Assembly (NCBI GenBank): GCA_014238065.1
Contig: JABABU010000018.1
Coordinates: 1 to 57,641, forward strand
Length of the DNA: 57,641 bases
Reading direction: 5' to 3'
Source of the DNA: Actinomycetota bacterium
GTDB lineage: Bacteria; Actinomycetota; Acidimicrobiia; Acidimicrobiales; Poriferisodalaceae
Both the position numbers and the translations under genes were made by a program. Position 1 is the first letter of the stretch. Each line of letters opens with the position of its first letter. This document shows, piece after piece, positions 1-57,641 of this stretch. The notes under the pieces were generated by a model. It was not told the DNA's origin. It saw only the letters and a program-made list of their open reading frames with translations, and made no database searches.

Positions 1-441
1 ATCGGCGCCGCCGACGACCGCAACGGCGGATACGCACTCATCGACGAAACCACCAACATCCACTGGTTCGGCACCACCGCCACCACAACCATCACCGTAC
101 CCGGCATCACAAACCCCGCCGACCTCGCCATCGCCAGCACCAGTCACCTCGGTGCGGGCGGTTCGACGTGCCGACTCGTGCGAAACGAGGGTTTCCAGGT
201 CTCGGTCCTGCTGGATCATTCGATATTCGGACTCCAAGCACCTGCCGCAGCCTTCGCTGACGGGGCGTTCGTGGGCGTTGGTGCGTGGACTGCAGTTGTC
301 ACGACCGATGGGACGACAATTTCGGCGACGGTAACGAACAGATCACTCCACAGGTGTCCGACCCGACCGACGGTCATCGGTGATCTTGTCGGAACATTGA
401 CTGACGGTTCGACGTACCGCATCGAAATCTCGTCTCGCTGA
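1..441 (+). CDS. C-terminal fragment of a repeat-bearing (probably secreted) protein, 5' end outside the window
   Basis: The frame is open from the first base to a TGA at 439-441, so this is the 3' part of a longer gene. The first ~45 residues read GGYALIDETTNIHWFGT and then a P-x5-D spacing. That is a diverged version of the GYWLVASDGGVFSFG unit found in the two secreted hydrolases at 36858-38279 and 51695-53416. The last ~95 residues contain two Cys and no recognisable domain. Third positions in the first ~150 bases are almost all C (GCC, ACC, ATC), whereas the rest has the ordinary usage of the window. Function cannot be assigned from the fragment. An extracellular protein is inferred from the repeat only. 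Confidence 0.6.
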   Translation: MGAADDRNGGYALIDETTNIHWFGTTATTTITVPGITNPADLAIASTSHLGAGGSTCRLVRNEGFQVSVLLDHSIFGLQAPAAAFADGAFVGVGAWTAVVTTDGTTISATVTNRSLHRCPTRPTVIGDLVGTLTDGSTYRIEISSR

Positions 442-492
442 GGCTGGCGGCAGTCGTTCCACCATGCAAACCGGCTGGTTGAGTCGGGTGTT

Positions 493-1248
493 TCACTCTT
501 CGGGGATCGAGTCGCCGGTGAACTCTGCTCGTTGCGAGACTTCGAGGTAGCCGCCATCGGGATCGCGAACGAACGAGATTCGAGCCGTAGTGCCGAGCGA
601 CACTGGCGGACGTTCGCCGGTGAAGCCGAGTTCGAGCAGTCGGGCGTACTCGCGGTCGACATCCATGACCTGAACGGTGAGGTACCTGAATCCTGCGGCA
701 CTGCGGACAGTGGGTGCGATGGTCTCAGCGATGTGAATGCAGCGGACCAGCGAGTCACCGACCAAGAACCGGTTGAAGCCGACTTCCTCCGCGCCGACGC
801 CATCGACCCAGAAGCGGCTGATCTCAGACGATGTGGCCGTTGCGTTGATGATCTCCACTCCCGTGACATCGTCGAATCCGCGCGGAACGAGTTCGACGGC
901 GACTCCCTCGGGGTCGTGAACGATGGCCGGCTCATCGACACCATCGGACGCGATGCGAAGTCGGCGGTGAATTGTCGGGTCGATGGCCAGCTGGTTGCGG
1001 GAGTGATTGACCTTCACCACCGTCCCGTTCGCGCCGAATCGGTGTTGACGGACGCCGCCCCCGATCTTCTCGAACTTCTCGTATTCGATGCCGATCTCCT
1101 CTCGCCAGAAGAGTTCAGCGGCGTCCCAGTCGCGGACCATGGTGCCGACGTCGAGTTGGCGTTTCGCGAGTTCCACCGGCTCAACGTAGCTGGACTGTGT
1201 GCTCCCAGAATCGACGAACCGTCCTGGAGGTAGAGAGCGCTTCTCCAT
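493..1248 (-). CDS. VOC-superfamily (glyoxalase/bleomycin-resistance/dioxygenase fold) protein, two modules
   Basis: This is a 251-residue protein with two consecutive VOC-type modules, about residues 25-125 and 135-240. Typical signatures are an opening strand followed by AAELFWREEIG, VHDPEGVAVELVPR closing the first module, and FVRDPDGGYLEVSQ closing the second. The H/E metal positions of the fold are partly recognisable (the E of VELVPR and of YLEV). The substrate is not predictable: members range from extradiol dioxygenases to antibiotic-binding proteins. It is convergent with the left-edge gene and lies just downstream (75 nt) of the acyl-CoA-dehydrogenase-like gene on the same strand, so a catabolic role alongside it is possible but inferred. 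Confidence 0.8.
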   Translation of the reverse strand: MEKRSLPPGRFVDSGSTQSSYVEPVELAKRQLDVGTMVRDWDAAELFWREEIGIEYEKFEKIGGGVRQHRFGANGTVVKVNHSRNQLAIDPTIHRRLRIASDGVDEPAIVHDPEGVAVELVPRGFDDVTGVEIINATATSSEISRFWVDGVGAEEVGFNRFLVGDSLVRCIHIAETIAPTVRSAAGFRYLTVQVMDVDREYARLLELGFTGERPPVSLGTTARISFVRDPDGGYLEVSQRAEFTGDSIPEE

Positions 1249-1323
1249 TTCGTCGCCGATGTGGCGCGGCCGTGTGGGACTCGAAACGAGATCAGATGAG
1301 CCGATACCAGGACTCTGATCGGT

Positions 1324-2484
1324 CTATGGCGTGGACTGAGTCCGATACATCTCGAGTACTGCCGAGCCGAACTCGTCAGCGGCTGGGTCCCAGCTCAGGA
1401 CACGGTGGTTCCTTGATGCAGTGACGTCGCGCCATGCGCGTTGGATGGGCTCGCTGCGCCGAAGAGCAGCTCCGCCGGCCGCCTCGAACACGACGTCGAC
1501 GGCTGCAGCTGCGAGGCGCACGGCTTGGGCTGTGTCTCGATAGATCCGAGCGGCTTGCACACGGGTCGGCGCGTCGACCGTTCCGAGGTAGTCGAGGTCG
1601 GCCGCAGCATGGAGCAGTACCGTCTCGGCCGCGTCGGCCAGCGACGATGCCGAGGCGATACGGGCCCCGATGCCGGGCCCGGTCTTCGATGCGCTCATCT
1701 CGACGAATCTCGCCACTGCTCCTCTGGCCGCCCCAACGGCTGGTCCTGCTAGGACCAGAGCGGCGGCCGGCCGGAATGGAGAGCGGTAGATCGATGAACT
1801 GTTCACCACAAGTCCGGGAGTTGACCGCGTGAGCGTGTCAATGTAAGAGATCGTCATCTCCATCGGTACGACGATCGGCTCGTCGACGACGACGTCCTTG
1901 CTGCCGGTGCCGGCAAGTCCGGCGACGTCCCAGCTGCTGTGGTCGATCAGGCTGTGTTCGGCGGGGAACATGGTGATGATCGGATTTGGTGTACTGGCGG
2001 CATGGAGGAGTCCTCCTGCCCCGAACCAGTGCGCGTGATCACAGCCGGAGGTGAAGTTGAATCGTCCCTTCACCAGGACGTTGCCTTCCTCGTCGGTCTG
2101 CATCGGCGTGGTCGGAAGAATTGACGCCGACGTTCGTACCGTCGGATCTGCACCCCAGATCGTGGCCTGACTCGATTCGGCAAAGTGGGCGAGCATCCAG
2201 TTGTGGGCTCCCCAGACACCGGCACACCAAGCCGTCGACATGCATGCCTCACCGATCACCGACATCGCGTACGAGTGGGCCACCATCCCAGCTTCGAGAC
2301 CACCGAAATTCGCGGGTTGGAGAAGTTGAATCGCCCCGGTTGCACTGACCTCGTCAGCGGTTTCGGGAGCGATCGCGCCGGCGACTTCGGCCGCGTGAGC
2401 CCGATCGCGCCACGCAGGAGTCACTGCCCTGATGTTCTCAAGGACCTTTCCGACATCGGAACCGAGCACGTCTTCGTTCAACAT
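1324..2484 (-). CDS. acyl-CoA-dehydrogenase-fold flavoprotein (HpaB/HsaA-type monooxygenase or oxidase)
   Basis: This 386-residue protein has the acyl-CoA dehydrogenase architecture: an alpha-helical N-terminus, a beta domain around residues 120-220 (VKGRFNFTSGCDHAHWF) and a C-terminal helical domain ending in a RNHRVLSWDP-type stretch. The SGCDHA signature and the lack of a clear catalytic Glu resemble the FADH2-dependent hydroxylases (HsaA, HpaB, DszC group) more than true dehydrogenases. The open frame extends 57 codons upstream, into the divergent thiolase. The ATG at 2484 gives the expected N-terminus and leaves a ~100-nt divergent promoter region. Its neighbour, the thiolase/DUF35 pair, suggests breakdown of a CoA-linked cyclic or steroid-like compound. 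The exact reaction is not determinable. Confidence 0.75.
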   Translation of the reverse strand: MLNEDVLGSDVGKVLENIRAVTPAWRDRAHAAEVAGAIAPETADEVSATGAIQLLQPANFGGLEAGMVAHSYAMSVIGEACMSTAWCAGVWGAHNWMLAHFAESSQATIWGADPTVRTSASILPTTPMQTDEEGNVLVKGRFNFTSGCDHAHWFGAGGLLHAASTPNPIITMFPAEHSLIDHSSWDVAGLAGTGSKDVVVDEPIVVPMEMTISYIDTLTRSTPGLVVNSSSIYRSPFRPAAALVLAGPAVGAARGAVARFVEMSASKTGPGIGARIASASSLADAAETVLLHAAADLDYLGTVDAPTRVQAARIYRDTAQAVRLAAAAVDVVFEAAGGAALRRSEPIQRAWRDVTASRNHRVLSWDPAADEFGSAVLEMYRTQSTP

Positions 2485-2587
2485 CGTCAAGAAGCTAGCC
2501 CTGGCCGTTCGTGTCGATTGAATGATCCAGTTGGCGCCAGGCGTCCGAACAAGGTTCACTTGCCTGTCTGAGATCCGGGGAGGATGG

Positions 2588-3760
2588 ATGTCGATACGAG
2601 GCGCCGCGCACATCGCAGGGGTGTACGAACACCCTGGCCGCCATCTGCCAGACACGAGTCTGGCGCTGATTCACGCCGAGGTTGCCATCGGTGCGCTCGC
2701 CGACGCCGGCCTGACCGTTGGCGACGTCGACGCGTACTTCTGTGCCGGAGATGCTCCTGGTTTCGGTGGCATCTCGTTCGCCGAGTATCTCGGCATCGAC
2801 AACGTGTCGTACACCGACACGACCGAGACGGGCGGGTCGTCGTACCTGATTCACGTCGGTCACGCCGCGGCAGCCATTGCTGCTGGCAAGTGTCGGGTCG
2901 CGCTCATCACGTTGGCAGGAAAGCCACGGACCGGGGGACGAAGACCCGGCGGGTCCGGGAACGTGTCGACTGCGCCCGAGTTCGGGTTCGAAACTGTCTA
3001 TGGAACTTCTGTCCTCGGACTCTATGCCCTCGCGGCGCAGCGTCACATGTACGAGTTCGGTACCACTTCAGAACAGTTGGCCGAGATCAAGGTCGCGGCG
3101 TCGCTTCACGCTCAACACAACCCGAGAGCGTTCCTGCCGAACCCGGTGACGATCGAGGAAGTGGTCGAGTCGCCGCTGGTCAGCGATCCTCTGCACAGGC
3201 TCGACAGCTGCGTGATCACTGATGGCGGAGGAGCCCTCGTGGTGGTGCACCCCGACATCGCCAAGGATCTCGCACGTCACACGATTCCCGTGCTTGGTCA
3301 CGGCGAGGCCTTGAAACATCTCGACGCCGGCCGGATCGACCTCACTCACACCGGAGCGTCGGCCTCAGGTCCTCGTGCCTTCGCCGAGGCAGGGGTGACG
3401 CCCGCCGACATCGACTACGCATCGATTTACGACTCGTTCACGATCACTGTCCTGGAGACCATCGAAGATCTCGGTTTCTGCGCCAAAGGCCAGGGCGGAG
3501 TCTTCGTGTCAGAAGGCGGGCTTGTTGCACCACACGGCCGACTGCCGTTCAACACCGACGGCGGAGGGCTGTGCAACAACCACCCTGCCAACCGCGGCGG
3601 AATGACCAAGGTCGTCGAGGCCGTGCGCCAACTCAGGGGTGAGGCCCACGCGGCGGTTCAGGTTCCTGACTGTGAGCTCGCTGTGGCTCACGGGACGGGT
3701 GGCTCCATCGCGACACGAATGGGTAGCGCAACGCTGGTTCTCGGAAGGGGAGAGGGTTGA
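2588..3760 (+). CDS. thiolase-superfamily protein lacking the catalytic cysteines (Ltp2/SCP-x-like)
   Basis: This is a 390-residue thiolase fold. The nucleophilic Cys of thiolases (CASG context) is replaced in ETGGSSYL. The C-terminal CxGGG motif reads AHGTGGS, and the GHP motif is NNHPANRGG. The conserved YDSFTITVLETIEDLGFC and NTDGGGLCN segments of the SCP-x/lipid-transfer group are intact. This pattern is known from Ltp2-type proteins, which with a DUF35 partner act as retro-aldolases in steroid side-chain degradation. Here the next gene is exactly such a DUF35 protein. The start is ATG 2588, preceded by GGGGAGGA at 2577-2584; the upstream in-frame ATG at 2522 would shorten the divergent promoter region. 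Aldolase function is inferred. Confidence 0.85.
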   Translation: MSIRGAAHIAGVYEHPGRHLPDTSLALIHAEVAIGALADAGLTVGDVDAYFCAGDAPGFGGISFAEYLGIDNVSYTDTTETGGSSYLIHVGHAAAAIAAGKCRVALITLAGKPRTGGRRPGGSGNVSTAPEFGFETVYGTSVLGLYALAAQRHMYEFGTTSEQLAEIKVAASLHAQHNPRAFLPNPVTIEEVVESPLVSDPLHRLDSCVITDGGGALVVVHPDIAKDLARHTIPVLGHGEALKHLDAGRIDLTHTGASASGPRAFAEAGVTPADIDYASIYDSFTITVLETIEDLGFCAKGQGGVFVSEGGLVAPHGRLPFNTDGGGLCNNHPANRGGMTKVVEAVRQLRGEAHAAVQVPDCELAVAHGTGGSIATRMGSATLVLGRGEG

Positions 3761-4167
3761 TGTCGAATCTTCCGACACCGAAGCCGCCGATCGATCCTGC
3801 CATCGCCGTCTACTGGTCGGCTGCCGCCGAAGGCAGGCTCGTGCTTCCAACCTGCACCGACTGCGGGTTGGTTCACTGGTACCCGAGGCCGTTCTGCCCC
3901 GACTGTTCATCGCGCAACATCGTGTGGACCGACTCTGACGGAGACGGCGAGATATACAGCTTCACCATCACCCGACGTGGTCAAGGCGTGTACAGAGACT
4001 CTTCGCCGTACGTGCTGGCATACGTCGAACTCGACGAGGGACCTCGAGTGCTGTCCAACATCGTTGATGCCGATCTCGAGACCCTCGCCATCGGACAACG
4101 GGTGAGTGCAACGTTCGACATCGTCCCCGATGAAGACGCCGCCCTTCTGCGATTCCATCCGACCTGA
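3760..4167 (+). CDS. DUF35 / OB-fold acyl-CoA-associated protein with zinc ribbon
   Basis: The 135-residue protein has an N-terminal zinc ribbon (CTDC near residue 33, CPDC near residue 48) followed by an OB fold (GDGEIYSFTITRRG to the C-terminus), the standard DUF35 plan. Its ATG shares one base with the thiolase stop codon, so the two are translationally coupled and probably form a complex. In the established Ltp2-ChsH2 system the DUF35 domain binds the thiolase-fold aldolase and completes the active site. The same arrangement is inferred here. It is followed by a ~110-nt gap before the convergent Nudix gene, in which I see nothing definite. Confidence 0.85.
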   Translation: MSNLPTPKPPIDPAIAVYWSAAAEGRLVLPTCTDCGLVHWYPRPFCPDCSSRNIVWTDSDGDGEIYSFTITRRGQGVYRDSSPYVLAYVELDEGPRVLSNIVDADLETLAIGQRVSATFDIVPDEDAALLRFHPT

Positions 4168-4277
4168 CCGGCTCCCTCAGAGGAACGCATGTCACTCCGA
4201 GCCGGTCCATCCCAGCGCAAGGGCCATGGATGCCGCATCTCGTTCACCGGAAAACCTCGACCCGATGTCCACTGCGG

Positions 4278-5105
4278 TCAGATGCCGATCCAGCCGAACT
4301 CGGAGTCGCTGGCGGCTTCGTAGCCTTCGTCGCCTCTGAAGGCGATACGGCGGATGCCACGCTCATCGAGGTTGATGCGGAGCCGAGTCTCGGCAGTCCC
4401 CGACCAGGCTGCGTCAAGCGCATCGTGTGCGGTCTCGTAGGCCGCGAGTCTGCGCAGGCACGCCAACGTAGGCGTCATCATCTCCATCTCACCAGACTGT
4501 TCTCTGGCGATGGCAACGGCTGGTGGCACCCATTCGTGGCCGACGGCCTCGTCGTTGTCGACCGACGCCATCTGATCCTCGGGGGCATGGGCCAAGAAGA
4601 ACCGAGCGTCATAGCGGCGAGGGGGGCCAACAGGTGTGATGAACCTCGCCACATAGGCCAGACGACTCCCGTCGAGGAGTAGGCCCGTGTCGTCGAGGAA
4701 CGACCGCATTGTTGCCTGGCCTGAGTTCAGATCGTCACGCCAACTGGTGAACTCACCCGATGCCACCCGGGTGGAGTCCACGGCTGTGTTGTCGTCTTCG
4801 AGTGCTACCAGCACGCCAGCCTCCTCGAAAGTCTCCCTGATGGTTGCTATCCAGTAAGCGGGAGCGTCGTCGAGTTCGAGTCGCCCTCTGGCTGCGTCGA
4901 GGTCGACTCCACGGAGCCGCTCGTACAGAGTGTCGTCGCGGTCAGCTTCGTCGACTGCACCGCCAGGAAAGACCCACATGTCCCCGACGAACACCGACCT
5001 TGCATTTCGTCGAAGCATCAGCACTTCGACCTCGGCTCGCTGGCGAACGAGCATCACCGTCGCTGCTGGTCTGACCTGAATTGCTGCTTGGTCGTACTCA
5101 GACAT
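4278..5105 (-). CDS. Nudix hydrolase, NUDT19-like (probable CoA/nucleotide diphosphatase)
   Basis: This 275-residue protein has a split Nudix box: FPGGAVDE at residues 46-53 and RETFEEAG at 90-97, separated by ~36 residues instead of the usual ~7. That insertion is typical of the NUDT19/RP2 branch, some members of which hydrolyse CoA and acyl-CoA. Metal-binding Glu residues of the REx2EE core are present. A smaller paralogue is at 18491-19180. The start at ATG 5105 leaves only 20 nt to the divergent selenoprotein-like gene. CoA turnover would suit the acyl-CoA genes next to it, but the substrate is inferred. Confidence 0.8.
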   Translation of the reverse strand: MSEYDQAAIQVRPAATVMLVRQRAEVEVLMLRRNARSVFVGDMWVFPGGAVDEADRDDTLYERLRGVDLDAARGRLELDDAPAYWIATIRETFEEAGVLVALEDDNTAVDSTRVASGEFTSWRDDLNSGQATMRSFLDDTGLLLDGSRLAYVARFITPVGPPRRYDARFFLAHAPEDQMASVDNDEAVGHEWVPPAVAIAREQSGEMEMMTPTLACLRRLAAYETAHDALDAAWSGTAETRLRINLDERGIRRIAFRGDEGYEAASDSEFGWIGI

Positions 5106-5125
5106 CGAGGAACCTTCTCACAGCG

Positions 5126-6088
5126 ATGGTGAAGTGGCACAACCGAGTCTCGACCGTCTACCGTGACCTCCAGTGTCCCCCGATCGACAAGTTTGAACCC
5201 GTGACGGGCACAGAGCGTGGCAGCCGCATCGCGTACCGGACCTACGTGAGCTACATCGACAAGAGTCGCGAATACTACGCAGCCCACGGGTACGCCCACC
5301 CCTACCGGTGGGCGCAGTACTCGGATGTTCCGTTCGCCCGACTCGGGAAGCCACTCTCGGACAGCACTGTGGCATTCGTGACGACGTCGTCGATGATGCG
5401 AGTTGCGGGCTCCTCCGAGAGCGCTGGCGGGAAGAAGCGATCGTACGCGTCCGACGCGACTACGCAGCCAGAGGCGATGTACACCAACGATCTGTCGTGG
5501 GACCACGACGCCACGACCACTGACGATGTAGGTTCGTTCCTTCCCATTGCTCACCTCCACGACGCCGTTGAAGCCGGCGTCATCGGCGCGGTCTCATCTC
5601 GTTTCTACGGAGTTCCGACGGATTACAGCCAACGTCGGACCAAGGAGATCGATGCACCTGACGTGGTGCAGTGGTGCAAGGAAGACGGTGTCGACGCCGT
5701 CATCCTGGTTCCCTTGTGACCCGTGTGTCATCAGACCGTGAGTCTGACCGCACGAGCACTCGAAGCCGAAGGTATCGCCACCGTCATCGTCGGTTCCGCC
5801 AGAGACATCGTCGAAGAATGCGGCGTTCCCCGATTCGTGTTCAGTGATGTGCCGCTCGGCAACCCGTTCGGCTCCCCTGGCGATGGCGAGATTCAGCGAG
5901 CCACACTCGACCTTGCCCTGGACGTGATCGACAGGGCCTCATGGCCTCGAACCACCGTGAAGAGCGACTACGAGTGGCCCACTGAAGAGTGGAGGGCCAA
6001 CTACATGCTCGTCGACGACTCGAACAGAGCGGAACTTGCCGCTCTCGGAGATCAACGCCGCTCAAACCAAGCCGCGGCGAAGAAATGA
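5126..6088 (+). CDS. putative selenoprotein: GrdB/PrdB-like (selenoprotein B family) with in-frame UGA (Sec198)
   Basis: Two abutting frames (to 5719 and from 5723) are one gene read through the UGA at 5717-5719, giving 320 residues with Sec198 in L-U-P-V-C-H-Q-T-V, a UxxC redox motif. The upstream half has the family pattern ending DGVDAVILVPL. The downstream half (ARALEAEGIATVIVGSARDIVE, then VPRFVFSDVPLGNPFG) is the standard continuation of glycine/sarcosine/betaine/D-proline reductase B-type proteins, where this position is Cys or Sec. A 17-nt hairpin fitting a bacterial SECIS starts 11 nt after the UGA (5731-5747). The clostridial partners (GrdE/PrdA, a pyruvoyl subunit) are absent, so the substrate is unknown. 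The start is uncertain: ATG 5126 or GTG 5129, with a distant GAGGAA at 5107. It is convergent with the ferritin-like gene. Confidence 0.82.
5720..5754 (+). promoter_or_regulatory. predicted bacterial SECIS element downstream of UGA 5717
   Basis: Upper stem TCAGAC (5731-5736) pairs perfectly with GTCTGA (5742-5747) around the loop CGTGA (5737-5741). A lower stem CGTGT (5722-5726) pairs with GCACG (5750-5754), including one G-U pair, across a small internal loop. The loop begins 17 nt after the UGA and has G in its second position. Both fit the published general bacterial SECIS model (loop 16-37 nt after UGA, G in one of the first two loop positions). The same loop, closing pair and distance recur after UGA 44502 in a different gene. 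Confidence 0.78.
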
Positions 6089-6134
6089 CGGTGTCGGACA
6101 CCGTCAGCGTTCACATGTGGCTCGAGGCAGAGAG

Positions 6135-6932
6135 TTAGATGCCGACGGCTTCTCGCATCTCGGCGAGCCGTTTGGCCTCATCGGCCGCGATGTCCGCGAT
6201 TTCGTCGATCTCGTCGGTGGTGAAGCCAGCCATCTCACGGAACTGTCGGGCCAGCTTGATCGCGGATTCCGGGGTCTCGCCGCGCTGACCGCCGAGCGAG
6301 AACACGCGGTCGACGATCTTCTGGAATTCGAGCGCTGCCGCGCGGCGGTCGGGGTCGTCTTCGGTGACTTCGCGGAGCCACCTCGAGCCCATCTTCACGT
6401 GGGTGACCTCGTCGGCGAGCATCCAGTCCTCACAGAAGTACATGACCGGATCGGCCATGTCCTCGCCAAGGTCACGCATGTTCGAGAAGACGTCGATGGC
6501 AAGCCCTTCGAGCGCTCGGTTCACGCCGCACAGACGGAAGACGGGGTCGTCATGGCAGGCGGCTTCGAACAGCGTCGTGAACTCGGTGTGCTCGCCGATT
6601 TCGCAACCCATGTGTTCGTTGAGGACGACGGCGATTTCGCAGTGGCGGGCTTCGTCCCAGCATTGGCGAGCCATGTCGAGTTTCAGCTCGAAAGGAACTT
6701 CGTCGGTCCCGAAATCGAAGGCGGTGCGTCCTGCGCCTTCGAGGGCTTGGATTTCGCCGACGAAAATGCCGTGCATCTGGCGTCGTGCTCGTTCTTCGAG
6801 ATCGATCGCCTGGCTGTCCATGCGCCTGGTCTCGGTGTTGAAGTTTCTGATGTCACTGACGCGTTCAACCGCTGACCTGCGTTCGAATCTCGAGTCTCTG
6901 GCGAGTTCGCCGGCGTCGATGTTTTTTCGCAT
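6135..6932 (-). CDS. ferritin-like (DUF455-type) di-iron protein
   Basis: This 265-residue all-helical protein has the ferritin-like ligand pattern: EIQALEGAGRT, DEARHCE (E and H ligands), ALEGLAIDVF and EDWMLADEVTHVKMG. These are four helices each supplying Glu/His ligands for a two-metal site. The DUF455 family has the same ExxH arrangement, and its reaction is not established. No signal peptide is seen, so it is cytoplasmic. It is convergent with the selenoprotein-like gene (46-nt gap) and 68 nt downstream of the small membrane protein on the same strand. Family assignment is good; function is unknown. Confidence 0.75.
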   Translation of the reverse strand: MRKNIDAGELARDSRFERRSAVERVSDIRNFNTETRRMDSQAIDLEERARRQMHGIFVGEIQALEGAGRTAFDFGTDEVPFELKLDMARQCWDEARHCEIAVVLNEHMGCEIGEHTEFTTLFEAACHDDPVFRLCGVNRALEGLAIDVFSNMRDLGEDMADPVMYFCEDWMLADEVTHVKMGSRWLREVTEDDPDRRAAALEFQKIVDRVFSLGGQRGETPESAIKLARQFREMAGFTTDEIDEIADIAADEAKRLAEMREAVGI

Positions 6933-7000
6933 GTGATCCTCGATCGGTGTGTCAGCCCATTCTAGATCTGCTCCTTGCCGATCGGCCAGCGCCGCCGACT

Positions 7001-7405
7001 TCAGCTGACCATCATGACGCCGCAGAGAAACGCTCCGAAGGCAGCGACCGCACCGCCTCCGCCCGTGATGCCGCGCACCATTTTGTTGTCAGTCGCAGTG
7101 TGGACGAATGCTGCGACTCCGGAGATGGCGACGAGCAGCAGCTTGATACCGAGTACAGCGTTGTAGCCGGCTGACACCGATCCTGGGTCGACTTCGGCCA
7201 CGTTCCAGAAGCCGGTGACGACGACCAGCGCGAAGAATGGCCATGCCACTTGTCCGAACCTTCTCGCCGCCAGACGGGGAGCATCTTCGCCGATAGATCG
7301 CAGCACAGGAACCAGCGCTGCAAGCACGATTTGACCACCGAGCCAGACGGCGACACCCAGAAGGTGCAGCAGAATTCGGATCGTGTCGAGATCGAAGGAG
7401 ATCAT
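7001..7405 (-). CDS. small four-helix membrane protein (CopD/DUF2269-like)
   Basis: The protein is 134 residues with four hydrophobic segments: about 6-28 (IRILLHLLGVAVWLGGQIVL), 48-66 (VAWPFFALVVVTGFW), 83-103 and 112-133. The HLLGVAVWLGG motif in helix 1 (H, W, G) is typical of CopD-like and DUF2269-like integral membrane proteins, some of which bind haem or copper. No periplasmic domain is attached. It is divergent from guaB with 96 nt between the two starts. The role is unknown; the membrane location is clear. Confidence 0.7.
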   Translation of the reverse strand: MISFDLDTIRILLHLLGVAVWLGGQIVLAALVPVLRSIGEDAPRLAARRFGQVAWPFFALVVVTGFWNVAEVDPGSVSAGYNAVLGIKLLLVAISGVAAFVHTATDNKMVRGITGGGGAVAAFGAFLCGVMMVS

Positions 7406-7464
7406 CTCGACATCACATCACATCGCGCTACGAGAGGAGGACGTGACCTTGGGAAATCACAGGC

Positions 7465-9016
<1,552 letters not shown>

Positions 9017-9029
9017 TCTCTGAGCCAGG

Positions 9030-11546
9030 TCAGAGCCGTCGAATGGCGTCGAGCACGACCACTGGTCTGTCTGCCCCGATGCTCGCGCCGATGTCCACGT
9101 GGGCTTCGATCCGCCACTCGTGGAACTCCTCGGGGTCGACGATGACCTGGGTGATCGGCCATCGGTCTCCGTCTTCAGTGAGCACGAAGTGTTCGCCGCT
9201 GCGGGCGATGTTGTCGACGAGCATCGTGTCGAAGTCGTTCCAGTAGTCGACGAGGGCTTCGTCAAGATCGTCTGCGCTCCACCCGCCTGCACCGGACCGC
9301 AGTAGATCGCTCAGTGAGTGGTGCTGCTGCATGGCGAGCAGCTTCACCCAGCGGAACACCTCATTGCGGACCATCACTCGGAACGCCCTGCGGTTCGTGG
9401 TGATGTCGACCGGCGCCGGGGGCCTGATCTCTTCGTCCTCGACGTCGATCTGTGGCGCCGTCATCTTTTCCCACTCATCGATGAGGCTCGAGTCGGTGTG
9501 GCGGACCAATGCTCCCAGCCACTCGATGATGTCGGTGACCTGCTCGGAACGCCCGTCTGCAGGAATCGTCTGCAGCATTGCCTTGTAGGTATCGGAGAGG
9601 TACCGCAAGAGGACTCCCTCTGCGCCCTTCAGGCCGTAGAAGGTGACGTACTCCCGAAAGGTCATCGCCCGCTCGAAGAGATCGCGGGTAATCGACTTCG
9701 GCCGGACGGTTTCGCCTCCGACCCATGGATGATGTGTGGACCATGCGTTGAATGCGTTCCACAGCATCTCGCGTAGCGGTTGAGGCCACGTCACCTCGTC
9801 GAGACGCTCCATCCGCTCGTCGTACTCGACGCCGTCGGCCTTCAGCGCAGTGATGAGCTCGGTCTTCTCGTGATCGAGCTGCCTGGCGAGAACGACTCCT
9901 GGGCTTTCCAGCACCGACTCGACAATGGTCAACGTATCCAGCGGGTGATCTGGGTCGTCCTGATCGAGAAGATCCAACGCCTCGACGGCAAAGAGCGAGA
10001 GCGGCTGGTTCAGCGCGAACTCGTTCTGAAGATCGACGTTGACCCTCACCATGCGGTCGTACTCGTCGGGGCTGCGAAGCACTTCGATGATCCCGGCGTC
10101 GATGAGGGACCGGTACATGCCGATGGCCTGACGGATGTGACGACGCTGGCGATCACGTGTGTCGTGGTTGCTGACCAGGACGCTCCGAGCCGCCGCACAC
10201 CCATCGCCTGGACGGTCGAGGAGGTGGAGGAGCATCGAGTGGCTCACGTTGAACCGTGAGCCCAGTGCTTCCGGGTCCCCGTTGGCCATCTTCTCGAAGG
10301 TGTTTGCGTCCCAGTGGACGTAACCTCGCTCTGGCGGTTTCTTGCGGGGGAACTTCTTTTTCTTCTTCGGGTCTGCGAGTTCCTTGTCGCGCAGCTTGTT
10401 GTTCTCGATGACGTGGCCGGGTGCCTGGCACCACACGTAGCCGACGTCGTCGAAGCCCTTTCGTCCTGCTCTCCCGGCGATCTGTTGAAAGTCGCGGTTG
10501 CTCAGTACGCGGGTTCGCATGCCGTCCCATTTGCAGAGCTGCGTGAACAGAACGGTCCTGATCGGTACGTTCACCCCGACACCGAGTGTGTCCGTGCCGC
10601 AAATGACCTTCAGCAGGCCCTGCTGAGCGAGTTTTTCGACGAGCAGTCGATATTTCGGCAGCAGGCCGGCGTGGTGGACACCGATTCCTGCGGACACGAA
10701 CCGCTTGAGGTCGATGCCGAATACGCTGTCGAAACTGAACCCACCGATGGCTTCCTTGATTGCTGCCTTCTCGTCCTTGCTGAGGATGTCGACCGAGGTC
10801 AGCGCCTGGGCCGCGTCGGTTGCGTTCTTCTGAGTGAAGTGCACGATGTAGACCGGTGCCTGGTCCAGGCCCATGAGGTCGGCCACCGTCTCGTGGATGG
10901 GCGTTTCTCGGTACTGATACCGGAGCGGCACGGGCCGTACGGATGACGACACGAGAGCTGTCTCGCGGCCGTTCAGCGCCGTCATCTGTTCGACGAGATC
11001 GTCGGTCGCTCCGAGTGTGGCCGACATCACGATGATCTGAGCTTGTGGCAATTCGAGCAGCGGAACCTGCCACGCCCATCCCCGGTCGCGATCTCCGTAG
11101 TAGTGGAACTCGTCCATGACGACGATGTCGACCGGGGCGAGTTCGCCGTCCCTGAGGGCTGCGTTCGCGAGTATCTCAGCGGTGCAACACACGACTGGCG
11201 CGGCTGCGTTCACCGATGCATCGCCAGTGATCATCGCCACCCGATCGGTACCGAGGTCGCGACACAGCGAGAAGAACTTCTCGCTGACGAGAGCCTTGAT
11301 CGGTGCGGTGTACCAAGACCGCTGACCCCTCGCCAGCCCTGCAAAGTGTGCAGCGAGAGCGATCAGCGACTTGCCGCTTCCCGTCGGCGTGTTCACGATC
11401 ACGTTGTTGCCGGCAAGTATCTCGAGGATTGCTTCTTCCTGGGCCGAATACAGCTCGAGTCCGGCCTCGGCGACGTAGGACAGAAATCCCTCGAGGAGAG
11501 CGTCTTCGTCTCCGCTCTCTGGGAGGTGTTTCAGGAGGTCGAGCAC
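9030..11546 (-). CDS. Ski2-like DEAD/DEAH-box RNA helicase with C-terminal DUF3516 domain
   Basis: This is an 838-residue helicase. Motif I PTGSGKS is at 54-60, motif II DEFH at 145-148, motif III MSAT at 174-177 and motif VI QIAGRAGRKG at about 355-364. The HHAGLLPKYR and GVGVNVPIRTV segments are typical of the Ski2/Mtr4 group. A lysine-rich strip (392-406, DPKKKKKFPRKK) precedes a ~430-residue helical C-terminus corresponding to DUF3516, a domain found mainly in actinobacteria. RNA processing or decay is the likely job, by analogy to Ski2 proteins. It is convergent with guaB, with a gap of only 13 nt. Confidence 0.92.
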   Translation of the reverse strand: MLDLLKHLPESGDEDALLEGFLSYVAEAGLELYSAQEEAILEILAGNNVIVNTPTGSGKSLIALAAHFAGLARGQRSWYTAPIKALVSEKFFSLCRDLGTDRVAMITGDASVNAAAPVVCCTAEILANAALRDGELAPVDIVVMDEFHYYGDRDRGWAWQVPLLELPQAQIIVMSATLGATDDLVEQMTALNGRETALVSSSVRPVPLRYQYRETPIHETVADLMGLDQAPVYIVHFTQKNATDAAQALTSVDILSKDEKAAIKEAIGGFSFDSVFGIDLKRFVSAGIGVHHAGLLPKYRLLVEKLAQQGLLKVICGTDTLGVGVNVPIRTVLFTQLCKWDGMRTRVLSNRDFQQIAGRAGRKGFDDVGYVWCQAPGHVIENNKLRDKELADPKKKKKFPRKKPPERGYVHWDANTFEKMANGDPEALGSRFNVSHSMLLHLLDRPGDGCAAARSVLVSNHDTRDRQRRHIRQAIGMYRSLIDAGIIEVLRSPDEYDRMVRVNVDLQNEFALNQPLSLFAVEALDLLDQDDPDHPLDTLTIVESVLESPGVVLARQLDHEKTELITALKADGVEYDERMERLDEVTWPQPLREMLWNAFNAWSTHHPWVGGETVRPKSITRDLFERAMTFREYVTFYGLKGAEGVLLRYLSDTYKAMLQTIPADGRSEQVTDIIEWLGALVRHTDSSLIDEWEKMTAPQIDVEDEEIRPPAPVDITTNRRAFRVMVRNEVFRWVKLLAMQQHHSLSDLLRSGAGGWSADDLDEALVDYWNDFDTMLVDNIARSGEHFVLTEDGDRWPITQVIVDPEEFHEWRIEAHVDIGASIGADRPVVVLDAIRRL

Positions 11547-11588
11547 CAGCCCAGGGTACGCCCGCTGGCCGGTTGCTTGTTCGGGACC

Positions 11589-11795
11589 TCAGCGATGGCG
11601 CGAACGAGCTCGGTTGGCATCGATTCTGGCGCTGAACAGGCAGCGCTGCGCCTCGATGCGAACACCTGGTTCTGCGTTGATCTCGCGCAAGCGCTGAACC
11701 AGGTTCGATGCCTCGAGCAGCCTTCGGAACGTCTCGTCGAAATCGAGATCTATTTTCGAGTCGCGCTGGGGGGTCAGGAAAGCGGATGTGGTCAT
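11589..11795 (-). CDS. small hypothetical protein (68 aa)
   Basis: The ATG at 11795 has a well-placed GAGGAA seven bases upstream on the minus strand, which supports real translation. The peptide is charged and helical (DFDETFRRLLEASNLVQRLREINAE), ends in a basic tail (ARSRHR), and has no membrane segment or known domain. It lies 42 nt upstream of the helicase start on the same strand and may be co-transcribed with it. It is divergent from the MocR gene and shares that promoter region. No function is recognised. Confidence 0.5.
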   Translation of the reverse strand: MTTSAFLTPQRDSKIDLDFDETFRRLLEASNLVQRLREINAEPGVRIEAQRCLFSARIDANRARSRHR

Positions 11796-11832
11796 GGTGT
11801 TCCTCTAGATGGGACTTGAAGTGGACCAGACC

Positions 11833-11860
11833 ATCATGCATGATTGGACCTGATCCAATC
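11833..11860. promoter_or_regulatory. operator-like palindromes between the small ORF and the MocR gene
   Basis: Two overlapping dyads lie in the 121-nt divergent region: the perfect 12-base palindrome ATCATGCATGAT (11833-11844), and GATTGGA-CCTGA-TCCAATC (11842-11860; arms of 7, spacer of 5). A TGGACC core occurs twice (11823, 11846). GntR and MocR regulators usually bind such repeats next to their own gene, so autoregulation is the natural inference. Confidence 0.5.
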
Positions 11861-11916
11861 TAGGGCCAACTGGGTGAGTCAGCCGGTTCAGCCAATCCAT
11901 GTGAGGAGTGAGGGAA

Positions 11917-13386
11917 ATGGATGAGGAATCGATTGCGGGCGCACTTGCCGCTTTGGGAAGCGAGACGGGTCCGCTGTATCTCACGTTGGCGAGCGCCCTC
12001 GATGAACTGATCCGCGCCGGACGGATCGAGGTGGGTGCTCGACTGCCGGCGGAGCGTCGCCTTGCCGGTTCCCTGCATGTCAGCAGAGGAACAGTTGTTG
12101 CCGCCTATGACGAACTTCGACGGCGAGGTCGGCTCGTCACCCGCCAGGGAAGCGGAACCGTTGTCGCCGGTGAATCCGAGCGAAACGCCGTGCACGTCTT
12201 CGATCCTGTGCCAGAGCACGGCGGCATCTTCGACGGGTTCCTCGATCATGAACATCCTGTCGACGAGGTGGTCGATCTGCGAAGCGCGTACTGGATGGGT
12301 GTCGATGACCTCCCGGCCGATTCCTTCGTGTTGCCGACCGATGAGTGGAAAGATGCGCTGAGTGGATCCGGTTACCACCCTGCCGGGTACCCGGCCCTCC
12401 GCGAGGCGATTGCGGCCCGTTTGTCGCGGCTTGGTCTTGCCACGACGACCGATGAGGTCCTCGTGACGAATGGCGCCCAGCAAGCCCTTGCTCTCACCGT
12501 CCAGGCCAGCCTCGCACCGAACGATCTGTGCGTCGTGGAAGAGCTGACTTATCCAGGAATCATCGGACTGGTGAAGGCGCTGAGGGGGCGGCTTCACACC
12601 ACACCCATCGACAGCCATGGCGTCGATGTCGAGTTGCTCGACAGAGCGGTTCAACGCGTGAAACCCGAAGTCGTCTATCTGATGCCGAATGTTCACAACC
12701 CGACCGGAGCAATCTTTCCCGACGACCGACGGCACGCGCTGGCCGAGGTCGTAGCGACCTGGGACACGACGGTCATCGACGATCGAACACTCGTCGAACT
12801 CACCATTGATGGCGCCGTCCCGCTGCCGTTGGGCGCAGCGCCGAGCGAACCGCTGCCGAACGTGGTGTCCGTTGGATCCACGAGCAAGTCGCTGTGGGGT
12901 GGCCTACGAGTGGGATGGATCAGGGCCGACGTCGAAAGGATCGATCGGTTTGCCCGCCTCAAGGCCTTGATGGACCTGGGAACTCCCATTGCGAGTCAGA
13001 TGATGGCGACGAGGCTCCTCCCGCTCGCCGAGGGGCTGTCGAGCCATCGTCGAGTCGAGCTCAGGCAGCGAAGGGACGCGCTCGTCTCGGCACTCCGCGA
13101 TCTTCTCCCAGAGTGGAGCTTCGAGGTTCCGGACGGGGGATTGTGTCTCTGGGTCCGACTGCCCGTCGAAGATGTCAGGCGATTCATCCCCTATGCCGCC
13201 CGTCATGGGGTCGGGCTTGCGCCCGGCGACGTCAGTTCTCCTGACGGCAGGGGCAGAGATCATCTTCGGGTGCCCTTCGGCCACTGTGCCGAGGATCTGC
13301 TGGACGCGGTCGATCGCCTTGCGCTCGCGTGGGCCGACATGCAGCATCGCCCGGCCAGAACCCGCCGGCTAGGGGTGATCTTGTGA
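11917..13386 (+). CDS. MocR/PdxR-type GntR regulator with aminotransferase-like domain
   Basis: This 489-residue chimera has a GntR winged helix at residues ~15-85 (LPAERRLAGSLHVSRGTVVAAYDELRRRGRL), then a linker and a fold-type I aminotransferase domain to the end. NPTG is at about 261-264, and the PLP-binding Lys324 sits in GSTSKSLWGG. The Asp that contacts the PLP ring nitrogen lies in VIDDRTL. Such regulators sense PLP or an amino-acid adduct, and classic targets are vitamin B6 or GABA/taurine genes. None of these is adjacent here, so the target is unknown. The start is ATG 11917 with GAGGAG at 11903-11908. Operator-like palindromes lie just upstream. Confidence 0.9.
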   Translation: MDEESIAGALAALGSETGPLYLTLASALDELIRAGRIEVGARLPAERRLAGSLHVSRGTVVAAYDELRRRGRLVTRQGSGTVVAGESERNAVHVFDPVPEHGGIFDGFLDHEHPVDEVVDLRSAYWMGVDDLPADSFVLPTDEWKDALSGSGYHPAGYPALREAIAARLSRLGLATTTDEVLVTNGAQQALALTVQASLAPNDLCVVEELTYPGIIGLVKALRGRLHTTPIDSHGVDVELLDRAVQRVKPEVVYLMPNVHNPTGAIFPDDRRHALAEVVATWDTTVIDDRTLVELTIDGAVPLPLGAAPSEPLPNVVSVGSTSKSLWGGLRVGWIRADVERIDRFARLKALMDLGTPIASQMMATRLLPLAEGLSSHRRVELRQRRDALVSALRDLLPEWSFEVPDGGLCLWVRLPVEDVRRFIPYAARHGVGLAPGDVSSPDGRGRDHLRVPFGHCAEDLLDAVDRLALAWADMQHRPARTRRLGVIL

Positions 13387-13402
13387 TGGCCTCAACGTCT
13401 GA

Positions 13403-14446
13403 TCATGTGGCGTGAGGCGTGTTCTCTCGGTAGCCCAACGGCGACACCCTGACGAACTTCGCGAGCTCGTGGAACTCGTCGATCGATCGAGCGTTTGTGT
13501 AGCTCATGGCGCTGCGAAGTCCCGCCATCAGTTGCCAGATGACCTTCGATGCCTCGCCGCGATAGGGGACGCTTCCCTCGACACCCTCAGGGGCGCGTTG
13601 CTCGAAGTACTCGTCGTCGATGTCTTCACCTTGGCGTTCGGCTCTCGCCTCGATCGCCTCGAAGCTGGCCATGCCTCTGACGCGTTTCCGGAGTCCCTGG
13701 GGCCCCTGCTCGACTTCACCCGGGCTCTCCTTCGTGCCGGCAAGCAAGCTGCCGATCATGACGGTGTCGCCGCCAGCGGCGAGCGCCTTGGCTATATCGC
13801 CAGATGTCTTGATGCCGCCGTCGGCGATGAGCGGGATGTCGATGCCGCGGACCGAGTCGATGGCGGTGAGTTGCGGAACTCCAACCCCAGCAACAAGTCG
13901 CGTCGTGCAGACACCTCCTGGCCCGACGCCGACCTTGATGGCGTCAGCACCGGCGGCGATGAGGTCTTCGGCACCCTCGCGCGTCGCCACGTTGCCGGCG
14001 ATGACGTCGATGTCACTGAAGGCGTCCTTCAGGCGCTCTGTGCCCTCGATCGCATGATCGGCATGGCCATGGGCAATGTCGAGCACGAGCACGTTGGCTC
14101 CGGCTGCTACCAGCGCCTTGGCTCTGTCGAGCATGTCGTGATCGGTGCCGACAGCACCGCCACAAAGAAGGCCAGCGTCACTGACCTTCGCGATCTGTGC
14201 GGCGTGGGCCTCGATTGTCATGAAGCGGTGGATGATGCCTATGCCGCCGAGTTCGGCGAGCGTCGTCGCCATTTCGAACTCGCAGACAGTGTCCATATTC
14301 GCGGCGACGATGGGAATGTCGAGGGTGATGTTGCGACTCAGCTTCGCCCTGATGTCAACGTCGCTTCTCGAGCGGATCGACGATCGCTGAGGTACGAGAA
14401 GAACGTCGTCGAACGTGAGTCCGGTCGGGGTGTCGTCGAGGCGCAT
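13403..14446 (-). CDS. IMPDH/GMP-reductase family protein without CBS domains
   Basis: This 347-residue TIM barrel has the length of GMP reductase and no CBS insert. The catalytic loop is GPGGVCTTR with Cys180, and the phosphate loops DGGIKTSGD and IGSLLAG are present. The flap region ([24 protein letters not shown]) resembles IMPDH, but the catalytic Arg of the Arg-Tyr dyad is Glu279 (E-Y). Without that Arg, classical IMPDH hydrolysis should be impaired. A GMP reductase-type activity (GMP to IMP with NADPH) or a related role is therefore more likely. The complete guaB at 7502 covers IMPDH activity. The assignment within the family remains open. Confidence 0.85.
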
Positions 14447-14526
14447 CGGAACTCCTGTGGCATTGGCGGCGCTGCGGGTTCACGGCACGAGCCGAGGGAG
14501 AATGATACCCGTTTGACCCCGATCGT

Positions 14527-15174
14527 TCATCGTGAACACGAGCCACGTTGAGCGCGGTCGGAGGGCAGGTCAGTGAGCAGGTGCGCGAACTCTTCAATAT
14601 GCAGCGCGAATGAGATTCCGAGCTGCGGCGCGACCGACACGATCACCCCGACGACGTCACCGACACCGTCGAGAACCGCAGCACCGGAGTCGCCGACCTC
14701 GACCAGAACATCAAGTACGAGCATGAGCTTCGTGACCTCATGATCGCGGTGGATGTCGGTGGTCACTGCCCACGCGACATGACGAAGGGGCGCTTGGACG
14801 AGGGTGTTTTCGTCGGTGATCGCAATGGCAGCAACCGATCTCACCGGTCGGGAAGAGAGCCGAAGAGCGGGTGCTTCGAGCCCATCGACGCGCAGTACGG
14901 CGATGTCGATGTCGGTGTCGAGGACCACAGGAATTGCTTCATAACTGACACTTCTCGCGACGACTTCGACCGACCGAGCGCCTGCGACAACGTGTGCTGC
15001 GGTGAGGACGATGCCGTCGCCGACAATTGAGCCAGTGCCGACCTGTACCGGCTGACACCCTTCAGTCGCGATGGCGACGACCGATGCGAGGTCGCTCGGG
15101 TCATCAGAGGCATCGGCACCGCACGCAGCAGCCATCATGGTGGCGGCGATCAGAAGCGCGGCAAGCCGAGTCAT
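14527..15174 (-). CDS. trypsin-like serine protease, probable lipoprotein
   Basis: The 215-residue product starts with a short lipoprotein signal (hydrophobic MTRLAALLIAATMMAAAC, lipobox Cys18). A chymotrypsin-like core follows with His61 (LTAAHVV), Asp90 (DIDIAVL) and Ser163 (EVGDSGAAV), a complete triad. There is no PDZ domain, unlike HtrA/DegP. It would act on the outer face of the membrane. The ATG overlaps the prmA stop by 4 bases (ATGA), so the nine-codon longer frame was not used and translation is coupled to prmA. The biological substrate is unknown. Confidence 0.8.
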   Translation of the reverse strand: MTRLAALLIAATMMAAACGADASDDPSDLASVVAIATEGCQPVQVGTGSIVGDGIVLTAAHVVAGARSVEVVARSVSYEAIPVVLDTDIDIAVLRVDGLEAPALRLSSRPVRSVAAIAITDENTLVQAPLRHVAWAVTTDIHRDHEVTKLMLVLDVLVEVGDSGAAVLDGVGDVVGVIVSVAPQLGISFALHIEEFAHLLTDLPSDRAQRGSCSR

Positions 15175-15983
15175 CGATGACCGACGACGACGCAGACCCA
15201 TTGGTCCTCCGAGGTTCGAGCCAACTCGGCCAATTCCCCGTGGGCCTTCACGACCTCTGAAACCTGGGAGTCGAGAATTCCCGAGAGCACGATCCGGCCG
15301 CGCGGCGACAGCAGACCCGCGAGTGTCGGCGCGAGCTCGATCAGGGTCGGTGCCAGGATGTTGGCGACGATCACGTCATACTCACCGGAAAGCGCGCTGA
15401 GGTCTTCGTCTCTGACATTCACCAGCGATGAAACGCCGTTTCGGGCCGCATTGGCAATGGCCGCGACTCGGGCCCGAGGATCGATGTCGACTGCATCGAC
15501 TCGGGTGGCGCCGATTCGAGCTGCCCCGATGGAGAGCAGTCCGCTTCCGCATCCGACGTCGAGCACACGTTCGTCTCCTTCGAGCAGCCCCTCGAGGGTT
15601 TCGAGGCACATGCGGGTCGTGGCATGCGATCCGCTGCCGAATGCTCTTCCGGGGTCGACATGAAGGACGACCTCGCCTGGCGCAACTTCATACTCGAGCC
15701 AGGAGGGTCTGATGACGAACCGCGATCCGGCTCGTGCGATGTTGGCGAACTCCTGCCACGCGTCGAGCCACTCGTCCGACGTCACGAGTTCGACGACGCC
15801 GTCGCCGATCGCCTTCCGGGCATTCGCGGCGCCACGTTCGTCTTCGAACCCGGCCAGAAGGCGAGCCGTGCCGTCGGTGTTCTGCTGTTCTTGAACTCCG
15901 ATGGTGCCGAGAGCCCACAAACGACCGCTGAGATGGTCGACCGCTTCGAGATCGACGTCGATGATGAGCGTGGCCGGTGTCAC
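15171..15983 (-). CDS. prmA: ribosomal protein L11 methyltransferase-like protein
   Basis: This is a SAM-dependent methyltransferase of 270 residues. The PrmA hallmarks are present: the AFGSGSHATTRMCLETLE approach segment, SAM motif I LDVGCGSGLLSIGAA, the acidic VDAVDIDP strand end and the NILAPTLIELAP motif IV. The reading frame extends 55 codons further upstream, through the HIT gene. GTG 15983, which overlaps the HIT stop as GTGA, is the sensible start. L11 trimethylation is the known activity of the family, though some members modify other proteins. It sits in the tightly packed minus-strand run between the HIT gene and the lipoprotein protease. Confidence 0.85.
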   Translation of the reverse strand: MTPATLIIDVDLEAVDHLSGRLWALGTIGVQEQQNTDGTARLLAGFEDERGAANARKAIGDGVVELVTSDEWLDAWQEFANIARAGSRFVIRPSWLEYEVAPGEVVLHVDPGRAFGSGSHATTRMCLETLEGLLEGDERVLDVGCGSGLLSIGAARIGATRVDAVDIDPRARVAAIANAARNGVSSLVNVRDEDLSALSGEYDVIVANILAPTLIELAPTLAGLLSPRGRIVLSGILDSQVSEVVKAHGELAELARTSEDQWVCVVVGHR

Positions 15984-16417
15984 GTCCCGTCCGGCCAGGC
16001 CGCGAGCAACGTCGCTCGAAGAGCGGCTCTGTCGCTGTCTGGCAACTGGACACCCGACCCGAGATCTGGGAGTGCTGGCCAGCCTTCGTCGGCGATGGTG
16101 GTTGAACCGACGGTACGCGCCCCGGAGTAGCGAGGGATCAGGTGCCAATGCACGTGAGGGTCGACCATCATCAGCATCATGTGGTTGATCTTCTCGGCCC
16201 CGAACGCTCCGCGAAGCGCACCTTCGGCGCCGGTGAAGACCAGTTCGAGTTCGGCAAATGCTGTCGAGGCCATGTCAGCCATCCGCGTCTCGCGCCCGAC
16301 CGTGCACACGACCATTGATCCCATCGTCACTTGGTGCGGCCGAAGGAGGATGGCCCAGTGTTCGTACTCTCGCAGGGCGCTCATCGGATAGCCGAAGGTG
16401 GCGAGCGTGTCGTTCAC
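15980..16417 (-). CDS. HIT-family nucleotide hydrolase/transferase
   Basis: This is a 145-residue histidine-triad protein. The catalytic motif HVHWHLIPRY is present with all three His residues, and an upstream helix includes INHMMLMMVD. HIT proteins act on nucleoside phosphoramidates or dinucleoside polyphosphates in the cytoplasm; the precise substrate is not predictable. The long open frame reaches 16546 and would run into the enoyl-CoA hydratase gene. GTG 16417, with GAGGA upstream on the minus strand, gives the usual N-terminus. It is coupled to prmA by a GTGA overlap. Confidence 0.82.
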   Translation of the reverse strand: MNDTLATFGYPMSALREYEHWAILLRPHQVTMGSMVVCTVGRETRMADMASTAFAELELVFTGAEGALRGAFGAEKINHMMLMMVDPHVHWHLIPRYSGARTVGSTTIADEGWPALPDLGSGVQLPDSDRAALRATLLAAWPDGT

Positions 16418-16427
16418 GATCCGTCCT

Positions 16428-17255
16428 CTACTTGCCGGTGAACACGGGTGGTCGTTTCTCGGTGAACGCCGTCGCTCCCTCGCGGTGATCATCGGACCGA
16501 CCAGCCCGCACCATGCCGAGCGCCTCCTGATCGAGGCACTCCTCAAGGTCGTCGGTGAGGGCCCGGTTCAAGTTGGCCTTCATGTATCTGAAGGCAAGGC
16601 CAGGTCCGGACGCGAGCTGTGACACGAAATCGGCTACCCCCGCGTCGAAGTCGTCATCGTCGAGGACTCTGTTGACGATGCCCAATGCCGCTGCTTCTTC
16701 GGCGGTGAGTTTTGCAGAAAGGAAGTAGAGCTCGCGGGCCTTTGCCGGACCGACGAGTTGGGTCAGGAACCACGAACCGCCGTAATCGCCGCTGAAGCCG
16801 ACCTTGGCAAAGGCGGTGGTCAGCTTGGCCGAACGTTTGGCGACGCGGAGGTCGCAGGCGAGGGCGATGGAAAGGCCGGCGCCAGCTGCTGGACCGTTGA
16901 TCGCGGCGATCGTGGGCTTCGGGATCCTGTGAAGCGCAACCGAGGTCGCCCGTTGGCTGTGGTGCAACCGCTCGAAGTGCTCCTCGAATGTTTCGCGAGC
17001 TGCGTTGCCTGTTGCCCGGGCCTTTTGATTCTGAACGTCGCCACCGGCGCAGAACCCGCGTCCCGACCCTGTGAGAACGATGGCCCTGACGTCGGAGTCT
17101 TTCTCGGCTCGCCGGAGCCCTTCGGCGAGACCGGCGAGCATTCCGGGGCTGAAGGCGTTCAGCCGGTCTGGCCGATTCAGGGTGAATGTGGCAACCGAAT
17201 CAGCGACGTCGATCAAGAGATCGTCTGTTTCGGGAGCGAATGCAGTGAGTGTCAT
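16428..17255 (-). CDS. enoyl-CoA hydratase/isomerase family protein
   Basis: This 275-residue crotonase fold has oxyanion-hole segments GSGRGFCAGGDV and INGPAAGAGLSIALACDLRVA. The usual second catalytic Glu region reads FSGDYGGSWFLTQLVG, where Asp/Gly occupy the positions commonly filled by Glu in hydratases, so isomerase or another crotonase chemistry is possible. The C-terminus ends with TEKRPPVFTGK, typical of the family. It is co-directional with the CoA-transferase upstream (24-nt gap), so the two probably act in the same acyl-CoA pathway. The substrate is unknown. Confidence 0.88.
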   Translation of the reverse strand: MTLTAFAPETDDLLIDVADSVATFTLNRPDRLNAFSPGMLAGLAEGLRRAEKDSDVRAIVLTGSGRGFCAGGDVQNQKARATGNAARETFEEHFERLHHSQRATSVALHRIPKPTIAAINGPAAGAGLSIALACDLRVAKRSAKLTTAFAKVGFSGDYGGSWFLTQLVGPAKARELYFLSAKLTAEEAAALGIVNRVLDDDDFDAGVADFVSQLASGPGLAFRYMKANLNRALTDDLEECLDQEALGMVRAGRSDDHREGATAFTEKRPPVFTGK

Positions 17256-17279
17256 GGTGGTGCCTCTCGTGTCGGTTGG

Positions 17280-18446
17280 TCAGCGGACTACGCCCGTTGC
17301 GCGGAGATCTTTGATGGTTGCTTCATCGATTCCGAGCTCGGTCAGGATCTCATCGGTGTGTTCGTCGGCAGCGGGGGTGGGTCGGGCGGTCGTCCCGACG
17401 CTTCGGGTCATCGTGACGGGGTTTCGAATGAGATCGATGTGGCCGAGTTCGGGATGCTCGTACGTGCGGGTGAGTCCGAGGTGCTGGATCTGTTCGTCTT
17501 GGAACGCCTCCGAGATCGTCTGGACCGGTCCGCACGGCACTCCGTGCTGGTCGAGGATCGCGATCCATTCGTTGGTCGTCTTCGTGGCCAGTACGGCTGC
17601 GATTTCGCTGGTCAGCGCATCCCGATTCCGCGAGCGGGCCGGCGGGTCGGAGTAGTCGGCGTCGTCGAGCAGATCGTCGCGAGCTATGGCCCTGCAGAAC
17701 GAAACCCAGATTCGACCACTGGGGGCTGCAATGTTCATGTGGCCATCGGCCGACTCGAACGTGCCCATAGGGATGAGTGTCGGGTGGTCGTTCCCTGCTT
17801 GTCCCGGAGTCTCCCCGTCAATCGTCCAGCGTGTGGCCTGGAAATCGAGCATCGCGGCCATGGCCTCGAGCAGCGAGGTCCTGACCCATTGGCCTTTCCC
17901 GGACCGTGACCGTTCGTGTAGCGCGGCGAGGATGCCCGTTGCGAGATGAATGCCGGCGGCGAGGTCGGAAATCGGAACACCGACTCTCGTCGGTCCCTGG
18001 CCCTTGCGACCAGTGATGCTCATGAGTCCGACGCGACCTTGGGCGATCTGGTCGACACCGCCGCGTCCGGCATCGGGTCCGTCCTGACCGAAGCCCGAGA
18101 TCGACGCGTAGATGAGACGGGGGTTCACCGCCATCAGCTCCTCGGGTCCTACGCGGAGTTTGTGTTTCACGGGTGGGCGCCAATTCTCGACGACCACGTC
18201 AGCGGTCCTTGCCAGCGCGACGACCAACTCGCGTCCAGGCGAGGTCTTCAGATCGATCGACAACGCACGCTTGTTCCTGTGGAGATTTTGGAAGTCCGAG
18301 GTGAGACGTCCGGAGTCGGCGCTCCCGGTTGAAACGGGTGATTCGACCCGAATGACGTCGGCGCCCCAGTCAGCGAGCACCCGCACTGCCGTGGGTCCTG
18401 CTCGCGCGATGGTGAGGTCGATGACACGGATGTCGCTCAGAGGCAT
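17280..18446 (-). CDS. family III CoA-transferase (CaiB/BaiF type)
   Basis: The 388-residue protein opens with MPLSDIRVIDLT and ADWGADVIRVESP, the standard family III N-terminus. It continues with HRNKRALSIDLK, TADVVVENWRPPVKHKLRVG and GFGQDGPDAGRGGVDQIAQG. The catalytic Asp of this family normally follows the second of these (the D of a GFGxxGP...D region); Asp residues are present there. It would move CoA between carboxylic acids and is probably coupled to the enoyl-CoA hydratase downstream. ATG 18446 was chosen over 18518 because it matches the family start and avoids overlapping the Nudix gene. Confidence 0.88.
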   Translation of the reverse strand: MPLSDIRVIDLTIARAGPTAVRVLADWGADVIRVESPVSTGSADSGRLTSDFQNLHRNKRALSIDLKTSPGRELVVALARTADVVVENWRPPVKHKLRVGPEELMAVNPRLIYASISGFGQDGPDAGRGGVDQIAQGRVGLMSITGRKGQGPTRVGVPISDLAAGIHLATGILAALHERSRSGKGQWVRTSLLEAMAAMLDFQATRWTIDGETPGQAGNDHPTLIPMGTFESADGHMNIAAPSGRIWVSFCRAIARDDLLDDADYSDPPARSRNRDALTSEIAAVLATKTTNEWIAILDQHGVPCGPVQTISEAFQDEQIQHLGLTRTYEHPELGHIDLIRNPVTMTRSVGTTARPTPAADEHTDEILTELGIDEATIKDLRATGVVR

Positions 18447-18490
18447 GTCCAAGTGTGGTGCCGATTGCCCCTCGGCATCAATCCGAGCCG

Positions 18491-19180
18491 TCAGGGCGCG
18501 TCGCCCTCCCATCGCCAACCGTTGTTCGACATCACCAACCGCCGATACGGACCGGCCATGTCCAGATCATCGGTGGTGTACGCGGGATCGCCTTCCCACA
18601 CCGCGACCGGAGCCTCTGGGCCTTTGACGATTTTCGTGACGAAGAACGGGGATTCTCGGTTGGCCGCTTCTTCGAGTGCGTCATCGACCGAGGTGGCCCG
18701 TGAGAGCCGATGCAGTGTCACCCAGGTCGGCGGCACCAACTCGATCTTTCCCGCATCGCGGGCTCGCAATGCCTCTGACGGTGTGGTCCATCTATGACTG
18801 GTGATTTCGCCATTGTCGATGGTGACATCGCCTTCGGGGGCTCTGGCGATGAAGAACCATGTCGCGTAGCGCCGCCCCTGGCGCCCAGGCGGAAGCCAGT
18901 GGGAGTGTGACACGAACGCTGATCGTTCGACGTGAAGGCCCGCCTCTTCGGCGGTTTCCCGTGCAGCTGCGGCGCGCGCGGCGTGAAGGGTGGCGTGAGT
19001 TTCGTCGGCGTCGATGCCGTCCCAATCGCCAGCATCGACCCGGCCGCCAGGAAACACCCACATACCGCCGAAGTGAATCTCGGGGTTGCGTTCGAGCATC
19101 AGGACCTCGACGCCGACCTCGGAATCGCGGATGAGCACAACGGTCGCAGCTTCTATGGGTTCGGCAACCTCAGGGCTCAT
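18491..19180 (-). CDS. Nudix hydrolase, NUDT19-like (second copy)
   Basis: This is a 229-residue protein with the same split Nudix box as the gene at 4278-5105: VFPGGRVDAGD at about 42-52 and RETAEEAG at 74-81, with a ~25-residue insert. The C-terminal layout (TWVTLHRLSRATSVDDALEEA and then a W/Y-rich end) also corresponds. A long frame runs further upstream inside the nucleotidase gene. ATG 19180 gives a 4-base ATGA overlap with that gene's stop and is preferred. CoA or acyl-CoA pyrophosphate cleavage is inferred from the subfamily and from the CoA-transferase and hydratase genes downstream. Confidence 0.82.
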   Translation of the reverse strand: MSPEVAEPIEAATVVLIRDSEVGVEVLMLERNPEIHFGGMWVFPGGRVDAGDWDGIDADETHATLHAARAAAARETAEEAGLHVERSAFVSHSHWLPPGRQGRRYATWFFIARAPEGDVTIDNGEITSHRWTTPSEALRARDAGKIELVPPTWVTLHRLSRATSVDDALEEAANRESPFFVTKIVKGPEAPVAVWEGDPAYTTDDLDMAGPYRRLVMSNNGWRWEGDAP

Positions 19181-19893
19181 CCATCCTCCAACAGCCTCTG
19201 GGCGGGGTCGTGGACGGTAGCCGACGGACGCTGGCGCTCTTCCACTGGCGTCGAGCGTCTGGCATCGAGCCGATGTGCGCCAGCATCGATGCCCGGCAGC
19301 GAAGTCTGGACTCCGCCGTGCGTGGCGGCAGCAGCGATCACGATCTCCTCGACCTCGGCCCACGAGGTGGCTCGCGGGCCTGGAAGGCCCGCGTTGTACG
19401 GCTGGTCGAACACGATGACATCGTTGCCGAGTTCGCGAAGTGCCTCGATGTTGTGCGGAGCGTCGTCGATGTACATGTCGGCCTCGACCTCTGGCTTCGC
19501 CCCGAGAAAGCACAGGTCGCGATAAGGCAGCCTGTGCGTGTCGAGCCAGCGCGCTGTGTCGGAGATCGCTATCTCGTGTCCCCAGTTGACGTACAGCCGG
19601 TGGGTGATTATGCGGATCCAGATCCCCGCATCGGAGAGGCGCCACAAGGCTTCGGCCGCTCCGGGCACGACCGGCATGTCGCGGAACATCCTTCGCTCCA
19701 TAACCGCAATGCGATGTAGCCGCTCGAAATCGCCTTCACGCATTCCCCACTCGGAGAATCCCCACGAGCGTTCCAAGGGAAGTGAGTTGACATCGACGCC
19801 GTAGTCATCGGCTACGACCTGGCGAAACGCCAGGGTGTGATCGGCACACACACCGTCGAGGTCAACGCCGAGGATGAACGCACGATCAGCCAT
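19177..19893 (-). CDS. HAD-family 5'-(deoxy)ribonucleotidase-like protein
   Basis: The 238-residue HAD phosphatase carries the nucleophile motif GVDLDGVCADH (Asp11, Asp13) at its N-terminus. Motif II is in IRIITHRLY, and the acidic motif MYIDDAPHNIEAL resembles the NT5C/YqfW group of 5'(3')-deoxyribonucleotidases. The ~45 C-terminal residues (after AATHGGVQTS) are charged and low in order. It overlaps the downstream Nudix gene by 4 bases. A role in nucleotide salvage or cleansing together with the Nudix enzyme is reasonable but inferred. Confidence 0.78.
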   Translation of the reverse strand: MADRAFILGVDLDGVCADHTLAFRQVVADDYGVDVNSLPLERSWGFSEWGMREGDFERLHRIAVMERRMFRDMPVVPGAAEALWRLSDAGIWIRIITHRLYVNWGHEIAISDTARWLDTHRLPYRDLCFLGAKPEVEADMYIDDAPHNIEALRELGNDVIVFDQPYNAGLPGPRATSWAEVEEIVIAAAATHGGVQTSLPGIDAGAHRLDARRSTPVEERQRPSATVHDPAQRLLEDG

Positions 19894-19899
19894 GCTGGC

Positions 19900-20103
19900 T
19901 CAGTCGGTTCGAAGGTTTGCCAAGGCGTTATACGCGGAGAGTTGAAGCATGTCGTCTGGCATGCCGAGCATACGAAGCACGACGGTACGGACGCGAAGGA
20001 GAGCGCTATGCGTACGGCGCCGACGCCACTCGGTACGCGTTTCCGGGACCTCGGCTTGCGCGGCCGATGTGTCGCCGTTCTTGTCGTGTGGGTCGCGTAG
20101 CAC
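19900..20103 (-). CDS. small hypothetical protein (67 aa)
   Basis: A GTG at 20103 (minus strand) is preceded by GAGGAG eight bases upstream, a clean ribosome-binding site. A GTG two codons earlier lies too close to it. The peptide is basic in the middle (TEWRRRRTHSALLRVRTVVLRML) and ends DMLQLSAYNALANLRTD. No membrane segment or known family was recognised. It ends seven bases before the nucleotidase start, consistent with an operon. Calling it a gene rests on the ribosome-binding site and spacing. Confidence 0.5.
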   Translation of the reverse strand: MLRDPHDKNGDTSAAQAEVPETRTEWRRRRTHSALLRVRTVVLRMLGMPDDMLQLSAYNALANLRTD

Positions 20104-20214
20104 GGGCACTCTCCTCTGGTTGATCTTTCCACACCACGACCGAGGTAGATCGAATGGAGCAGGCCGTATCGACTTCTTAGCCGGTGGTTCTTCTCCTGCC
20201 GGGCCGAACCTGGA

Positions 20215-21366
20215 TCAGGACCGGCGGAAGATTCCCTTTTTCTTTCCTGCGGGCTCTTCTTCGACGGATGGGTCCTCTGGCCAGCCATCTCGCATGGCAT
20301 CGTGGCCCCTGGCGCGTATTTCTTCGAGTTCATCGAGGCTGTACGGGGTGTCTCTGGGGTCGAGGGCTCGATACCGCCTCTCAGCAGCCTCGATCGTCGT
20401 CGGATCGAGCATGTCGGGGATCAGTTTCGCTCTGGTCCACGATGCTCGTGCCGAGACGAAGAGGTATCCATCGGCGATGTCTTCGAGATCGAAGCTTCGA
20501 TCGGCACCACCGAGTGATCCATGGAGCCCGTGAAGCCTGATGCCGCCCAGCGTGCTCGATGCGAGGTCGAGCCCGAACGAGGTCTCAGGATCGGGACTGG
20601 CAGCGACGAGTTGCTCGATGCGAACCAGCGCTTCGTCATCGTCGATGGCGCCGTGAAAGACGAGTCGCGCAACTCCGTCTCCCATCCAGTTGTGCAGGAG
20701 GTTGCCGGGGCTGAGCGAGACCTGGTCATCGATCCACTCGACGAAACGAGTGTTGGTCCTCGAGGTGTCGCAGTAGACGACCCCGCGCTGGCCAGAGCGG
20801 ATGATCTCAGCGGTGATGATGTTGGCCATGTGGCTAGCGCTGATGTCGCGGTAGTGCCCACCCATCCACCAGTTTCGGAGGGATGTTTCGCCGGCCGACC
20901 TGCCTTCGAGCAGATCAGGGTCTTCGACATAGGTGGCGAGGCCGAGACCTAGGAGCCTGAAAGGGGCGACATCTGGCGCGAGGTCTTGGTTGAGGTTCCA
21001 CACCGCGTGAATGACGTCCAGATAGTCCTCGTAGCCGTGGCCGATGCCGAGCAGATCGACGAACAGTTCGATCGCTGCTCTTCTGTCCCATCGTTCGGCA
21101 GTGGTGATCGTGTCGAGATCATCCTGGCGACGCGAGTTCGTGAACTCCCACGCCAGATTCGTGATTCCTGCTTCGTGAAGCGGAGCGACGGCATCCTGCA
21201 GGACACGTAGATGCTCTGTAACGCCGCGCCTGTCGGCGAGCATGACGAGCTGTCGTGATCGTGCCACGTGCACGAGATAGTCGACCGGAGTCGGGATGCC
21301 GTTGGTCGAGCCGACTTCGTCGGCGACAGTCTCGTCGGCAGGTGTCACATCGAAGACTTCAGTCAT
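20215..21366 (-). CDS. ChaN/Tiki-superfamily-like protein (copy A)
   Basis: The 383-residue protein begins at ATG 21366 (MTEVFDVTP). Residues ~30-80 (VDYLVHVARSRQLVMLADRRGV...LHEAGITNLAWEF) resemble the ChaN/EreA-type fold, whose first strand normally carries GExH metal ligands. Those ligands are absent here (ADRRGV). The YEDYLDVIHAVWNLNQDL segment and the overall order match the protein at 24607-25725, so the two are paralogues. The last ~20 residues are Lys/Glu-rich (EEEPAGKKKGIFRRS). It is co-oriented with the upstream PEP-utilising protein, 35 nt away. Function is unknown. Confidence 0.6.
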   Translation of the reverse strand: MTEVFDVTPADETVADEVGSTNGIPTPVDYLVHVARSRQLVMLADRRGVTEHLRVLQDAVAPLHEAGITNLAWEFTNSRRQDDLDTITTAERWDRRAAIELFVDLLGIGHGYEDYLDVIHAVWNLNQDLAPDVAPFRLLGLGLATYVEDPDLLEGRSAGETSLRNWWMGGHYRDISASHMANIITAEIIRSGQRGVVYCDTSRTNTRFVEWIDDQVSLSPGNLLHNWMGDGVARLVFHGAIDDDEALVRIEQLVAASPDPETSFGLDLASSTLGGIRLHGLHGSLGGADRSFDLEDIADGYLFVSARASWTRAKLIPDMLDPTTIEAAERRYRALDPRDTPYSLDELEEIRARGHDAMRDGWPEDPSVEEEPAGKKKGIFRRS

Positions 21367-21401
21367 GAACGGCTCACGATAGGGCGAGCGCGTGTTCGGC
21401 A

Positions 21402-23150
21402 CTACCCGATGATCGTGACAGTTCCTGCATCGCCGTCGACTTCAACGATGTCGCCGTCTCTGATCTTCTTCGACGCGTCCGTCACGCTGACAACGCATGG
21501 AATGCCGAGCTCCCTCGACACTATTGCGGCGTGGCTCATCACCGCCCCGACGTCGACGACAACCGCATCGGCCGGCACGAACAGTGGCGTCCATGCTGGG
21601 TCGGTGAGTGGTGCGATGAGGACATCGCCAGGGCCGAGGGCTCCCGGGTCGCCGGGACTGGTCACGATCCGCGCTGTCCCGCGCGCGAGGCCGGTGCACC
21701 CCGGCAGTCCTGTGAGAACTGTCCCCGGCATGGCGTGTTCGAGTGTGCCACCGCGCTTTGGCCACGTCTCGACCGGCGGCATTTCGCCATCGATGAAGAA
21801 CGGAGGTTCGAGCGAACTCAGGAAATCGAACATACGGCGACGTTCGGAGATGTCGTTGCTCCGGCTCGTCGGATCGGTGAGGTATTGATCGAGTTCGTCG
21901 ACCGTGACGAACAGGATGTCGCCCTTTTGGCCCCCTCCGCCGCGTTCGATGGCTCTGCGATCGAGCTCGCGAACCGCCATTCGCACCTCGTGAATGCCGG
22001 CGACGACGGTGGTCTTTGCGCGCTCCCTTCCCTGGGAGAACAACACCGTCGTCTGCAGGGCACGATCGAAGAACTTCCGCGTGAGTCCCTTGAGCTGTGA
22101 TCGAGCGTCCTCGACCGCGATCTGGCGATCTGTCGAGAGTCGCTGCTGCTGAAGGGCCGGATCGTGAGTCTCGTCAGCTCCGCGCATCCTGTCGATCAGC
22201 GCGAGTGGAAGCCTGTGGTCGGTGTCCCAGACCTCCGAGCCGAGGTCCCACTCGTTCGGGCCACGCGAACCGAAGTCGAAGAGGAACCTTTCGAAATGTG
22301 CCGCGAATTCCACGGCGCCCCGGCTGTCGAGAGCTGCGATGCGGTCCTCGATCCCTTCGAGCCCGCTGTCGAACTCTGCGGTCAGATCGTCTGAGTCGGC
22401 GACGAGCCGTCCGAGTCGGAACAGGGCTGCCGATGGCGCTGCTGACTCGACGTCACCGATGCCTGCTGTGAGCCGAATTGCCATGTTCGGATCGTCGAGA
22501 TTGTCCTCGCAGATCTTTGTCAAGACGCCCGACATCATCGCTGCCTGGCCGCTTACGAACAGGTGCCGTGTGAACAGCTCCTGGAAGAATGGCTGCAATC
22601 GATCGATTTCGGAGCGGAGCTCGTCGTCCGTTCTTTGCGACAGCGAGCCAAGGCGACCACGCGTGTCCCGCACCTTCGCCTTGTCGGCGTCGAGCTGCGG
22701 CAACTCCTTCGTGCGCAGTGTTCGTACGACATGACGAAGCCCGCGCAGGCTCGCCAGAATCGACTTGTCATCAGGATGGGCCACGTGCGGTGGTGCCTCG
22801 GCCTGGCCCATTATCGACATGTCGACGTCTTCGGCCTTCCCTCTGGGAAACCGGATCGCGGTGACTCTGGCGAAGGTCAGATTCAGATATGCGTAGCCGC
22901 CGAATACGCCTGACGCGACCGCGACATCTGGACCTTCGGAGAAGTCCTTGTTGCCGATCAGGCCGCCTTTGAGCACTGCTGCCTTCATCGCCCTGACACC
23001 GGAATCCCAGCTCGATGTATAGGTAAGCGGGTAAATCACGTGTGGGTAGACCTCGCCGGCGTTGCCGCGGGTCCACACCGGAAATCGCTCGCTCGGGTTC
23101 GAGCCGACGTACTCACCATCGCCGACCGGAATGAATCCTGCTGTCGTCAT
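21402..23150 (-). CDS. PEP-utilising/phosphohistidine-domain protein lacking the ATP-grasp domain
   Basis: The 582-residue protein has the order of rifampin phosphotransferase after its ATP-binding domain. There is an N-terminal TRGNAGEVYPHVIYPLTY element, a long helical middle region (~115-430), and a C-terminal swivelling phosphohistidine domain (about 475-580) with His540 in GAVMSHAAIVSRELGIP. The N-terminal ATP-grasp part of PEP synthase/Rph proteins is missing, so it needs another protein as phosphate donor or no longer transfers phosphate. Many actinobacteria carry such stand-alone proteins of unknown role. The neighbours, two ChaN-like paralogues and a diguanylate cyclase, do not identify a substrate. 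Confidence 0.8.
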   Translation of the reverse strand: MTTAGFIPVGDGEYVGSNPSERFPVWTRGNAGEVYPHVIYPLTYTSSWDSGVRAMKAAVLKGGLIGNKDFSEGPDVAVASGVFGGYAYLNLTFARVTAIRFPRGKAEDVDMSIMGQAEAPPHVAHPDDKSILASLRGLRHVVRTLRTKELPQLDADKAKVRDTRGRLGSLSQRTDDELRSEIDRLQPFFQELFTRHLFVSGQAAMMSGVLTKICEDNLDDPNMAIRLTAGIGDVESAAPSAALFRLGRLVADSDDLTAEFDSGLEGIEDRIAALDSRGAVEFAAHFERFLFDFGSRGPNEWDLGSEVWDTDHRLPLALIDRMRGADETHDPALQQQRLSTDRQIAVEDARSQLKGLTRKFFDRALQTTVLFSQGRERAKTTVVAGIHEVRMAVRELDRRAIERGGGGQKGDILFVTVDELDQYLTDPTSRSNDISERRRMFDFLSSLEPPFFIDGEMPPVETWPKRGGTLEHAMPGTVLTGLPGCTGLARGTARIVTSPGDPGALGPGDVLIAPLTDPAWTPLFVPADAVVVDVGAVMSHAAIVSRELGIPCVVSVTDASKKIRDGDIVEVDGDAGTVTIIG

Positions 23151-23353
23151 GAGTTGTTGCCTACCACTGGAGCGTGACCGAGTTGAGACTCAGTGTTGGT
23201 CAAATCATTTACTTCTGATGGCGAACTGTCCGATGGAGCCACGAAAGGTGGCGCGGTGTCCTACAACCACAGAGTGGTCAAACCCATGTTGGCCGACGAC
23301 GCCCGCCAGTGACGAACACTGTTCACAGCGAGAAAGTGCGGGACGGAGTCAGG

Positions 23354-24652
23354 GTGTCAGACCAGCCGATTGGTGCGAGCCTCAATCGATCCCGGCGCGA
23401 GTTGTTGCGCGCCACGGGGATCGTGCTGGTGTTGTACGCGTTCACGGCCTACCCGGTATGGAAGCTTCTCCCCCAGTGGCCGTTGTCGATTCTGCTGACT
23501 TGCCACGCCGTGGTCTTGGTGACCTCGACTGCCATACTGACCTGGTTCGTCGTCTCTGTCCCCGAGTTCCGCAAGACCATGGCATTCGAGACCGAGCAGC
23601 AAGAGACGCGGATGCGACTGCTCGACGAAGCAGAACGTAGGGACTTCACCAGTCGCCTCGTCAGGGCCATGGACCATGTTGACGATGAGATGGCTGCGCT
23701 CAACGTGGTCGAGAAAGCCATGGAGATGGTCGTTGGATCCGAACCGGCACAGCTGATGCTTGCTGACTCGAGCAGAAGTCACATGAAGACTCGCGCCACG
23801 TCGGGTGGAGATCACCGAGCAGTCTGTCAGGTCCCTTCGCCTCAGGCTTGTGCTGCGTTGCGAGAAGGCCGGACTCTTGTGTTCGAGTCCAGCGAAGAAC
23901 TCGACGCCTGTCCGCATCTCGCCGACCGCGGGGGTGGTCCGTGTTCTGCTGTCTGTGTTCCCGTGAACGTGATGGGGGACTCCATCGGTGTGCTGCACAG
24001 CTCTGGTCCCGAACTGGTCCGAGTATCGGCGCGCGCCGTCGAGAACCTCAAAGCCATCGCCAGGATTGCCGGTGGCAGGATATCGATGCTGAGGGTGTTC
24101 GCCGAGACGCAGGTACAGGCTGCCACCGATCCGCTGACAGGTCTGTTGAACCGTCGCAGTATCGAGCGCGAACTCCGGCTGTTGATGCGGGCGGAAACCC
24201 GCTTCTCGGTGGTGATCGCCGACCTCGACCACTTCAAGGCCATCAACGACACCTATGGTCACGAGACCGGTGACAGAGCTCTCCGGATGTTCAGCGATGT
24301 CTTGCGAACCTCGCTCCGTCCTGACGATGCGGTGTGTCGTTATGGGGGCGAGGAGTTTCTGGTGCTCATGCCTGCCACGTCCCCCGACGAGGCTATGTGG
24401 GCTCTCGACCGCCTCAGAGAGGACCTCGTGCTTCGGCTCACGAGTGCAGAGGTACCGGCTTTCACCGCTAGCTTCGGGGTTGCCGAGTGGACGCCAGGAT
24501 TCAGGTCAGAGGAAGTGCTTGGTCAGGCCGATGCAGCGCTGCTGAAGGCCAAGGAAACCGGTCGCAACAAGATCGTCATCGACGGCACAGCCGCCGCGTC
24601 CGACGGTCAGATGCCGACGGTTCGCCAGACCAATTCTGCGACCGTCGCCTGA
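23354..24652 (+). CDS. membrane diguanylate cyclase: 2 TM - GAF - GGDEF
   Basis: It makes cyclic di-GMP from two GTP at the membrane. The 432-residue protein has two hydrophobic segments (about 21-39 and 45-68), a helix, a Cys-rich GAF-like domain (about 100-247; ACAALREGRT, LDACPHLADRGGGPCSAVCVPV) and a C-terminal GGDEF domain. The domain has DPLTGLLNRR, DLDHFKAINDTYGH and the active-site motif GGEEF at 331-335. An RPDD I-site at 322-325 predicts product inhibition. The start is taken as GTG 23354 because GGAG precedes it; GTG 23309 is also in frame. The ~200 nt upstream is shared with the divergent phosphohistidine gene. Confidence 0.92.
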   Translation: MSDQPIGASLNRSRRELLRATGIVLVLYAFTAYPVWKLLPQWPLSILLTCHAVVLVTSTAILTWFVVSVPEFRKTMAFETEQQETRMRLLDEAERRDFTSRLVRAMDHVDDEMAALNVVEKAMEMVVGSEPAQLMLADSSRSHMKTRATSGGDHRAVCQVPSPQACAALREGRTLVFESSEELDACPHLADRGGGPCSAVCVPVNVMGDSIGVLHSSGPELVRVSARAVENLKAIARIAGGRISMLRVFAETQVQAATDPLTGLLNRRSIERELRLLMRAETRFSVVIADLDHFKAINDTYGHETGDRALRMFSDVLRTSLRPDDAVCRYGGEEFLVLMPATSPDEAMWALDRLREDLVLRLTSAEVPAFTASFGVAEWTPGFRSEEVLGQADAALLKAKETGRNKIVIDGTAAASDGQMPTVRQTNSATVA

Positions 24653-25725
24653 GTCTCGATGGCGCCCCTCATCACGTCGACACTGATGTCGTCTGATCGA
24701 AGTGCGCCAGGAAGCACTCTGCGCCGCGCCTCTTCGATGTGTTCGGCATCGATGGGTGTGAAGCACGGTGTCGGGGCCAGCATGTCCGAAACCGAGTCGA
24801 GGAAGATGTAGCCGTTTGTCCACCCACCGAACAGCGGTTCGTCGTGGGCGGTGGTGCATCGCAGAGAAGCGAACGGTCCAGAACTCACGTCGAAGCCGAC
24901 CGGATACTTCGGACCATCGGGCCGTGCGAAGACGAGATCGAGGAGCCCATCGGCGGCGAAGACGAGGTCGGCGCCGTAGCCGGCAGGGCCGGGGAGCGGC
25001 TGATGCAGGAGCACTGTTGTTACGCGGTCGGCGCGCCAACCGAAGACGTGGTTCCCAAGGCCGAGCACACGACCGTTCACGACGTCGACGTCGATTCGGT
25101 CGAAATCTGGATGCGCGGCGCGCCGATGATGCGTCAGCGCGTGCGTTGTCGAACACGAGATGAGCGCTCGGCGACGGCTCGACAACAGTTCGCTGTGCAC
25201 TCGGTCGGCCATGGCCCTGCCAGCCGGCCCGCGGCTTCGGAGGTGCGGCCATGCCTCAGGCTGGAGGAGATCGGCGCTGTCGGTTACCGAGCTGTAGTCC
25301 AAGTCGTAGTCGAGGGCGAGAACCTTGAACGCAGGCGCGTTCGAATCGAGCCGTTGGTTTGCGTGCCAAGCGGCCTCGAGCACGTCGACGTATTCCTGGA
25401 ACACTGCGGCGTGGCGCATGCCCCAATGGAAGACGAGGGTTGCTGCGAGCGTCGGATCGAAGTCCTCTGCCGCGAGCAGCCTGTCGATCAGCGCCTGGTC
25501 TTCGGCGAGCAGCCATTCGACGCCGAGGGTCCACACCCCGGCATCGACCAAGGTCGGAACGAGTTCCTGAAGCAGCCGGCCAGCTTGGGCGATACGGCCG
25601 AACTCTCCGAGGAAGACGATGTCATGGGTGTCGAAACATTTGGCGATATACGCGGTTGGTTCGAGGCCGGTGTCGGCGACGTGATCGCACAAACGCCCGA
25701 CCACAGCAAGATCGGGGGCTTCCAT
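24607..25725 (-). CDS. ChaN/Tiki-superfamily-like protein (copy B)
   Basis: This is the paralogue of the protein at 20215-21366. A first strand (DTHDIVFLGEFGR) is followed by LQELVPTLVDAGVWTLGVEWLLAEDQ, then EYVDVLEAAWHANQRLDSNAPAFKVLALD. Here the GE of the GExH motif survives, but the His does not. The 3' end overlaps the convergent diguanylate cyclase by 46 nt. The reading frame runs back to 25998 and overlaps the divergent hydrolase. ATG 25725 (372 aa) is my choice, but no good ribosome-binding site decides it, and a GTG at 25788 is possible. Enzymatic activity is unknown. Confidence 0.6.
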   Translation of the reverse strand: MEAPDLAVVGRLCDHVADTGLEPTAYIAKCFDTHDIVFLGEFGRIAQAGRLLQELVPTLVDAGVWTLGVEWLLAEDQALIDRLLAAEDFDPTLAATLVFHWGMRHAAVFQEYVDVLEAAWHANQRLDSNAPAFKVLALDYDLDYSSVTDSADLLQPEAWPHLRSRGPAGRAMADRVHSELLSSRRRALISCSTTHALTHHRRAAHPDFDRIDVDVVNGRVLGLGNHVFGWRADRVTTVLLHQPLPGPAGYGADLVFAADGLLDLVFARPDGPKYPVGFDVSSGPFASLRCTTAHDEPLFGGWTNGYIFLDSVSDMLAPTPCFTPIDAEHIEEARRRVLPGALRSDDISVDVMRGAIETQATVAELVWRTVGI

Positions 25726-25870
25726 ATGTTGACCGGTCCTGAACTTCTGGACGCGATCGAGGGTCAGTTGGTCTGCCGCACGATCCACGTAAAGCGAGAG
25801 TACAGACGGAGTTCCCTGGCCACAATGGGCGATATCACGATGCTCGTGATGAGCTCTGGAAGGCATTTCG

Positions 25871-26557
25871 ATGACCGAAATCGCAACTCTCGACGCCGGT
25901 GACGGGCACAGCCTCACCGCGCACTTCTCGACACCGTCGGGCAGAGCACGTGGCGCGATCGTGGTAGTGCAGGAGATCTTCGGGGTGAACGGACACATCC
26001 AATCGGTCTGTGACCGATTCGCTTCGGACGGGTGGGTCGCAGTGGCGCCGGCACTGTTCGACAGAGTCGAGCATTCCGTCGAGCTCGACTACGACGAAGA
26101 CGGTGCCACTGAAGGCCGTCGGCTGAAGGGCGGCATCGGCCTGGAGGAAGCGCTGACGGACATCGCAGCCTCGGCGGAGGCCGCGGCCGCGGAAGTCGGG
26201 GGGCCAGAGCGCGTCGGGGTGGTTGGTTACTGCTGGGGAGGCTCACTTGCTGCCGCAGCTTCGGTATTTCTCGGCCACATGCTCGGCGCAGCCGTCGGCT
26301 ACTACGGGTCCCAGGTGGTCGATCTGGTCGGTCAGACGCCCCAGGCTCCGCTTCTGTTGCACTTAGGCGAGCTCGACGCCGGAGTTCCTCCTGCCGATGT
26401 CGAAGTGATCAGGGCCGCATGGCCGGACGTGCCGATTCATGTTCATCCGGGGGCGCAACGCGGCTTCAACTGCGACCAGAGTGCCTCGTTCCACCAAACA
26501 GCCGCGGCAGGAGCTCTCGAGACGACGTTCCAGTTCTTGAGCTCACATCTCGACTGA
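25871..26557 (+). CDS. dienelactone hydrolase family protein with altered catalytic His
   Basis: This 228-residue alpha/beta hydrolase of the DLH type has Glu36 (VVQEIFGVN), nucleophile Cys121 (GYCWGG) and Asp169 (LGELDAGVP). The catalytic His, normally in a GAxHGFNCD context, is Arg197 here (GAQRGFNCD, codon CGC at 26459-26461). The normal enzyme opens dienelactones in aromatic degradation, but many family members have other ester substrates. With the His missing, activity should be reduced or lost unless the base is a sequencing error; CAC would restore His. It is divergent from ChaN-like copy B and convergent with BrkB. Confidence 0.88.
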   Translation: MTEIATLDAGDGHSLTAHFSTPSGRARGAIVVVQEIFGVNGHIQSVCDRFASDGWVAVAPALFDRVEHSVELDYDEDGATEGRRLKGGIGLEEALTDIAASAEAAAAEVGGPERVGVVGYCWGGSLAAAASVFLGHMLGAAVGYYGSQVVDLVGQTPQAPLLLHLGELDAGVPPADVEVIRAAWPDVPIHVHPGAQRGFNCDQSASFHQTAAAGALETTFQFLSSHLD

Positions 26558-26567
26558 ATTCCAGCGA

Positions 26568-27536
26568 CTACTCGGTGTCGCCGGTCTTTCTCGCAGCCAT
26601 CCGACATGCGACAGTGCCTGCGACTCCGAGGAGAACACCTCCGAGAGCAGCTCTGCCGGTCTGTGTCTTCGTTGCGGTTTCGTACCGCTCGTCGATGCGT
26701 TCACGTTCTGCGGCTCCCGAGGTCGCGTCGAGCTTCTCGATGCTGGCGTCGACTTCTGCTCCGAGGAGAATCGAGAACGCTGTGACATAGAGCCATAGAA
26801 GGAGTGCGGTGATGGCGCCGAGCGTTCCTGCGCTCGCGCTGAACTCGGTGACGTTGGCCGTGTAGATGCTGAGTGCACCGGAGAGAGCGATCCACAGCAT
26901 TGTGGCCGTGATGGCTCCTGCCATGGTGAGTGGTCGCTTTGGAACCTCGCGGTTCGGCCCCAGGCTGAAAAGCATCGACAACGCGACCGACATCAACAAC
27001 ACCAGCACAGGAAACCGAACGATGTTCAGCGCGAGCTGACCTTTCGACCCGAACCCGAGCGAATCGAGGAGGGGAGGGAGAACGGCAAGCCCGAACACGG
27101 CGGCGCAGACGAACATGACCGACGCCAAGGTCAAGAGGACTGCGGTGACCCGCAGCTTCACGATTCCTCGTGTCTCACGAAAGCCATAGACGTTGTTCAA
27201 CGCAGCGATGAGGTGCTTGATGGCAGCCGAAGCCGTCCAGATCGACACGATGATGCCGAGTGCAACCACGATGCCGAGCCCCCTCGAAGATGCCAAGCCA
27301 GACATCTGTCCGGCGAAGAACTCCTGTGTCGAAGGCGGGGAGCTCTCGAGCAGATCGATGATCTGTTGTTCGATCTCGTCGGGGTCAGAGAGGAGGCTGT
27401 ACACCGAGAACGTTGCGGCGAAGGCTGGGAAGTGGGCAAGAAATGCGAAGAACGCGATACCGGCAGACGCGACGGCAACGTTGTCTTGCTTGAGGGCCCC
27501 CTTCACCTCGAGTGCGATTGCCAAGAGTCGTCTCAC
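26568..27536 (-). CDS. YihY/BrkB-family inner-membrane protein
   Basis: The 322-residue protein has about six hydrophobic segments (roughly 28-50, 88-110, 128-160, 172-195, 205-228 and 240-262). The family signatures are SAGIAFFAFLAHFPAFAA near the N-terminus and TLGAITALLLWLYVTAFSILLGAEVDA near residues 230-260. BrkB/YihY proteins were once called RNase BN; their true function is unsettled. A charged cytoplasmic region and a final hydrophobic stretch follow. The GTG start at 27536 is the family-like N-terminus. It ends 10 nt from the convergent hydrolase gene. Confidence 0.88.
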   Translation of the reverse strand: MRRLLAIALEVKGALKQDNVAVASAGIAFFAFLAHFPAFAATFSVYSLLSDPDEIEQQIIDLLESSPPSTQEFFAGQMSGLASSRGLGIVVALGIIVSIWTASAAIKHLIAALNNVYGFRETRGIVKLRVTAVLLTLASVMFVCAAVFGLAVLPPLLDSLGFGSKGQLALNIVRFPVLVLLMSVALSMLFSLGPNREVPKRPLTMAGAITATMLWIALSGALSIYTANVTEFSASAGTLGAITALLLWLYVTAFSILLGAEVDASIEKLDATSGAAERERIDERYETATKTQTGRAALGGVLLGVAGTVACRMAARKTGDTE

Positions 27537-27607
27537 TGTGGAGATTCTGTCATGGCGTGTCGGGCTTCTAGGCTCGTCGCCGTGCTCGGACCAGGGAGAC
27601 GTTGCCA

Positions 27608-28789
27608 GTGACGATGAGGTTGTATGACACGGCTTGCAAAGAGGTTGTTCGCTTCGAGCCCGGTCCAGTTGTCAGGACATACATCTGCGGCATCACGCCG
27701 TACGACTCCACGCACCTCGGACATGCATTCTGCTATCTGAGTCATGACCTGTTGATCCGTCGCCTCGAGGACCTCGGCCATACCGTGCTGATGGTGCGCA
27801 ATATCACCGACGTCGACGATTCGATCCTTCCGAAGGCGCGAGAGCTCGGCATCGACTTCCTCGAACTCGCCCGGGTTGAGATGGAGCGATTTCACCGCGA
27901 TCTCACCGCGCTCGACGCGCGGCCGGCGCACCTCGAGCCCCGGGCCACAGAGTCGATCCGACCGATCATCGCCATCATCGGTGAGCTCCAAGAGAAGGGA
28001 CACACCTACACCGTCGAGGGAACCACATGGTTCGATGTCAGCACCTACCCCGACTTCGGTTCCCTGTCGGGCTATGACGAGGCCACGATGCTCCAGTTGG
28101 CGGCGGATCGAGGCGGAACACCTGAAGATCCACGTCAGAAGAACCAACTCGACTTCGTGTTGTGGATGCCGTCTGCATCCGACGAACCGGTCTGGGATTC
28201 TCCTTTCGGCCCAGGCCGACCTGGCTGGCACATTGAGTGTTCAGCTATGGCCGGTGCTGCGTTCGGTACCACCCTCGATCTGCACGCCGGTGGCCACGAC
28301 CTCGTTTTCCCCCATCACGAGTGCGAGATCGCTCAGACGGTGTCGGCTAGGAACGAGCCGCTGGCCACGCACTGGATGCACAACGGCCTCGTCGCATATG
28401 AGGGAACGAAGATGTCGAAGTCTCTCGGCAATCTCGTTTTCGTGAGCGATCTCGTCGAGCGCGGCGACGCGCGTGCTGTCCGTCTTGCGCTGCTCGCCCA
28501 CAACTACCGACACGCATTCGAGTGGTTCGACGAGGAATTCGACGTCGCCATGACCTTGCTGGGCCAGCTTGTGGATGCTGCTGCTCCGGCTGCCGATGCC
28601 GATGCCGGCAGTCTGATGCAGGCGGTGCGCGACGCTCTGGACGACGACCTCGACACGCCGACGATCTTCAGCTTGTTCAGCGATGTCGCCTCGTCGCCAC
28701 ACGCAGCTGACGTCAGGCCCGCCGACCTCCTGGCGGCTGCGCGTCTCGTAGGAATCGACCTCGCAATCCCGTTCTCGCCGAAGAGCTGA
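27608..28789 (+). CDS. mshC: cysteine:glucosaminyl-inositol ligase (mycothiol synthesis)
   Basis: MshC joins cysteine to GlcN-inositol with ATP in mycothiol synthesis, the actinobacterial thiol pathway. It derives from cysteinyl-tRNA synthetase. The 393-residue protein has the MshC-type TYICGITPYDSTHLGHA, in which the HIGH motif is HLGH. It has zinc ligands (Cys of YICG, the CSAM of WHIECSAMAG, and HHECE) and the KMSKS loop (GTKMSKSLGN). It lacks the long C-terminal anticodon-binding part of CysS, as MshC does. The start is probably GTG 27608, 10 nt after AGGGAG; ATG 27614 and TTG 27602 are alternatives. This gene is the best single pointer to an actinobacterium. Confidence 0.92.
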   Translation: MTMRLYDTACKEVVRFEPGPVVRTYICGITPYDSTHLGHAFCYLSHDLLIRRLEDLGHTVLMVRNITDVDDSILPKARELGIDFLELARVEMERFHRDLTALDARPAHLEPRATESIRPIIAIIGELQEKGHTYTVEGTTWFDVSTYPDFGSLSGYDEATMLQLAADRGGTPEDPRQKNQLDFVLWMPSASDEPVWDSPFGPGRPGWHIECSAMAGAAFGTTLDLHAGGHDLVFPHHECEIAQTVSARNEPLATHWMHNGLVAYEGTKMSKSLGNLVFVSDLVERGDARAVRLALLAHNYRHAFEWFDEEFDVAMTLLGQLVDAAAPAADADAGSLMQAVRDALDDDLDTPTIFSLFSDVASSPHAADVRPADLLAAARLVGIDLAIPFSPKS

Positions 28790-28817
28790 ATTCGCTGCCA
28801 CCAACTAGGTTGGGGTG

Positions 28818-29030
28818 ATGGGAGACCCGACAGAGCGGGATGCGAAGTGGGGGCAACCAACGCCCAGCCTCAGCGAGACCGATCCTGCGTCGCCTTCAGC
28901 GCGGCGAGCGATGCCGCCCATCGCGCCACCACTCGATCGGGGAGTGCAGCCCGTCGTTGCGGCCGGCTTCGTCGTCGGAGTGCTGGTGTTGTTGTGGATC
29001 CGCAAGAAGTTCATCGGTCGCGCCCGGTGA
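28818..29030 (+). CDS. small single-pass membrane protein (70 aa)
   Basis: ATG 28818 opens a 70-residue peptide. It has a polar, Pro/Ser-rich N-terminal half and one hydrophobic helix near the end (VVAAGFVVGVLVLLWI), followed by the basic tail RKKFIGRAR. It starts 28 nt after mshC and its stop overlaps the GTG of the nuclease gene (GTGA). Together with the helix, this supports a real gene. No homologous family is recognised. Orientation with the basic tail in the cytoplasm is the usual expectation. Confidence 0.55.
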   Translation: MGDPTERDAKWGQPTPSLSETDPASPSARRAMPPIAPPLDRGVQPVVAAGFVVGVLVLLWIRKKFIGRAR

Positions 29031-29926
29031 CGATCCCGGGTGATGTCCCACCCCTCGACGACAATGGGGTCGTGAGCACCGCGACCGGGACACCGGGGAC
29101 TGATCTGCAGCTCGGCGTACAGACCGACGGGTCGCGCCCCGGTCGCGAAGGTCCTGGCTACCTGTCGCCGTCGTCGGCGGGAACGTTTCGTCAATGTCAA
29201 CGGCGGTGGGAGTATCGCTACATCGATCGAAGGCCAGACCCGCCCGGCATACCTGCGCTCGTCGGAACCTTCGTGCATCGGGTTCTCGAGGAGCTACTCC
29301 ACATGCCCCCCGTCGACCGCAACGTCGAGGTGGCGAAGAAGCTGGCTCGCGCTGTGTGGCCCGAGGTCCAGGAACATGACGCCTACATCGCGATGAAACT
29401 CGACGATGACGCCGGGCGCCGCGTTCGGTGGAGCGCCTGGCGCCTGATCGAGGCGTATTTCGCCATGGAAGATCCCGCAACTGTCGAGGTCGTCCAACGC
29501 GAACAGCGGGTCAAATGCGAGCTGGACGGCGTGCCGTTCGTCGGCATCGTCGACAGGATCGAGAAACTCGACGACCAGTTGATCGTCACCGACTACAAAA
29601 CCGGTCGGGCGCCGACCCAACGTTATGAGAGCGATCGTCTTCGCCAGGTCTTGTTGTACGCGGCGGGCCTCGATGCCATCGGCCAGCGCCCGCACAGTGC
29701 ACGACTGATGTACATCGGTTCTGGTTCGATCGAGACCGACGTCACCGAGGAAGCAATGGCCGAGGTCAGAGTCGAACTCGCGAACACCTGGTCCACGCTT
29801 CGGACGGCCGTCGACGGTGGCGAGTTCCCACCGACAGTCGGACCGCTGTGCAACTGGTGTCCGTACTCGGCCGACTGCGCGGAAGGTACCGCTGAGATCG
29901 AACGCCGTTACGGGCCGGCCGCCTGA
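29027..29926 (+). CDS. RecB/Cas4-like PD-(D/E)XK nuclease with Fe-S cluster cysteines
   Basis: This 299-residue protein is of the RecB-nuclease/PDDEXK_1 type. It has YLSPSSAGTFRQCQRRWEYRY at the N-terminus, GTFVHRVLEELL, the catalytic core GIVDRIEKLDDQLIVTDYKTG (D...D-Y-K) and a QVLLYAAGL motif with the Gln typical of this family. Four cysteines, Cys57 and the CxxCx5C set Cys275/278/284, match the 4Fe-4S iron-staple of AddB and Cas4. No helicase or CRISPR genes are adjacent. GTG 29027 overlaps the upstream small membrane gene; a longer frame to 28847 lies over that gene. A role in DNA end processing is inferred. Confidence 0.88.
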   Translation: MTIPGDVPPLDDNGVVSTATGTPGTDLQLGVQTDGSRPGREGPGYLSPSSAGTFRQCQRRWEYRYIDRRPDPPGIPALVGTFVHRVLEELLHMPPVDRNVEVAKKLARAVWPEVQEHDAYIAMKLDDDAGRRVRWSAWRLIEAYFAMEDPATVEVVQREQRVKCELDGVPFVGIVDRIEKLDDQLIVTDYKTGRAPTQRYESDRLRQVLLYAAGLDAIGQRPHSARLMYIGSGSIETDVTEEAMAEVRVELANTWSTLRTAVDGGEFPPTVGPLCNWCPYSADCAEGTAEIERRYGPAA

Positions 29927-29929
29927 GGG

Positions 29930-31366
29930 TCAGATCGGCTCGAAGTCGACTTTGCGTTTGGTTGAGTCGACTGCGGTGAGCCGCACGGCGATCTCGTCGC
30001 CAGGCTCGAGGGTGGCATCGACGACCGCTGCGACTGCAGGTTCGCTGATCTGAATCAGCGAACGGTTGTCGCCCCTCTGGCTGGTGACCCAAGCTTGAAA
30101 GGTCTCGCCGACTCGTGGTTCGAGTACCACGGCCTCGACGTAGTCGACGATGGCTCGGTCGAGGGATGACTCGAGGCGCCTGGCATCTCCGAGCGTTTCA
30201 GGGATGCTGTCGAGGCTGTCCATCACCCAGCGCGGAATGTCGGTTTCAGAGCACAATGCCAGCGCGATCTCGTTTGCGTACCGGTCGCCGAGTCGTCGAA
30301 TCGGTGCGGTGACGTGGCTGTAATCGGCGCCGATGGCCCAATGGATCGTGTCATGCGGCGGTTGGCCGTGGAAGGCTGCGTAATCGGCACCGCGAAGGGC
30401 CCGCACCGCTTGGGCGAGCAGAGCGACGTGCTCCGCCCGGTCGGGGTGGACGTCGCGGATCTTGTCCGCGTATGTCATTTCCTCCGGCCAGTCGACGCCA
30501 AGCACGATGGCCGCCCGTCGGATCGTGTCGAGCACCCGTTCATCCGGTACGGGGAGTCGTCTGAGGAGGCCCACACCTCCGTCGAGCATCACCTGTGCGG
30601 CAGCCATCCCGGTGAGCAGCGAGATCTGCGCATTCCAGTTCTCGACGTCCAAGGTCTCGTCGAACCCCAGTTGATAGTTCCCGTCGACGAGTTCGACTTC
30701 CTGTGATGGCAGGTTGAGTGAGACACCGCCGCGGCGGTGTTCGATCGAGGCTCGTAAGTCGCCGACGACGCGGAGCAGGGCCAGTGACTCGTTGGCGCTT
30801 CCTTGGTCGATCCTTCGCTGCGCCTCTGCGTACGACAGTTTCTCTCTGCTCATGACCGTCGCTCGCTCGATGTTGGTGCCGACGAGTTCGCCCTTCGCAT
30901 CGAGATCGAGGCTCCATAAGAACGCAGGTCGGGTCACGTTTGGCAGCAGGCTTGCCGCGTTCTCGCCGATCACCGGCGGGTACAACGGCGTGCGGCGGTC
31001 TGGTGTGTAGTAGGTGACGCCGCGTCGATGAGCTTCCAGGTCGATGCTGCCGCCCGGTTCGACGAACGCGGCCGGGTCGGAGATCGCGTACGACACGCGG
31101 TACCCGTTCTCGGTTCTCGCAATATGAACGGCCTGATCGAGATCGACGCTGGACGGAGGGTCGATGGTGACGAGTTCGATGTCGCGACGATCGGCGACGT
31201 CGCCGCCCGCTCGCTCGATCCTCGGAGGCGAGTCGACGATGGCCCGGCGCGCCGCGGCCAGCGTCTCGGGCGCGAAATGTTCTGGCACGCCGAGTTCGGC
31301 TCTGACGGCGGCGAAGCCGGCCTCGAGTTCGGATCGTGGCGGAACGCGATAAGTGCAGGCTCGCAT
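29930..31366 (-). CDS. RNase II/R-family (RNB domain) exoribonuclease-like protein
   Basis: The 478-residue protein is built around an RNB domain. The Asp-rich catalytic segment VTIDPPSSVDLDQAVHI, the SYAISDPAAFV strand, the YYTPDRRTPLYPPVIGENAASLLPN region and the SHVTAPIRRLGDRYANEIAL end of the domain are all present. A short C-terminal beta region (RLTAVDSTKRKVDFEPI) may be an S1-like remnant. The cold-shock domains of full RNase II/R (600-800 residues) are missing, so this is the short actinobacterial type. ATG 31366 (MRACTYRVPPRSE) is preferred to 31438, which overlaps the divergent glycosylase region. Likely role: 3'-5' RNA degradation. Confidence 0.88.
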   Translation of the reverse strand: MRACTYRVPPRSELEAGFAAVRAELGVPEHFAPETLAAARRAIVDSPPRIERAGGDVADRRDIELVTIDPPSSVDLDQAVHIARTENGYRVSYAISDPAAFVEPGGSIDLEAHRRGVTYYTPDRRTPLYPPVIGENAASLLPNVTRPAFLWSLDLDAKGELVGTNIERATVMSREKLSYAEAQRRIDQGSANESLALLRVVGDLRASIEHRRGGVSLNLPSQEVELVDGNYQLGFDETLDVENWNAQISLLTGMAAAQVMLDGGVGLLRRLPVPDERVLDTIRRAAIVLGVDWPEEMTYADKIRDVHPDRAEHVALLAQAVRALRGADYAAFHGQPPHDTIHWAIGADYSHVTAPIRRLGDRYANEIALALCSETDIPRWVMDSLDSIPETLGDARRLESSLDRAIVDYVEAVVLEPRVGETFQAWVTSQRGDNRSLIQISEPAVAAVVDATLEPGDEIAVRLTAVDSTKRKVDFEPI

Positions 31367-31440
31367 TGTCGCCACGCTACCCAGGCGCCCGCTGCCGGCC
31401 AGCTTCGGAAGTACACGATCTTCAGAACTACGGTGCATCC

Positions 31441-32244
31441 GTGCCTGAGCTGCCGGAGGTCGAGACGCTGCGACGCCAGCTACGCCCCGAGCTGATCGGA
31501 AGAACGATCGTTTCAGGCCGGGCCTTCTCGTCGGCCAAATTCACCCAGGCAACCGATCTCGTCGGGGTGTCGATCACCGAAGTGACTCGGCGAGGAAAAT
31601 ATCTCCTGTTCGAGCTCGAGGACGATAGAGAACTGATTGTTCACCTCGGCATGACCGGTCAGCTTCGGATGGAACCGAGTGCTGCCGAACCTGATCAGTA
31701 TGAGAGGGCGGCCTGGTTGCTCGATGACGATCGGCGCTTCGTCTTCAGAGATGTGAGGCGATTCGGCAGAATCGCCGTTGTCGACGCGGGCGACTACTCG
31801 TCTCTGCCGACCCTCCATCATCTAGGTCCTGAGCCCTTCGACCGGGCGCTCACTGGCGCTGTGCTGCACGCTGCGTTGCGTTCCAGCGACCGCAGAATCA
31901 AGACGCAGCTCCTCAGCCAGCGTCCAATAGCCGGCGTGGGCAACATCTATGCCGATGAAGCTGCATGGTTGGCCATGGTCAATCCGACGTGGCGAAGGGT
32001 GACGAGGCCCGAAGCGGAGCGACTGCTCGACGCCCTGCGTCACGTGCTCGCTGACGGGATCGAACATGGCGGAACGACCCTGCGTGATTACCGGACAGTC
32101 GACGGAGGAGAGGGCGAACACCAACGCCATCTCGAGTGCTACGGCCGCGGTGGCCGACCGTGTTCGCGGTGCGGCACCGAGTTGGTGGCGAAGTCGATCG
32201 ACGCGAGGACCACCACCTGGTGCCCGGTATGTCAGCGAAGGTGA
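31441..32244 (+). CDS. mutM: formamidopyrimidine-DNA glycosylase
   Basis: This enzyme removes 8-oxoguanine and Fapy lesions and nicks the abasic site. The 267-residue protein starts at GTG 31441 with V-PELPEVETLRRQL, giving the catalytic Pro2-Glu3 after Met removal. It has the lysine hairpin TRRGKYLLFEL, the HLGMTGQL strand, the DNA-binding IAGVGNIYADEAAWLA helix-two-turn-helix, and a C-terminal zinc finger with CSRCG and CPVC. All key features of Fpg are intact. It is divergent from the RNB gene (74 nt) and convergent with a Nei-type paralogue 10 nt away. Confidence 0.93.
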   Translation: MPELPEVETLRRQLRPELIGRTIVSGRAFSSAKFTQATDLVGVSITEVTRRGKYLLFELEDDRELIVHLGMTGQLRMEPSAAEPDQYERAAWLLDDDRRFVFRDVRRFGRIAVVDAGDYSSLPTLHHLGPEPFDRALTGAVLHAALRSSDRRIKTQLLSQRPIAGVGNIYADEAAWLAMVNPTWRRVTRPEAERLLDALRHVLADGIEHGGTTLRDYRTVDGGEGEHQRHLECYGRGGRPCSRCGTELVAKSIDARTTTWCPVCQRR

Positions 32245-32254
32245 GTCCGGACAG

Positions 32255-33049
32255 TCAGCCTGGTTGACAGCGCGGGCACCACCACATCGATCGATTGGCG
32301 ACTTTGCCGATGACGATCTCGGTGCCGCACCGTCGGCAGGGCAGACCTTCTCGCTTGTAGGCGTAGAGGCGCTCGTCGTCGGACAACCGCCAGCGTGCCG
32401 CTCCAGCATCTTCTGGGGTGACGGTGACGATGCGATTCAGCTTCACGCCGACACGGAGAAGATCGGCCGCGATGTTCCAGATCTCGTCGGCTTGGTCTTC
32501 GGTGAGCGAGTTCGAAGGAGTCGACGGGTGGATACCGACCATGAAGAGTAACTCCGACCTGAAGACGTTGCCGATGCCGGCGATGACGTCCTGGTCGAGG
32601 AGAATTGCTCCGACCGCCTTCTTCGATCCTGCGATCCGATCGACGAAGTCTCCGCGCCGGCCGTCGCGTCTGAGCGGGTCTGGCCCAAGCCCATCGAGCA
32701 CTCCGGCGACCACCGCTGGCTCGACCAGAACGCATGTCTGTGGACCGGTGAGATGCCAGGCGGTTTTCTCGCCCTCCAGCCTCAGCCGGATCTCTCCGGT
32801 GAGCGGATCGTTCACCGGGTAGGGCCTGAATTTTCCGATCAGCCCGAGGTGGATGTGCAAGATCTGGTCAGACTCCCAGTGCATGAACAGATGCTTTCCT
32901 GCTGCCTCGACTCTCGACACGACGTCGCCATCGAGCACGCAGGCTGACTCTGCGAACCGTCCCTGAGGGGAACTCACGGGGACATTTCGCTGGGTCAAGT
33001 CCTTACGGAGATCCCTGGCGAGTCGGTGGATCGTGTGGCCTTCAGGCAT
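32255..33049 (-). CDS. endonuclease VIII-like DNA glycosylase (Nei family)
   Basis: This 264-residue Fpg/Nei protein starts MPEGHTIHRLARDL; Pro2-Glu3 followed by GHTIHR is characteristic of Nei rather than MutM. It carries AAGKHLFMHW (Lys hairpin), HLGLIGKFRPY, the helix-two-turn-helix DQDVIAGIGNVFRSELLF, and a zinc finger with CRRCG and CPRC. Its substrates are expected to be oxidised pyrimidines. Actinobacteria usually have two Nei-type genes. The tail-to-tail position with mutM, 10 nt apart, puts two oxidative-damage glycosylases side by side without co-transcription. Confidence 0.92.
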   Translation of the reverse strand: MPEGHTIHRLARDLRKDLTQRNVPVSSPQGRFAESACVLDGDVVSRVEAAGKHLFMHWESDQILHIHLGLIGKFRPYPVNDPLTGEIRLRLEGEKTAWHLTGPQTCVLVEPAVVAGVLDGLGPDPLRRDGRRGDFVDRIAGSKKAVGAILLDQDVIAGIGNVFRSELLFMVGIHPSTPSNSLTEDQADEIWNIAADLLRVGVKLNRIVTVTPEDAGAARWRLSDDERLYAYKREGLPCRRCGTEIVIGKVANRSMWWCPRCQPG

Positions 33050-33120
33050 CGGACCTCCCGGTCGTCGTGAGAGCGTAGCCAGCTTCGGTCCGAGTCGTAG
33101 GGGCCGGGTACGCTCCGGCC

Positions 33121-34071
33121 ATGGCCTTGGGATTAGCCGATGTTCTTGTCGGCTGCTGGACCGACACGGAGCTGGACACGGGCGTCACGGTCGTGTTGCC
33201 GCCGCCGGGAACGCTTGGGTCGGTTGCCGTCAGAGGGGGAGCGCCCGGTTCGCGCGAGATGGCCCCGCTGTCTCCGGACACCAGCGGTCAGGAATGTCAC
33301 GGCGTGGTTTTGTGCGGAAGTTCGGTCTTCGGTCTCGCGGCAGCCGACGGGGTCGTCGACTGGTGCGTCGAGCAACGGCGCGGATATGCCATCCGGAACA
33401 TGATTGTTCCCGTTGTCTCGGCTGCCGTGGTCTTCGACCTGGTAGGTCCTGGTCACGCCAGACTCGGACCCGACGCCGGCCGTGCCGCGTGCGAAGCAGC
33501 TTCGGCTGATGATCCCGATGAGGGGTCGATCGGTGTTGGCCGAGGGTGCACTGTCGGCAAGCATGGTGGTCGTCAGTACGCGTCGAAAGGTGGCCAGGGC
33601 TGGGCCGTCGCCACTTCAGGTGACGCGGTGGTGGGGGCGATCATGGGTGTGAATGCTCTGGGGGACGTCATCGATTCGGCAGGCGAGGTCATGGCAGGGA
33701 GTCGCGCTCCGCTCGATCAGCCGCGGTACCCGCACGCGTCACTCGATGAGCTCTCCGTCGTCGCGGGCGAGGCTCCGAGCGGCGGAAACGAAAACACGAC
33801 CATTGGTTGTGTCGTCACGAATGTCGCGCTCGACAAAGCCGCTGCCTACCGTGCGGCCGACCTGGCCCACGCGGGCCTGACGCGCGCAATTCATCCAGCC
33901 CACACCTCGGCCGATGGAGATGCGCTGTTCATGTTGTCGACAGGTGATGTCGCCGGATCGGCCGATCTGGTGGCCGATCTCGCCGCGACCGCTGTGAGTG
34001 AAGCGATCCGGAGAGCGGTTCTGGCTGCCACGTCGACCCCAGGTCGACCCAGGGACCCTCGACTGGCGTAA
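33121..34071 (+). CDS. P1-family (DmpA-like) aminopeptidase, peptidase S58
   Basis: The 316-residue protein is of the self-cleaving DmpA/L-aminopeptidase type. It has LADVLVGCWTDTELDTGVTVVL at the N-terminus, HGVVLCGSSVFGLAAADGVVDW, IGVGRGCTVGK, and the autoprocessing nucleophile region GNENTTIGCVVTN (Thr226/Thr227). The C-terminal HTSADGDALFMLSTG is typical. Members cleave themselves into two chains and act as aminopeptidases with D- or beta-amino-acid preference in some cases. No signal peptide is visible. It is divergent from nei (71 nt). Confidence 0.88.
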   Translation: MALGLADVLVGCWTDTELDTGVTVVLPPPGTLGSVAVRGGAPGSREMAPLSPDTSGQECHGVVLCGSSVFGLAAADGVVDWCVEQRRGYAIRNMIVPVVSAAVVFDLVGPGHARLGPDAGRAACEAASADDPDEGSIGVGRGCTVGKHGGRQYASKGGQGWAVATSGDAVVGAIMGVNALGDVIDSAGEVMAGSRAPLDQPRYPHASLDELSVVAGEAPSGGNENTTIGCVVTNVALDKAAAYRAADLAHAGLTRAIHPAHTSADGDALFMLSTGDVAGSADLVADLAATAVSEAIRRAVLAATSTPGRPRDPRLA

Positions 34072-34123
34072 TTCTGTACTGGTACAAATCCGGAGGGGTC
34101 TGATCTCGATAGCCTCAAGACAC

Positions 34124-34143
34124 CTCGCACTCAGCTGTGCGAG
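34124..34143 (+). promoter_or_regulatory. hairpin in the leader of the antitoxin-like gene
   Basis: CTCGCAC (34124-34130) pairs perfectly with GTGCGAG (34137-34143) over a six-base loop. It lies just before the Shine-Dalgarno sequence ACGGAGG of the gene at 34161. It may tune translation or be the terminator of the aminopeptidase gene that ends at 34071; there is no T-run. Confidence 0.35.
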
Positions 34144-34160
34144 TGAGACGGAGGCATGTG

Positions 34161-34367
34161 ATGGGATTCGGAGATTTGCTCGGCAAGGCCAAGGGGCTCA
34201 TCGGCGGTAATAAGGACAAGATCGCTGAGCTGGCCGACGAGGTCGACCTCGAAGAGGTCGAGGACGCGGTAGAAGCCGCGGTGGACAAAGTCGACGACAT
34301 GACCGACGGCAAGGTCCCGGACGTCGTCGATGACATGGTCGACAAGATCGACGGCGAAGAGGGGTAA
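34161..34367 (+). CDS. small acidic antitoxin-like protein (Rv0909/MT0933 type)
   Basis: The 68-residue, very acidic protein starts MGFGDLLGKAKGLIGGNKDKI and continues with Asp/Glu/Val-rich amphipathic repeats. This resembles the MT0933/Rv0909 family described as putative antitoxins: MGF-D-K-K-L at the N-terminus, then a DKVD-type repeat. ATG 34161 is seven bases after ACGGAGG; the frame also extends eight codons upstream. No toxin gene is adjacent (downstream lies a structured intergenic region), so it is either an orphan or not an antitoxin at all. The family resemblance is by eye. Confidence 0.6.
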   Translation: MGFGDLLGKAKGLIGGNKDKIAELADEVDLEEVEDAVEAAVDKVDDMTDGKVPDVVDDMVDKIDGEEG

Positions 34368-34434
34368 GCGCCTGCGCCCGGCTTGGTCGTGTGAAAGTTC
34401 CGTGCAACGCGACTCGATGTTGTGCGAAACTGGT

Positions 34435-34605
34435 TGGACCAAAGAAAGGGGGTGGTCCATCACATGAGTTCTCATAAACGGACTTTGGAGGTGGTCGGGC
34501 GCTGAGGCGTCCCACTTCAGGGGACGTCTCCTCTCCGGATCATTTCGGAATCAGGTAGCGACTCCAACCCGGACCACCTGGACCTCGAGCTCTGCGAGCT
34601 GGTCC
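34435..34605. other. structured intergenic region: three hairpins and two tiny possible ORFs
   Basis: The 339-nt gap between 34367 and 34707 holds three dyads. The first is TGGACCA/TGGTCCA (34435-34459), with an 11-base loop carrying the purine run AAGAAAGGGGG. The second is a 10-bp stem, GAGGCGTCCC with GGGACGTCTC (34504-34530, one G-U). The third is GGACC-AGCTC/GAGCT-GGTCC (34580-34605). Between the first two lies a 13- or 17-codon frame (ATG 34464 or GTG 34452, stop 34503-34505). The second hairpin may terminate the antitoxin-like gene. A small RNA or leader peptide is possible. The remaining ~100 nt up to 34707 shows nothing clear. Confidence 0.4.
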
Positions 34606-34616
34606 GCTCGCAGCAT
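34551..34616 (-). CDS. possible 21-residue peptide
   Basis: ATG at 34616 on the minus strand is preceded by GAGAGGAGGA four bases upstream, one of the best Shine-Dalgarno sequences in the window. It opens a frame of 21 codons (MLRADQLAELEVQVVRVGVA-T) ending in TGA at 34553-34551. The peptide is short, amphipathic and of no known family. The purine run may be chance, because the opposite strand here is simply C/T-rich. Support is the ribosome-binding site alone. Confidence 0.25.
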   Translation of the reverse strand: MLRADQLAELEVQVVRVGVAT

Positions 34617-34706
34617 CGGATCCTCCTCTCCAGAGGGGGGCTCGTTGAAGTGGCTCGGGGTTCGTTCCTTTTTCGGGCGCCATCTCAGCATCTACGGTGC
34701 TTGACC

Positions 34707-36188
34707 ATGGGCGTCGAACTTCCAGGAATCGAGGACGAGCTGATGGAACTCGATGCGGAGGTGATCGACGATCACATCGAGATGTTGTGGACGACCGAGG
34801 TCGTGCCGGTGCTCCATGAGTACATCGCCATCCCGAACAAGAGCCCTTCGTTCGACCCTGAATGGGCTTCGCGCGGCCACATGGACACGGCAACTGAGCT
34901 GCTTCGCGGCTGGGCCGCGTCTCGCTCGATTCCTGGCCTCAAGGTCGACGTCCACCGCCTGGACGGGCGCACACCGGTGATCGTCTGTGAAATCCCACCG
35001 ACTGACGATTGTCGGGGTGAGCGGACTGTTCTTTTGTATGGCCACCTCGACAAGCAGCCCGAGATGGAGGGCTGGGACGATGACAAGGGACCGTGGCAGC
35101 CGGTGATGGTCGGTGAACGTCTCTACGGCCGGGGAGGTGCTGACGACGGCTATTCGGTATTCAGTGCACTGACAGCCATCGAGGCACTCCACGAGGCTGA
35201 AGGGTCACATGCGCGATGCGTCGTGTTGATCGAGGCGTCCGAGGAGTCGGGAAGCCCGGACCTTCCCGCTTACGTCGACCACCTGACCGAGTTCATCGGC
35301 GATGTTGACCTCGTGATCTGCCTCGACTCGGGTGCTGCGACGGACGATCAGCTGTGGGTGACCACGTCTCTGCGAGGCCTGACGGCAGGTGTTCTGGACG
35401 TGAGGATCGTCGAAGAGGGGTTGCACAGCGGTGCAGTAGGTGGTGTCGTGCCATCGAGTTTCCGGATTCTGCGATCATTGCTGAGTCGGGTCGAGGATGA
35501 GGCGACCGGCGAGGTGCTCTTGCCAGAACTGAACGTCGACATTCCCGTCGAAGCCGTCACCGCGGCGACGGCGTCGGCCGACGTTCTGGCCGACGATGTC
35601 GCAGGTAGTCTGCCGTTCACTCCTGGCGCCCGGCCTGTCTCTGACGACATTGCTCAACTCATCCTCAACAGGACCTGGCGCCCAGCCCTTTCGGTGATCG
35701 GGATCGACGGTGCGCCCAAACCAGGAGATGCCGGCAACGTTCTGCGCCCAAACACCACCGCGAAGTTGTCCTTCAGGCTCCCGCCGACGGCCGATCCCGA
35801 CCTTGCGTTCGACGCAGTCCGTGACGCGCTCACCAGCGATCCTCCGTATGGGGCCGAGGTGACGTTCGGAGAAGGTGAGTCCGGGCCAGGATGGGCTGCT
35901 CCTGCGGTCGATCAGTGGTTGGCCGAGGCGCTCGATGTGGCCTCATCAGAGCACTTCGGAAAGCCTGCCGGGTTTCAGGGTGAGGGTGGGTCGATCCCGT
36001 TCATGGGCATGTTGGGCGAGAAGTTCCCTGACGCGCAGTTCGTGATCACAGGCGTGCTCGTGCCAGGCTCGAATGCGCACGGACCGAATGAGTTTCTCGA
36101 TCTGCCGACGGCGAAGCGAGTGACGGGATGCGTGAGTCAGCTGCTGCATGCCCACGCTGCTCAGTCGTCGCTGATGGCCAGGACCTGA
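34707..36188 (+). CDS. M20-family metallopeptidase (dipeptidase-like)
   Basis: This 493-residue zinc peptidase has the M20 ligands in order: LLYGHLDKQPE (His, Asp), GRGGADDGYSVFSALTA (bridging Asp), EASEESGSPDL (catalytic Glu and zinc Glu), CLDSGAA (Asp), and the terminal VLVPGSNAHGPNEFLDL His. The dimerisation domain lies at about 215-370. Length and sequence are closest to CNDP/DapE-type dipeptidases. The start ATG 34707 (MGVELPGIEDEL) was chosen over 34650. The 3' end overlaps the convergent MmcQ/YjbR gene by 28 nt. The exact peptide substrate is unknown. Confidence 0.9.
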   Translation: MGVELPGIEDELMELDAEVIDDHIEMLWTTEVVPVLHEYIAIPNKSPSFDPEWASRGHMDTATELLRGWAASRSIPGLKVDVHRLDGRTPVIVCEIPPTDDCRGERTVLLYGHLDKQPEMEGWDDDKGPWQPVMVGERLYGRGGADDGYSVFSALTAIEALHEAEGSHARCVVLIEASEESGSPDLPAYVDHLTEFIGDVDLVICLDSGAATDDQLWVTTSLRGLTAGVLDVRIVEEGLHSGAVGGVVPSSFRILRSLLSRVEDEATGEVLLPELNVDIPVEAVTAATASADVLADDVAGSLPFTPGARPVSDDIAQLILNRTWRPALSVIGIDGAPKPGDAGNVLRPNTTAKLSFRLPPTADPDLAFDAVRDALTSDPPYGAEVTFGEGESGPGWAAPAVDQWLAEALDVASSEHFGKPAGFQGEGGSIPFMGMLGEKFPDAQFVITGVLVPGSNAHGPNEFLDLPTAKRVTGCVSQLLHAHAAQSSLMART

Positions 36189-36553
36189 CCTTGAATCAAC
36201 AGGCGTTTCGCCTTCGGTAATCCGTCGACCACGAGGTCGAAACTGTCCTCGATCCACGTCTTCAGCTCGTCGTGGGGGATCTCGCCGTCAATGACGACAG
36301 TGTTCCAGTGCTTCTTGTTCAGGTGGTACCCGCCGGTGACGGATCGGTACTTCTGACGAAGCACCTCGGCGTCGAGTGGATCGCATTTCAGGCTGATCGT
36401 CGGGGGGCGGTCACCTTCGGGTACGAGGGCGAACATCTTGCCTGCCACCTTGTAGACCCTCACACCCTCACCGAAGGGATACTCCATCACCGTCTCGGGT
36501 TGCGCGAGACACCAGCTGTCGAGGGTTTCGACGGAGCTCTTCTCATCAGCCAT
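36161..36553 (-). CDS. MmcQ/YjbR family protein
   Basis: The 130-residue protein has the CyaY-like YjbR fold signatures: an N-terminal helix with the CLAQPETVMEYPFGEGVRVYKVAGKMFA pattern, PTISLKCDPLDAEVLRQKY, and GGYHLNKKHWNTVVIDGEIPHDELKTWIEDSFDLV. YjbR proteins are often called DNA-binding, but a defined role is lacking. The length is typical. It is divergent from the zinc-ribbon protein at 36600 (46 nt) and overlaps the end of the M20 peptidase gene. Confidence 0.88.
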   Translation of the reverse strand: MADEKSSVETLDSWCLAQPETVMEYPFGEGVRVYKVAGKMFALVPEGDRPPTISLKCDPLDAEVLRQKYRSVTGGYHLNKKHWNTVVIDGEIPHDELKTWIEDSFDLVVDGLPKAKRLLIQGQVLAISDD

Positions 36554-36599
36554 GGCTGAGAGTCTGCCTGCTTGCTGTGGGCTGTGTGAAGATGGCTCG

Positions 36600-36806
36600 A
36601 TGAATGAAACCGAGCTGATGACGACGCCGTTGGACTTCGACTGCCCTCGCTGTCAAGCCGCTACGAGTGCAGCGTTTTACGGCCCGTGCGACGATTGCCG
36701 TCGCGAGCTTCGGGCAACACTCGGTACTGAGGCCCGCGACATGGAAGCTGCTGTCTACGAGCCGAAGATGAACGTGGTGCCGAACCAAGTCGCTACGAAG
36801 GAATAG
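36600..36806 (+). CDS. small zinc-ribbon protein (68 aa)
   Basis: ATG 36600 gives a 68-residue protein with one CxxC pair near residue 18 (FDCPRCQ) and another near residue 34 (GPCDDCRREL), a rubredoxin-like zinc ribbon. An acidic C-terminal part follows. The zinc-ribbon pattern is clear; no partner or activity can be named. A longer frame to 36552 exists but adds a Cys-rich leader without support. Downstream are 51 nt before the convergent SGNH gene. Confidence 0.65.
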   Translation: MNETELMTTPLDFDCPRCQAATSAAFYGPCDDCRRELRATLGTEARDMEAAVYEPKMNVVPNQVATKE

Positions 36807-36857
36807 ACCTAGCCATTCGGGTTTGGATCCTGCCGGCCGAGGGCTTGGCTCGCTGAC

Positions 36858-38279
36858 CTACATGCCGACTCTGTCGATCGCCATGTCGATGATGGTCGCG
36901 CCGGTCGGCAATGCTGGCTGGCCCCCGTAGTCGATCGCGTCGCCGAACGTCAGAACCCAACCGACAGCAGTGACCAGCCAATAACCCGATCCGGTGGTCG
37001 TCGCCCGCATGGCGACGGTGTCTGGCAGATCGCACAGTCCCAGCCCTGGTGTCGAGCCATGGAAGGCGACGCCGAAGCTGAAGACGCCCCCATCCTCTGC
37101 ATACAGCCAGTAGCCAGAGCCATCGGGATGTCTTGCCAGGTCGATCACCGGCGCGTTGAGGGCCAAACCGCCCGTACTTCCACGGAACACCGCCTCACCG
37201 AAGGTGAAGACCCCACCGTCTCCTGCGACAAGCCAGTAGCCATCGCCGGTCGATGTTGTCGACAGCGAGGACACTGGCGAATCGAGAACGAGAGCTCCCG
37301 TCGACCCATGGAAGGCGACACCGCCGAAGCTGAACACCCCTCCGTCTGAAGCGACGAGCCAGTACCCCGACCCATCGGGATGTGCTTCGAGGCGACGCAC
37401 CGGTCCTTTCAACTCGACTCCGGTCATGTCGCCTGCGAACACAGCATCGCCGTAGGCGTGAACCGAGCCGTTCTCGTCGACGATCCAGTATCCGAGTCCG
37501 GTCGGAGTCGCTTGGAACGACCCAGGCAACACCCCGACGCCGTCGGTGATGAGATCCCCGTAGTGGGTCGCACCGCCGTAGGCGTAGACGTTGCCATGGC
37601 TGTCGAGCAGCCAGTAGCCATCGGCCGAGGCTGCATCGGGGGCCGAGTCCGGCACAGACGGCGTGGTACAGGTGGCCTTCGGTCCTGTGGCGATTGCGGT
37701 GGCTACAGCGCTTTGCACCACATCGGCGAAGAGCGTGCTGCCCTGTGAGGTGAGATGGATTCCGTCAGCGACGTTGTCGTCGTCCTGGCTGACCTGGTTC
37801 CAGTCGAGCAGGCGAAGTCGTGGGTCGGAGTCTGTCTTCGAAACGAGCACGTTGTTGGCCGGTCCGTAATCGAAGGTGTTCCTGTCGTCTTCGCGCAGCG
37901 TGAGCCAGATGATCACGTCGGCGTTCGCCGCTGCGAGCACCGAGTTGACCCTGCTCGAGAACACGCCGGCGGTTCCGCCGTCGTTGTACCCGAGTTCGAC
38001 GACCAGGACGTCGACCGCTGATGCCGACGTTGCCTCGTCGACAATCTCCGGTCCTGCAGATGTGGCTCTGTTCTCTTCGGCGTCGATCGCGAGGTCGTAG
38101 TCGTTGCCAATCCTGGCCTGCAGTTTCGCTTCAGCGGCAACTGTGACCGAGTCGCCGACGATGAGCACAGAGTGATGACCTGTTGCGCCGGCCGGATTGC
38201 CGATAGCGGCCACAATGACAACGACGCCAACGGCGATGAGCAGCAGTGAGAGAGCCACGGACGTGGAGCGTCGAATCAC
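36858..38279 (-). CDS. secreted SGNH-type esterase with six GYWLV/FSFG repeats
   Basis: The 473-residue protein has a signal peptide or anchor (SVALSLLLIAVGVVVIVAAIG). An SGNH hydrolase domain follows with block I IVGDSVTV (Ser), the block III-like Asn region ELGYNDGGT and the block V Asp-His pair DGIHLTSQG. The C-terminal ~270 residues are six units of ~42 residues, consensus GxGYWLVxxDGGVFSFGxAxFxGSTG and then a Pro near position 34. The same unit occurs in the subtilisin at 51695. The repeats probably form a beta-rich, propeller-like surface module (inference). The start is uncertain: GTG 38279 is preferred, since the ATG at 38369 lies inside the divergent gene. Confidence 0.82.
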   Translation of the reverse strand: MIRRSTSVALSLLLIAVGVVVIVAAIGNPAGATGHHSVLIVGDSVTVAAEAKLQARIGNDYDLAIDAEENRATSAGPEIVDEATSASAVDVLVVELGYNDGGTAGVFSSRVNSVLAAANADVIIWLTLREDDRNTFDYGPANNVLVSKTDSDPRLRLLDWNQVSQDDDNVADGIHLTSQGSTLFADVVQSAVATAIATGPKATCTTPSVPDSAPDAASADGYWLLDSHGNVYAYGGATHYGDLITDGVGVLPGSFQATPTGLGYWIVDENGSVHAYGDAVFAGDMTGVELKGPVRRLEAHPDGSGYWLVASDGGVFSFGGVAFHGSTGALVLDSPVSSLSTTSTGDGYWLVAGDGGVFTFGEAVFRGSTGGLALNAPVIDLARHPDGSGYWLYAEDGGVFSFGVAFHGSTPGLGLCDLPDTVAMRATTTGSGYWLVTAVGWVLTFGDAIDYGGQPALPTGATIIDMAIDRVGM

Positions 38280-38344
38280 CTCAGCAAGAGTAGGACGGCA
38301 CTTCCATCGAGCGATGTCATCCACGGCTGTGAGACGATCGTCTC

Positions 38345-38938
38345 GTGGACGTGGTGATGGTTCTCGCACACCCCGACCCTTCGTCGCTGTGCGCCGAGTT
38401 GGCCGAGGACGTGAGGTCGCAGTTGTCGCGGCGCGGTCACGCAGTCCGCCTCATCGATCTCGGTCGTGAGGGTTTCGATCCGGTGATGACCGCTGACGAG
38501 CGGATTGCCTACGAAACCGAGGAGCCGATTCTCGATCCTGTGGTACGCCGTCATGCCGACCTTGTGAAGCGGGCCGATGCGATGGTCTTCGTGTACCCGA
38601 CGGTCACGGGTGGACTTCCGGCTCAGCTGAAGGGTTGGTTCGAGCGGGTGATGGTGTCGGGTGTCGCGTTCGAACTCGAAGCCAAGACGAACAAGATCAG
38701 ACCTGCGTTACGCAACATCAGGCGAATTGGAGTCATCACCACTTCTGATGCCGGCCGAGCGGCGACAGCGGTGGTGAATGACTCAGGGCGACGAACGCTT
38801 CACAGGACTCTTCGTCTCATGGCGCACCCCATGGCCAAGCGCACTTTCCTCGCGCTCTATCGCAGCGACAAACGGTCGGAGCCTGAACGGAACATCTTCA
38901 AGGACAGAGTCCACCGAGCCATGACGGGGTGGACATGA
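38345..38938 (+). CDS. NAD(P)H-dependent flavodoxin-fold oxidoreductase (copy 1)
   Basis: The 197-residue protein has a flavodoxin-like quinone/NAD(P)H oxidoreductase fold: VVMVLAHPDPSSLCAELAEDV (FMN phosphate loop), MTADERIAYETEEP, and DAMVFVYPTVTGGLPAQLKGWFERVM, the standard flavin-contacting segment of the KefF/MdaB/NQO1 group. It is translationally coupled to a second copy by an ATGA overlap. The two are ~30% alike by eye and probably form a heterodimer or act sequentially on quinones or similar acceptors. It starts at GTG 38345, divergent from the SGNH gene. Confidence 0.85.
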   Translation: MDVVMVLAHPDPSSLCAELAEDVRSQLSRRGHAVRLIDLGREGFDPVMTADERIAYETEEPILDPVVRRHADLVKRADAMVFVYPTVTGGLPAQLKGWFERVMVSGVAFELEAKTNKIRPALRNIRRIGVITTSDAGRAATAVVNDSGRRTLHRTLRLMAHPMAKRTFLALYRSDKRSEPERNIFKDRVHRAMTGWT

Positions 38939-39528
38939 GCCGCCACGCCCTCATCGTCTATGCACATCCCGTGGCCGAAAGCTATACGTCGGCCATTCGC
39001 GATCGAGTGTGCGCGGGGCTGGATGCTTCTGGGTGCGGCTTCGACGTGCTCGACCTGTACAGCGAAGAGTTCGATCCATGTATCACTGCTGCCGAGCTCG
39101 CCGGGGAGGTGCGTGCTGATCGCGTGATCGACGACCATCTCGCTCGGATGGCTGCGGCCGACACGTTGGTCTTCGTGCACCCGACCTGGTGGGGAGGTCA
39201 GCCGGCGATCGTGAAAGGGTGGCTCGACCGGGTCCTGTGCCGATCTTCGGCAACGCCGAGTCTTCGGCGCATCAGGAAGCTCGTCGTCGTTTCGCCGCAT
39301 GGGTCGGGAAGGCTCAGAAACGCAGCCCAGGGAGTACCTGGTAAACGGATCACGTTCCGGCTGCTTCGGGCCAGATGTCATCCGATGGCTCGCTCGACCT
39401 TCATCGGGTTCTACGGCAACGACACCGCTTCGCCTTCGGATCGCACCGACTTTCTCGATCGAGTCGAGGTCAAGGTGCGCGCAATCACATCAGGGCGGCG
39501 TCGCCTGCGGCTGCGTCAGAGGTCATGA
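38935..39528 (+). CDS. NAD(P)H-dependent flavodoxin-fold oxidoreductase (copy 2)
   Basis: This 197-residue paralogue of the preceding gene shows the same three landmarks: ALIVYAHPVAESYTSAIRD, ITAAELAGEVRADRVIDDHL, and DTLVFVHPTWWGGQPAIVKGWLDRVL. The shared layout PMA(K/R)xTF(L/I)xxY near the end confirms a tandem duplication. ATG 38935 overlaps the previous stop. The 3' end overlaps the convergent ATP-NAD kinase-family gene by 44 nt. The substrate is unknown; quinone or flavin reduction is inferred from the family. Confidence 0.85.
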   Translation: MSRHALIVYAHPVAESYTSAIRDRVCAGLDASGCGFDVLDLYSEEFDPCITAAELAGEVRADRVIDDHLARMAAADTLVFVHPTWWGGQPAIVKGWLDRVLCRSSATPSLRRIRKLVVVSPHGSGRLRNAAQGVPGKRITFRLLRARCHPMARSTFIGFYGNDTASPSDRTDFLDRVEVKVRAITSGRRRLRLRQRS

Positions 39529-40498
39529 ACAACTCTTCGGTCGCGGCGATGGCCATCGCCTGCTCGACGTCGATGACGCAAGGTCCGTCGCGTCGGACCG
39601 TCAAGGTCACGTCCCCTTCCCCGAGACGGGTTTCTCTGTCGCCGTCATAGGCGATAATCCCCGGCCCCGGAATCTCGACGATCTCGCCGATGGGCAGTTC
39701 CCTCGATTCCAGGACGTGAACCGTGCGATAGAGACCCGGCGCCACCGGAGCGCGCAGCGGTCGGCCTCCCGGACCGCATCGCACCAGCACGCCGTGATCT
39801 GCTTCTGAGGAGCACGGCATCGTGAGTCCCCCGATCGACGACACGCCGATCGATGCCGGTTCGGCTCGGCTCATGACGATGGTTCGGATTGTGTCGGGCT
39901 CATATGGCATGCGGTTTCCGACGAAGTCATCGACGAGATGAGCGGCGTCGATCAGGGCGAGGTCATCGCCTTTTCCGGTCGTGGCTCTGACCACTTTCAC
40001 CTGCGGCGCAACGCGTTCCCTGTCGATCTGGCCGCTGGCCACCAGTCCGGCCGCTGCCCCTATGACGGTCGCTTCAGCCATCGAAGGAAAGACGTTGTTG
40101 GTGCCGGTCGACATCGGAGCGAGGGTCACGTCGGGCCAGACCTTCGTGATGGTGCGGTTCGTGCCGTCACCGCCGAGCACGATGACGGTCTCGACGCTCA
40201 TCTCGCGCATCGCCAGCGCTGCCTTCTCAGAGTCGTGCGGCGACAAGTTGGGCTGAATGTCGAGGACCTCGTACTCGCAGTCGAGGTGGAGGTCGGCGAT
40301 GGCACCAGTCGCGATCCGGAACGGTTCAGCCATCACGACGATGCGCTCGGCGCCGCCTGTCACGGCTCCGACTACCGCCCGCGCGATTCGGTTCCTCTTG
40401 TCCTGGCTGGTCGTGACGCCGCCTCGCGCCGCCACCCTTCTGACATCTCTCCCCGACAGTGGGTTGGCGATCACTCCTACGGTCACTGGCTCCGTCAC
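39485..40498 (-). CDS. ATP-NAD kinase family protein (AcoX-like)
   Basis: This 337-residue protein has the NAD-kinase/diacylglycerol-kinase fold: VGVIANPLSGRDVRR, the GGDGTNR motif (VIVLGGDGTNRTI) and the STGTNNVFP segment. The long C-terminal part, including a CVIDVEQAMA-type ending, places it with the AcoX/PpnK-like group associated with acetoin genes rather than the housekeeping NadK. No acetoin genes are present. GTG 40498 (VTEPVTVGVIANP) is chosen because the longer frame would overlap the divergent thiD. NAD or a related cofactor as substrate is inferred. Confidence 0.82.
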   Translation of the reverse strand: MTEPVTVGVIANPLSGRDVRRVAARGGVTTSQDKRNRIARAVVGAVTGGAERIVVMAEPFRIATGAIADLHLDCEYEVLDIQPNLSPHDSEKAALAMREMSVETVIVLGGDGTNRTITKVWPDVTLAPMSTGTNNVFPSMAEATVIGAAAGLVASGQIDRERVAPQVKVVRATTGKGDDLALIDAAHLVDDFVGNRMPYEPDTIRTIVMSRAEPASIGVSSIGGLTMPCSSEADHGVLVRCGPGGRPLRAPVAPGLYRTVHVLESRELPIGEIVEIPGPGIIAYDGDRETRLGEGDVTLTVRRDGPCVIDVEQAMAIAATEELFMTSDAAAGDAALM

Positions 40499-40536
40499 AG
40501 CCGGACAACCTATCCCTGTTGGGTACAGTCCGACCC

Positions 40537-41340
40537 ATGCCGGGAGAGCGAACGTGCGCATTGTCGATCGCCGGGTTCGATCCGACGGGCACGGTCGGCA
40601 TGCCAGTCGATCTTCGCACCTTCACCCACGCCGGCGTGCATGGACTCGGTGTGGTCACGGTCGTCACGGCCCAGGACACGATCGGTATCTCCGGGGTGAA
40701 ACCGATGTCCGATGATGTCGTGGCCGACCAGCTCAGCACCCTGCTGGGAGATGTTGATCCGGCCGCTTCGAAGATGGGGATGTTGTGGAGTCCCTCGCTC
40801 GCCAGCGTGGCTGCGTCAGCGGTTGACCGACTCGGTCATCTCGTCGTCGACCCGGTGCTGGTCAGCGGGTCGGGCAGCCGGATCATCGACCAGGCGCTCG
40901 ACGAGATCTACCTGACCGAACTGTTTCCGGCTGCGGCAGTGATCACCCCGAATCGTGCTGAAGCCGGCCTCCTCGTCGGAACGGAGGTGAGTTCTACCGC
41001 TGACGCCGTTGAGGCAGCTCGGCGCCTGCTCGAGTTCGGCTCGCAGAGCGTCGTGGTCACTGCCGGCGGGCCCGGCCAAGATCAAGCTGACGTCATCGCG
41101 ACCGTCGATGAAATCGAGGTCGTCGAGACGACACGCCACGACGTGCCGAGTGTTCGAGGTAGTGGCGACACGCTTTCGGCCGCGATCACAGCAGGTCTTG
41201 CCCTCGGGTGGACGGCCTCGGTTGCGATCCGGAGGGGCATCATCGTCACGAACCGAGCCATCGAACGTGGGGTCGAGTCCATGCTCGGATCGGGCCGCCC
41301 GAGCGCGATGCAATCGCAAAACGACTGGCTTACGCAGTAG
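40537..41340 (+). CDS. thiD: phosphomethylpyrimidine kinase-like protein
   Basis: This 267-residue ribokinase-fold kinase is of the HMP/HMP-P kinase type. It opens with ALSIAGFDPTGTVGMPVDLRTF (usually GSDPSGGAG), then GLGVVTVVTAQDT, VVDPVLVSGSGSR, the anion-hole and catalytic GSGDTLSAAITAGLALG (Asp) and a C-terminal helix. It phosphorylates the pyrimidine precursor of thiamine. A thiamine transport operon under a TPP riboswitch lies 3-7 kb away. The altered first motif suggests a diverged member, perhaps a salvage kinase. The start is ATG 40537; upstream in-frame codons overlap the divergent gene. Confidence 0.82.
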   Translation: MPGERTCALSIAGFDPTGTVGMPVDLRTFTHAGVHGLGVVTVVTAQDTIGISGVKPMSDDVVADQLSTLLGDVDPAASKMGMLWSPSLASVAASAVDRLGHLVVDPVLVSGSGSRIIDQALDEIYLTELFPAAAVITPNRAEAGLLVGTEVSSTADAVEAARRLLEFGSQSVVVTAGGPGQDQADVIATVDEIEVVETTRHDVPSVRGSGDTLSAAITAGLALGWTASVAIRRGIIVTNRAIERGVESMLGSGRPSAMQSQNDWLTQ

Positions 41341-41349
41341 AACGGCGTC

Positions 41350-42516
41350 ATGGCTGAGAACGACCTCGACGCGGCGATGATCGACCGCGCTCTCATGACC
41401 ACTCGTGGCGTGCGTCGCCGTCTTGATCTCGAGCGTGAGGTCGATGACCAAGTGCTGCTCGACTGCATCGATGTCGCAGAGCAGGCACCGACCGGAGGGA
41501 ACAACGGAAGTCGCCGTTGGATCATCATTCGTGACCAGGCCACGAAGGATCGATTCCAAGAGCTGTATCTGGAGGCCGGTGCATCGTGGGTGATCGAGGC
41601 GGCCGACAGGATCGAGGGCACCGATCATCCAAATGCCTCGATGATGCAAGGAGCGAAGCGACTCGCGGAGAACATCGATCAGGTTCCTGCCATCGTCATC
41701 CTGACGGTCATCGGCGAGCACGATGGCAGTGGACGGCCGGGACTCTTCGACTCCGTCATCCAAGCCGGGTGGAGTTTCCAGGTTGCGCTTCGGGCCCGGG
41801 GTCTCGGAACCGTGTGGACATCGATGTACCTGAACAAGGCGGCCGAGGTCGCTGAACTGCTCGACATCCCTGATGGTTTGACGCAGGTCTGCATGTTTCC
41901 CGTCGCATACACGATCGGCACCGACTTCTCGCCGACGAAGAGGCGTCTCGCTGCACGCGAGATCACGTATTTCGACCGATTCGGTCGCACCATCGGTGGC
42001 CGACGAACCCAACCAGCCTCGATGGCCAACATGCACGGAGTGGCGGTGGAAGTCGACATCAAGGCACATCCCTCGAAGGTCTGGAAGTACGTGAGTGACA
42101 TCAATCTTCCCGCCCGTTTCTCTGGCGAGTTCGTTGGCGCCGACTGGGATGATCCTGGTGCCGACGTCGGCGTGGGCTCGACCTTCATCGGTCACAACGA
42201 TCACTCGGCTATCGGGCAGTGGGATGTTGACGTCACCGTGACCCACTACGAGGAGGAACAGCGGTTCGGCTGGCGAACCGGTGGCGACGAGAATCCTGGA
42301 GCGCTGTGGCGATTCGAACTCGAGTACATCCCAGGAGGGACGCGCTTGCGATACTTGTTGCAGATCGGGCCAGGACGTTCCGGCCTGAATCAGGCCATCG
42401 ACGCGATGCCAGACAAAGAGCCCCGCATCATCGCCAGGCGTCAGAGCGAACACATGGCCAACATGCGAGCAGTCATCGCTGGCATCAAGGACCTCGCCGA
42501 GGCCGGTGGTTCCTGA
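41350..42516 (+). CDS. nitroreductase fused to a SRPBCC (START-like) domain
   Basis: The 388-residue protein has two parts. Residues 1-~215 are a nitroreductase: RALMTTRGVRRRLD, AEQAPTGGNNGSRRW for FMN binding, and GWSFQVALRARGLGTVWTSMYL. From ~228 a SRPBCC module begins (VAVEVDIKAHPSKVWKYVSDINLPARFSGEF, then GVGSTFIGHNDH, and a long C-terminal helix RRQSEHMANMRAVIAGIKDLA). The second domain would bind a hydrophobic ligand and may present it to the flavin. There is no stop or frame change between the two. It follows thiD by 10 nt, and its end overlaps the convergent MFS gene by 32 nt. Confidence 0.88.
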   Translation: MAENDLDAAMIDRALMTTRGVRRRLDLEREVDDQVLLDCIDVAEQAPTGGNNGSRRWIIIRDQATKDRFQELYLEAGASWVIEAADRIEGTDHPNASMMQGAKRLAENIDQVPAIVILTVIGEHDGSGRPGLFDSVIQAGWSFQVALRARGLGTVWTSMYLNKAAEVAELLDIPDGLTQVCMFPVAYTIGTDFSPTKRRLAAREITYFDRFGRTIGGRRTQPASMANMHGVAVEVDIKAHPSKVWKYVSDINLPARFSGEFVGADWDDPGADVGVGSTFIGHNDHSAIGQWDVDVTVTHYEEEQRFGWRTGGDENPGALWRFELEYIPGGTRLRYLLQIGPGRSGLNQAIDAMPDKEPRIIARRQSEHMANMRAVIAGIKDLAEAGGS

Positions 42517-43873
42517 ACAGGGTCAGGGCGCAGGCTGAGGCCAGGAAGTACATGGTGACGACGAGGATCCAGCCGTTGCGGTACTCACTGACACTGATGT
42601 CACCGGTCCCGAGAATGGTGACCATGACGGCGATGCCGAAGGCGTAGGCGATCTGCTGGAGGGTTCTGCTGGTGGCGTTGGCCAGCGCGAACCGGTCGTG
42701 GCCGATCTCGCTCATCGCCGCGCCGGTGATGTTGGCCAACGAAAGTCCGAGCCCGAATCCGAGCAGCAGCGTTGGCACCAGATAACGCGACAGGTAGTCG
42801 GGTTCGGCTTGAGCGGTGATGGCCAAGAACAGGTAGCTGACGCCCATCGATGCCGTGCCGATGACCACCAGAATCTTGTAGCCGGTTCGTTCAGCAAGTC
42901 GTCCCGAGTACATGCCGACGAACGTGGCGACGATTGGACCTGGCGAGAGCGCGAACCCAGTCTTCAGCACGCTGTATCCCCACAACTCCTGGAGGTACAG
43001 CGTTGTCGTCAGGAACCCTGACAGGAAAGCGACACCGAAGAAGATCACGACGATCACAGCCGGCCAGTAGGAACGGACTTTGAACAGCGTCAAGTCGATT
43101 GCGGGCCGGGGGTGCTTCCTCGCCCGCTGGATCGAGATGGGAAGACAAGCGACGCCGATTGCGACCAGCCCGAGCGTCCTCTCATCGAGGAAGCCCCAGT
43201 CGCCGGCCTGGACCATGGCGAACATGACCAGCGCCACGCCTGCTGTCGCTATGGGAACGCCAAAGGGGTCGAGACCGCTGCGCACGTTTTCGGCCTTCGA
43301 TTCCGGCACCCGGACCAGCGTCATGATGATGGCGACGAGTCCGAGGGGAATGTTGATCCAGAAGATGGCGCGCCAGCTCGACAGGTCGATCAGTAGTGCT
43401 CCGACTGTCGGTCCGGTTGCAGCTCCTGCCGAGGCCATCGAGCCCCAGATGCCGATTGCTGTCGCCCGCCGTTGTGTCGGGAACAGCGGCAGGATCAACG
43501 CCAGCGACGATGGCATCACGCCGGCGGTGCCGATGCCCTGGACGACTCGACCGACAATCAACACCTCGAACGAATCGGCGATGCCAGCGATGGCCGAGCC
43601 GACCACGAACAGACCGAGACACACGGTGAAGACGAGGCGGCGTCCTCTGAGGTCGGCGAGGTGTCCGGCGACGAGTAGCAGTGACGCGGTGGTGATCGTG
43701 TACGCCGAGATCATCCACGACAAGGTCGATCGACTGGTTCCGAGATCTGCGCCGACGGAAGGGAACGCGACGTTCACAGCTGAAGCGTCGACGACGCTCA
43801 TGTACAGCGACAGCGACACGATGGCCAACGCGATCCATGCGTTTCGCTCGACCTTGACCCGCTCGTCACTCAT
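42485..43873 (-). CDS. MFS transporter, DHA2 (14-TM drug:H+ antiporter) family
   Basis: The 462-residue membrane protein starts with helix 1 (WIALAIVSLSLYMSVVDASAVNVAFPSVGADLG), typical of DHA2/QacA-EmrB proteins. It continues with WMISAYTITTASLLLVAGHLADLRGRR (motif A) and VVQGIGTAGVMPSSLALILPLFPTQRRATAIGIWGSMASAGAATGPTVGALL (motif C). About 13-14 hydrophobic segments can be counted. It probably exports drugs or hydrophobic metabolites with proton influx. No regulator is adjacent. Confidence 0.9.
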   Translation of the reverse strand: MSDERVKVERNAWIALAIVSLSLYMSVVDASAVNVAFPSVGADLGTSRSTLSWMISAYTITTASLLLVAGHLADLRGRRLVFTVCLGLFVVGSAIAGIADSFEVLIVGRVVQGIGTAGVMPSSLALILPLFPTQRRATAIGIWGSMASAGAATGPTVGALLIDLSSWRAIFWINIPLGLVAIIMTLVRVPESKAENVRSGLDPFGVPIATAGVALVMFAMVQAGDWGFLDERTLGLVAIGVACLPISIQRARKHPRPAIDLTLFKVRSYWPAVIVVIFFGVAFLSGFLTTTLYLQELWGYSVLKTGFALSPGPIVATFVGMYSGRLAERTGYKILVVIGTASMGVSYLFLAITAQAEPDYLSRYLVPTLLLGFGLGLSLANITGAAMSEIGHDRFALANATSRTLQQIAYAFGIAVMVTILGTGDISVSEYRNGWILVVTMYFLASACALTLFRNHRPRRGP

Positions 43874-44001
43874 CGCAGGACGCTACCCGTCCGATAGCGG
43901 TCTCTGACGGCCGTTGCTGAAGCCCTGATGTTGCCGCCTCGGAACGCATCAGACCAGCCGACAGGTCCACCGCTTCGAAGCGATGCTGACCACGGAGTTT
44001 G

Positions 44002-44262
44002 TCAGCGGACCTGATGACGAACGACATCGAAGACGCTCATTCGCACGTACCGATAGCTTTCCCGGGGAAGGTAGTTGAACGGCTCCGGTGGGAGAGGTCC
44101 ATTGGCTTGCCTCCCCCTTGGCCGCTCGCATCGTTGCCGTTTTCGGGCGTCGTTGGGCCCGTGAAATCCGACCGACTGGCCGCGGTCGACCTCGAGGTGG
44201 GATCCGTCGAGTGCTCGAATGTTCCCGAAGGCCTCCGATGTCGCACTCACCGGAAGTGTCAT
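44002..44262 (-). pseudogene. decayed ABC-transporter ATPase N-terminal fragment
   Basis: The 86-codon frame includes AFGNIRALDGSHLEVDRGQSVGFHGPNDARKRQ. This matches the opening of ABC-type ATPases (F-G-x-x-x-ALDGVxLEV-x-x-G-x-x-x-GF-x-GPNGAGK-T), with the Walker A reduced to GPNDARK. After that the homology disappears (arginine- and proline-rich text) and no signature or Walker B motif follows. I read this as the remnant of a deleted drug-type ABC gene. It lies 9 nt downstream of the SelW-like gene on the same strand. The neighbouring 43874-44001 contains no convincing gene. Confidence 0.5.
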
Positions 44263-44271
44263 GTCGTCAGG

Positions 44272-44532
44272 TCAGGTTCCGTACTCGCGAATGTCAGGTC
44301 CTACGATTTCGCGCACGAGACCGAGAATTTCCCCCGGCATGGCGTGTCGCCCGGTCTCGTGCTTCGAGTAGACCAGATCGCCGTTGATCTCGACGTCGAA
44401 GATGCCACTCGGCCCTGGCTTGATGACGACTTCGTCGACAACGTGCTGATAGGTGCTCAGCACTTCGGTGGCCGCACTCACGGCGCGGGCTGAATAGTCT
44501 CAAGGCAAGCAGTATGTGATGGAGACCTTCAT
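44272..44532 (-). CDS. putative selenoprotein: SelW/Rdx-family protein with CxxU motif (Sec11)
   Basis: Reading the minus strand from ATG 44532 gives MKVSITYC-LP-U-DYSARAV, in which UGA 44502-44500 is residue 11. C8-L-P-U11 is the CxxU redox motif of SelW/SelT/SelH (Rdx) proteins. The rest (AATEVLSTYQHVVDEVVIKPGPSGIFDVEINGDLVYSKHETGRHAMPGEI) is the standard Rdx continuation, including the PGxxGxFxVxxNG strand and the G-R-x-P helix. The total of 86 residues is the normal length, whereas the frame after the UGA alone would lack the active site. A SECIS-like hairpin follows. ATG 44553 is in frame seven codons earlier. It lies 64 nt downstream of the thiamine ABC ATPase gene. A thioredoxin-like redox role is inferred. 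Confidence 0.85.
44472..44499 (-). promoter_or_regulatory. predicted bacterial SECIS element downstream of UGA 44502
   Basis: On the minus strand CCGCGC (44488-44483) pairs with GTGCGG (44477-44472; one G-U) around the loop CGTGA (44482-44478). The loop starts 17 nt after the UGA and has G at its second position. Loop sequence, C-G closing pair, stem length (6 bp) and distance are identical to the hairpin after UGA 5717, although the stem bases and the genes are unrelated. This is what a shared SelB binding site would look like. Confidence 0.78.
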
Positions 44533-44596
44533 GGGCAGCGCGCGCGTCGTCATGGGTCACTTCTAGCTGGCGACCTGCTGCGCCGCAACACTCGGG

Positions 44597-45247
44597 TCAG
44601 GTCGATGCCTCCATGACAACGGTTCTGTCCGCGACTCTGCGGGCTTCGTCGCGGTCGTGAGTGACGAACAGCACTGTCGTTCGGGTGCTGGTGAAAATCG
44701 CCCGGAGATCATCGGCCAAACGGTCGCGAAGGTCTCGGTCGAGCGACCCGAGTGGTTCGTCGAGAAGCAGCAGTCCTGGTTCGGGCGCCAGCGCCCTGGC
44801 CAGAGCGACTCGCTGCTGCTGACCGCCGCTCAGCTCGTCGACGCCGCGATCGCCGTAGCCGGGAAGCCCGACCAGCGCGAGCATCGCCTCGACTCGCGAG
44901 GTTCTGACATCGAGCGGCATCTTCTGCATGCGAAGCCCGAACTCGATGTTTCCTGCGACGTTCTTGTGAGGAAACAGGGCGTTGTCCTGAAACATCATCC
45001 CGATGCCTCGCAGGTGTGTCGGTACGTCGGTGACATCGATCCCGTCCCAGACCACGGACCCTGTCGATGGGGTGACGATGCCGGTGATGGCAGACAGGAC
45101 GCTGCTCTTGCCGCATCCTGATGGTCCCAGCAGTGCCACGACTTCGCCAAGTGAGACTGACAAGTCGAAGCCACTGACCGCAACGACATCGCCGTAGCGC
45201 ACGGCGATGTCGGTCAGTGTGAGGCCCGAAGTTGGTTCAGAAGTCAC
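44597..45247 (-). CDS. thiQ: thiamine ABC transporter ATP-binding protein (ThiQ-like)
   Basis: The 216-residue ATPase has Walker A GPSGCGKS, Q-loop MMFQDNALFPHKNV, signature LSGGQQQR, Walker B LLLLDEPLGSLD and H-loop FVTHDRDEA, all intact. The short length without a regulatory C-terminal domain fits ThiQ. It energises the membrane permease encoded just upstream, whose stop codon lies inside this gene's first codons (11-nt overlap). Identification as thiamine-specific comes from the binding protein and the TPP riboswitch at the head of the operon. Confidence 0.88.
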   Translation of the reverse strand: MTSEPTSGLTLTDIAVRYGDVVAVSGFDLSVSLGEVVALLGPSGCGKSSVLSAITGIVTPSTGSVVWDGIDVTDVPTHLRGIGMMFQDNALFPHKNVAGNIEFGLRMQKMPLDVRTSRVEAMLALVGLPGYGDRGVDELSGGQQQRVALARALAPEPGLLLLDEPLGSLDRDLRDRLADDLRAIFTSTRTTVLFVTHDRDEARRVADRTVVMEAST

Positions 45248-46871
45248 CGGTGTCTCCGATCCGGAACCGCTCGATCACGAGGACTGCACACACTGTCACT
45301 CCCATGAGGATGGTGCTCATCGCCATCGCCTGCCCGAAGTTCGCGGCGCCGGGTCGCGACAGATACCTGACGATCGCGGTCGGCAGCGTCGGGTGTTCCG
45401 GTCTGGCAATGAACGCCGTTGCACCGAACTCGCCGAGCGAGATGGCGAAAGCGAACCCGGCCGCCGCAAGCACAGATCGCGCCACAAGCGGCACGTCGAC
45501 CGACACCCACGTCTTCCATGGCGATGCTCCGAGAACCCGAGCCGCTTTCCTCAGTCGGTCGTCGACTGCTCTGATGCTGGGCACCAGCAAGCGGATCACG
45601 AAGGGAATGCCGACGAGCGCGTGTGCGATGGGGACCAGCCAGAGCGAGGTGCGAAGGTCGAGCGGCGGTTCGTCGAGGGTGATGAGAATTCCGAAGCCGA
45701 GTGTGGCGGCGGAGGTGCCGAGTGGCAGCATCAGGGTCAGGTCGAGGGTCCTGCCGGCGCGACCGCTCGTGTACGCGATGGTGACAGCAGCAAGGCCGCC
45801 GATGACGACTGCGAGAGCGGTTGCGGCAATGCCGAACCGCAAAGAGTTCCAGATGGCCTCGAGCGGTGTCACGAACATGACACTCGTGCCATCATTCAGC
45901 GCGCTGTAGTTGGCCAGTGTGTAGCGATCCCCTGATCTCAGCGACTCGTGAACGAGTACCAGCAGGGGCGTGAGCATGAACGCAAACGCTGTGGCGAGCG
46001 TGGCGATGACAGCGGCCCCGTGCCGGCCCGAAGGGATCGGCTGGCGGATCGACTGTTCGCTTCGCTGCTGTTCGCCAATCTCGGGTCGTGACCGCATCCT
46101 TCGCTGGAAGACCAGGGTGAGAACCACTATCGACATCTGGAGCATCGCCAGAACGGCGGCGACATCGAGTCGGAGAAATGCGGTCGTCTGGATGTACGTC
46201 TCGACTTCGAGTGTCGTTCGCGCAGGACCTCCGAGAAGTAGGACCACCCCGAAGCTCGTGAAGGAGAACAGAAACACGATGGACCCTGACGCGAGGATCG
46301 ATGGGAGAAGGCGGGGGAGTGTGATCTCCCTCCATGTCGTCCATGGTCCCGCGCCGAGTGTCCTCGACGCCTGTTCTGGGCGAGGGTCGAGCCGTGCCCA
46401 TGCATCGCCGACCGTTCGCACGACGATCGCGACGTTGAAGAAGACATGGGCGATGATGACCGCTGTCACTGTGTCTCTGAGGTTGAGTCCGATCGGGCTT
46501 TTCGACCCCAGCAGCGCGATGAATGCCGTGCCGACGACCACGGTAGGGAGCACGAATGGCACGGTGAACCCGGCGCGTAGCCAGCGCCGTCCGACGAACT
46601 CGAACTTGGCAAAGATCCGAGCAATGGCGATTCCGGCGAGAAGCGTCACACCAGTGGAGACCAACGCCTGCCACGTGGTGAACCATGCGACTTTCCACCA
46701 TCGTTGATTCGTTGCAGTGTCGAGTGTCGCTGCCAGGTCGAGCGAGCCGTCTGGTGCCAGTCCGCGCCACACGATGGCCGTCACGGGCCAGAGGAAGAAG
46801 ACGGCGAGGAAGACAGCGGGAATGACTGCGAGCAACCCGATCGATCGCCCGAACGGCTCTCGTGATGTCAC
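45237..46871 (-). CDS. thiP: thiamine ABC transporter permease, double-domain (ThiP-like)
   Basis: This 544-residue permease has two internally homologous halves of about six helices each, as in ThiP and FbpB-type iron permeases. EAA loops are recognisable in both: ASRTLGAGPWTTWREITLPRLLP in the first and AARVLGASPWKTWVSVDVPLVAR in the second. GTG 46871 (VTSREPFGRSIG) overlaps the stop of the binding-protein gene as GTGA, so an 11-codon longer frame is discarded. It forms the membrane channel with the ATPase at 44597. Confidence 0.9.
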   Translation of the reverse strand: MTSREPFGRSIGLLAVIPAVFLAVFFLWPVTAIVWRGLAPDGSLDLAATLDTATNQRWWKVAWFTTWQALVSTGVTLLAGIAIARIFAKFEFVGRRWLRAGFTVPFVLPTVVVGTAFIALLGSKSPIGLNLRDTVTAVIIAHVFFNVAIVVRTVGDAWARLDPRPEQASRTLGAGPWTTWREITLPRLLPSILASGSIVFLFSFTSFGVVLLLGGPARTTLEVETYIQTTAFLRLDVAAVLAMLQMSIVVLTLVFQRRMRSRPEIGEQQRSEQSIRQPIPSGRHGAAVIATLATAFAFMLTPLLVLVHESLRSGDRYTLANYSALNDGTSVMFVTPLEAIWNSLRFGIAATALAVVIGGLAAVTIAYTSGRAGRTLDLTLMLPLGTSAATLGFGILITLDEPPLDLRTSLWLVPIAHALVGIPFVIRLLVPSIRAVDDRLRKAARVLGASPWKTWVSVDVPLVARSVLAAAGFAFAISLGEFGATAFIARPEHPTLPTAIVRYLSRPGAANFGQAMAMSTILMGVTVCAVLVIERFRIGDTGDF

Positions 46872-47980
46872 CGGACCACGATGTCCGTCCAGTCCTCGAT
46901 CCACCCTTCGCGGCTGGACTCGATGGCCACGCTCGGCAACGAGAGCGGGTTGGCAGGAATGAGGCTGAACTCGACGAACTCAGGCGGTGGAGTGGCATTG
47001 ATGTTCACCGGGAACACGAACATGTTCCACGGGATGTCGTTCTGCGCTTCGACGCCCAACAGGAAATCGATGAACATCTCGGCTGCGGCCGTCTCGGTGG
47101 TCCCGGTCAGGATTCCGACGAACTCTTGCTGACGGAAACAAGAGGCCTCCACCACAGCGGTCGGCGCCTCAGTGGGTGGTGGTTCTGCGAAGAACACTTC
47201 GGCCGGTGGGCTGGACGCGTACGACACGACGATTGGTCTATCGCCACCACCGGCCCATGTGAAGTCGCCGTAGTATGCCTCGGTCCATCCTGGGCTCACC
47301 CGCACGCCATTGGCCCGCAGATCGGCCCAGTAGTTCTTCCAGGTGTATCCGCCGTCGAATCCAAATTCGGCGATCGAGGCCAGAAGGAAAGCGAGGCCTG
47401 GCGAAGAGGTCGCTGGGTTCTGCACGACGAGAAGATCCTTCAGGGCCGGGTCGGTGAGATCGGCCAGTGACTGCGGTGGGGCGACACCGCTGTCGGCAAA
47501 GAAGCCGACGTCGTAGTTGAGGCAGACATCGCCGACGCTGACGGGAAGCAACCGGTTGGTCTCATCGAGCTTGAACTCGTCAGGGATCTCGGCGAGCAGC
47601 GGCGAGTCGTATGCGTCGAGAATGTCGGCATCGAGCGCCCGACTCATGAAGGTGTTGTCGATCCCGAAGATCACGTCGCCGAGTGGATTGCCTGCACTGA
47701 GGATCGATTGATTGAGGGCAGTTCCTGCATCGCCGCTGGTCAGGAGCTCGACGGTGATGCCCGTCTGGGCCGTGAACGCCGCGAGCAGGTCTTGGCTCAA
47801 CGCGAATGACTCGTGGGTGACGAGGGTGATCGTCTTCGGGTTCGATGGGCTCGGTAGCGGCTCAGTCGCAGTCGATGATGTGTTGGTATCGCTGCCGCAG
47901 GCGCCAGCAACGATCGCGATCCAGATGACCAATGTCACCAGACGCGTACGATTCGATGAGAAAACCGTTGTGAGTGGCAT
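46868..47980 (-). CDS. thiB: thiamine-binding periplasmic lipoprotein (ThiB/TbpA-like)
   Basis: The 370-residue solute-binding protein has a signal (LVTLVIWIAIVAGAC) whose Cys makes it a lipoprotein. Then come TITLVTHESFALSQDLLAAF, GDVIFGIDNTFMSRALDADILDAY, PVSVGDVCLNYDVGFF, VVSYASSPPAEVFF and ASCFRQQEFVGIL, each matching the conserved ThiB/TbpA segments. It captures thiamine, or its phosphates, for the ThiP/ThiQ pair. The gene is directly behind a TPP riboswitch whose last helix contains its Shine-Dalgarno AGGGA, so TPP should repress translation. Confidence 0.9.
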   Translation of the reverse strand: MPLTTVFSSNRTRLVTLVIWIAIVAGACGSDTNTSSTATEPLPSPSNPKTITLVTHESFALSQDLLAAFTAQTGITVELLTSGDAGTALNQSILSAGNPLGDVIFGIDNTFMSRALDADILDAYDSPLLAEIPDEFKLDETNRLLPVSVGDVCLNYDVGFFADSGVAPPQSLADLTDPALKDLLVVQNPATSSPGLAFLLASIAEFGFDGGYTWKNYWADLRANGVRVSPGWTEAYYGDFTWAGGGDRPIVVSYASSPPAEVFFAEPPPTEAPTAVVEASCFRQQEFVGILTGTTETAAAEMFIDFLLGVEAQNDIPWNMFVFPVNINATPPPEFVEFSLIPANPLSLPSVAIESSREGWIEDWTDIVVR

Positions 47981-47983
47981 TGC

Positions 47984-48080
47984 ACTGTCCCTTCGCCGGC
48001 ATTATCCGGTCAGGTTCGAGGGGTCGGTGGCGGTGCAGATGCAGGCCACCCTCTCAGCACGCCTCCGCGAGCTCCCCGGG
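47984..48080 (-). promoter_or_regulatory. TPP (thi-box) riboswitch
   Basis: On the minus strand the RNA contains GCTGAGAG (near 48058-48051), then ACCCCTCGAACCTGACCGG, and finally GGATAATGCCGGCGAAGGGA (near 48008-47989). These are the hallmark conserved elements of the thiamine-pyrophosphate riboswitch. The AGGGA ends about ten bases before the ATG of the thiamine-binding protein and would serve as its ribosome-binding site, which points to translational control. The 245 nt between this element and the lipoprotein at 48326 shows no recognisable gene. Confidence 0.92.
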
Positions 48081-48325
48081 CGTGGCCCGAAGCCTAATGC
48101 TCGTCCGGCGTGTGGGGAGTGGACGGCACGGATTGGCATGTTCGAGCGGTGCTCGTACTCCCCGGGCGCATGAGCGCTTCAGCCCGAGAATCGGGACAGC
48201 GCCATCAACGATTCCGAAGTGTGCGGCTCGAAGGCCATCGCCCAGCCAGCGGACTCAGTGCGAATCTGACTCCTGACGCGACGAGATTCACCCACTACAG
48301 TCTCGCCCGTCGTCGGAGGTTGTTT

Positions 48326-48832
48326 GTGCGGGGTATGAGGCTGCTTGGGGTGATGCTGGCGGTGTCGGTGTTTGCTGCGGGCTGTTCGAGCCCCTCTCAG
48401 ATCGGCGAGTTGAAGAGGCAGATCGAAGACGTCCTCAGCAGTGAGCTTCCGAACATTCCGGTCAAGGACGTCAACTGCGGCAGTCCCGATCCGAGTCTCG
48501 ATCCTGGAAATCTCTTCTTCTGCACTGCAGGGGTCGACGGGGGACGGGTCAGGATCGAGGTGTCGATCGATGCGGATGGAATAGCGAGGTATCGCCGCAT
48601 CAACTCGCTGGTCGATCTCGATCGCCTCGAACTCGAGATCACCGAAGATCTGACATTCGACATCGGCATTGCGGTCACCGTCGATTGTGGCGAGGGACAT
48701 CGGGTGCAGGAAATCGGCTCGAATTTCGTCTGCAAAGTCTCTGCCAGCGGCGAGACGCGAGGCGTTCGAGTCACCGTGGAAGATATCGACGCCAACACCA
48801 GTTGGTTTTTCCCGGTTCCTGTTGCGGCCTGA
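48326..48832 (+). CDS. lipoprotein with two DUF4333-like segments
   Basis: The start is GTG 48326, six bases after GGAGG. A 20-residue signal, MRLLGVMLAVSVFAAGC, ends in a lipobox Cys. The 168-residue protein then has two similar segments, each with a helix (LKRQIEDVLSSELPNI; LELEITEDLTFDIGI) followed by V-x-C. In each the Cys-containing strand (VKDVNCGSPDP; AVTVDCGEG) is followed ~20 residues on by another Cys in F-x-C-x-A/V-x. This is the DUF4333 pattern known from actinobacterial lipoproteins. Surface location is expected; the role is unknown. Confidence 0.72.
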   Translation: MRGMRLLGVMLAVSVFAAGCSSPSQIGELKRQIEDVLSSELPNIPVKDVNCGSPDPSLDPGNLFFCTAGVDGGRVRIEVSIDADGIARYRRINSLVDLDRLELEITEDLTFDIGIAVTVDCGEGHRVQEIGSNFVCKVSASGETRGVRVTVEDIDANTSWFFPVPVAA

Positions 48833-48859
48833 CGCGAATCCGATCGCGGGTTGCCAGAG

Positions 48860-50620
48860 ATGATCCTCGTCGACGTTGACGACGTCAGCATGACTCGCCC
48901 GGAGCGGACGTTGTTCCGCGACGTCAAACTCACCATTGCCGACAATGACCGGCTCGGGATTCTCGGCATCAACGGTGTTGGCAAATCCACGCTTCTGGAG
49001 GTGATCGTCGGGCAGGTCACGCCAGAGTCCGGCGATGTTCGACGTGGCCGTGACACCACCGTCGCGATGCTCGACCAGCGGCCTGAGTTCGAAGAGCTGA
49101 CCGTCCGGTCCGCAGTCGGTGAGGGCTGGGAAGCCGAATCGATCCTCGATCGGCTCGGTATGGGTGAGTACTTCGACGCCGATGTCTCGACGTTGTCCGG
49201 CGGCCAGCGGAAGCGTGTCGCTCTGGCCAGAGCGCTGATGGCCGAGGTCGACCTCTTGGTGCTCGATGAACCGACGAACCACCTCGACATCGAGGCCATC
49301 GAGTGGCTCGAGCATCGCCTGGTCGGCCATCGTGGCGGCCTCATCATCGTCACCCACGACCGCCAGCTGCTCGACAAGGTGACAACCAGGGTGCTCGAAC
49401 TCGATCGCACCGGGTGGTTCATGACTGACGGTGGTTACCAGCGTCACCTCCAACTCGCCGCAGAGCGGGCTGAGAAGGCCGACAGGGAAGAGGCGAGCAG
49501 GAAGATCCTCGCCCGACAGGAGCTTGCGTGGATTTCGCGCGGTGCGCGTGCGAGGCGCCGTAAACCCAAAGCTCGAATCACTCAGGCGCGTGCGGTGATC
49601 GACGGGCCGGCGTCGACTCCGTCCTCGCGAAGCGAATCGCTCGCGCTGGACGGCTTTTCGTCGTCCCGGCTTGGTGACAGGGTCATCGACCTCGAAGGGG
49701 TCGCCTTCGCTCATCCATCGAGCCCGATGTTGTTCTCCGGCTTTGATCTCAGCATCGAACCGGGGGCCAGGCTCGGTGTCATCGGACCGAACGGAGCGGG
49801 AAAGTCGACGTTGCTCGATCTCATGGCACGCAGGAGGGAACCCACCGAAGGCTCGGTCGAGTGGGGGAGCACTGTGCGGCTTGGTTATCTTGATCAGGCA
49901 GGGTCGCAGCTCGACCCCGAACTGCGTGTTCGCCAGACACTCACTGGCGACGATGGGCGGCTGACCGTCGAGCAACGGCAGCTGTTGGAAAGGTTCTGGT
50001 TCGACGCTGATGCCCAGCAGGCGTACGTCGGCACGTTGTCAGGCGGCGAGCGTCGACGCCTCGAGCTGCTGATGGTGCTCGGGGCGGGGCCGAACGTGCT
50101 GCTACTCGATGAGCCGACAAACGATCTCGATCTCGACACCCTCAGGGCGCTCGAGAGCTTTCTGGACGGTTGGGTCGGTGCGCTCGTCGTCGTCAGCCAC
50201 GATCGTGTATTTCTCGAACGCACCGTCGAGCAAGTTGTCGCGGTTCGTGAAGGAGTTGCCGAGCGGGTGGGCGGCGGAGATGCGGTGTGGCAAGCAGTTC
50301 GGAGCGGGACGGTGGCCGCTAGAGCCGGGTCGACCTCTGGCTCCGGGGTTGTGTCACCGCCGGCCGCCGCCGTTGATGGCTCGGCCCGGAAACGTCGCTC
50401 GCCTTCCACCTTGCGGCGACTCATCGGCGTGTCAGAGACATCTCTTGTCGAACTCGGCGACAAGCGCGATGAGCTCTCGGTTCAGCTTGCTGGTGCGCCG
50501 GACCACACCCAGCTCGCCGTTATTGGCCAGCGTCTGACCGAACTCGAAGGTGAGCTCGCTGTCGTCGAAGAGGAGTGGCTGGCGCTCTCCGCGGAGCTCG
50601 AAGAAGTCGAGGGACGGTAA
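48860..50620 (+). CDS. ABC-F family ATPase (Uup-like)
   Basis: This is a soluble, 586-residue duplicated ABC ATPase. Domain 1 has GINGVGKS, LSGGQRKR and DEPTNHLD. The linker region (ERAEKADREEASRKILARQELAWISRGARARRRKPKARI) is the ABC-F interdomain arm. Domain 2 has GPNGAGKS, LSGGERRR and DEPTNDLD. The C-terminus ends in a coiled-coil-like stretch (GELAVVEEEWLALSAELEEVEGR), as in Uup. ABC-F proteins act on the ribosome (translation factors or resistance); the Uup branch may also bind DNA. The start is ATG 48860, with TTG 48851 as an alternative. Confidence 0.9.
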   Translation: MILVDVDDVSMTRPERTLFRDVKLTIADNDRLGILGINGVGKSTLLEVIVGQVTPESGDVRRGRDTTVAMLDQRPEFEELTVRSAVGEGWEAESILDRLGMGEYFDADVSTLSGGQRKRVALARALMAEVDLLVLDEPTNHLDIEAIEWLEHRLVGHRGGLIIVTHDRQLLDKVTTRVLELDRTGWFMTDGGYQRHLQLAAERAEKADREEASRKILARQELAWISRGARARRRKPKARITQARAVIDGPASTPSSRSESLALDGFSSSRLGDRVIDLEGVAFAHPSSPMLFSGFDLSIEPGARLGVIGPNGAGKSTLLDLMARRREPTEGSVEWGSTVRLGYLDQAGSQLDPELRVRQTLTGDDGRLTVEQRQLLERFWFDADAQQAYVGTLSGGERRRLELLMVLGAGPNVLLLDEPTNDLDLDTLRALESFLDGWVGALVVVSHDRVFLERTVEQVVAVREGVAERVGGGDAVWQAVRSGTVAARAGSTSGSGVVSPPAAAVDGSARKRRSPSTLRRLIGVSETSLVELGDKRDELSVQLAGAPDHTQLAVIGQRLTELEGELAVVEEEWLALSAELEEVEGR

Positions 50621-50629
50621 CGTCAGCCC

Positions 50630-50773
50630 ATGGTCAGACGCCCTACTCACGACAAGTCAGGCAAGATTCTCCCGTTCCGGGTACGTCAACCGGTCGCTTT
50701 CTGGGTGGTGATGTTGGTGTCGGTAGGGATGATTGTTTCGCTCCTCGGGTCGGCGCTGTTGCTGCTGCTGTGA
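50630..50773 (+). CDS. 47-residue single-helix membrane protein
   Basis: ATG 50630 opens a 47-codon frame with a basic N-terminus (MVRRPTHDKSGKILPFRVRQ) and one long hydrophobic helix (AFWVVMLVSVGMIVSLLGSA, then a leucine run). Its TGA overlaps the GTG of the alpha/beta hydrolase gene (GTGA at 50770-50773), the coupling style used throughout the window, and it starts 10 nt after the ABC-F gene. This coupling and the clear helix make it a likely real gene, though it is below the usual length cutoffs. Function is unknown. Confidence 0.6.
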   Translation: MVRRPTHDKSGKILPFRVRQPVAFWVVMLVSVGMIVSLLGSALLLLL

Positions 50774-51687
50774 GTAAATCCGATCCGGCGTCCGACGCGT
50801 TCGTCTACGACGAGTTTGCGTACTTCGCAGAGAACATGACCGACCTCGGGTGCGAACCCGTCCGCGCAGACGTGGCCCGCGTGTCACATGATGTCGGCGA
50901 CAGAGCAATCAGCGGCCTTCTCTGGGGCGACGATCCTTCGATCGTGTTCGTGCACGGTTCGGCTCAGAATGCGCACACGTGGGACACGGTCGTCTTGTTG
51001 CTCGGCCGGTCGGTGCTTTCCGTCGACCTTCCAGGGCATGGCCACTCCGGTTGGCGAGACGACAGGGCCTACTCACCCAGCAACATGGCTGACGATGTGG
51101 CGTCGATGATGAGCGAATTTGCGCCCAATGCCAGGGCAGTGGTCGGAATGTCACTTGGTGGCATGGTGACCATGGCGCTCGCGAGCCGCCACCCCGAGCT
51201 CGTCGACAAGTTGGTGACAGTAGATGTGACTCCGGGCGTCACTCGAGCGAAGGCGAAACACATCCACGATTTTGTGGCCGGCCCGCAGGACTTCCCCTCT
51301 TTCGCCGAGATCTTCGAGCGGACGGTCCAGTTCAACCCGACTCGCTCGGCGTCCTCGTTGCGCCGCGGCATCATCCACAACGCACTCCGAAAGTCCGATG
51401 GTTCTTGGCAGTGGCGCTACGACCGTCGTGGTCCCGCCCCCGGTGCCGACGTGTCGAAGCCGACGTCGCCAACGGATCTCTGGTCTGATGTCGAGACCAT
51501 CGTGGCCGACCATCTCCTGGTCCGCGGCGGCGCGGATGGTTCGGTGGTCGACGACGAGGATGTCGCGGAGCTGGCGAAGCGACGACCGGCGTCTCGCGTC
51601 GTCGTCGTGCCCGATGCTGGCCACAGCATTCAGGGTGATCAGCCAGAGGCACTCGCTGAAATCGTCGCTGACTTCGTCGACGGCTGA
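50770..51687 (+). CDS. alpha/beta hydrolase
   Basis: This 305-residue alpha/beta-hydrolase fold has the oxyanion segment FVHGSAQNAHTWD, SVDLPGHGHS, the nucleophile elbow VVGMSLGGMV (Ser), and the catalytic His in VVPDAGHSIQGDQPEALA. The acidic member lies in the HLLVRGGADGSVVDDED strand. Ester or C-C hydrolase activity is possible; the substrate is unknown. GTG 50770 was chosen because of its overlap with the preceding small membrane gene. The upstream extension in this frame lies inside the ABC-F and small-ORF genes and is not used. Confidence 0.88.
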   Translation: MSKSDPASDAFVYDEFAYFAENMTDLGCEPVRADVARVSHDVGDRAISGLLWGDDPSIVFVHGSAQNAHTWDTVVLLLGRSVLSVDLPGHGHSGWRDDRAYSPSNMADDVASMMSEFAPNARAVVGMSLGGMVTMALASRHPELVDKLVTVDVTPGVTRAKAKHIHDFVAGPQDFPSFAEIFERTVQFNPTRSASSLRRGIIHNALRKSDGSWQWRYDRRGPAPGADVSKPTSPTDLWSDVETIVADHLLVRGGADGSVVDDEDVAELAKRRPASRVVVVPDAGHSIQGDQPEALAEIVADFVDG

Positions 51688-51694
51688 CTTCGTG

Positions 51695-53416
51695 TCAGGC
51701 GAACTCGGGGTCGATCATCGCAACGACGTATTCTCCGGGCTGCATCTGGCCGGCGGCTGAACCTGCGTACCGTGCGTCGCCGAAGGAGAACACTCCGCCG
51801 TCGGATGCAGTCAGCCAGTAGCCGCCGAGGGTCGGCGTCATCGACATCGACACGATCGGCTGATTGAGTGTTATGGCTCCGGTCGAGCCGTAGAACGCTG
51901 CCTCACCGAAGGTGAAGATGCCGCCGTCGGATGCAGTCAGCCAGTAGCCGTTGCCGGTCGGTGTGGACGCCATGCCGACGATTGGTTGGGTCAGGGCGAT
52001 GGCTCCGGTCGACCCGAGGTACTGCGCGTCACCGAAGGAGAAGATGCCGCCGTCGGATGCGACGAGCCAGTAGCCGTTGCCGCTCGGTGTGGCCGTCGCT
52101 GACACGATCGGCTGCGCGAGCTGCGTACCGACGAGCGAACCTGAGCCGCTGCCGATGCCTTGGCTGATCACGCGCCCGAAGTTGGTCACGAACGAATAGC
52201 CGGCGGTTGCCGGCGGTTCGACCCCACCGTCAGGGCTGGTGCCGATGGCCGAGAGCGCCGCAGCAGGATCGACGAGCCCATATCCGTGGTCGTTGTCCTT
52301 GCCTGGCGCGCCGAGGTCTTCTGCAGTTGCCTGCAGCAGGTTTCTGATCTCAGTCACGGTCAGGGAAGGATCCGCTGCGGTGAGCAGTCCGGCGGCGGCG
52401 GCGACATATGGTGCCGCCATCGACGTGCCATTGGCGTACGCGTAGCTGCTGTCGTTGCCGTTGTGCAGCGACAAGACGTTGACGCCCGGGGCGGTGATGT
52501 CGACCCACGTGCCGTATGCCGAGAAGTAAGCTCGGTTGTCGTCGGTGTCGACGGCTGCAACAGACACGACGTTCGGCAGCGCGGCTGGGTACATCGTCGG
52601 GTTGCCGACATTGCCCGAATTTCCGGCAGCAGCGACGACCACTACGCCCTGGCCAACGGCGTAGTCAATGGCACCTTCGACGACCAGTGAGTTCGACGTT
52701 GCGCCGAGGCTGAGGTTGATGACGTCAGCACCGTTGTCGGTGGCCCAGATGATCCCGTTGGCGACGTCAGCGGAGCTCCCGCTCCCCGAGCCGTTGAGTA
52801 CACGAACGGGGAGGATGCGAAGGGCCGGACCGGCTCCTGTGATGCCGCGCCCGTTGTTGCTCGCAGCGGCGACGATGCCTGCGACGTGACTGCCGTGGAA
52901 GTGGTCGGGCACGAGACCAGAGCCACTGCCATCGACAAAGTCGGCTCCGGGGAGCAGAACGCCGGCCAGGTCCTCGTGGGTGCCACGGATGCCGGTGTCC
53001 AGCACGGCAATCACAGCCGACTCGCCTGCGAGAGATGTTGATGCTGCTTCGAAGGTCGTACGGTCGAGTGCCCACTGACTGGCGCGGTGCGGATCTTCGG
53101 CGAACAGCGTGAACGTGACTTCGTCCTCGATGGCGAGAATGTCTCGGCCGGACAACGTGGCGAGGCCCTGAAGGTCACCATCGATCTCGATGGTCGATGT
53201 GCTCAGGCTTCCGTCAGCGGACCGCTCAAGGGTGACGAGGGTCTCACTTGGCAGCGTGGTGGGGCTTGCGGCACCCGCATCGCCTGAGGGTTGAGCAGAA
53301 GTGTCGGAGCTGGCTGGTGCCGCGAACAGTACCGACGTGAGGACGATCACCATCGTGGCGGCGAGGATCGACCACGAACGTTTCAGGCCATTGCTTGTCT
53401 GATCGCGGTGAGTCAA
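51695..53416 (-). CDS. secreted subtilisin-family (S8) protease with GYWLV/FSFG repeats
   Basis: The 573-residue protein has a signal peptide (SILAATMVIVLTSVLFAAPASS), a propeptide region (~40-130) and a subtilase domain with Asp140 (AVLDTGIRG), His177 (HGSHVAG), oxyanion Asn266 (AAGNSG) and Ser332 (NGTSMAAP). A short Gly/Pro linker follows. The last ~165 residues hold about four ~43-residue units of the GNGYWLxASDGGIFSFGxAxxxGSTG type, as in the SGNH esterase at 36858. The protease is probably exported and displayed or retained through this module. A folded 5' leader is seen at 53423-53477. Confidence 0.9.
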   Translation of the reverse strand: MTHRDQTSNGLKRSWSILAATMVIVLTSVLFAAPASSDTSAQPSGDAGAASPTTLPSETLVTLERSADGSLSTSTIEIDGDLQGLATLSGRDILAIEDEVTFTLFAEDPHRASQWALDRTTFEAASTSLAGESAVIAVLDTGIRGTHEDLAGVLLPGADFVDGSGSGLVPDHFHGSHVAGIVAAASNNGRGITGAGPALRILPVRVLNGSGSGSSADVANGIIWATDNGADVINLSLGATSNSLVVEGAIDYAVGQGVVVVAAAGNSGNVGNPTMYPAALPNVVSVAAVDTDDNRAYFSAYGTWVDITAPGVNVLSLHNGNDSSYAYANGTSMAAPYVAAAAGLLTAADPSLTVTEIRNLLQATAEDLGAPGKDNDHGYGLVDPAAALSAIGTSPDGGVEPPATAGYSFVTNFGRVISQGIGSGSGSLVGTQLAQPIVSATATPSGNGYWLVASDGGIFSFGDAQYLGSTGAIALTQPIVGMASTPTGNGYWLTASDGGIFTFGEAAFYGSTGAITLNQPIVSMSMTPTLGGYWLTASDGGVFSFGDARYAGSAAGQMQPGEYVVAMIDPEFA

Positions 53417-53422
53417 CGCCCT

Positions 53423-53477
53423 TGTCCCGTGGTTGGGCGGCAGCCTGTGTGCTGCCGGTCCCAGTACCTTCGGGACA
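53423..53477 (-). promoter_or_regulatory. structured 5' leader upstream of the subtilisin gene
   Basis: Three nested helices line up. TGTCCCG pairs with CGGGACA (outer, 53423-53429 with 53471-53477). TGGG pairs with CCCA (53434-53437 with 53460-53463). CGGCAGC pairs with GCTGCCG (53438-53444 with 53451-53457), enclosing a six-base loop. The hairpin sits 7 nt upstream of the ATG (53416) on the minus strand, with 165 nt to the next gene. It could control translation or be a riboswitch-like element. It matches no riboswitch consensus I can recall. Confidence 0.45.
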
Positions 53478-53581
53478 CACGGGTCGTGAGTTGAGGGTTA
53501 TTGCGTCGCTTCGTCGAGGTCGCAACGAGAAGTCATCTCGGGCTGGAGAGTCCTCAGGCGTGGTGGCTTCGGCTGCTGTTG

Positions 53582-54223
53582 TCAGCAGAAGAGGGAGACC
53601 GAACGGGTCACCACAGCTGTGTCGCCTCGGACTTGGAGACGCCCGGCGGCGACCATCTCGGTGATGGCTGCGCCGCGCTCGAACAGATCGCAGAACCCGG
53701 CGGCATCGGTGATGATGACCGCGTCGGGCCGACGCCCGATCGCTGGCGTTGCCGTGACGTGACCCTGACGAACGTGGGCGTGGATCGTGTGCGGGCCAAT
53801 GTGGTATTCGTACGATTCGTCGATGTGAGCCGACGCGATTCGGTCGAGTCGTGCAAACAGGGCGAACGCCTGCCGGCGAGGCTCGAAGGTGGCATCGCAC
53901 GGTTCGCAAGTGAATTGTGCGCCCCAGTTGGCCAACCCGACGACGATTTCTTCGAGATTCTGGCCGAACTCGGTCAGTTCGTAGACCGCAGATGCGACAG
54001 GTGGAGGAAGGTGACGATGTTCGATGACACCGATGCCCTCGAGGTGGCGAAGCCGGTCGGCGAGAAGGTTGGTGCCAAGGCCGGGCAGCGCCTGCTGGAG
54101 ATCGCTGTAACGCTGAGGACCCATCAGTAGCTCTCGGATCATGAGCAGGGTCCAACGTTCGCCAAGCATGTCCAGAGCGTTGGCCAACCCGCATGTGGGC
54201 TGGCCATAGGAACGTCTGCTCAT
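53582..54223 (-). CDS. HxlR-family transcriptional regulator with C-terminal SCP2-like domain
   Basis: This 213-residue protein begins with the HxlR winged helix (CGLANALDMLGERWTLLMIRELLMGPQRYSDLQQALPGLGTNLLADRLRHLEGIGVI). It continues with a beta-rich ~100-residue domain (HTIHAHVRQGHVTATPAIGRRPDAVIITDAAGFCDLFERGAAI) resembling sterol-carrier-protein-2 modules found in other actinobacterial HxlR proteins. The second domain may bind a lipid or acyl-CoA ligand. It is divergent from the sigma factor and separated from it by 81 nt that holds promoters for both. Target genes are unknown. Confidence 0.82.
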   Translation of the reverse strand: MSRRSYGQPTCGLANALDMLGERWTLLMIRELLMGPQRYSDLQQALPGLGTNLLADRLRHLEGIGVIEHRHLPPPVASAVYELTEFGQNLEEIVVGLANWGAQFTCEPCDATFEPRRQAFALFARLDRIASAHIDESYEYHIGPHTIHAHVRQGHVTATPAIGRRPDAVIITDAAGFCDLFERGAAITEMVAAGRLQVRGDTAVVTRSVSLFC

Positions 54224-54231
54224 CGGGACTC

Positions 54232-54295
54232 ATCATAGCGTGACATATTCCACATGCTAGAAATCTAGGCGCGGGATACTTCAAAAAGATATAGT
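54232..54295. promoter_or_regulatory. divergent promoter region for the HxlR and sigma-factor genes
   Basis: The minus strand has TATGAT (54237-54232), nine bases before the HxlR ATG. The plus strand has TATAGT (54290-54295), ten bases before the sigma-factor ATG. Both are near-consensus -10 boxes and predict nearly leaderless transcripts. Clear -35 boxes are not visible. The 81-nt region is conspicuously AT-richer than its surroundings. Confidence 0.45.
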
Positions 54296-54304
54296 AAGGG
54301 TCTG

Positions 54305-55009
54305 ATGAATGATGCAGCCATCAACAGAATTCCCTCGAGGACCGAGAACCCTAAGATTCCTGTGCACGCAACTCTGCAGCCGAACGCCGCAACCGACGTC
54401 AAACCCCGGCCGAATCCCATCGATCTGGTCATTGGCGAGCTCGAAGAAGCCCAGAAGCAGGCCAGGTTCGAGCGCTACATCGTCCCCGAGTTCGAGTTCG
54501 TAGAGCGCATCACGCGCCGCATGTCGAACGACGCCGAGGATCTGGCCCAAGAAGTACTGTCCAATGCATTCCGCGCCATCGATCGATTCGACGGCCGGTA
54601 CCCGCGGGCGTGGCTGTACCGGATTGCCTCGAATGCCGCTGCGAGTGCCGCCAGACGCAAGAAGGTCACGCTCACGCTGCTCGACAACGACCAGCCAGGT
54701 TCCACCGAGTATGCGAGCGAAGATGCCGGTCCAGAAGACATCGTGATCGACCCCATCGTCGACCCGGTGTTGACCCAGGCGCTGGATCAGCTCCCTGTGC
54801 ACTATCGCGAAGTGGTCGACCTGGTCGATGTCGGCGGCCTGACGTACGAGGCTGTGGCCGCCGAACTGCACATTCCCAGAGGAACGGTCATGTCTCGTCT
54901 GCACAGAGGCCGTCGCCGCCTTCGTGAGGAGCTTGCGGGAACTCACCTTGACAGGGCTCGACGTAGCCGTCCCGGTATGACGCCATTGAACGTGGCATCT
55001 GTAGGCTGA
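54305..55009 (+). CDS. sigma-70 family (ECF-type) RNA polymerase sigma factor
   Basis: The 234-residue protein has a ~45-residue N-terminal extension, region 2 (FERYIVPEFEFVERITRRMSNDAEDLAQEVLSNAFRAIDRFDGR...AWLYRIASNAAASAARR) and region 4 (LDQLPVHYREVVDLVDVGGLTYEAVAAELHIPRGTVMSRLHRGRRRLREEL), with a short linker and no region 3, as in ECF sigma factors. No anti-sigma gene is adjacent. It lies 5 nt upstream of nfuA, so Fe-S or redox stress control is an attractive but unproven idea. Confidence 0.9.
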   Translation: MNDAAINRIPSRTENPKIPVHATLQPNAATDVKPRPNPIDLVIGELEEAQKQARFERYIVPEFEFVERITRRMSNDAEDLAQEVLSNAFRAIDRFDGRYPRAWLYRIASNAAASAARRKKVTLTLLDNDQPGSTEYASEDAGPEDIVIDPIVDPVLTQALDQLPVHYREVVDLVDVGGLTYEAVAAELHIPRGTVMSRLHRGRRRLREELAGTHLDRARRSRPGMTPLNVASVG

Positions 55010-55013
55010 TCGG

Positions 55014-55637
55014 ATGACGACTATGGACATCCCGGTTCTCTCTGTCACTGCCGTGGCACTCGAGAAGATCCTTGAGCTTCGTAGCAACGAATCTGATGCA
55101 GACGCTCTCGGTCTTCGGATCGAGGTCACGGGTACCCGTGGCGTCGACTACACCTACGACCTCGCGTTCCAGATCATCGCTGAAGCGGACGACACCGATC
55201 TCATGATCGCGGCCGGCGACCTCACGGTGGTTGTCCCAGAGGCTGATGCCGAGAAGCTGCAGGGCAGCGAACTCGACATTCCTTCCAACGATGGCCAGAG
55301 CGGCCTCGTTCTCCGAAACCCGAATCGTCCCATGAGCGAGCCCGCCGACGGGCCTATCGAACTCACCGGCGAGATCCCGGAACAGGTACAGCAACTGCTC
55401 GACGCCCGGATCAATCCGGCCATTGCTGCACATGGTGGCTGGGCCGAGCTGGTCGCCATCGAGGACGACACCGTCATCGTTCGTCTGGGCGGCGGATGCC
55501 AGGGTTGCGGCATGGCCAAGGCCACGGTCACAGCCGGGATCGAGCAGACGATCACCGAGCACATTCCCAGCATCACCAAGGTTGTCGATGTCACCGACCA
55601 CCAGTCTGGTGAGAGCCCCTACTACGCACCTGCCTAG
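55014..55637 (+). CDS. nfuA: NfuA-like Fe-S biogenesis protein
   Basis: The 207-residue protein combines an N-terminal A-type (IscA-like) domain (about 1-105, ALEKILELRSN...GLRIEVTG) without the three IscA cysteines, and a C-terminal NifU domain. The latter has DARINPAIAAHGGWAELVAIEDDTVIVRLGGGCQGCGMA, whose CxxC can hold a 4Fe-4S cluster. This is the NfuA plan. It delivers clusters to apo-proteins; clients here could include the Cas4-like nuclease. ATG 55014 follows the sigma-factor stop by 5 bases, so the two are co-transcribed. Confidence 0.88.
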   Translation: MTTMDIPVLSVTAVALEKILELRSNESDADALGLRIEVTGTRGVDYTYDLAFQIIAEADDTDLMIAAGDLTVVVPEADAEKLQGSELDIPSNDGQSGLVLRNPNRPMSEPADGPIELTGEIPEQVQQLLDARINPAIAAHGGWAELVAIEDDTVIVRLGGGCQGCGMAKATVTAGIEQTITEHIPSITKVVDVTDHQSGESPYYAPA

Positions 55638-55863
55638 CTTCTCGTCGGGTCAACCGAGGCCAGTGGGAAGAGAACGTCGACGAGGACACAAAGCCGGTGG
55701 TGTCGTCGACGGGGCCGATCTCACCTCTGGAGAGTCGTTGGGCGAACGCCCTCAATCGTTCTCGAGCGTCGGCATTGCGCTGGCCATGGCGACGTACGAC
55801 TTTCCGAATGACATCCTTCGCGCAAGCCGCCCCCTGTTCAGCATCAGATGTCTGCAATGTCAT
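55591..55863 (-). CDS. possible small hypothetical protein (doubtful)
   Basis: The 347-nt stretch between nfuA and the next gene has no convincing gene. The best candidate is this minus-strand frame from ATG 55863. It is a basic 90-residue peptide (KDVIRKVVRRHGQRNADARERLRAFAQRLSRGEIGPVDD) overlapping the end of nfuA by 47 nt. There is no clear ribosome-binding site or domain, and codon use is mixed. I list it so the gap is described; it may well be non-coding. Confidence 0.22.
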   Translation of the reverse strand: MTLQTSDAEQGAACAKDVIRKVVRRHGQRNADARERLRAFAQRLSRGEIGPVDDTTGFVSSSTFSSHWPRLTRREARQVRSRGSHQTGGR

Positions 55864-56048
55864 CACGCTCCGGACACCGCGAACACCGGTCGGCGATTCC
55901 CGCCGAAGCTGACAACGAGCATTTCCCATCATGAGCTCGGGGACCGACCTCGCCAACTGTTGCGGATGGACCTCGGCTGGCTGTGAAGCGGCGTGGTCGT
56001 GCGAACTACGGTTGGGCTCTACACCGCTACTCAGGGGGCAGCGCCAGC

Positions 56049-57452
56049 GTGAACGGCATCATTGCGTACGGGTCCTACGTGCCATACCACCGACTCGATC
56101 GAACCGCGATCAGCGGGTCGCTCGGCAGTGGGGGCGGGCATGGCCAGCGGGCCGTCGCGTCGTACGACGAGGACACAACGTCGATGGGTGTCGAGGCAGC
56201 GCGGAACGCTCTTCGCTCGACCGAGGTCGAGCCGGAAGGCCTGACGTTCTCGACGAGTCTTCCCGGATACCTCGACAAGACGAATGCCACGACGATTCAC
56301 GCTGCGCTCGCCATGCCCCGAAACACCTGGGCCGTCGATGCTCTCGGGTCGACTCGTTCGGCCACAGGAGCGCTACTGAATGCCTGTTCGCACGACTTCG
56401 CGTCACTTGCCGTGATGTCGGACATTCGAACCGGTCTTCCTGGCAGCGTCGAGGAATCGGCGGGCGGCGACGCATCAGCGGCGTTTCTCTGTGGCTCCGA
56501 CGTGGCCGGACCCGTCATCGCAGAACTCGTGGCTGTCGGCACCGCGACAGGTGAGTTCCTTGATCGTTGGCGGATTCCTGGTGACACTCAGTCGAAGGTC
56601 TGGGAGGAGAGGTTCGGCGAGCAGGCGTACCTCGACCTCGTCAGCCAGGCGGTCCCTGCGGCGTTGGACATGGCCGGTGTGGCCGCGTCCGATCTTGACA
56701 AGGTCGTGCTCACAGGGCTCCAGGCCCGCGCCGTCCGGTCATCGGTGCGAGCCGTTGGGTTGTCACCCGACACGGTTGTGGACCATCTGTCGGCATCGGT
56801 TGGTAACAGCGGTGCGGCTCATCCGGGGCTGTTGCTCGCTTCAGCGCTCGACGGAGCGGAGCCGGGTCAGACGATTGCTGTCATCATTCTCGCCGACGGT
56901 TGTGATGCCGTCATCTTTCGCACCACCGATGCGATTGCGGGGTACTCGCCAACTGTGACAGTCGCGGCTCAGGTGGAAGCTGGCCAATCAGGCCTGTCGT
57001 ACGCCAACTTCTTGACATGGCGTGGCTACCTCGACCGTGAGCCGCCTCGCCGACCTGATCCAGAGCGACCGGCTGCGCCGCCTTCGTTCCGGGCTGAAGG
57101 CTGGAAATACGGTTTCATCGGGTCGAAGGACCGGTCATCGGGTGCCGTTCATCTTCCGCCGACGCGCGTCTCGATGGACGGTGGCGCGGTCGACGACATG
57201 GAATCGATCCGAATGGCCGACATCCCAGCCACGATCGCGACGTTCACCATCGACTACCTGGCCTATTCGTTGAGTCCGCCGACGGTCGGCGCTGTCATCG
57301 ACTTCGATGGCGGCGGCAGGTTCATGTGTTCGATGACCGATGTCGATCCGGACTCGGTGAAGATCGGCGACCGGGTCGAGATGACGTTTCGCAGGCTCTT
57401 CACCGCCGACGGCGTCCACAACTACTTCTGGAAGGCCAGACCGATCCGGTAA
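56049..57452 (+). CDS. HMG-CoA synthase-like (thiolase-fold) protein fused to a DUF35-type OB-fold domain
   Basis: This is a 467-residue two-part protein. Residues 1-~310 follow the HMG-CoA synthase/KAS III plan: GIIAYGSYVPYHRLDRTAI, ASYDEDTTSMGVEAARNAL, and HLSASVGNSGAAHPGLLLASAL at the His/Asn region. The nucleophilic Cys position reads AVDALGSTRSATGAL, with no Cys. From ~330 a DUF35-like OB domain follows (CSMTDVDPDSVKIGDRVEMTFRRLF) without zinc-ribbon cysteines. It is thus a single-chain counterpart of the thiolase/DUF35 pair at 2588-4167. Acyl-CoA chemistry such as aldol cleavage or condensation is inferred. GTG 56049 fits the family start; ATG/GTG codons up to 55983 are in frame. Confidence 0.82.
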   Translation: MNGIIAYGSYVPYHRLDRTAISGSLGSGGGHGQRAVASYDEDTTSMGVEAARNALRSTEVEPEGLTFSTSLPGYLDKTNATTIHAALAMPRNTWAVDALGSTRSATGALLNACSHDFASLAVMSDIRTGLPGSVEESAGGDASAAFLCGSDVAGPVIAELVAVGTATGEFLDRWRIPGDTQSKVWEERFGEQAYLDLVSQAVPAALDMAGVAASDLDKVVLTGLQARAVRSSVRAVGLSPDTVVDHLSASVGNSGAAHPGLLLASALDGAEPGQTIAVIILADGCDAVIFRTTDAIAGYSPTVTVAAQVEAGQSGLSYANFLTWRGYLDREPPRRPDPERPAAPPSFRAEGWKYGFIGSKDRSSGAVHLPPTRVSMDGGAVDDMESIRMADIPATIATFTIDYLAYSLSPPTVGAVIDFDGGGRFMCSMTDVDPDSVKIGDRVEMTFRRLFTADGVHNYFWKARPIR

Positions 57453-57547
57453 AAGACCTGGTCAGGCACCCTGTTTGTGTGAAATCTGGATAGTTCCTCG
57501 ACCGACAAGCCTTGTCTGAGGTTCCGGTGGTGAGGTAGGGATCTTTC

Positions 57548-57586
57548 GAGCCCCTTGCCTGACTGTGGGAGTCGGGCAAGGGGCTC
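57548..57586. terminator. strong hairpin terminator
   Basis: GAGCCCCTTGCCTGAC (57548-57563) pairs with GTCGGGCAAGGGGCTC (57571-57586) over a seven-base loop, a 16-bp stem with a single T-G pair. It is followed by a T/G-rich run (TGGTTGTTGTTGGGGG). It lies 95 nt after the preceding gene and probably ends that transcript. A minus-strand gene entering from the right edge could use it too. No gene is supported in 57453-57641. Confidence 0.85.
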
Positions 57587-57641
57587 TGGTTGTTGTTGGG
57601 GGTTGTGTGGGGGTTAGGGGCCGGTGGGTGTCCATTTCATG

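What the first reader, a model, noticed from the sequence alone, without database searches (positions are those of the whole stretch)
5720..44499. Two UGA codons share the same SECIS-like hairpin: 17 nt spacing, 6-bp stem, C-CGUGA-G loop
After UGA 5717 the hairpin is TCAGAC-CGTGA-GTCTGA. After UGA 44502, on the other strand, it is CCGCGC-CGTGA-GTGCGG. The genes and stem bases are unrelated, yet loop, closing pair, stem length and distance from UGA coincide exactly. Coincidence is very unlikely, and the shared loop suggests the recognition signature of this lineage's SelB. It may be a clade-specific SECIS sub-type useful for finding more selenoproteins.
Basis: partly seen in the sequence, partly recalled or inferred. 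Interest (0 to 1): 0.93.

Follow-up and report, generated by a model that had tools for sequence, protein, structure and literature searches.

The report
Two selenocysteine hairpins sharing one grammar
Two genes in this bacterium each carry a small mRNA hairpin just after an in-frame UGA codon, and comparison with about 200 related genes shows that the hairpin is conserved as RNA, so it likely tells the ribosome to insert selenocysteine there; it is a known kind of signal and probably not one private to this lineage.

Summary
Both UGAs (5717 +, 44502 -) interrupt real genes: a PrdB/GrdB-superfamily protein (UxxC) and a SelW-like Rdx protein (CxxU). Each is followed by 11 nt, a 6-bp stem and CGUGA; no other such TGA pair in the window shares a loop. 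The genome has SelA, SelB and tRNA-Sec.

In 174 UGA-bearing homologue sites of one class, CGUGA is only the commonest version of a wider rule, C-[N1-G-U-N2-N]-G, in which N1 and N2 are complementary (C:G, G:C, A:U) and covary at third codon positions: 117 of 117 distinct rows, against about 30% in control codon pairs. On a GrdB tree the pair changed at least eight times. None of 12 homologues without UGA fits the rule. A held-out gene, formate dehydrogenase, fits in 30 of 30 loci.

Not supported: a fixed 17-nt distance (17, 18, 21 and 23 occur), CGUGA as the SelB signature, and clade specificity (one clostridial FdhA has C-GGUCU-G; the SelB tail resembles solved SelB RNA-binding domains). Models trained on one family did not detect the other's site. 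A known kind of element, sharply defined here.

The parts
5081..6088 (+). PrdB/GrdB-superfamily selenoprotein frame (first start TTG 5081, next ATG 5126; stop TGA 6086-6088), Sec at residue 213 counted from 5081, motif U-P-V-C
5717..5719 (+). in-frame UGA, predicted Sec codon
   Evidence: aligned with Cys in L054 and L237
5731..5747 (+). SECIS hairpin 1: TCAGAC-CGTGA-GTCTGA, 11 nt after the UGA
44272..44553 (-). SelW-like Rdx selenoprotein gene (93 aa), Sec at residue 18, motif C-L-P-U
44500..44502 (-). in-frame UGA, predicted Sec codon
   Evidence: Cys in L125 and in five outside homologues L278-L282
44472..44488 (-). SECIS hairpin 2: CCGCGC-CGTGA-GTGCGG, 11 nt after the UGA

Best explanation
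Both hairpins are bacterial SECIS elements, predicted to be held by the winged-helix tail of SelB so that Sec-tRNA-Sec would be delivered to the UGA just upstream. What the sequences show: a stem of about 4-6 bp ends in a C-G pair and a loop N1-G-U-N2-N, in which N1 and N2 are complementary and covary, so they would form one more pair that holds G-U out as a two-base tip with a free base 3' of it. Inferred: SelB reads the G-U tip and the backbone shape, and CGUGA is the version that suits the codons of these two proteins (x-Val-Ser written NNC GTG AGY). The two genes look alike because both were fitted to the same SelB in a codon frame that allows the same solution (codon +6 Ala/Thr/Ser, +7 Val, +8 Ser/Gly/Arg/Cys); common descent of the genes is not needed.
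For: UGA at the aligned codon in 174 of 178 fetched homologue loci (178 of 233 places found). N1:N2 pair in 117 of 117 distinct rows with 38 changed on both sides against 284 of 957 and 181 of 554 control codon pairs; each family alone: 57 of 57 and 54 of 54; at least 8 changes on a GrdB tree built without the hairpin. Ser after the loop AGY in 53 of 53, elsewhere 178 of 740. Rule with an uninterrupted stem of 4 or more in 167 of 174, in 0 of 12 homologues without UGA. With stem of 5 or more: 164 of 174, against 23 of 1769 TGA triplets of the window, the two sites included. FdhA held out: 30 of 30 loci. tRNA-Sec, SelB and SelA present. R1 over 247 genomes: 120 of 131 with GrdB/SelW proteins, 1 of 116 without.
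Against: No experiment shows Sec insertion or SelB binding. SelD was not searched for (a crude motif scan of 40 kb at the sel locus found none). L127, a canonical GrdB, has a GG loop and 6 of 174 have interrupted stems. Models trained on one family do not detect the other, and R1 misses FdhA of the own genome. E. coli fdnG and fdoG do not fit the two-base register. The sites are related, so counts are not independent.
Confidence: 0.93

Rival explanations
1. The likeness comes from the proteins alone: both happen to need x-Val-Ser seven to eight codons after Sec, and the hairpin is a by-product.
For: In both genes GTG-A is Val plus the first base of Ser, and the closing C and G are second codon bases, so amino acids do limit the choice.
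Against: Third bases covary although the amino acids allow other codons (ACC-GTG, ACG-GTC, TCA-GTT); Ser is AGY in 53 of 53 against 178 of 740 elsewhere. In FdhA loop and closing bases fall on Gly GGT (30 of 30, elsewhere 133 of 958) and Leu CTG (30 of 30, elsewhere 259 of 749). Homologues without UGA do not keep the rule (0 of 12).
Confidence: 0.03
2. A clade-specific SECIS sub-type read by a specialised SelB.
For: In this class 149 of 174 GrdB/SelW sites have exactly the same geometry and all 117 aligned rows close with C-G; E. coli fdhF closes with A-U and fdnG does not fit.
Against: A clostridial FdhA (L275) has C-GGUCU-G at the same 18 nt as the FdhA of this class; the SelB tail best matches 1WSU. 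Only four Sec sites outside the class could be read (L275 and three of E. coli), so the comparison is thin.
Confidence: 0.06
3. The UGAs are real stops or errors in decaying genes.
For: UGA is also the true stop at the end of both genes.
Against: The aligned codon is TGA in 174 of 178 fetched loci, with reading frames open on both sides, and the Sec machinery is present.
Confidence: 0.01

Closest known systems
Bacterial SECIS consensus (bSECISearch model of Zhang and Gladyshev, as quoted in PMC13188914; passages read)
   Different: The pattern quoted there puts three bases between the pairing loop bases N1 and N2; here the pair that covaries encloses two (100% against 12%). Closing C-G and the few allowed distances are stricter than the model
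E. coli fdhF SECIS (L228; minimal element ggttgcaggtctgcacc in a legend of PMC3834832)
   Same: G-GU-C: the GU tip in a G:C pair, loop 18 nt from UGA
   Different: Closed by A-U with no free 3' base, and the stem carries an unpaired U on the 5' side; fdnG and fdoG have A-GUC-U instead
FdhA SECIS of Acetoanaerobium noterae (Clostridia, L275)
   Same: GTGTCC-GGTCT-GGGCAC at 18 nt: same loop, closing pair and distance as FdhA of this class
   Different: Stem bases differ
SelW-like and proline reductase PrdB selenoproteins (Sargasso Sea selenoproteome, PMC1088965; passages read)
   Same: Same two families with CXXU and UXXC motifs and predicted bacterial SECIS elements
   Different: The protein here is under the PrdB equivalog cut-off (97.2 against 300 bits); its reaction is unknown

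Membership tests
bacterial SECIS element | apical loop of 3-9 nt on a stem of 4-16 bp | tested here: met
   5-nt loop, 6 bp at both sites
bacterial SECIS element | G in one of the first two loop positions | tested here: met
   CGUGA at both sites; GT at that place in 171 of 174 homologue sites
bacterial SECIS element | 16-37 nt between UGA and loop | tested here: met
   17 nt at both; 17, 18, 21 or 23 in relatives
bacterial SECIS element | minimum free energy of -7.5 kcal/mol or lower | tested here: met
   -15.6 and -10.4 for 44-nt pieces, which hold more than the hairpin
bacterial SECIS element | loop pair N1:N2 with three bases between (quoted as mostly present) | tested here: not met
   12% pair in that register, 100% with two bases between; not an obligatory feature of the model
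bacterial SECIS element | UGA aligned with Cys in homologues | tested here: met
   L054 and L237 for the PrdB-like gene, L125 and L278-L282 for SelW
bacterial SECIS element | Sec machinery in the genome | tested here: met
   tRNA-Sec 67.2 bits, SelB 271.8, SelA 381.8, each over its cut-off; SelD not searched for
bacterial SECIS element | directs Sec insertion and binds SelB | not testable with these tools
   needs an experiment
SelW-like / Rdx family (PF10262) | profile score over the cut-off and CxxU motif | tested here: met
   66 bits against 22.6; C-L-P-U
D-proline reductase PrdB (TIGR04483) | score over the equivalog cut-off of 300 bits | tested here: not met
   97.2 bits: superfamily member, not filed as PrdB
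Glycine reductase selenoprotein B (PF07355, TIGR01917) | score over the cut-off | tested here: not met
   21.7 against 22 and 28.8 against 602.2
   one clostridial FdhA shares C-GGUCU-G; E. coli sites differ; only four outside Sec sites were read

The most novel reading that the evidence does not exclude
Bacterial SECIS elements, said to bear little resemblance to each other, obey one compact grammar: a C-G pair, then N1-G-U-N2 with N1:N2 complementary, then one or two free bases, at a few distances from UGA set by the codon frame. SelB reads only the extruded G-U and the shape, so almost any protein can evolve a SECIS by choosing synonymous codons.
Probability: 0.35. Interest if true: 0.62.

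Novelty: new member of a known kind. Interest (0 to 1): 0.47.

Why it matters
It explains two genes that standard gene finding would cut at UGA, and five more UGA sites of the same genome (four GrdB-like, one FdhA). It also gives a testable rule for how SelB can recognise very different hairpins: the constant part is G-U held by a covarying pair, not a loop sequence. Silent third positions carry the signal, which is clean evidence for RNA-level selection inside coding sequence and could sharpen selenoprotein annotation, for which the published SECIS model is loose.

Tried and rejected
Rfam gave nothing. The pattern TGA-N17-CGTGA has 168 matches in the genome (50 for the reversed pattern); 100 were listed, and of the 30 fetched as loci none had 5 or more stem pairs: too loose alone. 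Single-family models: R2 (57 GrdB rows, own genome left out) gives the SelW site 7.9 bits, E 2.4; R3 (54 SelW rows, own left out) does not list the GrdB site; in the whole genome R3's only other hit (15.8 bits, E 5.4) is the GrdB-like hairpin on C52. So much of R1's power comes from the codons of each family, and R1 misses the own FdhA. Of 8 outside records fetched one has UGA, seven have Cys.

Limits: rows are related; shuffles do not correct for that, the tree does in part. The 117-row alignment holds 114 distinct rows that passed a filter (GT in the loop, inner four pairs formed) plus three added by hand with imperfect stems (L085, L091, L180), so its stem percentages are conditional; N1:N2 was never filtered. 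55 of the 233 places, and 71 of the 101 TGA-bearing FdhA rows listed, were not fetched. The 1-of-116 figure takes the 247 genomes to be handles G000-G246. A wrong-frame translation was made and not used.
Full report
What is there. UGA 5717 lies inside a PrdB/GrdB-superfamily frame (5081-6088, +; VPL-U-PVCHQTVSL; families) and UGA 44502 inside a SelW-like Rdx frame (44553-44272, -; YCLP-U-DYSARAVSA). Each is followed by 11 nt, a 6-bp stem and the loop CGTGA. Of 1770 TGA triplets in the window, 12 have six pairs at that place around five bases, and only these two share a loop; none of 60 simulated windows had two CGTGA cases.

Machinery. The same genome (G000, 3.94 Mb, 94.65% complete, unnamed) has tRNA-Sec (C10:8013-8104, 67.2 bits, cut-off 47), SelB (C10, 271.8 bits, cut-off 242.25; it ends in a SelB winged-helix domain PF09107) and SelA just upstream of SelB (381.8 bits, cut-off 267.9). 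SelA is over its cut-off in 200 of 296 genomes of the class. SelD was not searched for; a crude motif scan of 40 kb around selA-selB showed none.

Relatives. Searches of 296 genomes of the class found 117 GrdB-like places in 87 genomes and 116 SelW-like places in 115 genomes (place counts are mine from the tables). I fetched 107 and 71 of them. The aligned codon is TGA in 174 of 178, Cys in two (L054, L125) and Ala in two (L123, L124).

The rule. In 149 of the 174 the hairpin sits exactly as in the window (filter: GT in the loop and the inner four pairs). The loop is N1-G-U-N2-N. N1:N2 is C:G in 101, G:C in 30, A:U in 17 and G:U in 1; the last base is A, G, C or U; CGTGA is the commonest loop, 54 of 149. 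Of the other 25, seven fit the rule with the loop 21 nt from UGA, eleven GrdB of the U-P-D-C-C type carry C-GU-G with two free bases 23 nt from UGA, six keep a CGTG loop at 17 nt on an interrupted stem, and L127, a canonical GrdB, has a GG loop. A scan for the rule with an uninterrupted stem of four or more finds it in 167 of 174; it takes the longest stem, so three sites that fit two registers are counted away from 17 nt (17 nt in 146, 21 in 8, 23 in 13). Without any stem filter 171 of 174 have GT at the 17-nt place and 168 of 171 are pairable; eleven of these are the U-P-D-C-C sites, where that register is a coincidence, and the three unpaired ones (L188, L204, L210) are shifted SelW sites.

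Is it RNA-level? N1 is the third base of codon +6 and N2 the third base of the Val codon at +7. ACC-GTG, ACG-GTC and TCA-GTT are all used. In 117 distinct rows N1:N2 pair in 117, 38 of them changed on both sides relative to the commonest pair; the neighbouring register pairs in 12%. Elsewhere in the same stretches NNx-GTy codons are complementary in 284 of 957 (GrdB loci) and 181 of 554 (SelW loci, partly outside the gene). Ser at +8 is AGY in 53 of 53, elsewhere 178 of 740. Each family shows it alone: GrdB 57 of 57 with 25 double changes, SelW 54 of 54 with 11. On a tree of 87 GrdB proteins built without the hairpin residues the pair type changed at least eight times, and no unpaired form was among the 87. 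Five homologues without UGA (three Cys, two Ala; L237 is from a Stellaceae MAG) and seven Cys forms from named plasmid-collection records do not fit the rule at any scanned distance, 0 of 12, although L054 still has 5 of 6 stem pairs and L237 has 4.

Held-out family. The own genome has a formate dehydrogenase with one TGA (C12:10310). Of the TGAs with open flanks in that locus only the Sec codon (NRT-U-HAP) satisfies the rule: GTCGTC-GGTCT-GGCGAC, loop 18 nt away. The 30 best-scoring loci all have C-GGUCU-G at 18 nt, 27 of them distinct; 71 further TGA-bearing rows listed were not fetched. The Gly is GGT in 30 of 30 (elsewhere 133 of 958) and the Leu CTG in 30 of 30 (elsewhere 259 of 749).

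Genome-wide specificity. Model R1 (117 rows, own sites included) finds in the own genome six sites below E 1e-4, five GrdB-like UGAs and the SelW UGA; the next hit has E 7.9. Over 247 genomes it hits 120 of 131 that have GrdB or SelW proteins and 1 of 116 that have neither (G196, E 0.008). Against this: models trained on one family do not find the other in the window (R2 gives the SelW site 7.9 bits, E 2.4; R3 does not list the GrdB site), and R1 misses the own FdhA with its 18-nt distance. The hairpin alone carries too little information for a blind genome scan.

What it works like, and what is not new. [quoted passage not shown] passages of PMC13188914), except that the pair register quoted there (three bases between N1 and N2) is not the one seen here (two bases). 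E. coli fdhF has G-GU-C in the two-base form closed by A-U; fdnG, and fdoG with the same bases, do not fit it. A clostridial FdhA has the same C-GGUCU-G form. The SelB tail aligns best with solved SelB chains 1WSU (E 1.4e-7) and 2PJP (E 2.6e-4), all sharing an RK...L..LD/..D...TRR.G stretch; that 1WSU is the Moorella SelB-SECIS complex and 2PJP the E. coli one is recalled. The signature is therefore best read as general bacterial, with CGUGA the solution that these two proteins share, though only four Sec sites outside the class could be read. SelW-like and PrdB selenoproteins with predicted SECIS elements are in print (passages of PMC1088965). The literature searches cover open-licence papers only and I read passages of six papers; none of those passages states the two-base pair rule, which is no proof that it is unpublished.

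Mechanism. Shown: RNA-level conservation, the machinery genes, the UGA/Cys alignment. Inferred: SelB binds the G-U tip; the C-G closing pair and N1:N2 set its geometry; Sec enters at both UGAs; the free 3' base and the alternative distances let the hairpin fit different codon frames.

Noticed in passing
L103 (G252, SelW homologue): Reads ITY-U-VP-U-DYS: two in-frame TGAs 9 nt apart, a possible UxxU SelW served by one hairpin.
   Followed up: no
L123 and L124 (G158, G194): GrdB-like paralogues with Ala where Sec should be; loop CGTCT with N1:N2 broken and 3 of 6 stem pairs.
   Followed up: partly
L115 (G277:C49): GrdB-like protein with U-P-L-D instead of U-x-x-C, on a long branch, hairpin kept.
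   Followed up: no
window 6087-6105: Perfect 9-bp inverted repeat with a 1-nt centre overlapping the stop codon of the PrdB-like gene (read).
   Followed up: no
G000 contigs C22, C23, C52, C16 and C12: Four further GrdB-like genes and one formate dehydrogenase with in-frame UGA in the same genome.
   Followed up: yes
family f30, genus g66 (about 0.6-1.1 Mb genomes; L190, L192, L196, L197, L201): Very small genomes that keep a SelW-like UGA gene, mostly with SelA; the five fetched use the A:U loop AGUUA.
   Followed up: no
G196, R1 hit at E 0.008: The only R1 match in a genome without a GrdB or SelW protein hit; chance or another selenoprotein.
   Followed up: no
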